DNA from: Ricordea florida | Taxonomy: Eukaryota; Cnidaria; Anthozoa; Corallimorpharia; Ricordeidae | Reading direction: 5' to 3' | Assembly (NCBI GenBank): GCA_949710005.1 | Contig: OX453272.1 | Span: 44,493,157 to 44,557,156 of the forward strand | Length of the DNA: 64,000 nucleotides | Part shown: positions 1-64,000 of the stretch, piece by piece | Position numbering within the stretch: position 1 is the stretch's first letter | Layout of the letters: each line of letters starts with the position of its first letter | The notes under the pieces: generated by a model | Seen by the model: the letters and a program-made list of their open reading frames with translations, nothing else | The model's database searches: none | Told to the model about the DNA's origin: nothing | Program-made: the position numbers and the translations under genes

Positions 1-3000
1 AACATAATACAAATGGATAACATTTAATGACTTAAGGTTGATTGATTGATTTCATTTTATCTAATGAACAGGATAAATAAGAATAAACTAAATTTACCTG
101 GACCTGCTGTAGTGCTTTCCTCTGTTTTAAATAAAGATATTTCAACATGTTAGCAGTAGTGATAACCAACACCGGATCGGCAGTCATATTAAATGACAGA
201 CTAGCGCGATTACGGCGTAGCAATATAATCACTATCTATTTTTCTTTCTTTCAGTTATTAAAAAGTTATTGGACAATTGACGTCATAGAAAAAAGTGTGT
301 GGCAAATTAAGAAATTGCTAATAGGGACATTAAATTATTCATACCTAAAGAACAAGTACTGCTTTTAATGGAATCAAACGAAAAGGCCGAGGCACAGTAA
401 GGTAACTTGTAATTTTAATGAAAAATCGGACATCTTCTAAGGCAGCCTAAGTGCTAAATTCAAATAAGAAACCATGCGCGCTAAATTACAGTGTAACTCA
501 ATAAGAAATATATTAAGGTATAAAGAAATAGTTTAGCCTTAGTTTGATAGCGAATGAAATAGCGAAAGTTGGCCAAAAACCGATTAAGAAATTATGTAGG
601 AAAATTGTAACGTTGCAAGCCTTGATAATTTTCAGGCAATAAATGGGTTTTTCGTTTTTTTTTTTTGACACAACTATTGCTGACATCTCAGTGGAGGATA
701 GAATTCACCTTATCTTGGTCCACCTTTTGCAAATGACTTCGTCGTTGATCTGCACGACTTTCCACATTACAAATTTTTGACTGTGATCAAATTTATCAAG
801 TTCAACGCCGCGGCGATTGCGTTTTGTTTTGTTTCTTTAAAACAAAAACGCTAAACATAAAGTCGCTACTCTTTTAAATTGTATTCTTACCAACTGGTGG
901 TCCTGTGCTCCCTTTATCCAGTCATAGAAGGATAGAAACATAGAAAGCAAAAATGATGACTCAAATTTTCATTGGTTACATTTTTAGAAGTAAAACACTA
1001 GAATTAGTTATCTATAACCCCCCAAAAAAATTCATGAACAAAGAAACAGTCCGAAAAACACAAACGTAGCCATGAGTTTGTCACTGTCTAAAAACAAATT
1101 AGATTAAAATGGCGTGCTTACCCGTTGGCCCTTCCGTGCTTCCTCCTGTTGGAAATAAAAGGAATACCATTTTTATATTAGTTACAGAAATCGTTGTGTT
1201 GTGGAACATAATACAAATGGATAACATTTAATGACTTAAGGTTGATTGATTGATTTCATTTTATCTAATGAACAGGATAAATAAGAATAAACTAAATTTA
1301 CCTGGACCTGCTGTAGTGCTTTCCTCTGTTTTAAATAAAGATATTTCAACATGTTAGCAGTAGTGATAACCAACACCGGATCGGCAGTCATATTAAATGA
1401 CAGACTAGCGCGATTACGGCGTAGCAATATAATCACTATCTATTTTTCTTTCTTTCAGTTATTAAAAAGTTATTGGACAATTGACGTCATAGAAAAAAGT
1501 GTGTGGCAAATTAAGAAATTGCTAATAGGGACATTAAATTATTCATACCTAAAGAACAAGTACTGCTTTTAATGGATCAAACGAAAAGGCCGAGGCACAG
1601 TAAGGTAACTTGTAATTTTAATGAAAAATCGGACATCTTCTAAGGCAGCCTAAGTGCTAAATTCAAATAAGAAACCATGCGCGCTAAATTACAGTGTAAC
1701 TCAATAAGAAATATATTAAGGTATAAAGAAATAGTTTAGCCTTAGTTTGATAGCGAATGAAATAGCGAAAGTTGGCCAAAAACCGATTAAGAAATTATGT
1801 AGGAAAATTGTAACGTTGCAAGCCTTGATAATTTTCAGGCAATAAATGGGTTTTTCGTTTTTTTTTTTTGACACAACTATTGCTGACATCTCAGTGGAGG
1901 ATAGAATTCACCTTATCTTGGTCCACCTTTTGCAAATGACTTCGTCGTTGATCTGCACGACTTTCCACATTACAAATTTTTGACTGTGATCAAATTTATC
2001 AAGTTCAACGCTGCGGCGATTGCGTTTTGTTTTGTTTCTTTAAAACAAAAACGCTAAACATAAAGTCGCTACTCTTTTAAATTGTATTCTTACCAACTGG
2101 TGGTCCTGTGCTCCCTTTATCCAGTCATAGAAGGATAGAAACATAGAAAGCAAAAATGATGACTCAAATTTTCATTGGTTACATTTTTAGAAGTAAAACA
2201 CTAGAATTAGTTATCTATAACCCCCCAAAAAAATTCATGAACAAAGAAACAGTCCGAAAAACACAAACGTAGCCATGAGTTTGTCACTGTCTAAAAACAA
2301 ATTAGATTAAAATGGCGTGCTTACCCGTTGGCCCTTCCGTGCTTCCTCCTGTTGGAAATAAAAGGAATACCATTTTTATATTAGTTACAGAAATCGTTGT
2401 GTTGTGGAACATAATACAAATGGATAACATTTAATGACTTAAGGTTGATTGATTGATTTCATTTTATCTAATGAACAGGATAAATAAGAATAAACTAAAT
2501 TTACCTGGACCTGCTGTAGTGCTTTCCTCTGTTTTAAATAAAGATATTTCAACATGTTAGCAGTAGTGATAACCAACACCGGATCGGCAGTCATATTAAA
2601 TGACAGACTAGCGCGATTACGGCGTAGCAATATAATCACTATCTATTTTTCTTTCTTTCAGTTATTAAAAAGTTATTGGACAATTGACGTCATAGAAAAA
2701 AGTGTGTGGCAAATTAAGAAATTGCTAATAGGGACATTAAATTATTCATACCTAAAGAACAAGTACTGCTTTTAATGGAATCAAACGAAAAGGCCGAGGC
2801 ACAGTAAGGTAACTTGTAATTTTAATGAAAAATCGGACATCTTCTAAGGCAGCCTAAGTGCTAAATTCAAATAAGAAACCATGCGCGCTAAATTACAGTG
2901 TAACTCAATAAGAAATATATTAAGGTATAAAGAAATAGTTTAGCCTTAGTTTGATAGCGAATGAAATAGCGAAAGTTGGCCAAAAACCGATTAAGAAATT

Positions 3001-6000
3001 ATGTAGGAAAATTGTAACGTTGCAAGCCTTGATAATTTTCAGGCAATAAATGGGTTTTTCGTTTTTTTTTTTTGACACAACTATTGCTGACATCTCAGTG
3101 GAGGATAGAATTCACCTTATCTTGGTCCACCTTTTGCAAATGACTTCGTCGTTGATCTGCACGACTTTCCACATTACAAATTTTTGACTGTGATCAAATT
3201 TATCAAGTTCAACGCCGCGGCGATTGCGTTTTGTTTTGTTTCTTTAAAACAAAAACGCTAAACATAAAGTCGCTACTCTTTTAAATTGTATTCTTACCAA
3301 CTGGTGGTCCTGTGCTCCCTTTATCCAGTCATAGAAGGATAGAAACATAGAAAGCAAAAATGATGACTCAAATTTTCATTGGTTACATTTTTAGAAGTAA
3401 AACACTAGAATTAGTTATCTATAACCCCCCAAAAAAATTCATGAACAAAGAAACAGTCCGAAAAACACAAACGTAGCCATGAGTTTGTCACTGTCTAAAA
3501 ACAAATTAGATTAAAATGGCGTGCTTACCCGTTGGCCCTTCCGTGCTTCCTCCTGTTGGAAATAAAAGGAATACCATTTTTATATTAGTTACAGAAATCG
3601 TTGTGTTGTGGAACATAATACAAATGGATAACATTTAATGACTTAAGGTTGATTGATTGATTTCATTTTATCTAATGAACAGGATAAATAAGAATAAACT
3701 AAATTTACCTGGACCTGCTGTAGTGCTTTCCTCTGTTTTAAATAAAGATATTTCAACATGTTAGCAGTAGTGATAACCAACACCGGATCGGCAGTCATAT
3801 TAAATGACAGACTAGCGCGATTACGGCGTAGCAATATAATCACTATCTATTTTTCTTTCTTTCAGTTATTAAAAAGTTATTGGACAATTGACGTCATAGA
3901 AAAAAGTGTGTGGCAAATTAAGAAATTGCTAATAGGGACATTAAATTATTCATATCTAAAGAACAAGTACTGCTTTTAATGGATCAAACGAAAAGGCCGA
4001 GGCACAGTAAGGTAACTTGTAATTTTAATGAAAAATCGGACATCTTCTAAGGCAGCCTAAGTGCTAAATTCAAATAAGAAACCATGCGCGCTAAATTACA
4101 GTGTAACTCAATAAGAAATATATTAAGGTATAAAGAAATAGTTTAGCCTTAGTTTGATAGCGAATGAAATAGCGAAAGTTGGCCAAAAACCGATTAAGAA
4201 ATTATGTAGGAAAATTGTAACGTTGCAAGCCTTGATAATTTTCAGGCAATAAATGGGTTTTTCGTTTTTTTTTTTTGACACAACTATTGCTGACATCTCA
4301 GTGGAGGATAGAATTCACCTTATCTTGGTCCACCTTTTGCAAATGACTTCGTCGTTGATCTGCACGACTTTCCACATTACAAATTTTTGACTGTGATCAA
4401 ATTTATCAAGTTCAACGCTGCGGCGATTGCGTTTTGTTTTGTTTCTTTAAAACAAAAACGCTAAACATAAAGTCGCTACTCTTTTAAATAGAGTACCGAA
4501 GTGTGACGTCACGTTACCATGGGCACGATTTGAGTGGTTCTAAACAAAGAGCATTCGAACCAACATGGCGGCCATAACGATAACTTCTCTTACTTCTTTT
4601 TTTTCTGGTGAGCCGAAATCAATCGAACGTGGTGAAAATCACTACAAATCCGACCATATAGAGTCTTTCCAGTATTCCAATGGAATGATTATAGGATTGG
4701 TACATGCCAGTATGAAGGACAAGTCTTACAAGGTCACGGTAAGTAAACTCACAAGTTCGGAACACTCGTAATCGTTTGTATAAAACTTTAATGTTCCCTC
4801 TGTTTACTTTGCAATACAGGTTTCTCTTCATGGGAATGAAATAAAGTCTGCTAAGTGCGAATGTCCCCGTGGAAACTATAAATGTAGCCATGCCGCGGCA
4901 CTTATTATCTATGGAATCCATAATCTTAGCCGAACAGATGTAGAATGCAAATGGCAAAAGCCCAGGGCCCCAAACCAAGTGAAATCCGTAGAAGAGTTAT
5001 ATCCTTGCCTAAAGGAGTATAATTGCCTTAAAAGAGAAGTAAACGAAGAGGATCGTTCCTGGTTCTACCAAGAATTGAAAAAGTACGGCAACTTTACCGG
5101 CACTTTGTGGCTTCTCTCTCCAGAGCCTGAAAAGAACAACGCCCTGCCTGCGATCACTGTAGAAGAGATTGTGTTGTCTCGGGAATTTCTAAATCATGCG
5201 GATAAGAAGAGATACCTTACCGAGAAACTTCGTATCTCTGAAGAGCAGCGTATAGCCGTAAATAAAGCCACCGTAAGACAACGAGATAACCCTTCCTGGC
5301 AAATGATAAGGAAAGGAAGACTCACAGCCAGCAATTTTGGAAATGTCTTAAACTGCAAGAGAGTCACTCCATCCCTTCTAAAGCGAGTGCTCGGCCAGTA
5401 CGATTTATCAAGGGTACAAGCCAATAATTGGGGCATAATTAACGAAAATCAGGCAAAGAAAATGTTTGAACAAAAAACAAAGCTATGTGTTGAAGAATCT
5501 GGGATTTGGCTTGAGCTGTCAGGAATGCTAGGTGCCTCCCCTGATGGCTTGGTAGGCACTTATGCACTGCTAGAGGTGAAGTGCCCATTCACCCAAAGAG
5601 ATTTAACCATAGAAGAAGCAGTATCATCAGGTAAATTTTATATCAAGAAGAATTCACAAGGACACTATGAACTCGATAAAGGATAATGATAATGATAATG
5701 AATTTATATAGCGCACTTTTTCATATGAATATGTTCAAAGGCGCTTTACAATTCTATTGGGTGAAATCGGATGTCGGCATGTAATAAAGGACATGTTTAC
5801 TGGCATCAAGTACAAGGACAGTTATATTTAACTGGAAGGGAGATTTGCTTTTTTGTTGTGTGGACAACAAAAGAAACCCTCATCCTCCAAATCAAAAAAG
5901 ATCCTGCCTGGGCTGACAATCTTCAACTCTTAAAGGACTTTTATATTAAGCATATTATTCCAGCATTCTCTAATGATCTACTGTAAGGCTACAGGCAGTC

Positions 6001-9000
6001 AGCAGCTCTGCAGACTGATTTTCATGAACATATGAAATTGTTGGAGACTGAACATTGTTAAAATCTCATGCATGTTTTTTCAGCATTTGTGAAAAACAAC
6101 TTTGGGTTGTGGTCATCTGATGTGATGTACAGAATAAATTGGTTGTGTTTTGCAAACTTGTGATGTTAATTAACTTAAGTCTTTGGGCAGACTGTAGAGA
6201 TATAAACATTTAATGGAATCAAACAAAATCATATTATGCTATATATACATGCATCATGTTCTAAGTATCAAAATATAGCTCACAGCTAGGGATGCATGTT
6301 TCATCTCAACTATACCCAACCAAGAATTAGAAAAAAATAATTCTATTCCATGTCAACAGAATCTCTAACTTCTCTAATGAGGGAGTTTTGTAAGTTTACC
6401 AAGCCAGCACATAATTTCAACACTTTTTCAGTGTAGCATCTCAAGTATGGTGGAATGAAGGTTAGAATCTTGAAATCTTTGATGCGTGCATTTGCCCTTT
6501 CAACATGAATTCTGCACCGTGCAATAGTCTTTGTTAGCTTAATTTCACTCTCGTTAAATTTCCCATTATATAAAAATGGGGGAATATTAACAGACACACC
6601 ATTTGGAACAATATCAGCTATCAAAAAGCCTTTGTCAGCAAGTATCAGATCCCCAGGTTTAAAGTGTTCTAGTACACCAGATTTTTCCACAATGGCTTTA
6701 TCTGATGTTGAGCCTGGAAACAATTTACTAACATGGGTAATAACAGCATTTGGTGCAACACCAATAAGTGTCTTGAAGGAGTTCATTCCCCTGTATGTTG
6801 AGTAAGTCAATTTTTGATCACTCATTAAACCAGGCGCTGCAATTTCTATATCAGTGCAGTCGATGACCATTTTGCAATGCCCAAACAGAGAAAAAGATTC
6901 TGGCATAGAGGTTCTGTTCTTCTCTTTGGATGGCACAGATTGTAAACAGTCTTCATATAGTAGCTTGTATAATACATGAACCAATGTAAGTATTATATTA
7001 CTGATTGTTGCAGTGCTACAGTGAAAGAGCTCAGCCAAGTGCAGGTTTGTGTAGTTCTGTCGTAACTTCATAAGGGTTATAAAAACTTGATCTTCCAACA
7101 GGATCCTTTCAACCCTCCAGCCATAAAAATAGTTAATTTCTGCCGAGAACCGTCTGACATAGTTCACAACAATTGAAAATATTTGCCTGTTTGGTAGACC
7201 TGTTTCCATACATATTACTTCATCTCTTAAAGCCATTACCGAGTATATTTCTCTTTGATATTGTTCATTTGACTTCCTGTCCTGCAATTCCTTTCTCAAG
7301 TTTTCCAGTTCGACTTCAAGAAGGATATTTTGCTTAGAGGCATTGCTGGTTTCACACTTTGAGGCTTCCCCACTTGATGAGTACGAATCGTTTAACTGCT
7401 TGATTATATCAGAAACCGGAACCGAGTCTTCTGAACTTGTCTTCTTCGTCTTAGCTCGCTTTGGCGTACGTGTTTCAGCATTTGGAAAGAGTTTATCGGC
7501 ATTTCTTTTAAATATCTCAGGGCCATTTACTTTCAGTCCTTCACGAAAATGACAGCTACAAACTCGAGAATTGCTTCCCGGACTTCGGTCTTCTCGTCTA
7601 TTAAAAGCAGATTCATTTCAAACGAACATTAATACATATTAAAAACCGTTGTTTTAAAGAGTAACTGATGAGGGATATCGAAGATTAAGAACAATAATAA
7701 GAATTCAAAGAGTCAAAGTTCAATTGTTCGAGTCGTCACGCCACTACCTAGCGCCGGTATTTCTAGCGTGTTTTACCTTACCTTAGGAGCTTTTTCCACC
7801 AATTGAACTCCACAGGATCCTTCGGAAACCTGAAAAATTTACATGTCTCCCTTTCTGATTGATGATTACAATCTGGGGCAAAACATTGAACCATTTTCGA
7901 CTTGTCCACGTTACGTTACCCAAAGAGAGACGCTATGTTGATCTTTTGTTTAGAACCAGCAAAAATGCTTCCATGGTAACGTGACGTCAGCGCTTCGGTA
8001 CTCTATTGTATTCTTACCAACTGGTGGTCCTGTGCTCCCTTTATCCAGTCATAGAAGGATAGAAACATAGAAAGCAAAAATGATGACTCAAATTTTCATT
8101 GGTTACATTTTTAGAAGTAAAACACTAGAATTAGTTATCTATAACCCCCCAAAAAAATTCATGAACAAAGAAACAGTCCGAAAAACACAAACGTAGCCAT
8201 GAGTTTGTCACTGTCTAAAAACAAATTAGATTAAAATGGCGTGCTTACCCGTTGGCCCTTCCGTGCTTCCTCCTGTTGGAAATAAAAGGAATACCATTTT
8301 TATATTAGTTACAGAAATCGTTGTGTTGTGGAACATAATACAAATGGATAACATTTAATGACTTAAGGTTGATTGATTGATTTCATTTTATCTAATGAAC
8401 AGGATAAATAAGAATAAACTAAATTTACCTGGACCTGCTGTAGTGCTTTCCTCTGTTTTAAATAAAGATATTTCAACATGTTAGCAGTAGTGATAACCAA
8501 CACCGGATCGGCAGTCATATTAAATGACAGACTAGCGCGATTACGGCGTAGCAATATAATCACTATCTATTTTTCTTTCTTTCAGTTATTAAAAAGTTAT
8601 TGGACAATTGACGTCATAGAAAAAAGTGTGTGGCAAATTAAGAAATTGCTAATAGGGACATTAAATTATTCATACCTAAAGAACAAGTACTGCTTTTAAT
8701 GGAATCAAACGAAAAGGCCGAGGCACAGTAAGGTAACTTGTAATTTTAATGAAAAATCGGACATCTTCTAAGGCAGCCTAAGTGCTAAATTCAAATAAGA
8801 AACCATGCGCGCTAAATTACAGTGTAACTCAATAAGAAATATATTAAGGTATAAAGAAATAGTTTAGCCTTAGTTTGATAGCGAATGAAATAGCGAAAGT
8901 TGGCCAAAAACCGATTAAGAAATTATGTAGGAAAATTGTAACGTTGCAAGCCTTGATAATTTTCAGGCAATAAATGGGTTTTTGGTTTTTTTTTTTTGAC

Positions 9001-12000
9001 ACAACTATTGCTGACATCTCAGTGGAGGATAGAATTCACCTTATCTTGGTCCACCTTTTGCAAATGACTTCGTCGTTGATCTGCACGACTTTCCACATTA
9101 CAAATTTTTGACTGTGATCAAATTTATCAAGTTCAACGCCGCGGCGATTGCGTTTTGTTTTGTTTCTTTAAAACAAAAACGCTAAACATAAAGTCGCTAC
9201 TCTTTTAAATTGTATTCTTACCAACTGGTGGTCCTGTGCTCCCTTTATCCAGTCATAGAAGGATAGAAACATAGAAAGCAAAAATGATGACTCAAATTTT
9301 CATTGGTTACATTTTTAGAAGTAAAACACTAGAATTAGTTATCTATAACCCCCCAAAAAAATTCATGAACAAAGAAACAGTCCGAAAAACACAAACGTAG
9401 CCATGAGTTTGTCACTGTCTAAAAACAAATTAGATTAAAATGGCGTGCTTACCCGTTGGCCCTTCCGTGCTTCCTCCTGTTGGAAATAAAAGGAATACCA
9501 TTTTTATATTAGTTACAGAAATCGTTGTGTTGTGGAACATAATACAAATGGATAACATTTAATGACTTAAGGTTGATTGATTGATTTCATTTTATCTAAT
9601 GAACAGGATAAATAAGAATAAACTAAATTTACCTGGACCTGCTGTAGTGCTTTCCTCTGTTTTAAATAAAGATATTTCAACATGTTAGCAGTAGTGATAA
9701 CCAACACCGGATCGGCAGTCATATTAAATGACAGACTAGCGCGATTACGGCGTAGCAATATAATCACTATCTATTTTTCTTTCTTTCAGTTATTAAAAAG
9801 TTATTGGACAATTGACGTCATAGAAAAAAGTGTGTGGCAAATTAAGAAATTGCTAATAGGGACATTAAATTATTCATACCTAAAGAACAAGTACTGCTTT
9901 TAATGGATCAAACGAAAAGGCCGAGGCACAGTAAGGTAACTTGTAATTTTAATGAAAAATCGGACATCTTCTAAGGCAGCCTAAGTGCTAAATTCAAATA
10001 AGAAACCATGCGCGCTAAATTACAGTGTAACTCAATAAGAAATATATTAAGGTATAAAGAAATAGTTTAGCCTTAGTTTGATAGCGAATGAAATAGCGAA
10101 AGTTGGCCAAAAACCGATTAAGAAATTATGTAGGAAAATTGTAACGTTGCAAGCCTTGATAATTTTCAGGCAATAAATGGGTTTTTCGTTTTTTTTTTTT
10201 GACACAACTATTGCTGACATCTCAGTGGAGGATAGAATTCACCTTATCTTGGTCCACCTTTTGCAAATGACTTCGTCGTTGATCTGCACGACTTTCCACA
10301 TTACAAATTTTTGACTGTGATCAAATTTATCAAGTTCAACGCTGCGGCGATTGCGTTTTGTTTTGTTTCTTTAAAACAAAAACGCTAAACATAAAGTCGC
10401 TACTCTTTTAAATTGTATTCTTACCAACTGGTGGTCCTGTGCTCCCTTTATCCAGTCATAGAAGGATAGAAACATAGAAAGCAAAAATGATGACTCAAAT
10501 TTTCATTGGTTACATTTTTAGAAGTAAAACACTAGAATTAGTTATCTATAACCCCCCAAAAAAATTCATGAACAAAGAAACAGTCCGAAAAACACAAACG
10601 TAGCCATGAGTTTGTCACTGTCTAAAAACAAATTAGATTAAAATGGCGTGCTTACCCGTTGGCCCTTCCGTGCTTCCTCCTGTTGGAAATAAAAGGAATA
10701 CCATTTTTATATTAGTTACAGAAATCGTTGTGTTGTGGAACATAATACAAATGGATAACATTTAATGACTTAAGGTTGATTGATTGATTTCATTTTATCT
10801 AATGAACAGGATAAATAAGAATAAACTAAATTTACCTGGACCTGCTGTAGTGCTTTCCTCTGTTTTAAATAAAGATATTTCAACATGTTAGCAGTAGTGA
10901 TAACCAACACCGGATCGGCAGTCATATTAAATGACAGACTAGCGCGATTACGGCGTAGCAATATAATCACTATCTATTTTTCTTTCTTTCAGTTATTAAA
11001 AAGTTATTGGACAATTGACGTCATAGAAAAAAGTGTGTGGCAAATTAAGAAATTGCTAATAGGGACATTAAATTATTCATACCTAAAGAACAAGTACTGC
11101 TTTTAATGGAATCAAACGAAAAGGCCGAGGCACAGTAAGGTAACTTGTAATTTTAATGAAAAATCGGACATCTTCTAAGGCAGCCTAAGTGCTAAATTCA
11201 AATAAGAAACCATGCGCGCTAAATTACAGTGTAACTCAATAAGAAATATATTAAGGTATAAAGAAATAGTTTAGCCTTAGTTTGATAGCGAATGAAATAG
11301 CGAAAGTTGGCCAAAAACCGATTAAGAAATTATGTAGGAAAATTGTAACGTTGCAAGCCTTGATAATTTTCAGGCAATAAATGGGTTTTTCGTTTTTTTT
11401 TTTTGACACAACTATTGCTGACATCTCAGTGGAGGATAGAATTCACCTTATCTTGGTCCACCTTTTGCAAATGACTTCGTCGTTGATCTGCACGACTTTC
11501 CACATTACAAATTTTTGACTGTGATCAAATTTATCAAGTTCAACGCCGCGGCGATTGCGTTTTGTTTTGTTTCTTTAAAACAAAAACGCTAAACATAAAG
11601 TCGCTACTCTTTTAAATTGTATTCTTACCAACTGGTGGTCCTGTGCTCCCTTTATCCAGTCATAGAAGGATAGAAACATAGAAAGCAAAAATGATGACTC
11701 AAATTTTCATTGGTTACATTTTTAGAAGTAAAACACTAGAATTAGTTATCTATAACCCCCCAAAAAAATTCATGAACAAAGAAACAGTCCGAAAAACACA
11801 AACGTAGCCATGAGTTTGTCACTGTCTAAAAACAAATTAGATTAAAATGGCGTGCTTACCCGTTGGCCCTTCCGTGCTTCCTCCTGTTGGAAATAAAAGG
11901 AATACCATTTTTATATTAGTTACAGAAATCGTTGTGTTGTGGAACATAATACAAATGGATAACATTTAATGACTTAAGGTTGATTGATTGATTTCATTTT

Positions 12001-15000
12001 ATCTAATGAACAGGATAAATAAGAATAAACTAAATTTACCTGGACCTGCTGTAGTGCTTTCCTCTGTTTTAAATAAAGATATTTCAACATGTTAGCAGTA
12101 GTGATAACCAACACCGGATCGGCAGTCATATTAAATGACAGACTAGCGCGATTACGGCGTAGCAATATAATCACTATCTATTTTTCTTTCTTTCAGTTAT
12201 TAAAAAGTTATTGGACAATTGACGTCATAGAAAAAAGTGTGTGGCAAATTAAGAAATTGCTAATAGGGACATTAAATTATTCATATCTAAAGAACAAGTA
12301 CTGCTTTTAATGGATCAAACGAAAAGGCCGAGGCACAGTAAGGTAACTTGTAATTTTAATGAAAAATCGGACATCTTCTAAGGCAGCCTAAGTGCTAAAT
12401 TCAAATAAGAAACCATGCGCGCTAAATTACAGTGTAACTCAATAAGAAATATATTAAGGTATAAAGAAATAGTTTAGCCTTAGTTTGATAGCGAATGAAA
12501 TAGCGAAAGTTGGCCAAAAACCGATTAAGAAATTATGTAGGAAAATTGTAACGTTGCAAGCCTTGATAATTTTCAGGCAATAAATGGGTTTTTCGTTTTT
12601 TTTTTTTGACACAACTATTGCTGACATCTCAGTGGAGGATAGAATTCACCTTATCTTGGTCCACCTTTTGCAAATGACTTCGTCGTTGATCTGCACGACT
12701 TTCCACATTACAAATTTTTGACTGTGATCAAATTTATCAAGTTCAACGCTGCGGCGATTGCGTTTTGTTTTGTTTCTTTAAAACAAAAACGCTAAACATA
12801 AAGTCGCTACTCTTTTAAATAGAGTACCGAAGTGTGACGTCACGTTACCATGGGCACGATTTGAGTGGTTCTAAACAAAGAGCATTCGAACCAACATGGC
12901 GGCCATAACGATAACTTCTCTTACTTCTTTTTTTTCTGGTGAGCCGAAATCAATCGAACGTGGTGAAAATCACTACAAATCCGACCATATAGAGTCTTTC
13001 CAGTATTCCAATGGAATGATTATAGGATTGGTACATGCCAGTATGAAGGACAAGTCTTACAAGGTCACGGTAAGTAAACTCACAAGTTCGGAACACTCGT
13101 AATCGTTTGTATAAAACTTTAATGTTCCCTCTGTTTACTTTGCAATACAGGTTTCTCTTCATGGGAATGAAATAAAGTCTGCTAAGTGCGAATGTCCCCG
13201 TGGAAACTATAAATGTAGCCATGCCGCGGCACTTATTATCTATGGAATCCATAATCTTAGCCGAACAGATGTAGAATGCAAATGGCAAAAGCCCAGGGCC
13301 CCAAACCAAGTGAAATCCGTAGAAGAGTTATATCCTTGCCTAAAGGAGTATAATTGCCTTAAAAGAGAAGTAAACGAAGAGGATCGTTCCTGGTTCTACC
13401 AAGAATTGAAAAAGTACGGCAACTTTACCGGCACTTTGTGGCTTCTCTCTCCAGAGCCTGAAAAGAACAACGCCCTGCCTGCGATCACTGTAGAAGAGAT
13501 TGTGTTGTCTCGGGAATTTCTAAATCATGCGGATAAGAAGAGATACCTTACCGAGAAACTTCGTATCTCTGAAGAGCAGCGTATAGCCGTAAATAAAGCC
13601 ACCGTAAGACAACGAGATAACCCTTCCTGGCAAATGATAAGGAAAGGAAGACTCACAGCCAGCAATTTTGGAAATGTCTTAAACTGCAAGAGAGTCACTC
13701 CATCCCTTCTAAAGCGAGTGCTCGGCCAGTACGATTTATCAAGGGTACAAGCCAATAATTGGGGCATAATTAACGAAAATCAGGCAAAGAAAATGTTTGA
13801 ACAAAAAACAAAGCTATGTGTTGAAGAATCTGGGATTTGGCTTGAGCTGTCAGGAATGCTAGGTGCCTCCCCTGATGGCTTGGTAGGCACTTATGCACTG
13901 CTAGAGGTGAAGTGCCCATTCACCCAAAGAGATTTAACCATAGAAGAAGCAGTATCATCAGGTAAATTTTATATCAAGAAGAATTCACAAGGACACTATG
14001 AACTCGATAAAGGATAATGATAATGATAATGAATTTATATAGCGCACTTTTTCATATGAATATGTTCAAAGGCGCTTTACAATTCTATTGGGTGAAATCG
14101 GATGTCGGCATGTAATAAAGGACATGTTTACTGGCATCAAGTACAAGGACAGTTATATTTAACTGGAAGGGAGATTTGCTTTTTTGTTGTGTGGACAACA
14201 AAAGAAACCCTCATCCTCCAAATCAAAAAAGATCCTGCCTGGGCTGACAATCTTCAACTCTTAAAGGACTTTTATATTAAGCATATTATTCCAGCATTCT
14301 CTAATGATCTACTGTAAGGCTACAGGCAGTCAGCAGCTCTGCAGACTGATTTTCATGAACATATGAAATTGTTGGAGACTGAACATTGTTAAAATCTCAT
14401 GCATGTTTTTTCAGCATTTGTGAAAAACAACTTTGGGTTGTGGTCATCTGATGTGATGTACAGAATAAATTGGTTGTGTTTTGCAAACTTGTGATGTTAA
14501 TTAACTTAAGTCTTTGGGCAGACTGTAGAGATATAAACATTTAATGGAATCAAACAAAATCATATTATGCTATATATACATGCATCATGTTCTAAGTATC
14601 AAAATATAGCTCACAGCTAGGGATGCATGTTTCATCTCAACTATACCCAACCAAGAATTAGAAAAAAATAATTCTATTCCATGTCAACAGAATCTCTAAC
14701 TTCTCTAATGAGGGAGTTTTGTAAGTTTACCAAGCCAGCACATAATTTCAACACTTTTTCAGTGTAGCATCTCAAGTATGGTGGAATGAAGGTTAGAATC
14801 TTGAAATCTTTGATGCGTGCATTTGCCCTTTCAACATGAATTCTGCACCGTGCAATAGTCTTTGTTAGCTTAATTTCACTCTCGTTAAATTTCCCATTAT
14901 ATAAAAATGGGGGAATATTAACAGACACACCATTTGGAACAATATCAGCTATCAAAAAGCCTTTGTCAGCAAGTATCAGATCCCCAGGTTTAAAGTGTTC

Positions 15001-18000
15001 TAGTACACCAGATTTTTCCACAATGGCTTTATCTGATGTTGAGCCTGGAAACAATTTACTAACATGGGTAATAACAGCATTTGGTGCAACACCAATAAGT
15101 GTCTTGAAGGAGTTCATTCCCCTGTATGTTGAGTAAGTCAATTTTTGATCACTCATTAAACCAGGCGCTGCAATTTCTATATCAGTGCAGTCGATGACCA
15201 TTTTGCAATGCCCAAACAGAGAAAAAGATTCTGGCATAGAGGTTCTGTTCTTCTCTTTGGATGGCACAGATTGTAAACAGTCTTCATATAGTAGCTTGTA
15301 TAATACATGAACCAATGTAAGTATTATATTACTGATTGTTGCAGTGCTACAGTGAAAGAGCTCAGCCAAGTGCAGGTTTGTGTAGTTCTGTCGTAACTTC
15401 ATAAGGGTTATAAAAACTTGATCTTCCAACAGGATCCTTTCAACCCTCCAGCCATAAAAATAGTTAATTTCTGCCGAGAACCGTCTGACATAGTTCACAA
15501 CAATTGAAAATATTTGCCTGTTTGGTAGACCTGTTTCCATACATATTACTTCATCTCTTAAAGCCATTACCGAGTATATTTCTCTTTGATATTGTTCATT
15601 TGACTTCCTGTCCTGCAATTCCTTTCTCAAGTTTTCCAGTTCGACTTCAAGAAGGATATTTTGCTTAGAGGCATTGCTGGTTTCACACTTTGAGGCTTCC
15701 CCACTTGATGAGTACGAATCGTTTAACTGCTTGATTATATCAGAAACCGGAACCGAGTCTTCTGAACTTGTCTTCTTCGTCTTAGCTCGCTTTGGCGTAC
15801 GTGTTTCAGCATTTGGAAAGAGTTTATCGGCATTTCTTTTAAATATCTCAGGGCCATTTACTTTCAGTCCTTCACGAAAATGACAGCTACAAACTCGAGA
15901 ATTGCTTCCCGGACTTCGGTCTTCTCGTCTATTAAAAGCAGATTCATTTCAAACGAACATTAATACATATTAAAAACCGTTGTTTTAAAGAGTAACTGAT
16001 GAGGGATATCGAAGATTAAGAACAATAATAAGAATTCAAAGAGTCAAAGTTCAATTGTTCGAGTCGTCACGCCACTACCTAGCGCCGGTATTTCTAGCGT
16101 GTTTTACCTTACCTTAGGAGCTTTTTCCACCAATTGAACTCCACAGGATCCTTCGGAAACCTGAAAAATTTACATGTCTCCCTTTCTGATTGATGATTAC
16201 AATCTGGGGCAAAACATTGAACCATTTTCGACTTGTCCACGTTACGTTACCCAAAGAGAGACGCTATGTTGATCTTTTGTTTAGAACCAGCAAAAATGCT
16301 TCCATGGTAACGTGACGTCAGCGCTTCGGTACTCTATTGTATTCTTACCAACTGGTGGTCCTGTGCTCCCTTTATCCAGTCATAGAAGGATAGAAACATA
16401 GAAAGCAAAAATGATGACTCAAATTTTCATTGGTTACATTTTTAGAAGTAAAACACTAGAATTAGTTATCTATAACCCCCCAAAAAAATTCATGAACAAA
16501 GAAACAGTCCGAAAAACACAAACGTAGCCATGAGTTTGTCACTGTCTAAAAACAAATTAGATTAAAATGGCGTGCTTACCCGTTGGCCCTTCCGTGCTTC
16601 CTCCTGTTGGAAATAAAAGGAATACCATTTTTATATTAGTTACAGAAATCGTTGTGTTGTGGAACATAATACAAATGGATAACATTTAATGACTTAAGGT
16701 TGATTGATTGATTTCATTTTATCTAATGAACAGGATAAATAAGAATAAACTAAATTTACCTGGACCTGCTGTAGTGCTTTCCTCTGTTTTAAATAAAGAT
16801 ATTTCAACATGTTAGCAGTAGTGATAACCAACACCGGATCGGCAGTCATATTAAATGACAGACTAGCGCGATTACGGCGTAGCAATATAATCACTATCTA
16901 TTTTTCTTTCTTTCAGTTATTAAAAAGTTATTGGACAATTGACGTCATAGAAAAAAGTGTGTGGCAAATTAAGAAATTGCTAATAGGGACATTAAATTAT
17001 TCATACCTAAAGAACAAGTACTGCTTTTAATGGAATCAAACGAAAAGGCCGAGGCACAGTAAGGTAACTTGTAATTTTAATGAAAAATCGGACATCTTCT
17101 AAGGCAGCCTAAGTGCTAAATTCAAATAAGAAACCATGCGCGCTAAATTACAGTGTAACTCAATAAGAAATATATTAAGGTATAAAGAAATAGTTTAGCC
17201 TTAGTTTGATAGCGAATGAAATAGCGAAAGTTGGCCAAAAACCGATTAAGAAATTATGTAGGAAAATTGTAACGTTGCAAGCCTTGATAATTTTCAGGCA
17301 ATAAATGGGTTTTTGGTTTTTTTTTTTTGACACAACTATTGCTGACATCTCAGTGGAGGATAGAATTCACCTTATCTTGGTCCACCTTTTGCAAATGACT
17401 TCGTCGTTGATCTGCACGACTTTCCACATTACAAATTTTTGACTGTGATCAAATTTATCAAGTTCAACGCCGCGGCGATTGCGTTTTGTTTTGTTTCTTT
17501 AAAACAAAAACGCTAAACATAAAGTCGCTACTCTTTTAAATTGTATTCTTACCAACTGGTGGTCCTGTGCTCCCTTTATCCAGTCATAGAAGGATAGAAA
17601 CATAGAAAGCAAAAATGATGACTCAAATTTTCATTGGTTACATTTTTAGAAGTAAAACACTAGAATTAGTTATCTATAACCCCCCAAAAAAATTCATGAA
17701 CAAAGAAACAGTCCGAAAAACACAAACGTAGCCATGAGTTTGTCACTGTCTAAAAACAAATTAGATTAAAATGGCGTGCTTACCCGTTGGCCCTTCCGTG
17801 CTTCCTCCTGTTGGAAATAAAAGGAATACCATTTTTATATTAGTTACAGAAATCGTTGTGTTGTGGAACATAATACAAATGGATAACATTTAATGACTTA
17901 AGGTTGATTGATTGATTTCATTTTATCTAATGAACAGGATAAATAAGAATAAACTAAATTTACCTGGACCTGCTGTAGTGCTTTCCTCTGTTTTAAATAA

Positions 18001-21000
18001 AGATATTTCAACATGTTAGCAGTAGTGATAACCAACACCGGATCGGCAGTCATATTAAATGACAGACTAGCGCGATTACGGCGTAGCAATATAATCACTA
18101 TCTATTTTTCTTTCTTTCAGTTATTAAAAAGTTATTGGACAATTGACGTCATAGAAAAAAGTGTGTGGCAAATTAAGAAATTGCTAATAGGGACATTAAA
18201 TTATTCATACCTAAAGAACAAGTACTGCTTTTAATGGATCAAACGAAAAGGCCGAGGCACAGTAAGGTAACTTGTAATTTTAATGAAAAATCGGACATCT
18301 TCTAAGGCAGCCTAAGTGCTAAATTCAAATAAGAAACCATGCGCGCTAAATTACAGTGTAACTCAATAAGAAATATATTAAGGTATAAAGAAATAGTTTA
18401 GCCTTAGTTTGATAGCGAATGAAATAGCGAAAGTTGGCCAAAAACCGATTAAGAAATTATGTAGGAAAATTGTAACGTTGCAAGCCTTGATAATTTTCAG
18501 GCAATAAATGGGTTTTTCGTTTTTTTTTTTTGACACAACTATTGCTGACATCTCAGTGGAGGATAGAATTCACCTTATCTTGGTCCACCTTTTGCAAATG
18601 ACTTCGTCGTTGATCTGCACGACTTTCCACATTACAAATTTTTGACTGTGATCAAATTTATCAAGTTCAACGCTGCGGCGATTGCGTTTTGTTTTGTTTC
18701 TTTAAAACAAAAACGCTAAACATAAAGTCGCTACTCTTTTAAATTGTATTCTTACCAACTGGTGGTCCTGTGCTCCCTTTATCCAGTCATAGAAGGATAG
18801 AAACATAGAAAGCAAAAATGATGACTCAAATTTTCATTGGTTACATTTTTAGAAGTAAAACACTAGAATTAGTTATCTATAACCCCCCAAAAAAATTCAT
18901 GAACAAAGAAACAGTCCGAAAAACACAAACGTAGCCATGAGTTTGTCACTGTCTAAAAACAAATTAGATTAAAATGGCGTGCTTACCCGTTGGCCCTTCC
19001 GTGCTTCCTCCTGTTGGAAATAAAAGGAATACCATTTTTATATTAGTTACAGAAATCGTTGTGTTGTGGAACATAATACAAATGGATAACATTTAATGAC
19101 TTAAGGTTGATTGATTGATTTCATTTTATCTAATGAACAGGATAAATAAGAATAAACTAAATTTACCTGGACCTGCTGTAGTGCTTTCCTCTGTTTTAAA
19201 TAAAGATATTTCAACATGTTAGCAGTAGTGATAACCAACACCGGATCGGCAGTCATATTAAATGACAGACTAGCGCGATTACGGCGTAGCAATATAATCA
19301 CTATCTATTTTTCTTTCTTTCAGTTATTAAAAAGTTATTGGACAATTGACGTCATAGAAAAAAGTGTGTGGCAAATTAAGAAATTGCTAATAGGGACATT
19401 AAATTATTCATACCTAAAGAACAAGTACTGCTTTTAATGGATCAAACGAAAAGGCCGAGGCACAGTAAGGTAACTTGTAATTTTAATGAAAAATCGGACA
19501 TCTTCTAAGGCAGCCTAAGTGCTAAATTCAAATAAGAAACCATGCGCGCTAAATTACAGTGTAACTCAATAAGAAATATATTAAGGTATAAAGAAATAGT
19601 TTAGCCTTAGTTTGATAGCGAATGAAATAGCGAAAGTTGGCCAAAAACCGATTAAGAAATTATGTAGGAAAATTGTAACGTTGCAAGCCTTGATAATTTT
19701 CAGGCAATAAATGGGTTTTTCGTTTTTTTTTTTTGACACAACTATTGCTGACATCTCAGTGGAGGATAGAATTCACCTTATCTTGGTCCACCTTTTGCAA
19801 ATGACTTCGTCGTTGATCTGCACGACTTTCCACATTACAAATTTTTGACTGTGATCAAATTTATCAAGTTCAACGCTGCGGCGATTGCGTTTTGTTTTGT
19901 TTCTTTAAAACAAAAACGCTAAACATAAAGTCGCTACTCTTTTAAATTGTATTCTTACCAACTGGTGGTCCTGTGCTCCCTTTATCCAGTCATAGAAGGA
20001 TAGAAACATAGAAAGCAAAAATGATGACTCAAATTTTCATTGGTTACATTTTTAGAAGTAAAACACTAGAATTAGTTATCTATAACCCCCCAAAAAAATT
20101 CATGAACAAAGAAACAGTCCGAAAAACACAAACGTAGCCATGAGTTTGTCACTGTCTAAAAACAAATTAGATTAAAATGGCGTGCTTACCCGTTGGCCCT
20201 TCCATGCTTCCTCCTGTTGGAAATAAAAGGAATACCATTTTTATATTAGTTACAGAAATCGTTGTGTTGTGGAACATAATACAAATGGATAACATTTAAT
20301 GACTTAAGGTTAATTAATTGATTTCATTTTATCTAATGAACAGGATAAATAAGAATAAACTAAATTTACCTGGACCTGCTGTAGTGCTTTCCTCTGTTTT
20401 AAATAAAGATATTTCAACATGTTAGCAGTAGTGATAACCAACACCGGATCGGCAGTCATATTAAATGACAGACTAGCGCGATTACGGCGTAGCAATATAA
20501 TCACTATCTATTTTTCTTTCTTTCAGTTATTAAAAAGTTATTGGACAATTGACGTCATAGAAAAAAGTGTGTGGCAAATTAAGAAATTGCTAATAGGGAC
20601 ATTAAATTATTCATACCTAAAGAACAAGTACTGCTTTTAATGGAATCAAACGAAGAGGCCGAGGCACAGTAAGGTAACTTGTAATTTTAATGAAAAATCG
20701 GACATCTTCTAAGGCAGCCTAAGTGCTAAATTCAAATAAGAAACCATGCGCGCTAAATTACAGTGTAACTCAATAAGAAATATATTAAGGTATAAAGAAA
20801 TAGTTTAGCCTTAGTTTGATAGCGAATGAAATAGCGAAAGTTGGCCAAAAACCGATTAAGAAATTATGTAGGAAAATTGTAACGTTGCAAGCCTTGATAA
20901 TTTTCAGGCAATAAATGGGTTTTTCGTTTTTTTTTTTTGACACAACTATTGCTGACATCTCAGTGGAGGATAGAATTCACCTTATCTTGGTCCACCTTTT

Positions 21001-24000
21001 GCAAATGACTTCGTCGTTGATCTGCACGACTTTCCACATTACAAATTTTTGACTGTGATCAAATTTATCAAGTTCAACGCTGCGGCGATTGCGTTTTGTT
21101 TTGTTTCTTTAAAACAAAAACGCTAAACATAAAGTCGCTACTCTTTTAAATTGTATTCTTACCAACTGGTGGTCCTGTGCTCCCTTTATCCAGTCATAGA
21201 AGGATAGAAACATAGAAAGCAAAAATGATGACTCAAATTTTCATTGGTTACATTTTTAGAAGTAAAACACTAGAATTAGTTATCTATAACCCCCCAAAAA
21301 AATTCATGAACAAAGAAACAGTCCGAAAAACACAAACGTAGCCATGAGTTTGTCACTGTCTAAAAACAAATTAGATTAAAATGGCGTGCTTACCCGTTGG
21401 CCCTTCCGTGCTTCCTCCTGTTGGAAATAAAAGGAATACCATTTTTATATTAGTTACAGAAATCGTTGTGTTGTGGAACATAATACAAATGGATAACATT
21501 TAATGACTTAAGGTTGATTGATTGATTTCATTTTATCTAATGAACAGGATAAATAAGAATAAACTAAATTTACCTGGACCTGCTGTAGTGCTTTCCTCTG
21601 TTTTAAATAAAGATATTTCAACATGTTAGCAGTAGTGATAACCAACACCGGATCGGCAGTCATATTAAATGACAGACTAGCGCGATTACGGCGTAGCAAT
21701 ATAATCACTATCTATTTTTCTTTCTTTCAGTTATTAAAAAGTTATTGGACAATTGACGTCATAGAAAAAAGTGTGTGGCAAATTAAGAAATTGCTAATAG
21801 GGACATTAAATTATTCATACCTAAAGAACAAGTACTGCTTTTAATGGATCAAACGAAAAGGCCGAGGCACAGTAAGGTAACTTGTAATTTTAATGAAAAA
21901 TCGGACATCTTCTAAGGCAGCCTAAGTGCTAAATTCAAATAAGAAACCATGCGCGCTAAATTACAGTGTAACTCAATAAGAAATATATTAAGGTATAAAG
22001 AAATAGTTTAGCCTTAGTTTGATAGCGAATGAAATAGCGAAAGTTGGCCAAAAACCGATTAAGAAATTATGTAGGAAAATTGTAACGTTGCAAGCCTTGA
22101 TAATTTTCAGGCAATAAATGGGTTTTTCGTTTTTTTTTTTTGACACAACTATTGCTGACATCTCAGTGGAGGATAGAATTCACCTTATCTTGGTCCACCT
22201 TTTGCAAATGACTTCGTCGTTGATCTGCACGACTTTCCACATTACAAATTTTTGACTGTGATCAAATTTATCAAGTTCAACGCTGCGGCGATTGCGTTTT
22301 GTTTTGTTTCTTTAAAACAAAAACGCTAAACATAAAGTCGCTACTCTTTTAAATTGTATTCTTACCAACTGGTGGTCCTGTGCTCCCTTTATCCAGTCAT
22401 AGAAGGATAGAAACATAGAAAGCAAAAATGATGACTCAAATTTTCATTGGTTACATTTTTAGAAGTAAAACACTAGAATTAGTTATCTATAACCCCCCAA
22501 AAAAATTCATGAACAAAGAAACAGTCCGAAAAACACAAACGTAGCCATGAGTTTGTCACTGTCTAAAAACAAATTAGATTAAAATGGCGTGCTTACCCGT
22601 TGGCCCTTCCGTGCTTCCTCCTGTTGGAAATAAAAGGAATACCATTTTTATATTAGTTACAGAAATCGTTGTGTTGTGGAACATAATACAAATGGATAAC
22701 ATTTAATGACTTAAGGTTGATTGATTGATTTCATTTTATCTAATGAACAGGATAAATAAGAATAAACTAAATTTACCTGGACCTGCTGTAGTGCTTTCCT
22801 CTGTTTTAAATAAAGATATTTCAACATGTTAGCAGTAGTGATAACCAACACCGGATCGGCAGTCATATTAAATGACAGACTAGCGCGATTACGGCGTAGC
22901 AATATAATCACTATCTATTTTTCTTTCTTTCAGTTATTAAAAAGTTATTGGACAATTGACGTCATAGAAAAAAGTGTGTGGCAAATTAAGAAATTGCTAA
23001 TAGGGACATTAAATTATTCATACCTAAAGAACAAGTACTGCTTTTAATGGATCAAACGAAAAGGCCGAGGCACAGTAAGGTAACTTGTAATTTTAATGAA
23101 AAATCGGACATCTTCTAAGGCAGCCTAAGTGCTAAATTCAAATAAGAAACCATGCGCGCTAAATTACAGTGTAACTCAATAAGAAATATATTAAGGTATA
23201 AAGAAATAGTTTAGCCTTAGTTTGATAGCGAATGAAATAGCGAAAGTTGGCCAAAAACCGATTAAGAAATTATGTAGGAAAATTGTAACGTTGCAAGCCT
23301 TGATAATTTTCAGGCAATAAATGGGTTTTTCGTTTTTTTTTTTTGACACAACTATTGCTGACATCTCAGTGGAGGATAGAATTCACCTTATCTTGGTCCA
23401 CCTTTTGCAAATGACTTCGTCGTTGATCTGCACGACTTTCCACATTACAAATTTTTGACTGTGATCAAATTTATCAAGTTCAACGCTGCGGCGATTGCGT
23501 TTTGTTTTGTTTCTTTAAAACAAAAACGCTAAACATAAAGTCGCTACTCTTTTAAATTGTATTCTTACCAACTGGTGGTCCTGTGCTCCCTTTATCCAGT
23601 CATAGAAGGATAGAAACATAGAAAGCAAAAATGATGACTCAAATTTTCATTGGTTACATTTTTAGAAGTAAAACACTAGAATTAGTTATCTATAACCCCC
23701 CAAAAAAATTCATGAACAAAGAAACAGTCCGAAAAACACAAACGTAGCCATGAGTTTGTCACTGTCTAAAAACAAATTAGATTAAAATGGCGTGCTTACC
23801 CGTTGGCCCTTCCATGCTTCCTCCTGTTGGAAATAAAAGGAATACCATTTTTATATTAGTTACAGAAATCGTTGTGTTGTGGAACATAATACAAATGGAT
23901 AACATTTAATGACTTAAGGTTAATTAATTGATTTCATTTTATCTAATGAACAGGATAAATAAGAATAAACTAAATTTACCTGGACCTGCTGTAGTGCTTT

Positions 24001-27000
24001 CCTCTGTTTTAAATAAAGATATTTCAACATGTTAGCAGTAGTGATAACCAACACCGGATCGGCAGTCATATTAAATGACAGACTAGCGCGATTACGGCGT
24101 AGCAATATAATCACTATCTATTTTTCTTTCTTTCAGTTATTAAAAAGTTATTGGACAATTGACGTCATAGAAAAAAGTGTGTGGCAAATTAAGAAATTGC
24201 TAATAGGGACATTAAATTATTCATACCTAAAGAACAAGTACTGCTTTTAATGGAATCAAACGAAAAGGCCGAGGCACAGTAAGGTAACTTGTAATTTTAA
24301 TGAAAAATCGGACATCTTCTAAGGCAGCCTAAGTGCTAAATTCAAATAAGAAACCATGCGCGCTAAATTACAGTGTAACTTAATAAGAAATATATTAAGG
24401 TATAAAGAAATAGTTTAGCCTTAGTTTGATAGCGAATGAAATAGCGAAAGTTGGCCAAAAACCGATTAAGAAATTATGTAGGAAAATTGTAACGTTGCAA
24501 GCCTTGATAATTTTCAGGCAATAAATGGGTTTTTCGTTTTTTTTTTTTGACACAACTATTGCTGACATCTCAGTGGAGGATAGAATTCACCTTATCTTGG
24601 TCCACCTTTTGCAAATGACTTCGTCGTTGATCTGCACGACTTTCCACATTACAAATTTTTGACTGTGATCAAATTTATCAAGTTCAACGCTGCGGCGATT
24701 GCGTTTTGTTTTGTTTCTTTAAAACAAAAACGCTAAACATAAAGTCGCTACTCTTTTAAATTGTATTCTTACCAACTGGTGGTCCTGTGCTCCCTTTATC
24801 CAGTCATAGAAGGATAGAAACATAGAAAGCAAAAATGATGACTCAAATTTTCATTGGTTACATTTTTAGAAGTAAAACACTAGAATTAGTTATCTATAAC
24901 CCCCCAAAAAAATTCATGAACAAAGAAACAGTCCGAAAAACACAAACGTAGCCATGAGTTTGTCACTGTCTAAAAACAAATTAGATTAAAATGGCGTGCT
25001 TACCCGTTGGCCCTTCCGTGCTTCCTCCTGTTGGAAATAAAAGGAATACCATTTTTATATTAGTTACAGAAATCGTTGTGTTGTGGAACATAATACAAAT
25101 GGATAACATTTAATGACTTAAGGTTAATTAATTGATTTCATTTTATCTAATGAACAGGATAAATAAGAATAAACTAAATTTACCTGGACCTGCTGTAGTG
25201 CTTTCCTCTGTTTTAAATAAAGATATTTCAACATGTTAGCAGTAGTGATAACCAACACCGGATCGGCAGTCATATTAAATGACAGACTAGCGCGATTACG
25301 GCGTAGCAATATAATCACTATCTATTTTTCTTTCTTTCAGTTATTAAAAAGTTATTGGACAATTGACGTCATAGAAAAAAGTGTGTGGCAAATTAAGAAA
25401 TGGCTAATAGGGACATTAAATTATTCATACCTAAAGAACAAGTACTGCTTTTAATGGAATCAAACGAAGAGGCCGAGGCACAGTAAGGTAACTTGTAATT
25501 TTAATGAAAAATCGGAGATCTTCTAATGCAGCCGAAGTGCTAAATTGAAATAAGAAACCATGCGCGCTAAATTACAGTGTAACTTCATAAGTAATATATT
25601 AAAATATAAAGAAATAGTTTAGCCTTAGTTTTATAGCGAATGAAATAGCGAAAGTTGGCCAAAAACCGATTAAGATGTAGGAAAATTGTAACGTTGCAAG
25701 CCTTGATAATTTTCAGGCAATAAATGGGTTTTTCGTTTTTTTTTTGACACAACTATTGCTGACATCTCAGTGGAGGATAGAATTCACCTTATCTTGGTCC
25801 AACTTTTGCAAATGACTTCGTCGTTGATCTGCACGACTTTCCACATTACAAATTTTTGACTGTGATCAAATTTATCAAGTTCAACGCTGCGGCGATTGCG
25901 TTTTGTTTTGTTTCTTTAAAACAAAAACGCTAAACATAAAGTCGCTACTCTTTTAAATTTTATTCTTACCAACTGGTGGTCCTGTGCTCCCTTTTTCCAG
26001 TCATAGAAGGATAGAAACATAGAAAGCAAAAATGATGACTCAAATTTTCATTGGTTATATTTTTAGAAGTAAAACACTAGAATTAGTTATCTATAACCCC
26101 CCAAAAAAATTCATGAATAAAGAAACAGTCCGAAAAACACAAACGTAGCCATGAGTTTGTCACTGTCTAAAAACAAATTAGATTAAAATGGCGTGCTTAC
26201 CCGTTGGCCCTTCCGTGCTTCCTCCTGTTGGAAATAAAAGGAATACCATTTTTATATTAGTTACAGAATTCGTTGTGTTGTGGAACATAATACAAATGGA
26301 TAACATTTAATGACTTAAGGTTGATTGATTGATTTCATTTTATCTAATGAACAGGATAAATAAGAATAAACTAAATTTACCTGGACCTGCTGTAGTGCTT
26401 TCCTCTGTTTTAAATAAAGATATTTCAACATGTTAGCAGTAGTGATAACCAACACCGGATCGGCAGTCATATTAAATGACAGACTAGCGCGATTACGGCG
26501 TAGCAATATAATCACTATCTATTTTTCTTTCTTTCAGTTATTAAAAAGTTATTGGACAATTGACGTCATAGAAGAAAGTTTGTGGCAAATTAAGAAATGG
26601 CTAATAGGGACATTAAATTATTCATACCTAAAGAACAAGTACTACTTTTAATGGAATCAAACGAAGAGGCCGAGGCACAGTAAGGTAAATTGTAATTTTA
26701 ATTAAAAATCGGACATCTTCTAAGGCATCCGAAGTGCTAAATTCAAATAAGAAACCATGCGCGCTAAATTACAGTGTAACTCAATAAGAAATATATTAAG
26801 GTATAAAGAAATAGTTTAGCCTTAGTTTTATAGCGAATGAAATAGCGAAAGTTGGCCAAAAACCGATTAAGAAATTATGTAGGAAAATTGTAACGTTGCA
26901 AGCCTTGATAATTTTCAGGCAATAAATGGGTTTTTCGTTTTTTTTTTTTGACACAACTATTGCTGACATCTCAGTGGAGGATAGAATTCACCTTATCTTG

Positions 27001-30000
27001 GTCCAACTTTTGCAAATGACTTCGTCGTTGATCTGCACGACTTTCCACATTACAAATTTTTGACTGTGATCAAATTTATCAAGTTCAACGCTGCGGCGAT
27101 TGCGTTTTGTTTTGTTTCTTTAAAACAAAAACGCTAAACATAAAGTCGCTACTCTTTTAAATTGTATTCTTACCAACTGGTGGTCCTGTGCTCCCTTTAT
27201 CCAGTCATAGAAGGATAGAAACATAGAAAGCAAAAATGATGAGTCAAATTTTCATTGGTTACATTTTTAGAAGTAAAACACTAGAATTAGTTACCTATAA
27301 CCCCCCAAAAAATTCATGAACAAAGAAACAATCCGAAAAACACAAACGTAGCCATGAGTTTGTCACTGTCTAAAAACAAATTAGATTAAAATGGCGTGCT
27401 TACCCGTTGGCCCTTCCGTGCTTCCTCCTGTTGGAAATAAAAGGAATACCATTTTTATATTAGTTACAGAAATCGTTGTGTTGTGGAACATAATACAAAT
27501 GGATAACATTTAATGACTTAAGGTTGATTGATTGATATTATTTTATCTAATGAACAGGATAAATAAGAATAAACTAAATTTACCTGGACCTGCTGTAGTG
27601 CTTTCCTCTGTTTTAAATAAAGATATTTCAACATGTTAGCAGTAGTGATAACCAACACCGGATCGGCAGTCATATTAAATGACAGACTAGCGCGATTACG
27701 GCGTAGCAATATAATCACTATCTATTCTTCTTTCTTTCAGTTATTAAAAAGTTATTGGACAATTGACGTCATAGAAAAAAGTTCGTGGCAAATTAAGAAA
27801 TGGCTAATAGGGACATTAAATTATTCATACCTAAAGAACAAGTACTGCTTTTAATGGAATCAAACGAAGAGGCCGAGGCACAGTAAGGTAACTTGTAATT
27901 TCAATGAAAAATCGGACATCTTCTAAGGCAGCCTAAGTGCTAAATTGAAATAAGAAACCATGCGCGCTAAATTACAGTGTAACTCAATAAGAAATATATT
28001 AAGGTATAAAGAAATAGTTTAGCCTTAGTTTGATAGCGGATGAAATAGCGAAAGTTGGCCAAAAACCGATTAAGAAATTATGTAGGAAAATTGTAACGTT
28101 GCAAGCCTTGATAATTTTCAGGCAATAAATGGGTTTTTCGGTTTTTTTATTTGACACAACTATTGCTGACATCTCAGTGGAGGATAGAATTCACCTTATC
28201 TTGGTCCAACTTTTGCAAATGACTTCGTCGTTGATCTGCACGACTTTCCACATTACAAATTTTTGACTGTGATCAAATTTATCAAGTTCAACGCTGCGGC
28301 GATTGCGTTTTGTTTTGTTTCTTTAAAACAAAAACGCTAAACATAAAGTCGCTACTCTTTTAAATTTTATTCTTACCAACTGGTGGTCCTGTGCTCCCTT
28401 TATCCAGTCATAGAAGGATAGAAACATAGAAAGCAAAAATGATGACTCAAATTTTCATTGGTTACATTTTTAGAAGTAAAACACTAGAAATAGTTACCTA
28501 TAACCCCCCAAAAAATTCATTAACAAAGAAACAATCCGAAAAACACAAACGTAGCCATGAGTTTGTCACTGTCTAAAAACAAATTAGATTAAAATGGCGT
28601 GCTTACCCGTTGGCCCTTCCGTGCTTCCTCCTGTTGGAAATAAAAGGAATACCATTTTTATATTAGTTACAGAAATCGTTGTGTTGTGGAACATAATACA
28701 AATGGATAACATTTAATGATTTAAGGTTGATTGATTGATATTATTTTATCTAATGAACAGGATAAATAAGAATAAACTAAATTTACCTGGACCTGCTGTA
28801 GTGCTTTCCTCTGTTTTAAATAAAGATATTTCAACATGTTAGCAGTAGTGATAACCAACACCGGATCGGCAGTCATATTAAATGACAGACTAGCGCGATT
28901 ACGGCGTAGCAATATAATCACTATCTATTTTTCTTTCTTTCAGTTATTAAAAAGGTTTTGGACAATTGACGTCATAGAAAAAAGTTTGTGGCAAATTAAG
29001 AAATTGCTAATAGGGACATTAAATTATTCATACCTAAAGAACAAGTACTGCTTTTAATGGAATCAAACGAAGAGGCCGAGGCACAGTAAGGTAACTTGTA
29101 ATTTTAATGAAAAATCGGACATCTTCTAACGCAGCCGAAGTGCTAAATTGAAATAAGAAACCATGCGCGCTAAATTACAGTGTAACTTAATAAGAAATAT
29201 ATTAAGGTATAAAGAAATAGTTTAGCCTTAGTTTTATAGCGGATGAAATAGCGAAAGTTGGCCAAAAACCGATTAAGAAATTATGTAGGAAAATTGTAAC
29301 GTTGCAAGCCTTGATAATTTTCAGGCAATAAATGGGTTTTTCGTTTTTTTTTTTTGACACAACTATTGCTGACATCTCAGTGGAGGATAGAATTCACCTT
29401 ATCTTGGTCCAACTTTTGCAAATGACTTCGTCGTTGATCTGCACGACTTTCCACATTACAAATTTTTGACTGTGATCAAATTTATCAAGTTCAACGCTGC
29501 GGCGATTGCGTTTTGTTTTGTTTCTTTAAAACAAAAACGCTAAACATAAAGTCGCTACTCTTTTAAATTGTATTCTTACCAACTGGTGGTCCTGTGCTCC
29601 CTTTATCCAGTCATAGAAGGATAGAAACATAGAAAGCAAAAATGATGACTCAAATTTTCATTGGTTACATTTTTGAAGTAAAACACTAGAAATAGTTACC
29701 TATAACCCCCCAAAAAATTCATTAACAAAGAAACAATCCGAAAAACACAAACGTAGCCATGAGTTTGTCACTGTCTAAAAACAAATTAGATTAAAATGGC
29801 GTGCTTACCCGTTGGCCCTTCCGTGCTTCCTCCTGTTGGAAATAAAAGGAATACCATTTTTATATTAGTTACAGAAATCGTTGTGTTGTGGAACATAATA
29901 CAAATGGATAACATTTAATGATTTAAGGTTGATTGATTGATATTATTTTATCTAATGAACAGGATAAATAAGAATAAACTAAATTTACCTGGACCTGCTG

Positions 30001-33000
30001 TAGTGCTTTCCTCTGTTTTAAATAAAGATATTTCAACATGTTAGCAGTAGTGATAACCAACACCGGATCGGCAGTCATATTAAATGACAGACTAGCGCGA
30101 TTACGGCGTAGCAATATAATCACTATCTATTTTTCTTTCTTTCAGTTATTAAAAAGTTATTGGACAATTGACGTCATAGAAAAAAGTGTGTGGCAAATTA
30201 AGAAATTGCTAATAGGGACATTAAATTATTCATACCTAAAGAACAAGTACTGCTTTTAATGGAATCAAACGAAAAGGCCGAGGCACAGTAAGGTAACTTG
30301 TAATTTTAATGAAAAATCGGACATCTTCTAATGCAGCCGAAGTGCTAAATTGAAATAAGAAACCATGCGCGCTAAATTACAGTGTAACTTAATAAGAAAT
30401 ATATTAAGGTATAAAGAAATAGTTTAGCCTTAGTTTTATAGCGGATGAAATAGCGAAAGTTGGCCAAAAACCGATTAAGAAATTATGTAGGAAAATTGTA
30501 ACGTTGCAAGCCTTGATAATTTTCAGGCAATAAATGGGTTTTTCGTTTTTTTTTTTTGACACAACTATTGCTGACATCTCAGTGGAGGATAGAATTCACC
30601 TTATCTTGGTCCAACTTTTGCAAATGACTTCGTCGTTGATCTGCACGACTTTCCACATTACAAATTTTTGACTGTGATCAAATTTATCAAGTTCAACGCT
30701 GCGGCGATTGCGTTTTGTTTTGTTTCTTTAAAACAAAAACGCTAAACATAAAGTCGCTACTCTTTTAAATTGTATTCTTACCAACTGGTGGTCCTGTGCT
30801 CCCTTTATCCAGTCATAGAAGGATAGAAACATAGAAAGCAAAAATGATGACTCAAATTTTCATTGGTTACATTTTTAGAAGTAAAACACTAGAATTAGTT
30901 ACCTATAACCCCCCAAAAAAATTCATGAACAAAGAAACAGTCCGAAAAACACAAACGTAGCCATGAGTTTGTCACTGTCTAAAAACAAATTAGATTAAAA
31001 TGGCGTGCTTACCCGTTGGCTCTTCCGTGCTTTCTCCTGTTGTAAATAAAAGGAATACCATTTTTATATTAGTTACAGAAATCGTTGTGTTGTGGAACAT
31101 AATACAAATGGATAACATTTAATGACTTAAGGTTGATTGATTGATTTCATTTTATCTAATGAACAGGATAAATAAGAATAAACTAAATTTACCTGGACCT
31201 GCTGTAGTGCTTTCCTCTGTTTTAAATAAAGATATTTCAACATGTTAGCAGTAGTGATAACCAACACCGGATCGGCAGTCATATTAAATGACAGACTAGC
31301 GCGATTACGGCGTAGCAATATAATCACTATCTATTTTTCTTTCTTTCAGTTATTAAAAAGTTATTGGACAATTGACGTCATAGAAGAAAGTTTGTGGCAA
31401 ATTAAGAAATGGCTAATAGGGACATTAAATTATTCATACCTAAAGAACAAGTACTGCTTTTAATGGAATCAAACGAAGAGGCCGAGGCACAGTAAGGTAA
31501 ATTGTAATTTTAATTAAAAATCGGACATCTTCTAAGGCATCCGAAGTGCTAAATTCAAATAAGAAACCATGCGCGCTAAATTACAGTGTAACTCAATAAG
31601 AAATATATTAAGGTATAAAGAAATAGTTTAGCCTTAGTTTTATAGCGAATGAAATAGCGAAAGTTGGCCCAAAACCGATTAAGAAATTATGTAGGAAAAT
31701 TGTAACGTTGCAAGCCTTGATAATTTTCAGGCAATAAATGGGTTTTTCGTTTTTTTTTTTTGACACAACTATTGCTGACATCTCAGTGGAGGATAGAATT
31801 CACCTTATCTTGGTCCACCTTTTGCAAATGACTTCGTCGTTGATCTGCACGACTTTCCACATTACAAATTTTTGACTGTGATCAAATTTATCAAGTTCAA
31901 CGCTGCGGCGATTGCGTTTTGTTTTGTTTCTTTAAAACAAAAACGCTAAACATAAAGTCGCTACTCTTTTAAATTGTATTCTTACCAACTGGTGGTCCTG
32001 TGCTCCCTTTATCCAGTCATAGAAGGATAGAAACATAGAAAGCAAAAATGATGACTCAAATTTTCATTGGTTACATTTTTAGAAGTAAAACACTAGAATT
32101 AGTTACCTATAACCCCCCAAAAAATTCATGAACAAAGAAACAATCCGAAAAACACAAACGTAGCCATGAGTTTGTCACTGTCTAAAAACAAATTAGATTA
32201 AAATGGCGTGCTTACCCGTTGGCCCTTCCGTGCTTCCTCCTGTTGGAAATAAAAGGAATACCATTTTTATATTAGTTACAGAAATCGTTGTGTTGTGGAA
32301 CATAATACAAATGGATAACATTTAATGATTTAAGGTTGATTGATTGATATTATTTTATCTAATGAACAGGATAAATAAGAATAAACTAAATTTACCTGGA
32401 CCTGCTGTAGTGCTTTCCTCTGTTTTAAATAAAGATATTTCAACATGTTAGCAGTAGTGATAACCAACACCGGATCGGCAGTCATATTAAATGACAGACT
32501 AGCGCGATTACGGCGTAGCAATATAATCACTATCTATTCTTCTTTCTTTCAGTTATTAAAAAGTTATTGGACAATTGACGTCATAGAAAAAAGTTTGTGG
32601 CAAATTAAGAAATGGCTAATAGGGACATTAAATTATTCATACCTAAAGAACAAGTACTGCTTTTAATGGAATCAAACGAAGAGGCCGAGGCACAGTAAGG
32701 TAACTTGTAATTTTAATGAAAAATCGGACATCTTCTAATGCAGCCGAAGTGCTAAATTGAAATAAGAAACCATGCGCGCTAAATTACAGTGTAACTTAAT
32801 AAGAAATATATTAAAATATAAAGAAATAGTTTAGCCTTAGTTTTATAGCGAATGAAATAGCGAAAGTTGTTAAAAAACCGATTAAGATGTAGGAAAATTG
32901 TAACGTTGCAAGCCTTGATAATTTTCAGGCAATAAATGGGTTTTTCGGTTTTTTTTTTGACACAACTATTGCTGACATCTCAGTGGAGGATAGAATTCAC

Positions 33001-36000
33001 CTTATCTTGGTCCAACTTTTGCAAATGACTTCGTCGTTGATCTGCACGACTTTGCACATTACAAATTTTTGACTGTGATCAAATTTATCAAGTTCAACGC
33101 TGCGGCGATTGCGTTTTGTTTTGTTTCTTTAAAACAAAAACGCTAAACATAAAGTCGCTACTCTTTTAAATTGTATTCTTACCAACTGGTGGTCCTGTGC
33201 TCCCTTTATCCAGTCATAGAAGGATAGAAACATAGAAAGCAAAAATGATGACTCAAATTTTCATTGGTTACATTTTTAGAAGTAAAACACTAGAAATAGT
33301 TATCTATAACCCCCCAAAAAAATTCATGAACAAAGAAACAGTCCGAAAAACACAAACGTAGCCATGAGTTTGTCACTGTCTAAAAACAAATTAGATTAAA
33401 ATGGCGTGCTTACCCGTTGGCCCTTCCGTGCTTCCTCCTGTTGGAAATAAAAGGAATACCATTTTTATATTAGTTACAGAAATCGTTGTGTTGTGGAACA
33501 TAATACAAATGGATAACATTTAATGACTTAAGGTTAATTAATTGATTTCATTTTATCTAATGAACAGGATAAATAAGAATAAACTAAATTTACCTGGACC
33601 TGCTGTAGTGCTTTCCTCTGTTTTAAATAAAGATATTTCAACATGTTAGCAGTAGTGATAACCAACGCCGGATCGGCAGTCATATTAAATGACAGACTAG
33701 CGCGATTACGGCGTAGCAATATAATCACTATCTATTTTTCTTTCTTTCAGTTATTAAAAAGTTATTGGACAATTGACGTCATAGAAGAAAGTTTGTGGCA
33801 AATTAAGAAATGGCTAATAGGGACATTAAATTATTCATACCTAAAGAACAAGTACTGCTTTTAATGGAATCAAACGAAGAGGCCGAGGCACAGTAAGGTA
33901 AATTGTAATTTTAATTAAAAATCGGACATCTTCTAAGGCATCCGAAGTGCTAAATTGAAATAAGAAACCATGCGCGCTAAATTACAGTGTAACTCAATAA
34001 GAAATATATTAAGGTATAAAGAAATAGTTTAGCCTTAGTTTGATAGCGGATGAAATAGCGAAAGTTGGCTAAAAACCGATTAAGAAATTATGTAGGAAAA
34101 TTGTAACTTTGCTAGCCTTGATAATTTTTAGGCAATAAATGGGTTTTTCGTTTTTTTTTTTTGACACAACTATTGCTGACATCTCAGTGGAGGATAGAAT
34201 TCACCTTATCTTGGTCCAACTTTTGCAAATGACTTCGTCGTTGATCTGCACGACTTTCCACATTACAAATTTTTGACTGTGATCAAATTTATCAAGTTCA
34301 ACGCTGCGGCGATTGCGTTTTGTTTTGTTTCTTTAAAACAAAAACGCTAAACATAAAGTCGCTACTCTTTTAAATTGTATTCTTACCAACTGGTGGTCCT
34401 GTGCTCCCTTTATCCAGTCATAGAAGGATAGAAACATAGAAAGCAAAAATGATGACTCAAATTTTCATTGGTTACATTTTTAGAAGTAAAACACTAGAAA
34501 TAGTTACCTATAACCCCCCAAAAAATTCATGAACAAAGAAACAATCCGAAAAACACAAACGTAGCCATGAGTTTGTCACTGTCTAAAAACAAATTAGATT
34601 AAAATGGCGTGCTTACCCGTTGGCCCTTCCGTGCTTCCTCCTGTTGGAAATAAAAGGAATACCATTTTTATATTAGTTACAGAAATCGTTGTGTTGTGGA
34701 ACATAATACAAATGGATAACATTTAATGATTTAAGGTTGATTGATTGATTTCATTTTATGTACTGATCAGGATATGTAAGAATGATCTAAATCTAAAACA
34801 AAAGCCGTTGTTGTAGTCTCCTCTGATTTTAATAAAGATATTTAATCATTTGTTGTGCATAATTGAGGTTATTTTAACAACACTTAACCTAACAACACTT
34901 TTATGGATAAGGAATCAACTGCAGGACACTTTGGTATCCTTGTAGTTTAGACATGATACAAATAGATAAAAATTACTTTTTAATTAAAAGGTGATCGGCC
35001 TCTACATAATGAGCAAAATGGATAAGAAATAACGAAGTTTACCTGCAGGTGGTGCAGTAGTTCCTGCTGTTGAAATTAAAACAAGAGATTTTGAAAAAGT
35101 GAGCATTCACTATAAGCAAGCATCTGCTCGTAGCATTGATATTTTCAAATACAGTATTAAGAATATTGCGGGAAATAATCTGGTTAGCCTTACACTGTGC
35201 TTTAAAGTGTTGTTAAGATTTCCACCTGTCTTTATGTTTGAAAGTATACTAGTGACCCACAGTATAATTATTAACATTTAGATGTAGACACTGGTTGAAT
35301 GTTTATAAGTTTTTGAAGAAACATGGGACAAGACAGTTTTGAGATATTGTGTAATATCTCGCCAAAATAATTTTGGGATGTATTATTATTTCCAAGCACA
35401 ATGCCCTGGGGATAAAAAATAGCACTATGAATCATCGATCACGCAACATTAAGAGGGTAGAGGTAGTGGGGTTTGGGCGAATTGGATGGGGGAAAAAGTG
35501 CTTGTCGGTCCAAGATATTTGGCAAAGATGGTAGCTTGTGAGGCAAGAAAAACTTCGTTTATGTTTTTAGCTTAAAAGGCGGCCAAATCGCAATCCAAGT
35601 GAATCATTCTTTTCCATTAATGTTAAACAGTGTTCTTTTACAGTCAAATCACTCTACAAAAGCTCTGGCAGGCCTTAATTAGGATACGACGAAGGGCTAA
35701 CGCTCGAAACGTCATCACCTCACTTTAACCTTACGGTGGTATAACTTACTTAATCAACTCGTTTGATTTACCCATTTTCTTAATTAGGATACTGTGATTA
35801 ACCCTCAGCAAAGAGGCTTACCACATGGTTCGTTAGTGCATTGCTTTGTTTCTGTATCGGGACCCATCATCTGTTGCTCGCAGGTTTTCCCGCAGTTCTT
35901 GGGAAGGGGATTGGTGCAAGTTCTGGAACGGGAACGACTGCCCACGCCACATGTTTGGGAACATTCGGACCATTCACTCCATTCGGTATATCCGCCATCA

Positions 36001-39000
36001 ACAGCTAAAGGAATATGAGGAAAATTCTAGTAATAAGTTACCAGTCTCTGTGACCGACCAATGTCATTAGCTATTGGAATAGAAGCACAGATGGTTGGGA
36101 TTGAGACTGTTGGGTTTCACTGTAAAATAGATCTAAAACATTTCTGTGATTCCTTCCAGATTTTTCCACGTTTAGAATAGGAAAAGTTATTGCCGTCGAC
36201 ATGAATTCTTAGGGAAGTAGTGGCGATCTATACAGTTGCATTTAAAATCGTGATTCGGTCGGGGCAGTTGCTTAGCCAAACAGTACTGAAGGGAATTCAA
36301 TGAAATCTTGTTTTTTTTAATAACCACTTCTTCTCACCCCCTAACCCAATCCAACTCTGCCAAGGCTATACTTGAACTCTGAAATCGGCTCGAACATTCC
36401 GTCTCGTCCTTGTAAAATCAGAGTTTGTAAACAAGGTGGCATTTCTTATTTGTTAATATACAGAATACTGAAAGAGCCTCGTTAAGATTCAGGCCTGTGC
36501 AATAATTCGTTTATTCAGAGGAATGTCAAAATTTATTATGGGTTCTTCATTATGGTTATCCCTTGCCCCACAGACGGCAAGGGATCCTTTTAAGGGGCAC
36601 CAATGGCGCCAGCAAAAACAGTACAAACATCTGTCCTGCTGTGAATCAGCTCATAAACATTAACGTTACTAATACAACAAAATCTCCCAAGATAAGGTAC
36701 ATTTTTAAAATACATGACAGCTGCCATTAGTATGTCGCGTTACGCGAGAGATAAGAAACTCTATGTCGAAACTGAGAACCCTTTCCAGCGGAAATGTTTT
36801 AAGCAAATAAGTGATTTGCTGCTCTAATGCCTCGTAAAAGAATTGACAGTTTTGCAGTCGAACCATGATTATCCGGACCCGTTGGTCCTTGCGTAAAATG
36901 TCCGGAAAATCGAGAGTCCAGATAACCGAAAATATGACAACGGAGATGAAGGGAACGGACTGTAATAGTGAATGGATCATACTCCAACATAGAAATGTTA
37001 TGCCGTGATGTGATTTTTAAACTTGCCTAACCAACAAGTGGATGCTTCACTGAAGCTTTGAATTCGCAATAGTCGGACCTAACGGCGCTAAGAATGGTTT
37101 TGTCTTACCAATGTCACATCTTATCAATATTTATGACAAACGAGCAAACCCGTTAAGCCTTGGTACAACGGACGTAATGAAGAACAACAGCATACAAAGA
37201 GACTTACGGCATTCTTTAGTGTTGCAATTCTCCGACTCCTCACTGGGTCCCAGATTCTGCTCCGTACATGGCTTTCCGCCACTTATCGGTGGAGGGTTGG
37301 TACAGTTTCTGAAACGCCCACGCGTACCTCCAGCACATGACTCAGAACATTCCGACCATTCACTCCACTCTGAATATCCACCATCCAAACCTAGAAGTAC
37401 GTTAAATGACATAGTTTAGCCCTTTCAAACTGGCTGTATTCAGCCTGGAAGATCATATTACGTTTTTAAGGCATTGGTTCGTAAGTTAAGCGTCTGCTTC
37501 GTGTTTCGTTCGTACGGCGTCAAATTAACAAATCAACACTTAATTTTGCAACATTTTGGAAATTTTTGACGGTATATTTATTTCCTTTTACGCTATTGTA
37601 TTGTCCATAAAAGTGTAGGCCATGTCAAAGAATAGTCGATTTTCAATTTTTTTTTCTAGCGTTGAAATTGAAATGTATTTTCCAAATAAAAGTAAAACCA
37701 TTCGTCGAAACGAAACTGTTTTTGCTTTTACTTTAATATTCAAAAGACATTTTTTAATGCCTTTAGAGTGGAGCGCTACCACCAGACCACCAAATTTCTT
37801 TTACACGATAGTAACCTCTTGAGTTATATTCTAGAGATGGGGTATTTTGAGATCTTAAAATGAACGAATAGTTCGACTGGAACATGTTGGATTTGATCAG
37901 TTATTGTAACAATTGGAATATCAAAATTATCAGGTGCAATAGTATTTCTAAAGAATTCTCGATCTGTGCTATTGGTGGGACCATAGAAACGTCTGAATGG
38001 AACTGCATTAGATGAAAAAACCGTTTTCGTCAGCAACGTAGGGATTATGATTTCCAAATTGGGAGACAGACTCTTTTTATAGATCTTTTCGGCTTTCTAT
38101 CGTATCCTGATGTACAAAATCGCACTGATTGCCACGTTTCGACCAGAATTTCCAGAAGTGACGCGCAAATGGCTTAAATGAATTTTTGTTGTTTTTGGTC
38201 GTTTACCGGCCGAATGACAATGGAGGGGGTCATCTTGCTTCCTTCCCTGTTTAGCGATGTGCAGTTTTTTGCATAATGTGCTTGTTGTTCAGTGGATAAA
38301 TTTACCAACTTTACCAGAGTCTTGATGGGGTTAAATTTAGCGGTCAACCGTCAAAATACAATTTTTTAACTCTGAAACGTCATAAAGCCAAAATTTAATC
38401 CTCGGCCATCAAGAAAGCTGATTTTTAACCGGCACGTGTCAAAGCACCACCCCCCAAAAAAACCTTGCATGTGAAGCGATTGGTGTTTGTGGAGTTTGAA
38501 AAATAGATAAAGAAAGGTTAATCAAACATGACGACGACAAGAGAGGTACCAGTGAAAAACTAAAAATTTGTATTTCCCCCGTACTAATCGCGACGGGTTT
38601 CTTTCTATATTTCCTTCAAACTGTACAATCTTCCAGTTTTTACCATTCGCATTTCATTCTGAAACGTTTGAGAAATTTTGCCATTGCATACTCTTCTCCT
38701 CGGGTATTTGGCGTCAATTGCTGTATTACAGGAAATGGAAAAGAAATCGACCCTGAGACTACTTTGCACGTGCATTTTTTAGTGCTTCGTCGTCGTGGTT
38801 TCGTTAAGCTCCCTGATACCCTAAAACGTCTGCTCATGGAATGCTGGCACATAACTAGTGGAGTAGAAAAACAAACAAAAAAGCAAATGCTTACTACATC
38901 TGTTAGTATTGCATTGCTCTGTTTCTTCATCAGGCCCCAGATCCTGCTCTTTACACGTTTTGCCGCCATTTTCGGGAGTTGGATGGTTACATGACCTGGC

Positions 39001-42000
39001 GCGCCAACGTTTTCCTCCACCGCAGGTTTCGGTACATTGACACCATTTACTCCACTCGCCATAGCTTCCGTCAATAGCTACAAGAATTCAGTTCAATGAG
39101 TTTACGCAAAGGAGGAGGGAGTTTGGGGAGACTCCCACTGAAAATTTAATGGGGATGTTCGCCGAAAATTTATGAAAAATGAACACCTCAAGAGGTACCA
39201 AACGGGTGTGGCTCCACAAAACTTTTTTTGTCCCATAAAGGTACCAATTTAAAAACTACGCTAACCGTGACGCCTTTACCATTTTTCATGGTGATAGAGA
39301 CGACTCTATTGAACACCTTCTACTCTTAGTCGATTTTGGGAGCATCATTATAAATTCAAACTGGATAACTACTCTTTTATTATTGACGAGCGATGACAAC
39401 AACAAAAACCAATTGACTGACAAATAGTTCCTGTTATATTTTAGTCTAAAAGGTAACGCGATAAGTCCGTCAATGGTGATTTTGGATTTTGCACCCCAAG
39501 AGACGCCAATCTACAGATTTTGAGCATCTAGATGTGTAAAGAGCATTCCATCACTTTGTTAAGGGAAGTTCCCCACCCAGAGGCGGATACATAACAAGAG
39601 AGTGCAGAAGTCTTTATAAATAGGCAATCGGAGTAGTGCGTGCATCCGCGCAATGGCTATCCGTCCAGTGTTTCTGGGTTGCAAGTAGTAGAATAAGTAA
39701 TGGTGCGGCTAAAAGGTAGGCAGGTGTAAGGAAAAACTCATTAAAAAGGTGCGAACAGTTAATTGTTAATTCCATTTAAATCACCTCATCTCATTGGCTA
39801 ATACCAAAAAACCACGAAAAAACAATGAAAAAAATTTTAAAAAGTCATTTTTAGACCTTGTCTTTTCCATACCCCTTTTTTCTGTCTCTCGGCCAAATTT
39901 GGCTTTTGCTCTATGCGCCAATTAGCACCACAAAGTGAACTGACACTATTGCCAAGCGCTATTGTTTTTCTGTCTGTTTCTTAGCCGGACCATTTCTTAA
40001 TTAACAATTATCCGCCGAAGGCAAAGTGATTATCGGTGAATATTCACCGATAATCACTGAGCCTGTTGCGAATAATTGTTTTAGTATAAATACACAGGTG
40101 ATTATTTCAAAAAAAAGAAAAGACAAAGCATTGTACAACACGAAAAAAATTTATTTCATCGAAGGGGCACGAACGACTGGCAGCCATTTTGTTCGTCCAG
40201 GTGATTATCGGCTGATAATCCGAGATAGCGATTTTGTATAATCACCTGAATATTTTTACTAATGGTACTTAGTGCGAGGCTGCCACTCGTTATTCATTAA
40301 ATTTATGTACAGTCGACTCCAGATGACTGGAAACTTCAAAGAAAGCTGAAAAAGGTTCGAGTTATCAGGAAATAAGAACAAATGACCTAAAGCCAGGAAG
40401 TAATCAGCAACGCTTTATAAAGATACCAGGCAAAGTGTACCCTAAACCAGTGAAATCTGAACTGGACTAATATATTTTGTGTTATACAAATAAAGGACAA
40501 AGTTTGCACAGTTGTTTCAATGTTTAAGGCTTCAATATTTTAGGCTTCAATGTTTTCGGTTTCAATGTTTTAGGCTTCAATGTTTTAGGTTTCAATCTCT
40601 TAGGGTCAAAGGTTTTAGGCTTCAATGTTTAAGGCTTCAATGTTTTAGGCTTCAATCTTTTAGGGTTCAATGTTTTAGGCTTCTTTACCGTTTCAATGTT
40701 TAAGGCTTCAATGTTTTGGCTTCAATGTTTTAGGTTTCAATCTCTTAGAGTTCAATGTTTAAGGTTTCAATGTTTTAGGCTTCAATGTTTTAGGCTTCAG
40801 TGTTTTAGGCTTCAGTGTTTTAGGCTTCAATGTTTAACGCTTCAATGTTTTAGGCTTCAATGTTTAAGGCTTCTATGTTTTAGGCTTCAATCTCTTAGGG
40901 TTCAATGTTTTTGGCTTCTTTACCGTTCGAGAGTAAAGTTTCAATGTTTTGGGCTTCAATGTTTTAGGCTTCAATGTTTTAGGCTTCAATGTTTTAGGCT
41001 TCAATGTTTTGGGTTTCAATGTTTAAGGTTTCAATGTTTTAGGCTTCAATGTTTTAGGCTTCAATGTTTTAGGCTTCAATGTCTTAGGCTTCAATGTTTT
41101 AGACTTCAATGTTTTAGGCTTCAATGTTTTAGGCTTCAATGTTTTAGGCTTCAATGTTTTAGGCTTCAATGTTTTAGGCTTCAATGTTTTAGGTTTCAAT
41201 GTTTTGGGTTTCAATGTTTAAGGTTTCAATGTTTTAGGCTTCAATGTTTTAGGCTTCAATGTTTTAGGCTTCAATGTCTTAGGCTTCAATGTTTTAGACT
41301 TCAATGTTTTAGGCTTCAATGTTTTAGGCTTCAATCTCTTAGGGTTCAATGTTTTAGGCTTCGATGTTTTAGGCTTCTTTACCGTTCGAGAGTAACCTTA
41401 TGTATGACCTGAAGGCTCAAAATGTTTTCGCCGTCAGGACGAAGTTGCGAGGGTTCGAGTTTTTTGGAATCGACTGTTTTATCACGCCCGAAAATTGTGG
41501 AGTAGCTGTATTTGTCGACTATCTATCGGAACATTTGCAAACTGAAACAAACTTTTCCCACCTTACATAAAGAAGAAAAAAGTCCGACAAAGACACTTAC
41601 GACATTCTTCAGTTTGGCAATATTCCATTTCATTGATGGGTCCCAGGTCCTGTTCTTCACAAGTTTTCCCGCCATTTTCTGGGGTTGGATTGGAACATGT
41701 TCTGTTTCGCCAGCGTTCTCCTCCACCACAAGAGTTAGAACATTCTGACCATTCACTCCACTCAGTGTATCCACCATCAGTAGCTACGCACAGGAAAAAA
41801 TGTATAAAGACGACGAATAGCTTTTTTTCGTAGTTTCTGAGTTTAAATTAAACTGAATCCCTCGGAATGAGTGAAGGATAACAAAAAAGGGAAAAATAGG
41901 AGATAAATATAAACGCTGTTTGACACAGCTATAAGAAAACGACCCAGAATATAAGCGGAACAAAAATAGCAATAGGCTTTTAGAAGTAAATTAAGCTACA

Positions 42001-45000
42001 ATCCTCAGAAATGATGAAGGATGACACAAAGAAAAAGGAAAAAAGTAAAAATAGCAAAGCAACTTGCCAAAGCCATTGGAAAACCAAACCAATCTATTAG
42101 CTGTGAACAAAATTTGTAAAAGGCTAAGAATGTGTAACAATATGTTAACCATGCAAAGTTTTCATCAACTAGTTCAAAGCCTTTCTGTTTACTTCCGAGC
42201 AGTCAAAGAGGGATTATAATAATAATAATAATAATATTTAATATTTATATTGCGCATTTTCTATAAAATAATCAAATGCGCATTACAATGAATAAAAAAT
42301 AAAATAAACCTATTTACAATTTCTATAAATCAAAAACGGAAATTACACTATTTACAATTAACTATAAGAAAAATAATTTACAGAGGAACTATGTAAAAAT
42401 CTAAATATAACCTAATTGTATTAACAAAATGCCTTCTTGAATAAAAATGTCTTAAGTTTCCTTTTAAAATCATTTGTGGTGCAAGCAGATCTAATGCTTA
42501 TGGGAAGACTGTTCCAAAGCCGTGGTGCTGCCGTCATGAAGGATCGATCTCCCATGGTAGCTTTTGTGAAACGCTTTGGAGTGCTCAAAAGAATTCCCTT
42601 GTTATTTCGCCGTAAATCATAGCGGGATGGCGGTAAAACAGAAATTAAATCAATGAGATATTTAGGAGCTGAGCCCTGGAGTACTTTAAAGGTGATCAAA
42701 AGGATTATATATTTTGTAAGCACGTTTTCCATAGTCTATCAACGCAGAGTGATCGCCTAGAAGCGGAGTTCTCTAAGGTTTTCGATGGAAACAGTAAAAA
42801 AACCCATCGATAACAGAAAAGTGTAATCGAATTTTCTGTTTTCAATTTATCAAGACATTTTCTTTATATTTTGGAGGGGTGGAAGGGTTCCAAAAATCCG
42901 CCGTTAAATGAAGTTTTCAATCTTTGTAAATTTCTCCGGTTAAACGATTCGCTAATACTTCTAGCAATTTTTCCTCGAATTAGTCCACTAAAATGAATGT
43001 TTTGGCAAAATAGAAAAGAAAAAAATCATCCGACTTTTGTGTCACTCAATTCTCAAAATTCTGGGAAGGTCCCTATCAATATACATTGCTGGCAAATTGC
43101 TTTGTTAGCATATTCAACATGACGCTGATGCATTAAAGTTTAAAGAGCATAAAAGATTTAAAATAACCGAGACTACCTGTTGGTGATTCAGTAGTTTCTT
43201 CTGGTGGTACAGTAGTTTCTTCTGGTGGTACAGTAGTTTCTTCTGGTGGTGAAGTAGTTTCTTCTGGTGGTACAGTAGTTTCTTCTGGTGGTACAGTAGT
43301 TTCTTCTGGTGGTACAGTAGTTTCTTCTGGTGGTACAGTAGTTTCTTCTGGTGGTACAGTAGTTTCTTCTGGTGGTGAAATAGTTTCTTCTGGTGGTACA
43401 GTAGTTTCTTCTGGTGGTACAGTAGTTTCTTCTGGTGGTGAAGTAGTTTCTTCTGGTGGTACAGTAGTTTCTTCTGGTGGTGAAGTAGTTTCTTCTGGTG
43501 GTACAGTAGTTTCTTCTGGTGGTACAGTAGTTTCTTCTGGTGGTACAGTAGTTTCTTCTGGTGGTGAAGTAGTTTCTTCTGGTGGTACAGTAGTTTCTTC
43601 TGGTGGTACAGTAGTTTCTTCTGGTGGTGAAGTAGTTTCTTCTGGTGGTACAGTAGTTTCTTCTGGTGGTACAGTAGTTTCTTCTGGTGGTACAGTAGTT
43701 TCTTCTGGTGGTGAAGTAGTTTCTTCTGGTGGTACAGTAGTTTCTTCTGGTGGTACAGTAGTTTCTTCTGGTGGTACAGTAGTTTCTTCTGGTGGTACAG
43801 TAGTTTCTTCTGGTGGTACAGTAGTTTCTTCTGGTGGTGAAGTAGTTTCGTCTGGTGGTACAGTAGTTTCTTCTGGTGGTACAGTAGTTTCTTCTGGTGG
43901 TACAGTAGTTTCTTCTGGTGGTACAGTAGTTTCTTCTGGTGGTACAGTAGTTTCTTCTGGTGGTGAAGTAGTTTCTTCTGGTGGTACAGTAGTTTCTTCT
44001 GGTGGTACAGTAGCTTCTTCTGGTGGTACAGTAGTTTCTTCTGGTGGAGAAGTAGTTTCTTCTGGTGGTACAGTAGTTTCTTCTGGTGGTACAGTAGTTT
44101 CTTCTGGTGGTACAGTAGTTTCTTCTGGTGGTACAGTAGTTTCTTCTGGTGGTGAAGTAGTTTCGTCTGGTGGTACAGTAGTTTCTTCTGGTGGTACAGT
44201 AGTTTCTTCTGGTGGTACAGTAGTTTCTTCTGGTGGTACAGTAGTTTCTTCTGGTGGTACAGTAGTTTCTTCTGGTGGTGAAGTAGTTTCTTCTGGTGGT
44301 ACAGTAGTTTCTTCTGGTGGTACAGTAGTTTCTTCTGGTGGTACAGTAGTTTCTTCTGGTGGTACAGTAGTTTCTTCTGGTGGTACAGTAGTTTCTTCTG
44401 GTGGTGAAGTAGTTTCTTCTGGTGGTGAAAAAGTTCCTTCTGTTGTAATATAAAAACATATAGGAAAAACATGTAATATAGAAACATCGAGCAAAAACAT
44501 GTCATATAAAAACATATAGCAAAAAACATGTAATATAAAAACATAGGGCAAAAACATGTAATACAAAAACATAGAGCAAAAAACATGTTATATAAAAACA
44601 TAGAGGAAAAACATGTAATACAATAACATAGAGGAAAAACATGTAATATAAAAACATATAGCAAAAACATGTAATATAAAAACATATAGCAAAAACATTT
44701 CAAAACCTGGAGGAGGGGGCGTTAGGGTCTATAGAAAAAACCGAAAAACAGCTATAGATTTAGGAACAAAACTGAAAACCAAATGCAAAACCAAATATTT
44801 ACACCCCGCAATTTCCGAAACCCTTATTTATCATCCCTAATCAATCCGATATGTAGGTGGCATGTGGGTGTATCTCGTCTAGGAAAGGAAATCTTCCATT
44901 CAATCGCAGACTTTAAGAGGGGAATTTTTGCGAGCACGAAAAGCTATCCTATAGCTCTGAAACCCCCCGTCGAAATCTTGAGTACTTAGACACGAATATG

Positions 45001-45852
45001 ATTTTATTAATTGAAACTTGCAATGCCCAGTCACCAGTCGAATACCAAATCCGAGATACCTTTTGTATTTTTGCCAAAAATCGAAAACCATCTGCAAAAA
45101 ATTGGACAAACCGCAAACCAAACAGATGGAAACCCGAAAAACCAAAGTTTTTCAGCTGTTCATAAACAAAAAAAAAACAACCTAAAAATGGCCAAAATCG
45201 TCAAACCGAAAATCCCAATATATCCCTCCAATATACTTACCGCAATCTTCATTATAGCAATAACGTGTTTGAGATTCGGGTCCCAGATACTGTTCCTGAC
45301 ATGATCTCCCTCCATTTGCAGGATAAGGGTTGTTGCAAGTTCTGGTTCGCCTTCTTATTCCTCCACCACAAGATTGAGAACATTCTGACCAATGACTCCA
45401 GTCACTGTATCCACCATCAGTAGCTACGTAAGGGAAAAAACGGAATGATGACTATCAAGTTGATGGCGTTCATGGATATGAGCTTCCTGAACGAGTCCAA
45501 CATGATTTGTTGTGGAATAATGAATAAGGAAATTTTGGGAATATGTATTTTCGGCACTGTCACAGACAAACTCGGAAAAAAACAAATCCTAGTTCTTTCA
45601 ACAAGAGGCGAACCTACGACCTTCAGATTACTAGCTCAGATGTTCTACTAGTGAGCTATAGGAGACTCTTGGGAGCAAGGCAATTAAACTTTGTAGGGTC
45701 AAGAAGGTTCATCACGTTGCCAATGCTATGAATCGTACGGTTGCTATTTGTCACTTTCTCACGTATAAATCACTGAAAGAGGTAATCAGTTCATGCTTAC
45801 CTTCACATGAAACAAAGCACACAAAAAGTGCGCACAGCCAATAAAGCTTCAT
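1..45852 (-). CDS. TSP1/mucin-like secreted protein gene with microexon array (gene model, 3' end outside window)
   Basis: Gene model assembled by hand from splice signals on the minus strand. The order is: signal-peptide exon, TSP1, Thr/Pro/Glu repeat exon, four TSP1 exons, one 24-nt microexon, then 69 microexons in the tandem array. Every complete internal exon is a multiple of 3 (183, 1263, 24 or 21 nt) and begins with 2 nt and ends with 1 nt of a split codon, so all introns are phase 1 and every junction stays in frame. Together the exons give about 3.84 kb of coding sequence, near 1280 residues, with no stop reached before the left edge. TSP1 domains are extracellular adhesion modules carrying C-mannose and O-fucose. 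The Ser/Thr/Pro-rich parts suggest an O-glycosylated stalk. A role in mucus, matrix or skeletal organic matrix is inference from coral coadhesin-like and mucin-like proteins. Membrane anchoring cannot be judged because the C-terminus is outside the window. Confidence 0.75.
98..33617 (-). CDS. Class a microexons (24 nt, 23 copies)
   Basis: Third microexon of each unit in transcript order, about 770 bp after class c. The acceptor is atttaaaacag and the donor gtaaat. In phase 1 it reads (Glu)-ESTTAGP. The lower coordinates are 98, 1302, 2505, 3709, 8429, 9633, 10836, 12040, 16760, 17964, 19167, 20370, 21574, 22777, 23980, 25184, 26381, 27584, 28787, 29989, 31193, 32396 and 33594. The 24 nt look identical in all copies, including the diverged units on the right. 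A 64-66 codon open frame over the same bases reads in a different phase and is not the exon frame. Confidence 0.65.
891..34407 (-). CDS. Class c microexons (21 nt, 23 copies)
   Basis: Second microexon of each unit in transcript order, about 210 bp after class b. It has a strong donor gtaagaat. Its acceptor (ctggataaag) is the weakest of the three classes, although a pyrimidine-rich stretch precedes it. In phase 1 it reads (Gly)-STGPPV. The lower coordinates are 891, 2094, 3298, 8018, 9222, 10425, 11629, 16349, 17553, 18756, 19959, 21163, 22366, 23569, 24773, 25970, 27174, 28377, 29580, 30782, 31986, 33183 and 34387. No change was seen in the 21 nt in any copy. The two transposon insertions lie just beyond the donors of the copies at 8018 and 16349 and leave them intact. 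Confidence 0.58.
1122..34640 (-). CDS. Class b microexons (24 nt, 23 copies)
   Basis: First microexon of each unit in transcript order. The acceptor is tttccaacag and the donor gtaagc. In phase 1 each reads (Gly)-GSTEGPT. The lower coordinates of the 23 copies are 1122, 2325, 3529, 8249, 9453, 10656, 11860, 16580, 17784, 18987, 20190, 21394, 22597, 23800, 25004, 26201, 27404, 28607, 29809, 31013, 32216, 33414 and 34617; each spans 24 nt. The copies at 20190 and 23800 read GSMEGPT. The copy at 31013 reads ESTEEPT and keeps its splice sites. The length, intact sites and constant phase argue for real exons. Transcript data are needed for proof. Confidence 0.65.
4490..4522 (+). repeat. ISL2EU copy 1 left terminal inverted repeat
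   Basis: About 33 bp starting AGAGTACCGAAG. It contains the palindrome TGACGTCA. It matches the right terminus (about 7971-8004, reverse complement) except for a one-base length difference and a substitution after the first 12 bases. A further shared block, ggttctaaacaaa, lies inside both ends. Confidence 0.9.
4565..5986 (+). pseudogene. ISL2EU copy 1 YqaJ-like nuclease with SWIM zinc finger, interrupted
   Basis: Exon 1 is 4565-4738 (58 codons, donor gtaagt) and exon 2 starts at 4820 (acceptor tacag, phase 0). A SWIM finger C-x-C-x6-C-x-H lies at residues 71-82 (CECPRGNYKCSH). A YqaJ/lambda-exonuclease-like domain follows, with GRLTASNFG, a Glu near residue 267, Asp in GASPDG (about 300) and the Glu and Lys of EVKCPF (about 310-312). 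These are the metal-binding residues of this nuclease fold. The frame stops at 5684 inside a 100-bp inserted repeat and resumes at 5792 (HVYWHQVQGQLYL) to a stop at 5986. Without the insert the length would be about 410 residues. The nuclease's role in ISL2EU transposition is not established. This copy should give a truncated protein lacking its C-terminal part. Confidence 0.85.
5684..5783 (-). mobile_element. Short non-LTR (L2/CR1-like) 3'-tail insertion in the ISL2EU nuclease gene, copy 1
   Basis: A 100-bp insertion flanked by the 8-bp direct repeat ATAAAGGA (5676-5683 and 5784-5791). It starts with (TAATGA)n and contains aatttatatagcgca and aaaggcgctttaca, the same arrangement as the LINE 3' end at 42220-42300. 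This indicates a minus-strand-oriented LINE or SINE 3' tail. Insert plus one duplication is 108 bp, so reading frame is kept on either side, but the insert begins with a stop codon. Confidence 0.75.
6343..7894 (-). CDS. ISL2EU copy 1 transposase (THAP domain plus DDE_4/HARBI1-like catalytic domain)
   Basis: Exon 1 is 7782-7894 (ATG at 7892-7894, donor gtaagg) and exon 2 is 6343-7597 (acceptor ttttaatag). The split codon encodes Arg, and the product is about 455 residues. The N-terminus is a THAP zinc finger: C4 and C9 (VQCFAPDC), FRFP, a Trp pair, then C51-x2-H54 (VCSCHF). A charged and Ser-rich linker and a short coiled region follow. The DDE triad is about D284 (VIDCTDIEI), D359 (ILADKGF) and E404 (HVERANARIK). 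The frame is intact, so this gene may still be functional. It converges on the nuclease gene. Transcription in the transposon runs in the same direction as the host gene. Confidence 0.9.
7971..8004 (-). repeat. ISL2EU copy 1 right terminal inverted repeat
   Basis: Reverse complement begins AGAGTACCGAAG and contains TGACGTCACG, pairing with the left end. It is immediately followed by the AT duplication and then by normal array sequence leading to a class c microexon donor. Confidence 0.9.
12896..14317 (+). pseudogene. ISL2EU copy 2 YqaJ-like nuclease with SWIM finger, interrupted
   Basis: Exon 1 is 12896-13069 and exon 2 starts at 13151. The SWIM and YqaJ motifs are the same as in copy 1. The frame is stopped at 14015 by the same inserted repeat and resumes at 14123 to a stop at 14317. 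No difference from copy 1 was seen in the translations. Confidence 0.85.
14015..14114 (-). mobile_element. Short non-LTR 3'-tail insertion in the ISL2EU nuclease gene, copy 2
   Basis: Counterpart of the insertion at 5684, with the same ATAAAGGA flanks (14007-14014 and 14115-14122). Its presence in both copies dates the insertion before the 8331-bp duplication. Confidence 0.75.
14674..16225 (-). CDS. ISL2EU copy 2 transposase (THAP plus DDE)
   Basis: Exons are 16113-16225 and 14674-15928. The translation matches copy 1 over the whole length checked, with THAP C2CH residues, the DDE residues and an intact frame. Its splice sites are the same as in copy 1. Confidence 0.88.
25400..25486 (+). other. 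Small plus-strand open frame in diverged array units (28 codons), unknown
   Basis: In the diverged units (for example 25400-25486, with counterparts in the units near 26.6, 27.8, 31.4, 32.6 and 33.8 kb) there is a 28-codon frame starting MANRDIKLFIPKEQ and ending in Glu/Ala-rich residues, preceded by a pyrimidine tract and cag. In the homogenised units the ATG is TTG, and many copies also lack one base (ggaatc to ggatc). It may be the remains of an exon of another gene trapped in the repeat. No family is recognised. Confidence 0.25.
34799..34822 (-). pseudogene. Decayed class a microexon at the array edge
   Basis: This position matches the class a microexon and keeps its acceptor (ttttaatcag-type, on the minus strand cag at 34823-34825), but the donor dinucleotide is lost: minus-strand TT replaces GT at 34798-34797. 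The coding part is also changed (ETTTTAF-like instead of ESTTAGP). It marks the outer, transcription-upstream edge of the array. Normal splicing should skip it. Confidence 0.6.
34823..35042. other. Array-flanking intron sequence
   Basis: About 220 bp between the decayed microexon and exon 8. Parts align loosely with the array unit (acatgatacaaatagataa against acataatacaaatggataa), so it is an old diverged unit. No coding sequence was recognised. Confidence 0.5.
35043..35066 (-). CDS. Exon 8: single 24-nt microexon outside the array
   Basis: A 24-nt exon with acceptor tttcaacag and donor gtaaac. Read in the phase forced by exon 7 (TGT G| then CA), it gives Ala-GTTAPPA, the same Ser/Thr/Pro-type sequence as the array microexons. 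Its flanks align with those of array microexon class a (gataagaataa...aaatttacct against gataagaaataacgaagtttacct), so it appears to be an older, unamplified relative just outside the array. Confidence 0.65.
35688..35779. mobile_element. Short Penelope-like element 3' remnant with target duplication
   Basis: The segment contains gggctaacgctcgaaacgtc, a sequence commonly found at the ends of cnidarian Penelope-like elements. It is flanked by a 14-bp direct repeat (cttaattaggatac at 35674-35687 and 35780-35793). It lies in the intron just past the exon 7 donor. Confidence 0.55.
35822..36004 (-). CDS. Exon 7: TSP1 domain 5 with an extra cysteine
   Basis: A 183-nt, phase 1-1 exon, with acceptor attcctttag and donor gtaagcct. 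The translation starts [18 protein letters not shown], continues GVGSRSRSRTC and ends QCTNEPC. An additional Cys occurs where the other copies have Gly (PKNCGKTC), so this domain also has an odd number of Cys. It is the last TSP1 exon before the gene passes into microexons. A short Penelope-like insertion lies about 40 bp past its donor. Confidence 0.85.
36005..37207. other. Intron between TSP1 exons 6 and 7
   Basis: About 1.2 kb. The open frames at 36705-36990 on the minus strand overlap one another and show no known domain. No exon with phase-1 splice sites was recognised. Confidence 0.5.
37208..37390 (-). CDS. Exon 6: TSP1 domain 4
   Basis: A 183-nt, phase 1-1 exon, with acceptor acgtacttctag and donor gtaagtct. 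The translation starts [18 protein letters not shown], continues AGGTRGRFRNC and ends NCNTKEC. All six TSP1 Cys and both ladder Trp are present. The flanking introns hold no other recognisable coding sequence. Confidence 0.87.
37391..38894. other. Intron between TSP1 exons 5 and 6
   Basis: About 1.5 kb. A 77-codon minus frame at 37824-38057 has ordinary-looking composition (ITDQIQHVPVELFVHF) and may be a decayed repeat-derived coding fragment, but no family can be named. The rest looks non-coding. Confidence 0.4.
38895..39077 (-). CDS. Exon 5: TSP1 domain 3 with an extra cysteine
   Basis: A 183-nt, phase 1-1 exon, with acceptor attcttgtag and donor gtaagcat. The translation starts IDGSYGEWSKWCQCTETC and ends EQCNTNRC. 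It has the usual six TSP1 Cys, but the Ser normally following the second Trp is Cys (WSKWCQC), giving a seventh, unpaired Cys that could make an intermolecular disulfide. The longer open frames overlapping here on both strands are in other phases and have no TSP1 content. Confidence 0.82.
39078..40516. other. Intron between TSP1 exons 4 and 5, right part
   Basis: Apart from the palindromic element near 40025, no gene, domain or RNA was recognised in this 1.4-kb stretch. Confidence 0.5.
40025..40058. repeat. Perfect 34-bp palindrome inside a foldback (MITE-like) element
   Basis: Each arm is 17 bp, agtgattatcggtgaat and its reverse complement, with no mismatch. Outer flanks (caattatccgccgaagg near 40007 and ...gcgaataattg near 40079) are imperfect inverted repeats, and related pieces (gtgattatcggctgataatc) occur at 40201-40220. 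This suggests a small non-autonomous foldback element in the intron. Confidence 0.7.
40517..41370. repeat. 15-bp minisatellite (about 55 copies)
   Basis: The tandem unit ttcaatgttttaggc has scattered variants (tttaagg, tcttaggg, ttttggg), interrupted twice by ctttaccgttcgagagtaa-type spacers. Open frames on both strands (CFRLQ or KPKTL repeats) exist only because the unit is 15 bp. It lies in the intron between exons 4 and 5. Confidence 0.9.
41601..41783 (-). CDS. Exon 4: TSP1 domain 2
   Basis: A 183-nt, phase 1-1 exon, with acceptor tgtgcgtag and donor gtaagtgt. The translation starts [18 protein letters not shown], continues GGGERWRNRTC and ends EYCQTEEC. The Trp ladder, CSNSCGGG motif and six Cys identify a canonical TSP1 domain. 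Its acceptor and first bases are nearly identical to those of exon 2 (ctactgatggtggatac), so the two exons are close paralogs. It follows the Thr/Pro/Glu exon in the transcript. Confidence 0.85.
42214..42732 (-). mobile_element. L2/CR1-like non-LTR retrotransposon, 3' end
   Basis: A minus-strand frame of 103 codons (42421-42732) matches the C-terminal tail of CR1/L2-type reverse transcriptases: KVLQGSAPKYL, LRRNNKG, GDRSFMTAAPRLWNSLP and FKRKLKTFLFKKAF. The 3' UTR follows, with the tgcgcattt/aatgcgca signature, ending in an (ATT)n tail at 42218-42240. It is 5'-truncated and lies in the intron between exons 3 and 4, in the same orientation as the host gene. Confidence 0.8.
43177..44439 (-). 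CDS. Exon 3: Thr/Pro/Glu-rich repeat exon (7-residue repeat, about 60 copies)
   Basis: A 1263-nt exon, divisible by 3, with acceptor tattacaacag and donor gtagtc. It encodes about 60 tandem copies of a 21-bp unit reading TTVPPEE or TTSPPEE. Rare variants are ISPPEET, EEATVPP and a PPDET form that occurs twice, 315 bp (15 units) apart, showing internal block duplication. The frame used joins TSP1 exon 2 (split codon Glu, then GTFSPPEET) to TSP1 exon 4 (ends ESPTG/A). Two other frames on the same strand are also open because the unit is 21 bp, but they give Lys/Gln/His- or Arg/Asn/Tyr-rich peptides that do not fit the splice phase. The product would be an acidic, Pro-rich, heavily O-glycosylated, extended segment. 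Confidence 0.75.
44445..44700. repeat. 28-bp AT-rich minisatellite
   Basis: About nine copies of a unit like aaaacatgtaatataaaaac followed by atatagca, immediately upstream (in transcript terms) of the Thr/Pro/Glu exon's acceptor. The long minus-strand frames rich in Phe/Tyr/Met here are artefacts of the repeat. Confidence 0.85.
44703..45200. repeat. Dispersed repeat shared with 62880-63180 (inverted)
   Basis: The stretch with ggcgttagggtctatagaaaa, ccgaaaaacagctatagattt and many 'accgaaa' and 'aaccaaa' motifs resembles the reverse complement of 62880-63180 (gggcgttggggcctatagaaaa, ccgaaaaattgccatagattt). The relation was seen by eye, and the extent is uncertain. Confidence 0.45.
45241..45423 (-). 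CDS. Exon 2: TSP1 domain 1
   Basis: A 183-nt exon with 61 codons' worth of sequence and phase-1 ends. The acceptor is cttacgtag and the donor gtaagtat. The translation begins TDGGYSDWSHWSECSQSC, with the Trp ladder W-x2-W-x2-C and then CSQSCGGG, the site type used for O-fucosylation in TSP1 repeats. It ends CYNEDC. Six Cys in TSP1 spacing are present. The codon split between exon 1 and exon 2 gives Ala. This exon is the same length as the four other TSP1 exons of the gene, which supports repeated duplication of one exon. Confidence 0.85.
45801..45852 (-). CDS. Exon 1: start codon and signal peptide
   Basis: The ATG is at 45850-45852. The exon encodes 17 codons, MKLYWLCALFVCFVSCE, plus the first base of codon 18, and is followed by the donor gtaagc at 45800-45795. 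The short charged start, hydrophobic core (LCALFVCFVS) and small residues before a Cys/Glu form a convincing secretory signal peptide. A pyrimidine-rich acceptor (ending tttcag, near 45873) lies just upstream, so a 5' UTR intron is likely. The exon ends in phase 1, matching the TSP1 exon that follows. It is the first exon of the gene that runs leftward through the microexon array. Confidence 0.75.
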
Positions 45853-46139
45853 TTTCGGATAACTGCTCCGCTGAAACGTAAACAACAAATTCAGAAGAAT
45901 TTTTTTAAAAAATCGCTTGGTGCGGCCCTTTTTACGTAAAAAGCATCAATGATTATGTCCCACGTCTGCCGTTTCCATTTAAATAAGTGTTCATCTAGTT
46001 TACTATTATGAGATAACGAGCCGTGATGGAGACAATGGACGATCCGGCGCATAGAGCCGAGTTGACTATGTAAATCAGTGAAAACGAGAATAACTAGACC
46101 CATGGTTTTTGAAGAATTCATCTGGCGCTTTATCTTTTC
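45853..46139. promoter_or_regulatory. 5' flank of the TSP1/mucin-like gene
   Basis: About 290 bp upstream of the ATG. The first 20 bp look like the end of a 5' UTR exon after an acceptor (gtttacgtttcag). No clear TATA box or core promoter could be assigned, and the true transcription start may lie further right. Confidence 0.3.
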
Positions 46140-46144
46140 AAGTG

Positions 46145-46185
<41 letters not shown>

Positions 46186-46490
46186 CATTATTACTATTAT
46201 TATCTCATGATGCTTACGCTCTGGCAGATGTTACGCGCATTTGAACCAAAGAAGCAAGCCATAACCAATGGCCAAAGGTCCTTTGGATCATTCCTCCTTG
46301 TTTAGTTTTCTAAAACCTTTCTTAAGATCCTTGCTGTTCCCAGTACAACTGTTTTCTGCAAGAGTCCTATCTTGATAGCAATTCCTAACTTTGCAAGCCA
46401 TCCATCTGACCTTTTGCTTACTCCTCCTGTTGCACCAACAACTGTTGATACCACTTCTGCCATACATTCTTAATTTCTCTCTTTAGCTCC
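46140..46490 (-). mobile_element. Non-LTR retrotransposon 3' end A
   Basis: Minus-strand coding up to a stop at 46302-46304 reads VVGATGGVSKRSDGWLAKLG, then LLQKTVVLGTARILRKVLEN. This is the conserved C-terminal segment of a cnidarian LINE reverse transcriptase family. The 3' UTR and an (ATT)n tail (46146-46203) follow. It is 5'-truncated and lies head-to-tail with copy B. Confidence 0.7.
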
Positions 46491-46493
46491 TGA

Positions 46494-46930
46494 TTATTAT
46501 CATTATTATTATTATTATTATTAATATTGCTTTTGTTATCGTGTCCATTTCTTGTAGACTCAGGCAGGATATTCTGCCTGGTTTACAGTCCTTGGGAGCA
46601 GGTTACAACAAGTCCCCACAGGTCCCAGGTCTCTCTGTTCCTTCTTCTTACAGGGATAGTACTTTCCTTAGAATCTTTGCTGTCCCCAGCAATGCTGTTT
46701 TCTTGATAACGTCCAACCTCACGTTCACATCGATTCACTTCATGTACTCCTTAAAGCTGACTGATATGGCTCCAAGGCCCCAATAACCACAGGCACTTCA
46801 ATGAATTTTCGCACGTGCCAGACTTTTGCGATCTCATCTTTCAATAGTTGGTATTTCTTTAACTTCGCCAGTTTCTTATCTTTCACCCTGTCATCACCTG
46901 GGATAGCAACATCGATTATGACTTTCAAAA
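46494..46930 (-). mobile_element. Non-LTR retrotransposon 3' end B
   Basis: Same family as copy A. The minus strand reads AIPGDDRVKDKKLAKLKKYQ, then VWHVRKFIEVPVVIGALEP and, in another frame, KKTALLGTAKILRKVLSL to a stop at 46648-46650. An (ATT)n tail lies at about 46494-46527. A frameshift separates the two coding parts, so it is dead. Confidence 0.7.
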
Positions 46931-48665
46931 GTCATAATCGTGCCGTCCAGGTATCATTCCCTAAAATTTTCGAACTCTTCAATTTCAGCTAGGATATCAG
47001 AACAGATCAAATTCTTGTAGGTTATAAAAACACATCTTTAGACAGTCTTTCAACATAACAAGGAGCCTAGAAATGTCTCTCAGAGGCTTATTGCTCAATC
47101 TGCTTGTTAGGTGCCCCTGTCAATCCTGTCGAACCCTGTCATTTGGTTTAAAATAAGTGCGCGTATCAAGGAATGACTCTATCTCAAATCTTGCTCCTTT
47201 GTAAATGCTTTGTAAGTACTTTCTTTGTCAGAAATGTCAGCTGAAAATTTGATTGTAGGGTGATGTCCTTTCCCTTGTTCAATGAAGGCGTTTACTTTCT
47301 CTTTCTAGCGGTTTTATTTTGCGGTCTTTGTGTTTCATATTGAAGTATTTTCGTGTATCTGAGACCCTCTTTTTTTTATCTGCACACTCAGAAAGCAGGC
47401 AAGGATAGGACTCAACTTCTTCTCAAAATCTGATGTTTTTCATACGCTCGAATTGTTTCTGAATGAGCTCGAATTTCTCTTTTACGTCACAGTACAAGAA
47501 GTGTGGCTTGTGCTGTTTTGTTTTTGGGACGATTTTCATCGTTTGATTTCTTTGGTCTGTTTTTTGCCTTTTTTAGTTGCCACTGATTAGATTCGATGTT
47601 CTGGTAATGAAACGTAATGAGTTCGCCTATTAAGTACTGACCTTTCTTATGACTCCGATTGCCTTCTGAAATTCTTCGTCGCGCCTTATCAGTGCTTTTA
47701 CGTTGCATGTTAACATCTTGGGGCAAGTCTCATAGGTCTGGTAGCTTTTGAGTTTTCTAATCGCTTTTTCTGATTTGTTGATTCTCTCCTCTATGGCAGG
47801 AACGGAGTCCCTGGCGTGGGGGGCTCTCTTTGAAAGGCGTTCTGTGGAGTTCGGGCGATGGTGGCTACGTTTTCCTTTGCCGTACGTGTTCTCGTCCTGG
47901 CATTTGTCTGTCTACTGGTTCGTCTCTTTGGGTCTCCGTCTCCTCGCTGACGTCTTTCTTTTTGTCCGCGGTCTCCATTTGTTCGTTTGCTAACGCGTTG
48001 GTCTAGCAGGAGGCTTTCATTGTCCAGGATACTTTAAGACTCGCTGTCAATCATTTCAGTATCCGTGTACGAACAGTTTCTTGTTTCAGCGTGTTTCTTA
48101 AGCAAGACCGGTTTCGACCCTATAGCGGATCTTGTCAATTAATATTGCGGCTATTCGGAGTAATTGAGTGACGTAACGTGAGCCATGTTGCGTGTTTTTA
48201 TACCGATGTGCAGGATCGAAAATACGTTGTTCTGATTGGTCTATCTCTCAAGACCATGAGTGTTATTGAATTTCGATCCTTTGTACATGTATGTTTCTTG
48301 CAAAGGTCGTTTATGTGATTTTTGGACAGATAGGGCTCCATTCTCTACTAGAGAAATTTGTATGGGTTTCCACTTTTGTCTGTTCGTTTCTCTTAAAGAG
48401 ATGTTGTGTTATACTTTGCTTTTTGTGGAATATGGTGGAATTCGCGTTTTAGTCATTACACATAGACATTAGCGAACATTCGGGGGACCTCGAGCAAATA
48501 ACAAAGAACTTTCGTAAAATTAATCTTTCCTGCCCCTCAGATTTGCATAAGCTTCAAAATTTCCTGTCGTAAAAACTCGCGACATTTGAATTAAATAGTG
48601 TCCATGTATTTCAGGATTATTTATATTCTTAACTGCTACTTAGTACTCCGTGGAAAAATTCACTA
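46931..48665. other. Decayed repeat-derived region
   Basis: The minus strand holds short open stretches of retroelement character, for example an about 51-codon frame at 47630-47800 (IEERINKSEKAIRKLKSY, CPKMLTCNVKAL). No intact gene is present. The block near 48095-48140 (aagaccggtttcgaccctat) looks like a dispersed repeat end. The family could not be assigned. Confidence 0.35.
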
Positions 48666-50020
48666 ATGACTCAAGGCTCTAAATTCTTGGTGTTTGCCTC
48701 GAAACCCGGTGAGTTTTTAAACTAGAAAAAATCCTTACTTAAGTCACGTCTTCTCTTGTTCACTTGAAGTACAAATGGAAATTTTAGGAACGTTTAAATC
48801 AAATGTTCAGTTTCAATGTGGACTTTGATTTGGTCACGGTCTGCTGCACACCGATTGGTTTGACGACACCAATCGTTTGCCAACTTGCTGAATAGGCCAT
48901 AAGGGTGTAACAGTACTTTGATAATCCATATCCTGCCCCAAATCAGTTATGTCGTTAGCTTAAACAAAACACAACGCACTTCTTGAATATGTTACGCACC
49001 GTGAGATTCTGCAAAACCGTTTTGCAGCAATGATAAAAAGAAAACTGGTCTATACTTGGTCTATACTTGTTTGCAAATACATACTGTTAATATCGGTTTG
49101 CGGATAATTAAAGCATTTTCAATCGCACCTACTTTCATTGCATCACCTCAGGCTATTTGGTGGGATTTACACTTGAAATGTTTGATTTAACCGCTATGGC
49201 GTTCCTCAAGGTAATTATCCTGTTTTCAAGTAAATTTATTTATTATTCGAATTGTTCATTGCGTAAGTGTGAATTGCAGTAACAGCTTTGAAGATCCTGT
49301 CTTTTCAAATCCCAGTTAAAGCTGTGTGAGTGCAAGGAGACTTTAAAGGTTGCATTATTGAAATGCAATCAGGTGTGATAATGCAAATATTGCTAAGTTT
49401 AAAGTAAATGTAGTCGGCCTACATTTGGTGATATTCTCAAATAAATGAAATTGTTCATTAAAACGCTTTGGGATCAATTAGGGAAAGATTCGGAAACAAA
49501 ACGTTATTCCGGCTAAGATGCTATTCAAAAAAGAAAAATAGATTTAGGCAAGGATAGCTTTTAAATTTAAACATACTTTACCCTCACTGATAAATTAAAA
49601 CATTTGAGTGGGTGTTGGAATCCCCAGAACTGAACAAGCGAATAGACATTCATTGACAATCGAATTTCCTTATTAATGGTAAATTTTTCCTCGCTACTCG
49701 AATACAAGCTTTTTCAATGCTGAGAGTTGTTTGCTTCAAAACTCAGACATTTTTGTTGAGGATTCCTGACTGTTTAAACATAGGTCCAATCAGCCGTGAA
49801 GTTTCTAGATTTCGCTCTAACGCCAGTCGACCAGTTGAAAAAATGTATCGATACCTATTTACGAAGCTACAAGATCTTCGATGAAACAAAATGCGGATTA
49901 TATGACTACACCGGTTTTACCAAGGTTGATTACTTAAGAGGCAAGGCAGCATGGAAGCGCAGACTACTTGAATATGTATTGAGTACTATTGTAGAAAATG
50001 CATATGTAATCAAACAGTAG
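48666..50020 (+). CDS. Possible small three-exon gene, unknown function
   Basis: Three plus-strand exons join in frame: 48666-48708 (ATG, 43 nt, donor gtgagt), 49152-49210 (59 nt, acceptor cacctcag, donor gtaatt) and 49784-50020 (237 nt, acceptor aaacatag, stop). Intron phases are 1 and 0. The product would be 112 residues, with YLVGFTLEMFDLTAMAFLK in exon 2 and a last exon with two Cys (KKCIDTY, ETKCGLYDYTG) and a Lys/Arg cluster (GKAAWKRRLLEY). No domain is recognised and no transmembrane segment is obvious. The start exon is the weakest part; a further upstream exon could replace it. Exons 2 and 3 are better supported. Confidence 0.45.
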
Positions 50021-53000
50021 GAGTCTTCAAACAGCTTGCTTCACATCACGGTTACCTACTTTGCCTACTTTAAATACGTCGGAGTTTTCTTCAACTGACT
50101 TTCTTACTCTTTTCATCAGCTTGTTCAATGTATAAACACCAAACAGCCATTTTCTTTTTAAAATCAAGGGAAGAAGTTGGGTTGGTTTGTCATGGCAGTG
50201 TTCCTGCCTAAAGGCGGCTATACTGGGTCATCAATAGGACCATAATTCTTATGAAACTGACACTTATCAAACTTATTGAAACTATTAAAATTCTATTGAA
50301 ACTTTTAGGGAGAGAAGCAAATGGCGTACAGGAGTCCAAGGATTTTCTTTTAAGCTTATCATTGTGGCGTATTTAATGAAACTATGCGGTCGTAGGATGT
50401 TCATTCCCAGTGTGATCGAACGCTTAATTAATTTCCTGGTATAGCTGACCATCAAACCGAAATCTGTAAGCAACTCGGGTTTTGGATTTTTAAACGGAAT
50501 CCTGTTCTTTGATACTGTAGACAGCTGAAAATGTGGTGAAATACACCACAATCTATGGTTTTTTTGTCTTTTTTTTGTTTTGTGCCTCCCAGAGAACGAT
50601 CTACACGGCTGTTACGTTTGTCAGGTGTGAATGCAACATCAAGCAAGGACGTATGAGACATTTATTAATAGATTAAGGGCCCAAATGTGGAGATTTGAGG
50701 GAATTTGGTGTTGGGAATAAGGAAACGAATACCCAACATCGAGATATGAACGTTCGAATCGTTATCACTTCAAGCTTGTAGATGAAACATAGATGTAACT
50801 CGAAAGGAAAGATGAGTTTACCACTAGCAAATTTAAAGAATTCCTATACTTTACCTTGCGTATGATTACTAAAATGGCGAAGTTCTCAAAACAGGGTGTG
50901 AAACGAACTCAAGTGGATGACTTTGACTTGTTTGTCGCATAGAATAAACAGGTAGCATAAATAGCAGCCTTTGTTTGTCACGAGTTAATTGCTGTTATGA
51001 TGGGATAAGTAAAACTTGTAGGGATTGGATGTTTTCAACACTTTAAATTTCTTGGATCAAAATTTTTTACCTAGCTTCTCAGAGACTTAATTTTCTTCAA
51101 TTAAATGAGCTCTCTTTAACTTGCTATTTAAGCGTGGAGAGTTTCAGATCGCTTCAAAAAGATCCTTGCATACTTGTTCAATCATCCAAGAAGCTTCAAC
51201 CCCTGGATACAATTCACTCTGTTTTTAAGTGGGCATCACAGAAAAGCCAAAGATTCCACAACATCGAGAAATAGTAAAAAGGCAGGAATATTGCGACTGT
51301 CTTGATGTTACCTTGTTTACAGGTTTCAGATTCTTATTTCATGGATTAATATTCTGTGGGTTAGAGAGTCTGGGAGGTTATTTATTTGAGCACTTATTTG
51401 ATCAACCAGCTGTGAATGTATCATCATGTCCATATGATAAACGCCCAAGTTGTACAATATGTGAATCATTAGTGTTTGCTCATAAACTAAATATCATTCT
51501 GTACAAAGTGCAGAATTAGATAATCTCAAATGAAAAACTGCTCAACAGCGTAAGGAATATTTTGTAGGTGTGGATTCATTCAGTACAAGCCAAGCTATTC
51601 TTCGCAGACTGCAACCTGATAGGAGCGAATAGACTTACTGATTAATCTAAAGTGTAAGCTGTTAAGTCAGTATAGTACCTTGATTTGACTCAGTAATGGT
51701 CGCTGAATTTAAATTCCCAAAACTCATATATCGGTGGTCAGTCGCTCACCGTGGAAGAGATCCCCTCAAATGACCCTGTTTGCGTTTGCATACGATCTTA
51801 TTGAAGATAAGGCATTTTTGATTGATTGAATACCTTTAAAGGGAGCCGGTGTAGACAAAACACAATGCGCTTCTCAGAACTGCTACGCTCCATGAATTCT
51901 TTTATGACGGTAACAAGCGGTGAAATTTCTCAAACTGTGCCTGAAATTGTGCAAAAGCATAGCTGCTATAGACCTGATTACAGAGACGCAAAATTAAGAC
52001 GTGCATACTTTTCTATTGCTACTCACGTTGATTCCAAATACTTTAATTTTAGCATCGATCGTTCCTTTGTTAAAGAACATCAGGCGAATTAGTGCATAGA
52101 GTCTGCTCACTTGATGCACTGGTTGAAGTCGCTAAGACATTCCGATTATGCTGCATGTAGTACAAATAAAAGTTAACTCATTTAAGTACTTCTTGCAGAT
52201 GATATAACACGAAATAACACGAAAAATTTAAGTCACTTTAACTTTTCATCAGTACAGTCAAGTCAGTCAGTTAAAACTTTGATGCAGAAGTTCATTCGGG
52301 CGTGGCAAGCACATGAGAGGAATTCTTGCATTTTTATCTTGAAATGTGAGCACATTACGACTGTACTGGATGGTATAGTAATCTCGCCTATAAAAGTTTG
52401 GGTCTCTGATATAACTTGGCGCAAAATAAACTTGACTGCTGACTGCGGCCTTCAATCTGACAAAGATATTTGGTTGCATCTAATAAGTGGATTTAAGATA
52501 TCAACCAAGATGATGGTGGATAGGAGAATAAATGAGCTATCGTATCTCGATGATGACTTAGACTATGGATAAAAAGTGCAGGACAACGATGTGTATTAAA
52601 GAGCAATGTAGGTCATGAACCGAAATTCCTTAATAACGCAAGTATTTTGTTTTCTAGAAATAATTGTCTTTTGAAGGAGATATTTTGCATAAATAATGAA
52701 CAATTGACCGGTTAATGGAGACTGAGTAGTAGGTGATTCCACATCATGAACACGAAAACAATGGAATTGCTGTGGACCACTGACTTTTACGCCATAGAAT
52801 AAATAGAACGAGATTATTCAACACCCATAAACGAACACGTACAGCTAAAGATTGAAAAGTGTTTATTTTACTACTGGGAAGTTCGTTTCTAGGCAAAGTG
52901 TTGAGAGTTTCAAATTGTTTTAAAACATTTTCCCAAGATGCCGTGAAGTTAGTGTAACTTACCCTCAGGCTATCGTGTTTGAGAGGCAAACTATTTGAGC

Positions 53001-54889
53001 ATTTCAATACAAGAAAGGTATCAGCCTATTCTTATTTATGCGTTTTTGTTGAACTTCGCGTATGTTCTTAAGTATGTTACGGCAGGAGATAGATGAGGAC
53101 ATCTGTCTAGTCAGTGGATTACAGAGAGTACAGAGAAGCCGAGTAGACGGATACGTGAGCGTTTTTCTTAAGGGCACCGTCAACATTTGGAATCACTTTC
53201 ATGCTGTACTTTCAGAATCTGAAAATAATGGCTCTTGTTAATACACAGTACAATTGTGACTCGCAAAATAAAGTATAAGCAGAGTTGTTAGACAATGGAA
53301 TTACCGTCTGCATGAAAGGGATCTTCAATACTGAATCTTCAATACTAACACAAGAGTTCCTCCTGGGGAAAGAAAAAGCGAATCGTTCCAGTACAAAAGT
53401 TGACTCAAAGACAGGAATAAAACCCTGCTTTGTGGGGATTTTCAAAATGCGGTTCATTGATGTGTGAAACATGAATCAAGTAAACCCTCAAAATAGCAGA
53501 ACCTGAATCTGCTTAAAAGATGCGCGATCATTGATGATTAAATTGTACGACTTTACTAGATATCATATACTAAGTTAAATTACTGAAACTATAGAATAAA
53601 AAAATATAATTTGCCCTAGCTCAGCTTGTGGTTGATAAGACGTGAGACTCAGTACAACTAATCTTTGACACAGAAACTTTAAGAAAGCCTTTCAAGCTAC
53701 GCAGCTTACGATTTTGTCTGAGACTCGTCTAGAGCCGTTGAAAATTCACAGTTTGAGAGGCTATATGAGATAGAGTGATATGACTTGCGTATTGAAGGCT
53801 TTCCCCAATAAAGCCGTTTCTGTATGTGTTCGGTCTTAAGCCTTACTGACCACATTTGTACGGTTCTGCTCTTTGCCTGTTCGGCTAGAATAAATTGACA
53901 GCTTCACTATAAACTATAGATTTAAATCTGGAATCGACCTAAGTGCTAAAGAAGGCGCGAAAACCAAGATAGCTACGAGACTTGAGGAAAGGTAGGGCGC
54001 TTGGGGGACGCGTGATTGGGCACGACTTGAACCTGCACATCTTGTGACTCCAGTAAGTGTTTGACTCAGTTAATAAATAGGAAATGCCTAAACGATAGAA
54101 GAACCTATTAGGTGCAGTACATCGTAATTGAATGAAAGAAAAAACAATCTCTGGCTTTCTTGACATAGTTTGATACTACGCTGGTTTAAAATAATGAATG
54201 TAACTTAGAAGATTACACTGATTCACTAACCCGAAGTTTCAACACTCCTGTCCAGTGTTGTCTTCAGGGGTGACTGATTAGACTAATGAGGCTTTTCTAT
54301 TCTTTACAAGAGGGCATATTTCAGTTGGAATGATTCCCTCCCTGTGATATGCTAAGTTGTAGAGATGTAGAGAGGAATAAATTACATGGATCGTGGCATT
54401 TCAGACTGTCGATGTCTTGTCGTCATGCTTTCTAAAGTTTCCTTTGAAAATCGTACAAAGCAAGCAAGTGATGAGTACTGTGAACTGAACACTGATGCTA
54501 GACTAATGTTTATTGAGAACCCAAATGAAAAGAGTAAAGTCGTGAAGTTTTATTTTTTTCTCATTTCTCGACAGCCAGCTCTTGAAATCATGCAATAAAT
54601 TAAGGTTCAACACCAGTAATAAAGATTGCAGATTTTCATGTTTACATGGGCGATCGCAATCAGACTGAACGCTGTGGCGCGAAAGCGTCAGTGTTTCCTC
54701 GCGCACTGAAAGCGGCAGCCTGACGCTCAATTGTCACACTTCTCGCGCCTTCAAGGCTAAGCCTATGCTAAAAAAAAAAGAAGAGGAAAAGACGTGAAAG
54801 CTTTTGGTATGCACCGTATGGGGTAAGTTTTGATATGGACTAACATCCCAACCAGAAGGGAATAATAATACTCTACCTGTCAAAAACAT
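50021..54889. other. Gene-poor stretch
   Basis: Several open frames of 60-100 codons occur (for example 51229-51519, 51826-52092 and 52279-52572 on plus), without recognisable domains or joined splice sites. The block around 51856-51900 resembles 48965-49010 (acaaaacacaa, cttct, tacgc), suggesting a dispersed repeat. No RNA genes were seen. Confidence 0.4.
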
Positions 54890-55432
54890 CATTCTGAAGA
54901 ACTTTAAGTTGCTTCAGAATGACCGTGGAACAGGTTGAATTATCTTACTGCCCCAACTCACCTCATTTAAATGTAACAAAAACGTGAGTGACTTTTTAAT
55001 TGGAAACAAACTGAAATCGCACGAATCACCTGGCAATCACCTTAATAAATGCACACGCAAAAGATGCCACACTTGTCCTTTCATTCACAACACAGAAAAA
55101 GTAACAGGACCTAAGCGACTGATTAAAATCACCGACCGCTTCACATGTACTTCCGCCAATGTTATTTATTGCATAAAATGCACCTTGTGCAGGAAGATAT
55201 ATACCGGCGAGACGGGAAGAAAATTAGGTGACCGTTTCCGCGAACATCTGCGAGACGTCGAAAGAAATGATAAAGATGCAAGCCATCTAAACCAATAGCG
55301 CGACACTTTAATCTGCCTAACCACTCAAAACATGGCAATCTGCGGCCATTTTCCCTATATCAGGGTAACACGGAAAGCCGTAAAAACCTAGAACAAAGAT
55401 TTATCTTCCAACTCGGTTCTCTTAATACCACG
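54890..55432 (+). mobile_element. Penelope-like retroelement fragment with GIY-YIG endonuclease domain
   Basis: The plus frame 54984-55298 carries a Cys-rich stretch (CTRKRCHTCPF) and the GIY-YIG region of Penelope-like elements: VIYCIKCTLCRKIYTGETGR followed by LGDRFREHLRDV. Homology continues in a second frame after 55290 (ARHFNLPNHSKHGNLR, LEQRFIFQLGSLN), so a frameshift is present. The reverse transcriptase part is missing, leaving a truncated, dead copy. Confidence 0.8.
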
Positions 55433-56849
55433 GTATAAACGAATGTTTTTCATTTATTTAATAATTAATTTACTTTCGTTCACACGTTGCTGTGATTCCA
55501 CCAATAGCATAGCTCCAAACGTCTATATAAATTGCACGTAACCCTTTATTGTATTTCAATTCTCCACCGAAGCAAAACCAGTTTCTTTAGAAACTACCCC
55601 ACAACACTCTTACGTACTTTGGCGGAGAAAAGCTTAGGTCGTGTCTGTGCGCGAAGCCACACAGTCTTTGAGCCTTTTATTCCATAACTTTAATGCTCTA
55701 TTGTCTTGGATATAGAAGATTGGTGCCCATTCTTTGTTAAAATGCGGTCTATTTTTCATATGTCATCGTATGGAAAATTCGAAGAAGTTCAAAACTGTCT
55801 CGCTGTTTGTACCTCATTTGATTGAATTTTATAAGAGTCGAACTCTCGTGATGCATGACTTAGCGGCGAGCCTAAGGTGACAAGAGTCAAGTTTATATTT
55901 CACTGAAAGAGATATTCCATATCAGTTGATCACTTACAGTATACAACTTTTTTCTCTCCTCAGTCACAGGATCTTGTACTGTTGAATATATCACTGAATA
56001 TCGCGATTGCTTGGTATAATGAACTGAGCAAAACTGTGAACCATGGTTTATCCTTGTGTGCGTCAGAAGCGTGAAAAGTTCATGACCGCTGTGTTGGTGA
56101 ATCAAACTCTGCATGATAAAGATTTATTAAGGAATAGGAATTTGATTTGTTTTAAGCTGTAATTAGTCAGCTTATTGGAAACATCAGGGTCCAAACAGAA
56201 TTGAACCTCAAACTAAACTTGAACATAGTGCGTAATGAACAAGAAATAGACGGGAATGCTTAATAATCCCACAGACTGAGAACAAATTACATTTTTAAAA
56301 CTATTTGCTTACAACTCCATTTAAACCACTCTATTCCCTCTAGATAGTCAAATCTAAGATTCACTTAAGTTTCGATCGAAAGGTTCTTTCTAATAATACC
56401 ATTAAGATGCAAGGCTTGTGATAGCTAAATATTGCGCGGGAAAAGCACCGCCGTTCCATTATTGAGTACAACCTTTAATCGCTTCATTGTCCCTATGGTA
56501 TGGAGCACAGCTGGACAGAAATTACACTGCACGATGAGATGACAACCCACTTAAGGCCATCTTCATGCAGCATTAATCTGATCAGAACAATACAATTTTT
56601 TTTTAAAGGTCTCTCCAGTTCGACGACTTTCTTTTTAAAGTCCAGCGAAGAGTGCCGGCCTTGTATTCAAACCTCATTGCGTGCAGTGGCTGAGTTGTCT
56701 AGGTTTATACAATGTCCGTCCAGCCAAATATTACTTGTTTTTGTAGAACGGTACGGCTACAACATGTACAATGAGTTATATGACGTGATACGGAAACCTA
56801 GCCCACAATAATTTGACCTTCCAAGTATCCCCTGCTTGCTTAATGACTT
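55433..56849. other. No recognisable gene
   Basis: About 1.4 kb following the Penelope-like fragment. The first 150 bp may be its 3' flank. A 103-codon plus frame (56500-56811) shows no domain or supporting splice signals. Confidence 0.4.
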
Positions 56850-57735
56850 AGTCACTCAGTCACGTTTTTACTCACTCACGCACTCACTCACGCACCCACT
56901 CACGCACTCACTCACGCACTCGCTCACCAACTCACTCTCACACTTTTCAATTCCGAGCTCACTCGCTCATTCACCGATTCTTACTCCAGCACCACTCACC
57001 TACTCAGTCTCTCACTTACTTACCAATTCATTTAGCACCCCCCACACACTAATTTACTCATTCACTCGCACAATCTACTTACTCAAACGACTTAGTCGTT
57101 CACTTAATGACTCACTCACTAACTTACTCTCACCCACTGAGTTACTCACTCACTTACTAACTTACTTACTCACTCACTTACTAACTTACTTACGCACTCA
57201 CTCACTCATTTACTCACTGAATTACTCACTCACTTACTCACTTACTCACTCACTCACTTACTCACTCACTCAGTTACTTACTCACTCACTCCCCTCCTCA
57301 CTCACTCACTCACTCACTCACTCACTCACTCCCCTCCTCACTCACTCACTCACTCACTCACTTACTCACTCACCCACTCACTCACTTACTTACTCACTTA
57401 CTCACTCATTTACTTACTCTCACCCACCGACTTACTCACTTACTCACTCACTACTCACCCACTCAGTCTCTCACTTAATCACTAATGCCCTTACCAGCCC
57501 CATTCGGTTACTCACTCAATGCAGCTTCCTCATTAACTTCACTACACTTCACAATCACTCTCGTACATCTTACTCACCCATTTACTCTCTCACTCAGTCA
57601 CTGATTCACTTACCACCCCTTCTAAGTTACTCACTTACTCAATCTACTCACTTAATTCACTGTCTCTTTTACTAACTCAATCACTTACTAACTTACTTAC
57701 TCACCCACGTAATCCACTCACTCTCTTACTCTCTC
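56850..57735. repeat. (TCAC)n-type imperfect microsatellite tract
   Basis: Nearly 900 bp of ctcactcactca with point variants (ctta, ccc, cgca). The 279-codon plus frame through it (SLTHSLTH repeats) is a by-product of the repeat. Confidence 0.9.
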
Positions 57736-57822
57736 AATAGGGAATAGAACATCACTATATGTACAATTACCAGTTCTTAAATGGAGCCTTGTGTTACTTA
57801 TATTTGGTCGTTTCAATTTTAG

Positions 57823-57976
57823 GACAAGGGCGTTCTTCGAATTGCTGTTGAAATTGGAAAGGACATCCAAAGTGAGGAACTTGAAACGATTGCTGGAGGC
57901 AGCAGCAGAGCTGTCAGTGCTGAAATCTTGGAAGATCTGAACAACCAAATTGAAAACATTTTAGGGAAAACTTGCA
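57823..57976 (+). pseudogene. VWA domain C-terminal exon (remnant)
   Basis: A 154-nt exon-like segment, acceptor caattttag, donor gtaagc. It reads DKGVLRIAVEIGKDIQSEEL, then ETIAGGSSRAVSAEILEDL, and ends with a Cys. This matches the last beta-strand and helix of VWA domains (IAVGIG-like, then EL..IA). Its final phase joins correctly to the TSP1 exon that follows, the domain order of coral coadhesin-like proteins. It is grouped with the damaged neighbours, although this exon alone is intact. Confidence 0.6.
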
Positions 57977-58085
57977 GTAAGCCATCAAACCCAAACCTCT
58001 CTTAATCTTTTAACACAACCGACAATAATTTTTATCAATTAAGTGTACTGAAAGGTTAATCAATCTACTTTCTGATTTCTTATAG

Positions 58086-58267
58086 ATATCGACGGTGGAT
58101 ATACAGTGTGGAGTGAATGGTCTGAATGTTCTCAAACTTGTGATGGAGGCGTTCGTTGGCGATACAGAAATTGTACCAACCCTCCCCCAAAGAGTAATGA
58201 AGGAACAAGGAACAAGAGGAACTGGGACCTAGCGAGGAATCAGGAGCCTGCAATACTGAAGGATGTC
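58086..58267 (+). pseudogene. TSP1 exon, frameshifted
   Basis: A TSP1 exon with acceptor tcttatag and donor gtatgt. It starts [20 protein letters not shown] and keeps the Trp ladder and first Cys pair. It is 182 nt instead of the 183 nt of the five intact exons on the other strand, and the frame changes after PPPKSNEG. The remaining part ([15 protein letters not shown]) is readable only in the next frame, and one expected Cys block is missing. It lies directly after the VWA exon in transcript order. Confidence 0.75.
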
Positions 58268-58541
58268 GTATGTACTCTTAGTTCAGAGATCTTATTGCAC
58301 TTTTACTTTACAATTGCCTCTGAGGCAGATTTACACAGTCGATGAAAAGCTGAAAATCAGTGTAGGAGATATTACAGTACCCCATGAAGTACTGCAGCAT
58401 CCAGACGTATGTCACTTGGGAAGCTTACTTCCAATTGATGAAAGAGACAAGCGCGAGAAAAGTGAGAGTAAACTGAAAATGTCCGACGAGCATTCGTTAT
58501 ATGACTTGCTTATGCGAGCAGGAAAGACGAGACCCACTTCG

Positions 58542-58826
58542 CCGTCGTAACATTCGCGGATAAAGCAAAAGTTCAAGTATGCTTTGATCAGTCAAAATAT
58601 TACAGTAAGAGAGCACTGAAGAACTTACTTTTCAACATAAAGCAAAATGCTCGTTTTAAGCTAGCCTGCAAATGTAGGCAAAGCCATAAAACTAGTAGAC
58701 AAAAAAGTTTTCAATGTCAACATGGGCGATCGGCCAGAGGCCCCGGATGTTATGATCATTTTTACAGATGGTGGGAAACGTGAGCCTTCAGAATCGTTCA
58801 GCTCAGTCATTGCTCCGCTAGAAGTA
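58542..58826 (+). pseudogene. VWA domain central segment, frameshifted
   Basis: ETHFAVVTFADKAKVQVCFD continues to LKNLLFNIKQNAR in one frame. VGKAIKLVDKKVFNVNM and EAPDVMIIFTDGGKREP follow in another, ending at a donor gtaaga at 58827. These match VWA strands, including the TFADKA and IFTDGG motifs. At least one frameshift lies near 58670, so it is a broken copy downstream of the TSP1 exon. Confidence 0.65.
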
Positions 58827-58870
58827 AGAAAACATTCTGTCTTTGGAAAATATATCTATATGTATATCCC

Positions 58871-58917
58871 CTGATGAGTGGGCAACCACGAAACAGGCTT
58901 GTAGGGATAAACCTGTA
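58871..58917 (+). ncRNA. Hammerhead-ribozyme-like motif (candidate)
   Basis: CTGATGA at 58871-58877, a stem II hairpin GTGG-GCAA-CCAC at 58878-58889, GAA at 58890-58892, then a 5-bp stem III (ACAGG with CCTGT, 58893-58916) and A at the expected cleavage position. Stem I pairs for only one base, so activity is doubtful. Hammerheads are known in Penelope-like elements and retrozymes. Confidence 0.4.
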
Positions 58918-58948
58918 GTTTGTTTGTGTGTTTTTTCTCCCGCAACAA

Positions 58949-59006
58949 CTATATGTATATATATATATATAGATAGATAGATAGATAGATATATATATAT
59001 ATATAT
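58949..59006. repeat. (TA)n/(GATA)n microsatellite
   Basis: Runs of atatat flanking four gata repeats between the hammerhead-like motif and the end of the non-LTR element. Confidence 0.9.
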
Positions 59007-59067
59007 GGCTCTTTTCGTTTATACAGACGGTCAAGTTTAGCTTTAAAAGGTCATGTTATAGAACATA

Positions 59068-61210
59068 TCAGGGAGTCCTTCCTTTCCTGCAACTTCTTTC
59101 ATGGCTGATTCTTCCTATGTTTGAAGCGCAGCTGGTGTCACAGTACTTGCAAACTAGGGAGGTGGCATGACGATCCGAACAGAACTTGCATTCCTTTCTT
59201 CGCTGACGCTTCTCGGCCTGCTTATCTCTGAGACTGCACTCGAACGCAGCAGTTCCTTCCTTCACAGCTGCCCTCCATGTTGTTTTGTCCTCAGCGATTT
59301 CTTCCCAGTTGTTGACATCCATTCCACACTTGGACAGACTAGTTTTACAAGTGTCCTTATACCTCAGCTTTGGCCTACCTCTTGTTCTCTTGCCCTGCGC
59401 CAGTTCTCCATAGAGCAGTTGCTTTGGGATCCGGTGGTCATCCATTCTCTTGACATGCCCCAGCCATCTCAGTCTTCTCATACACAGTATAATAGCCATG
59501 CTTTGTAGATTGGCCTGGGTCAACACTTCAGCATTGGTGATCTTGTCGCGCAATGTTATGCCTAAGATCTTGGGGAGGCATCTGAGATGGAAAAGGTTAA
59601 GGCGCTTTTCCTGCCTGCTGTACAAGGTCCATGTTTCAGATCCATAGAGAAGAGTACTGAGGACGCATGCATCATAGATTCTAATCTTTGTATTGATGTC
59701 TAATCTTTTGTTCTTCCAGGCTCGCTTCGTCAGCCTTCCAAAAGTTGTTGCTGCCTTCCCTATCCTGACCTTGATCTCATCATCAAGTGACATAGTGGAG
59801 GAGATGGTAGACCCTAGGTAGAAAAACTTGTCCACTGTCTCAAGTTCCTATTTGTCCAGCTTGATATGGCCTTGAACGGCGCCCTCCTGAGTGAGGATAA
59901 CAATTTTCTTGACACTGATGACCAAACTGAAGGCCTCGCATGCTGATGATAGGTGGTCCATCATTGTTTGTAGGTTTGATTCATTGTGAGCAACAAGTGG
60001 CGCATCATCGGCGAAGAGAATATCTCTTATTGTTGCTCTTTTTATCTTGGTCTTGGCCTGGAGTCGAGAGAGATTAAAGAATGAGCCATCAGTTATCCAA
60101 TGAAGGTAGACATCTCCTGGTGAATTTTGAAATGCATACTGCAGCAATACAGCAAAGTAAATGCTGAAAAGGGTTGGTGCTTAGACACAACCTTTTTTTA
60201 CTCCGCTGTTGATGTCTGATGTGGAATCGTCAAACTGAATGGTAGCCTTCATATCAACATGGAAAGAGACAACAATCTGCAGCAGTATCGGGGGGCAACC
60301 AATCTTTTCAAGCACCATGTACAGTCCTGATCTGCTGACTGCATCAAGTGCCTCAGTCAGATCGACGAATGCCCTTATGTAATGGCAATTGTTGCTCCCG
60401 GCATTTTTCTTGTAGTTGAAGAATGGAAAAGATCATATCTATTGTTGAGCGGTTAGATCTGAAACCGCATTGGCTCTCTGGTAATACTCTTTCTGCTAGT
60501 TTCTGAAGTCGCTTGAGGATGATCCTCGCAAAAGCTTTTCCAGTGATGCTCAGAAGTGAGATGCCTCTATAGTTGTTACAATCTCCCTTGTCCCCTTTAT
60601 TTTTATAGAGTGCAATGATCTTAGCGTCTCTCATATCTTGTGGAATTTCTACTTTCAATCAACAAGTAGTTAGCAACTTGTGGAGATGTAGGAGGAAGGC
60701 CTCTTTATTCTCTTTGAACACTTCCGTAGATATATCGTCATTGCCGGGTGCTTTTCTACCTACAAGTTCGTCAATTGCAGGAGAGAGTTCTTCTTCTGTT
60801 GGTGGTATATCAAGCTCTGTCATTTCAGGGAGCTGAGAAATGGCCTCGTCAAGCTTTCCATTAACATCTCGCTCCTTTGTGTACAAACCAGAGCAATGCT
60901 CCACCCATCTTTCCATTTGTTTCTTCTTGTCTGTCAGCTGTTCACCTGTTGCAGACTTGAGAGGTGCCACTTTGCTCGCTGTTGGTCCTATAGCAACTCT
61001 GATCTTCTCATACATTTTCCTGATGTTACCCATGTCACTCGCGTGTTGAATTTCCGAGCATAATTTATCCCAGTACTGGTTGGCGCATCTTCTGGTTTCT
61101 CTCTCTGAAGATTGGATTTGGCAGCACGTAGCTGTTGCATGCTTTGTACTCTCTGTTGGAAATCTGTTGTGTTCTATGAGGATCTTACGTTTTTTCTCAA
61201 GTAATTGCAT
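59068..61210 (-). mobile_element. Non-LTR retrotransposon reverse transcriptase, degraded
   Basis: Minus-strand frames in order: 61210-60659 (GRKAPGNDDISTEVFK before the fingers), 60658-60353 (YKNKGDKGDCNNYRGISLL and LPESQCGFRSNRSTIDMIF), 60147-59848 (RDILFADDAPLVAHN, the catalytic motif as FADD) and 59835-59068 (DKFFYLGSTISSTM, LLYGSETWTL, LRWLGHVKRM and a Cys/His cluster, CKFCSDRHATSLVCKYC). Stops and frameshifts near 60658, 60350 and 60180 separate the parts. The 5' half with the endonuclease is absent, so it is a dead 5'-truncated copy. Confidence 0.85.
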
Positions 61211-62282
61211 TAATGTTGATGCATTGGTTTCAATCCAGTCCTCGGAAATTAGATCAGTTCCAAAGGCCCTTGACGCAGAATCGTATATTATATTCTCTAT
61301 CGTATATTATTGCTTTGGAAAATATTTCAAGAACAATAAGACCATATGGTGAACAATGGAGGGAGTATTATCAAATGCAACATTTGAAGATTTTTTGACC
61401 ATAAAATTTATCTTTGAGTTGTTTGATGTAAAACGTCAGATAAGAAATACATTGTTTCATCACATACAGTGTAAAAGGCACAGGTAAAACTACGTGGAGA
61501 AGCGCTGTCTTGCTATGGGGAGAGGCGTTTTCTGGGTATAGGAAAAGCGTTGCATGTCAAGTCAGAGAACGGCTGTGATGGATACATGGCCAACTGATCC
61601 TATAGAAATGAAGATTAAGCAAAGAAAGGCAGCAACCAAAGACATGACAGACTAACAATGAAACCAATGAAAATCAACCTATTTGATTTGAATAGGATAC
61701 GACAAACATCTCACCGACGTTTGAGAGAAACTGTGAACAAGCACTCGAATTGGACTCCAATCAGTATCAGTGCTAGTAACTGGCAGTGTTACCAGCTAGC
61801 TGGTTTGGCTTGTCGGACCAAATTGTTGTTCAACAATCCAAAGAAAATTCAAAGAAAATGCAAAAAGACAAAAATACCTGAAAACTACACAAAAGTGGCT
61901 GAATATCTAGGAAAAATGGGCGACTGAAAGCTTTGGAAACCATCGCTGCGTCCACATAGCGCGCAGCGTATCGTGACGGGCTCAGCAAAACCTTGTTAAA
62001 GAATATTATAAACAAGAAGAAGAGACTGGGATGAAATCGTATGAACAAGCGTTTCGTGTAATTTTGAGAACTTACAAAACAACACATGTGTCCGAGAGAG
62101 GAGGGGGGTGCCATAAATCACGAAATGCACTGGTCATGCCATTTCCTATACGTATAGGAGGGTGGTAAATTTAGCTAAGTTGATTTTCTTGGCACTTTAA
62201 TTTCGAGATTTTTTGAAAATGGTGAAAATTTCGAAATTTACCGGTCCCGCGAAATTATGTAACAATAAGGCATATATATGCC
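61211..62282. other. No recognisable gene
   Basis: About 1.1 kb right of the retrotransposon. A plus frame of 89 codons (61658-61927) has ordinary composition with two Cys and a basic end, but no domain or splice support. Confidence 0.4.
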
Positions 62283-62433
62283 TTATTGACCAAGTGAGAG
62301 GTTTATATGGACGCGTATCGGCCGAGGTCTGTTTTGGGTTTTTATTGACCTAGACGAAGTTGAGGTCAATAAACACGCAAAACAGACCTCGGCCAATATC
62401 CAGCCATATTGACCGAACATGCTTGGTCAATAA
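62283..62433. mobile_element. Foldback MITE-like element (long inverted repeat)
   Basis: The outer arms ttattgaccaag (62283) and cttggtcaataa (62422-62433) are exact inverse complements. The inner arms (ggccgaggtctgtttt, about 62320-62335, and its complement near 62379-62394, plus tattgacct and aggtcaata) pair almost perfectly around a short loop. The whole 150 bp would fold into one hairpin. Confidence 0.75.
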
Positions 62434-64000
62434 AGGATTTATTATTTGGCCATTTTGATTTGTTCTGTTTCGCTGGACAACACGGGAAATCCCGAGCGGA
62501 CAATATAGCCCCATCTTTCCCTCTCGGGAAGCCAATCAGAACTCAGGACTCGTCTTATCTTCCCGCTCGAGGAACCAGCCATATATAATAAATGTTACAT
62601 ATATGCTACGTATGTCCAACATATAAGTGAACTGTATGTAAAATCACTGTTAACAGTCTCAAATACCGACATGTGTTACATTTATGTCACGTGTATGTAA
62701 CTCCTAATTAATCAGGGATAGATAATCGTGTTACTTTCTCCACAGATAACCCTATGGGCCGCCTTCCAGCATAAAGAAAATCCTTGTTTTGTTAACAATT
62801 TTGGTGTAAATTAATTTAAAGTGTTTTCAATGTTTCCTCATCTTAGAGACTTTCTTTAAGTCTACTTGGTTAGTTCATACCTGTAGCTTAGCTTTTATCA
62901 TGAAATTGTCACATAGTTGTGCGATTTGTGAGGAGGGCATTGCGATTTTCTGTTTGACGGTTTTAGCCCTTTTCTGGATCGGTTTTTCGGTTTCTGCACT
63001 AAAAAACTTCGGTTTCTTTGAGTTTTTCTACCTGTTTCAGTTTGCGGTTTTTACGCTTTTTAACATTTCATTTTCAGTTTTCGGATTTGGTTTTGTTCGA
63101 AATCTATGGCAATTTTTCGGTTCAAGATGATTTTTCGAGCAGTTTTCTATAGGCCCCAACGCCCTATTAATTTTCCAGCCGTTTGCGTTCGACCCAAGCT
63201 AAGGAGCTGTGTATGGTATAATTAATGATAATGCATTTGAAAAGTGCGCTCGATTTTTCTTGTGTAAATTTTCAAAAGCGTTTTAATTTGGTGATAAGAA
63301 TTCTAACAATTTGAATGATTAGTTAAGCTTTACAATCAGAAAGTTCCTATAGGGTTCGACTTGTTCCTATTGGCTCTAAAACGTGAGATGGGATTTGTAT
63401 TGTTTCTATAAAGAGAAAAATATATCAAAAGTGAAATCAATAAAACACAGAAGATGATTTTCGTTTTTGTTGCATATGGCTAATTTTGCATCGACTCTCC
63501 TTCCTTTTACTCGTTTTCGCAGGGCCGTATTCACTGGTATTGTACTAACATAGTTTTTTCTTAGGTGTTTTCTTTACGTACTGTGTGCCTATAAAATCCA
63601 TGGGTGACAAAAACAGACTTCTAAGTATTATCAACGGATTTTCCGGCAAGAGAAAGGAACAATAAGGAACAACTTTCTTAGTTTTATTGCAAGCAGGGCA
63701 ATGAAAATTTTGGGCTTAACACCTGTTTGGCGCTGGACTGGTCCCGAGGAGACTGTCTTTCTTTACTTCTACGATTACACACACACACAAACAATTTAAA
63801 CCGATTATATTCACCATTTTCAGCTGGATGAACAGCAAAATACTATGATTTGGGTTAGTTCAAGTATAATTAGGGGATATTTATTAGCATTTCTATAAAT
63901 AAATGAACATTTCGTACCTTCCTAATTAAATGACACAGTTTCCTTTTTAGCTTTTGCCTGGGAAGAAGCTTTGTGCGACGAGTCAGAAATCGCCTTCGAA
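62434..64000. other. No recognisable gene; part of a dispersed repeat
   Basis: The section 62880-63180 resembles the inverse of 44703-45200. A 76-codon plus frame (62900-63130) rich in Phe falls in it and is probably repeat-derived. The remainder to the right edge shows no coding or RNA signal. Confidence 0.4.

Follow-up and report, generated by a model that had tools for sequence, protein, structure and literature searches.

The closest described counterpart of the locus analysed here is the SmPoMuc gene family of Schistosoma mansoni, in which, as the sections cited describe it, a 27-bp exon lies within genomic repeats of about 1 kb that occur in up to 20 tandem copies; the repeats are more than 93% identical and homogenised, copy number varies between genes, exon differences are kept between clusters, and the mRNAs hold up to 100 repeats against 20 in the gene (PMC2576457). 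The schistosome micro-exon genes (MEGs) carry symmetric exons of 6-36 bp, which account for about 80% of the coding region, and encode secreted or membrane-anchored products, some of them predicted to be O-glycosylated; the repetition reported in the passages cited is an internal duplication in MEG-26 (PMC5825161). The sea anemone SA8 peptide genes are described in the part cited as having 3-5 microexons and large introns (PMC10210398), and in spider silk genes protein repeats match exon-intron genomic repeats under concerted evolution, according to the discussion in PMC2576457.

An earlier note on the window, a stretch of 64,000 nucleotides of the host genome (C1:44493157-44557156), had proposed 69 microexons in 23 units with three minus-strand segments each. 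A minus-strand search that tolerated up to 8 substitutions per 35-36 nt but no indels recovered the full number, with 23 segments each of type a (24 nt), b (24 nt) and c (21 nt). The proposed lengths of 24, 21 and 24 nt apply in the order b, c, a, and the common phase 1 was borne out: all microexons are phase 1-1 and in frame with exons of the same strand and phase that flank the array on both sides. Units are about 1,203 bp long, with spacings in the window of 180 nt (a-b), 232-234 nt (b-c) and 783-790 nt (c-a), apart from two exceptional c-a gaps of 4,306 nt each. In the host genome the array extends about 7 kb beyond window position 1, to the window-equivalent -7104 (C1:44486052), and comprises 29 a, 29 b and 29 c, that is, 87 microexons in 29 near-identical units (28 with a, b and c; unit 1 with b and c only) and a partial last unit with an a. 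This count leaves out three broken segments at the array edges. In the first a of unit 1 (34822), 10 of the 24 positions are changed and the donor is not in place; in the partial last unit, b is mostly deleted and c has no recognisable donor. With these three excluded, and in a search that allowed substitutions only, the 87 counted microexons contain no stops and no frameshifts and have intact AG and GT dinucleotides. The resulting 23-residue repeat, EESTTAGPGGSTEGPTGSTGPPV, is a mucin-type tandem repeat rich in S, T and P (35% S+T, 17% P) and contains neither K nor R.

Table 1. Features of the array gene and of the insertions in its array, in window coordinates
Feature	Position	Strand	Basis or remark
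Exon 1, start codon and signal-peptide-like sequence MKLYWLCALFVCFVSCE	45801..45852	-	Phase 1 donor, score 7.15; signal peptide by eye
TSP1 exon 1, 183 nt, phase 1-1	45241..45423	-	PF00090 E 6.4e-12
Exon 3, minisatellite exon, 1,263 nt, (EETTVPP)n, phase 1-1	43177..44439	-	TRF, 59.3 copies of 21 bp
TSP1 exon 2, 183 nt, phase 1-1	41601..41783	-	PF00090 E 2.8e-11
TSP1 exon 3, 183 nt, phase 1-1	38895..39077	-	PF00090 E 1.7e-8
TSP1 exon 4, 183 nt, phase 1-1	37208..37390	-	PF00090 E 1.2e-9
TSP1 exon 5, 183 nt, phase 1-1	35822..36004	-	PF00090 E 9.7e-12
micro0, single diverged microexon, 24 nt, AGTTAPPA, AG|..|GTAAAC, phase 1	35043..35066	-	Splice form, frame
Array of ~1,203-bp units, microexons a/b/c, 23 of each in the window	1..34860	-	Approximate matching; runs on outside the window
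Degenerate microexon a of unit 1, array edge, donor lost, uncounted	34799..34822	-	Sequence comparison
Microexon a, example (EESTTAGP), 24 nt	33594..33617	-	Acceptor 1.66, donor 4.8; second-best pair in unit
Microexon b, example (GGSTEGPT), 24 nt	33414..33437	-	Acceptor 6.08, donor 6.74; top pair in unit
Microexon c, example (GSTGPPV), 21 nt	33183..33203	-	Weak AAAG acceptor (-3.54), donor 2.61
DNA transposon (DDE_Tnp_4 transposase on -, YqaJ/SWIM protein on +), c-a intron of unit 16	12821..16335	.	Ends uncertain by about a base
Second copy of the same DNA transposon insertion, unit 20	4490..8004	.	Pfam run on the unit 20 copy

The five TSP1 exons that had been placed before the array in the same phase all score above the curated cut-off of PF00090, and the exon at 35066 (micro0) has the right form (Table 1); together with its surroundings (35091-35007) it aligns to microexon a and its flanks with 69% identity over 85 nt. 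Beyond the array, the gene model continues with a 54-nt S/T-rich candidate exon, which has the phase and composition of the microexons and a poor donor (GTTATT, 0.0), and then with a two-exon VWA domain on the array strand, 25 kb past the array. The frame of the first VWA exon matches PF00092 (E 5e-22), and the exon is phase 1 in and phase 0 out, so that strand and phase fit the gene model. Its phase-0 end has a counterpart at the homologous residue of the best VWA paralogue (51% identical), in a scan that looked for the phase 1-in/phase 0-out combination only. Its donor is weak (0.8), and its acceptor (3.1) was chosen by position in the paralogue; an alternative in-frame phase-1 acceptor 54 nt upstream scores higher (6.9). 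The second VWA exon was identified by visual inspection, and a search of the 1.4 kb that follow the first VWA exon of the paralogue found no counterpart of it. In total, the 98 predicted exons (87 microexons, micro0, the 54-nt exon and nine others) give 1,629 codons without a stop, and the introns are AG/GT throughout and phase 1 except for the phase-0 intron inside the VWA domain. Nearly 20 kb with Polinton-like genes separates the 54-nt exon from the VWA pair, and a reverse-transcriptase-like frame, seen by eye, lies between the array and the 54-nt exon.

The array units have been homogenised and duplicated several at a time. Units 9-26 are 0-0.4% apart, and 11.1 kb recur at a period of 8,331 bp with a single difference. 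Divergence from the other units of 2-28 reaches 5.3%, 3.2% and 8.2% in the edge units 1, 28 and 29, respectively; units 4 and 27 are just 0.3% apart. The earlier proposal that the array grew by copying whole exon-intron units is supported. Units 16 and 20, each with its transposon insertion, are identical at 4,720 bp, and the insertion in unit 16 is flanked by AT. Across units 2-28, exons show no significant deficit of variable columns relative to introns (3/69 versus 68/1057, p=0.80; exons with splice sites 5/147, p=0.195), and therefore no purifying selection is visible; the three variable columns of b all change the amino acid. An apparent exon constraint over units 2-29 (exons with splice sites p=0.0002; exons p=0.026) was rejected, since it vanishes over units 2-28 and the divergent edge unit 29 differs mainly in the long c-a intron. 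Likewise, exons that seemed more variable over all 23 window units (13/69 versus 75/1137, p=0.0009) are an artefact of the degenerate first a, and leaving out unit 1 gives 3/69 versus 51/1135 variable columns (p=1).

Like the SmPoMuc genes as described in the sections cited, the locus combines a mucin-like product with a tandem, homogenised repeat of about 1 kb bearing symmetric exons of less than 30 nt, those of the array being predicted; the resemblance is one of layout only. Each SmPoMuc repeat has one exon, against three in an array unit, and a gene holds no more than 20 repeats, compared with the 29 units of the array. SmPoMuc genes are further reported to have polypurine microsatellites between repeats and a hammerhead ribozyme (PMC2576457), whereas we found 0 Rfam matches at the gathering threshold, to the hammerhead ribozyme or any other RNA family, within the window. 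The cited sections on SmPoMuc mention no TSP1 or VWA domain, whereas the array gene has TSP1 and probably VWA; and they describe a multigene family, whereas the array unit was found at no second locus of the host genome among the few candidates scored. Exact-pattern scans for microexon a gave 0 matches each in IMG/VR and GTDB contigs, viral and prokaryotic collections that are little informative here. By comparison with MEGs as the cited passages present them, the array gene is a large modular gene of which a long series of near-identical microexons is one part, and most of its coding sequence lies outside symmetric exons of 6-36 bp, which make up 88 of the 98 predicted exons but about 2.0 of 4.9 kb. 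The SA8 genes differ in their few exons per gene and unrelated product, and the part cited describes no tandem microexon array (PMC10210398); spider silks, as discussed in PMC2576457, belong to another protein class. Mucins with a VNTR in one large exon, like exon 3 of the array gene, are of the same product type, with tandem S/T/P-rich repeats, but their copying unit lies within the exon (21 bp in exon 3), as against ~1.2 kb of exons and introns in the array. The earlier note had mentioned schistosome MEGs and called the layout unfamiliar in cnidarians; it did not name the SmPoMuc genes, a direct precedent (PMC2576457). No precedent for a tandem mucin microexon layout in corals or their relatives was found in the literature, judged largely without full text. 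The array is a variation on an SmPoMuc-like layout, with three predicted microexons per unit, probably in a cnidarian. A cnidarian host is consistent with 61 GFP-family matches in the host genome, against none in any of 14 control genomes.

We asked how readily such exons arise by chance. When all AG..GT pairs of 9-36 nt in a unit are ranked, b comes first, a second and c thirteenth. One unit contains 8 pairs (nested pairs included) that score at least as high as c, are open in phase 1 and consist of at least 75% S/T/P/G/E/A; the same count averages 0.056 and never exceeds 2 in 1,000 dinucleotide shuffles of the unit. Real sequence outside the array, taken as 138 overlapping tiles that also cover upstream exons of the array gene itself, averages 0.24 with a maximum of 4, and 2.2% of the tiles hold three or more pairs. 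A scan with a fixed threshold, below which microexon c falls, returned 57 non-overlapping mucin-like small-exon candidates on the array minus strand (42 kb), 0 on its opposite strand, 0 on the plus strand elsewhere (161 kb) and 6 on the minus strand elsewhere (161 kb), two of these six being parts of the array gene model. Among 20 TSP1 loci scanned on both strands for mucin-like small exons, the 15 outside the array gene had no array. Sense candidates occurred at 4 of these 15 (one of 33 nt at L019, one of 12 nt each at L026 and L030, four at L031) and at 2 of the 5 loci of the array gene, and antisense candidates at 0 of 20. Those at L031 lie mostly inside a longer S/T-rich open stretch that can also be read as one or two ordinary exons.

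Based on the sequence, we consider it likely that the array consists of coding microexons and belongs to a TSP1 gene, the microexons being predicted to be spliced into the mRNA. It is distinctly unlikely that it is instead a large intronic tandem repeat of once-coding microexons, most or all of which are skipped in the mature mRNA. Such a repeat would account for the lack of exon constraint inside the array, for the degenerate or deleted edge copies (a of unit 1; b and c of the last unit) and for the weak acceptor of c, and symmetric exons can be skipped without harm. However, it would not lead one to expect 87 open microexons with intact AG and GT, or b and a as the best splice pairs of the unit, and the single-copy neighbours micro0 and the 54-nt exon agree with the array in phase and composition. 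That the copy number was inflated by assembly, part of the array being a haplotype or overlap duplication, is very unlikely: the 11.1 kb repeated at a period of 8,331 includes an identical transposon insertion, as such an error might produce, but units 1-8 and 27-29 are mostly ~1% or more from the others, and the pairs 10/13 and 11/14, without substitutions, follow a separate three-unit period, as expected of recurrent unequal exchange.

The VWA domain probably belongs to the array gene, judging from strand and frame. The microexons might be real and the gene nevertheless end at or soon after the array, with the VWA pair forming part of another gene, which we regard as unlikely. In favour of a separate gene, VWA precedes TSP1 at the best VWA paralogue (C1:43.99 Mb), whereas it follows TSP1 in the array gene model; the Polinton-like genes and the reverse-transcriptase-like frame that intervene before the VWA exons point the same way. 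In favour of a common gene, that paralogue and the best TSP1 match outside the array gene are on one strand and only 3.2 kb apart. Against a separate gene, the VWA domain starts in phase 1, as do all preceding exons; none of 12 crude regex hits for a signal-peptide start between the array and VWA was convincing by eye; and the 150 candidates scored, out of 483, include no minus-strand TSP1 match from the array to 43.99 Mb.

If the array is coding and the VWA exons belong to it, one gene would encode a secreted or surface modular protein with, in order, a signal peptide, a TSP1 domain, an (EETTVPP)n stalk, four TSP1 domains, a long S/T/P/G/E-rich stalk and probably a VWA domain. The second stalk would be encoded by the 29-unit microexon array and the partial last unit. 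From their composition, its 23-residue repeats are predicted to be O-glycosylated, and the array product may serve as a spacer or adhesive stalk. Because the microexons are symmetric (phase 1-1; 24, 24 or 21 nt), the reading frame would survive the gain, loss or skipping of units or of single microexons, and with near-identical introns and frame-neutral units, unequal exchange would alter stalk length. The stalk would grow as a minisatellite does, with exon-intron units as the element that is copied.

The locus would then provide, in a probable cnidarian, an independent case in which a mucin-type repeat expanded by exon-intron units instead of as a minisatellite, and since the array adjoins a minisatellite exon in one gene, the two growth routes can be compared directly. 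It also offers a test of whether the spliceosome faithfully joins 87 exons of 21-24 nt, and of whether transcript length follows genomic copy number. Exons this small are likely to escape gene predictors and short-read mappers, so the protein may be misannotated wherever it is present.

Further exon-unit arrays occur in the host genome: one repeats TSP1 exons at intervals of 2,498 bp, another repeats VWA exons at intervals of ~888 bp, in at least 104 units. It is conceivable, although we lean against it, that copying symmetric exon-intron units is a general habit in this probable coral, seen in the mucin stalk of at least 87 microexons and in these TSP1 and VWA arrays, that two processes determine stalk length in the array gene, unequal exchange among alleles and the number of microexons that each transcript includes, and that all this evolved independently of the parasite SmPoMuc genes. 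From a single locus, adhesive stalks would then differ between individuals and between cells, as with the SmPoMuc genes. As to inverted repeats, the array unit contains one 13-nt pair, 92% complementary.

The earlier note had proposed 69 minus-strand microexons, arranged in 1.2-kb units behind TSP1 exons. A pattern search of the window allowing substitutions returned exactly this number (23 each of the microexons a, b and c), and the location of the array and the layout of its units were likewise borne out. The array runs on past the window, which corresponds to C1:44493157-44557156 of the host genome (G000; 537.8 Mb, 48 contigs): the adjoining sequence contains six further copies each of b, c and a, for a total of 29 of each and 87 microexons. 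This count leaves out three broken edge segments, namely the opening a in unit 1 and, in the partial last unit, both b and c. Each segment is flanked by AG and GT, and in the order of transcription a is followed by a 156-nt intron, b by an intron of ~210 nt and c by one of ~768 nt. The last a is slightly altered, yet still open (EESTKTAL). Used as a genome query, the array unit returned this locus alone (three first-look candidates, one scored).

Features of the array gene, its surroundings and related arrays (window positions unless a contig is named; negative values are window-equivalent)
Feature	Coordinates	Strand	Remark
ATG exon, signal-peptide-like start	45852-45801	-	upstream of array
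TSP1 exon	45423-45241	-	PF00090
Exon of ~59 EETTVPP heptads, 1,263 nt	44439-43177	-	
Single diverged microexon, 24 nt	35066-35043	-	upstream of array
Microexon a, 24 nt		-	EESTTAGP, phase 1-1
Microexon b, 24 nt		-	GGSTEGPT, phase 1-1
Microexon c, 21 nt		-	GSTGPPV, phase 1-1
DNA transposon, two copies	4490-8004 and 12821-16335		DDE_Tnp_4 transposase on one strand, YqaJ/SWIM protein on the other
54-nt candidate exon GEPTVTTAPSSESTTSPT	-12954..-13007		downstream of array, beyond window
VWA domain, first exon	-32584..-33008		PF00092, E 5e-22
VWA domain, second exon	-34463..-34616		downstream of array, beyond window
TSP1 paralogue cluster	G000 C1:43977191-43991142	-	loci L018, L040, L041, L043
VWA array	G000 C8:2131179-2244884	-	sample locus L048

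Four more TSP1 exons lie on the same strand between the EETTVPP exon and the array, and each of the five TSP1 exons scores above the PF00090 cut-off. When joined, the 98 predicted exons give 1,629 codons free of stops, and the last of them ends in phase 1; the gene therefore continues. The residues YSEIMPAFE close the first VWA exon, which has a phase-0 end; an in-frame acceptor 54 nt upstream outscores the acceptor chosen for it in the model. One TSP1 intron contains a 15-bp repeat of 58 copies (40516-41377).

Splice sites were scored with matrices of generic metazoan frequencies, which may not be the host's. When a unit's AG..GT pairs 9-36 nt long are ranked, b comes first, a second and c thirteenth, the last because its acceptor is AAAG. 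A unit holds eight mucin-like pairs (nested ones counted), compared with a mean of 0.056 and a maximum of 2 in unit shuffles, and a mean of 0.24 and a maximum of 4 in real tiles elsewhere in the window. At a fixed threshold, 57 candidates fell on the array strand versus none on its complement; outside the array, the plus strand gave 0 and the minus strand 6, each in 161 kb. As the units are copies of one another, the independent evidence amounts to about one unit plus its neighbours.

Units 9-26 (numbered in transcription order) are 0-0.4% apart, with no substitutions between units 10 and 13 or among units 11, 14, 18 and 22, and the largest difference within units 2-8 is 2.3%. Unit 1 diverges by 3.6-5.3% from units 2-28, unit 27 mostly by ~1-2% and unit 28 mostly by 2-3% from other units, and unit 29 by 7-10%, chiefly within its long intron. 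Units 4 and 27, at opposite array ends, are 0.3% apart. This is the pattern of block-wise unequal exchange or gene conversion with decaying edges. The two transposon copies, which we take to be ISL2EU-like, have AT flanks and are identical in both units; an 8,331-bp period that includes the transposon is repeated with a single difference in 11.1 kb, and this last block might, with low probability, be an assembly duplication. Exon constraint was not visible in units 2-28, where 3 of 69 exon columns versus 68 of 1,057 intron columns are variable (p=0.80), nor with splice sites added (5 of 147 columns, p=0.195); the array is too young for this test.

Because the microexons are symmetric, the frame survives gain, loss or skipping of units, so that the array could serve as an adjustable stalk between the TSP1 and, probably, VWA domains. 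The interpretation in the earlier note is largely sound, with microexons in mRNA as a prediction only; we infer their inclusion, as well as glycosylation and adhesion. Since the gene also contains a classic minisatellite exon, its S/T/P-rich stretches can vary in length by two coexisting routes.

The closest likeness is to the polymorphic mucin (SmPoMuc) genes of Schistosoma mansoni, in which a 27-bp exon lies within ~1-kb repeats that are >93% identical; a gene has at most 20 of them, and mRNAs as many as 100 (PMC2576457). The two lineages are distant, and what they share is the layout. Schistosome micro-exon genes share the small symmetric exons, but not a near-identical array in the sections consulted (PMC5825161). 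Cnidarian microexon genes have been published, as sea anemone SA8 genes carry three to five microexons each, with no array described in the portions seen (PMC10210398). A targeted literature search, mostly at listing level, found no cnidarian precedent for a microexon array. Coadhesin and mucin-like are coral skeletal proteins (PMC4043741).

No microexon array showed up in the 3.2-kb stretches scanned at each of 15 further TSP1 matches. The paralogue cluster contains four TSP1 matches spaced exactly 2,498 bp, the three units between them being 99.4-99.8% identical; a VWA exon precedes the first of these matches by 3.2 kb. This VWA paralogue (C1:43990771-43991142) is 51% identical to the first VWA exon of the array gene and shares its strand with the best TSP1 match not belonging to that gene (59%), ahead of which it lies at a distance of 3.2 kb. 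It forms an exon candidate with the same phases, the only combination scanned, ending after YSEILPSLE; a look at the next 1.4 kb turned up no second VWA exon. On contig C8, at least 104 VWA matches (among 150 scored) span 114 kb, with spacings that are multiples of ~886 bp, and may form one giant gene. In an 8.5-kb sample, units of 882-888 bp each carry a 573-nt phase 1-1 VWA exon candidate, and compared stretches are 99-100% identical. Symmetric exon-intron units have thus been copied at more than one place in the genome.

On the strand opposite to the array gene, window 58118-58780 (+) holds a TSP1-like frame, recognized by eye, and no more than 0.4 kb after it a VWA match that falls short of the cut-off (E 0.0039); the pair resembles a degenerate relative. 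The interval 56870-57483 consists of 155 copies of a 4-bp ACTC-type repeat. Polinton-like gene sets in mutually opposite orientation lie at window-equivalent ~-14900 to -28400 and -41000 to -58000, with fragments near -81000 to -92000 (loci L002-L010); Pfam recognizes one A32-type ATPase (E 1.4e-11) and, below cut-off, one capsid match (E 4e-4), the other genes being assigned by eye. The genome also yields 61 GFP-family matches, versus none in 14 control genomes, consistent with an anthozoan; many have stops inside the matched stretch, and they cluster mostly on C11 (8.97-19.7 Mb), C4 and C15 contributing a few.
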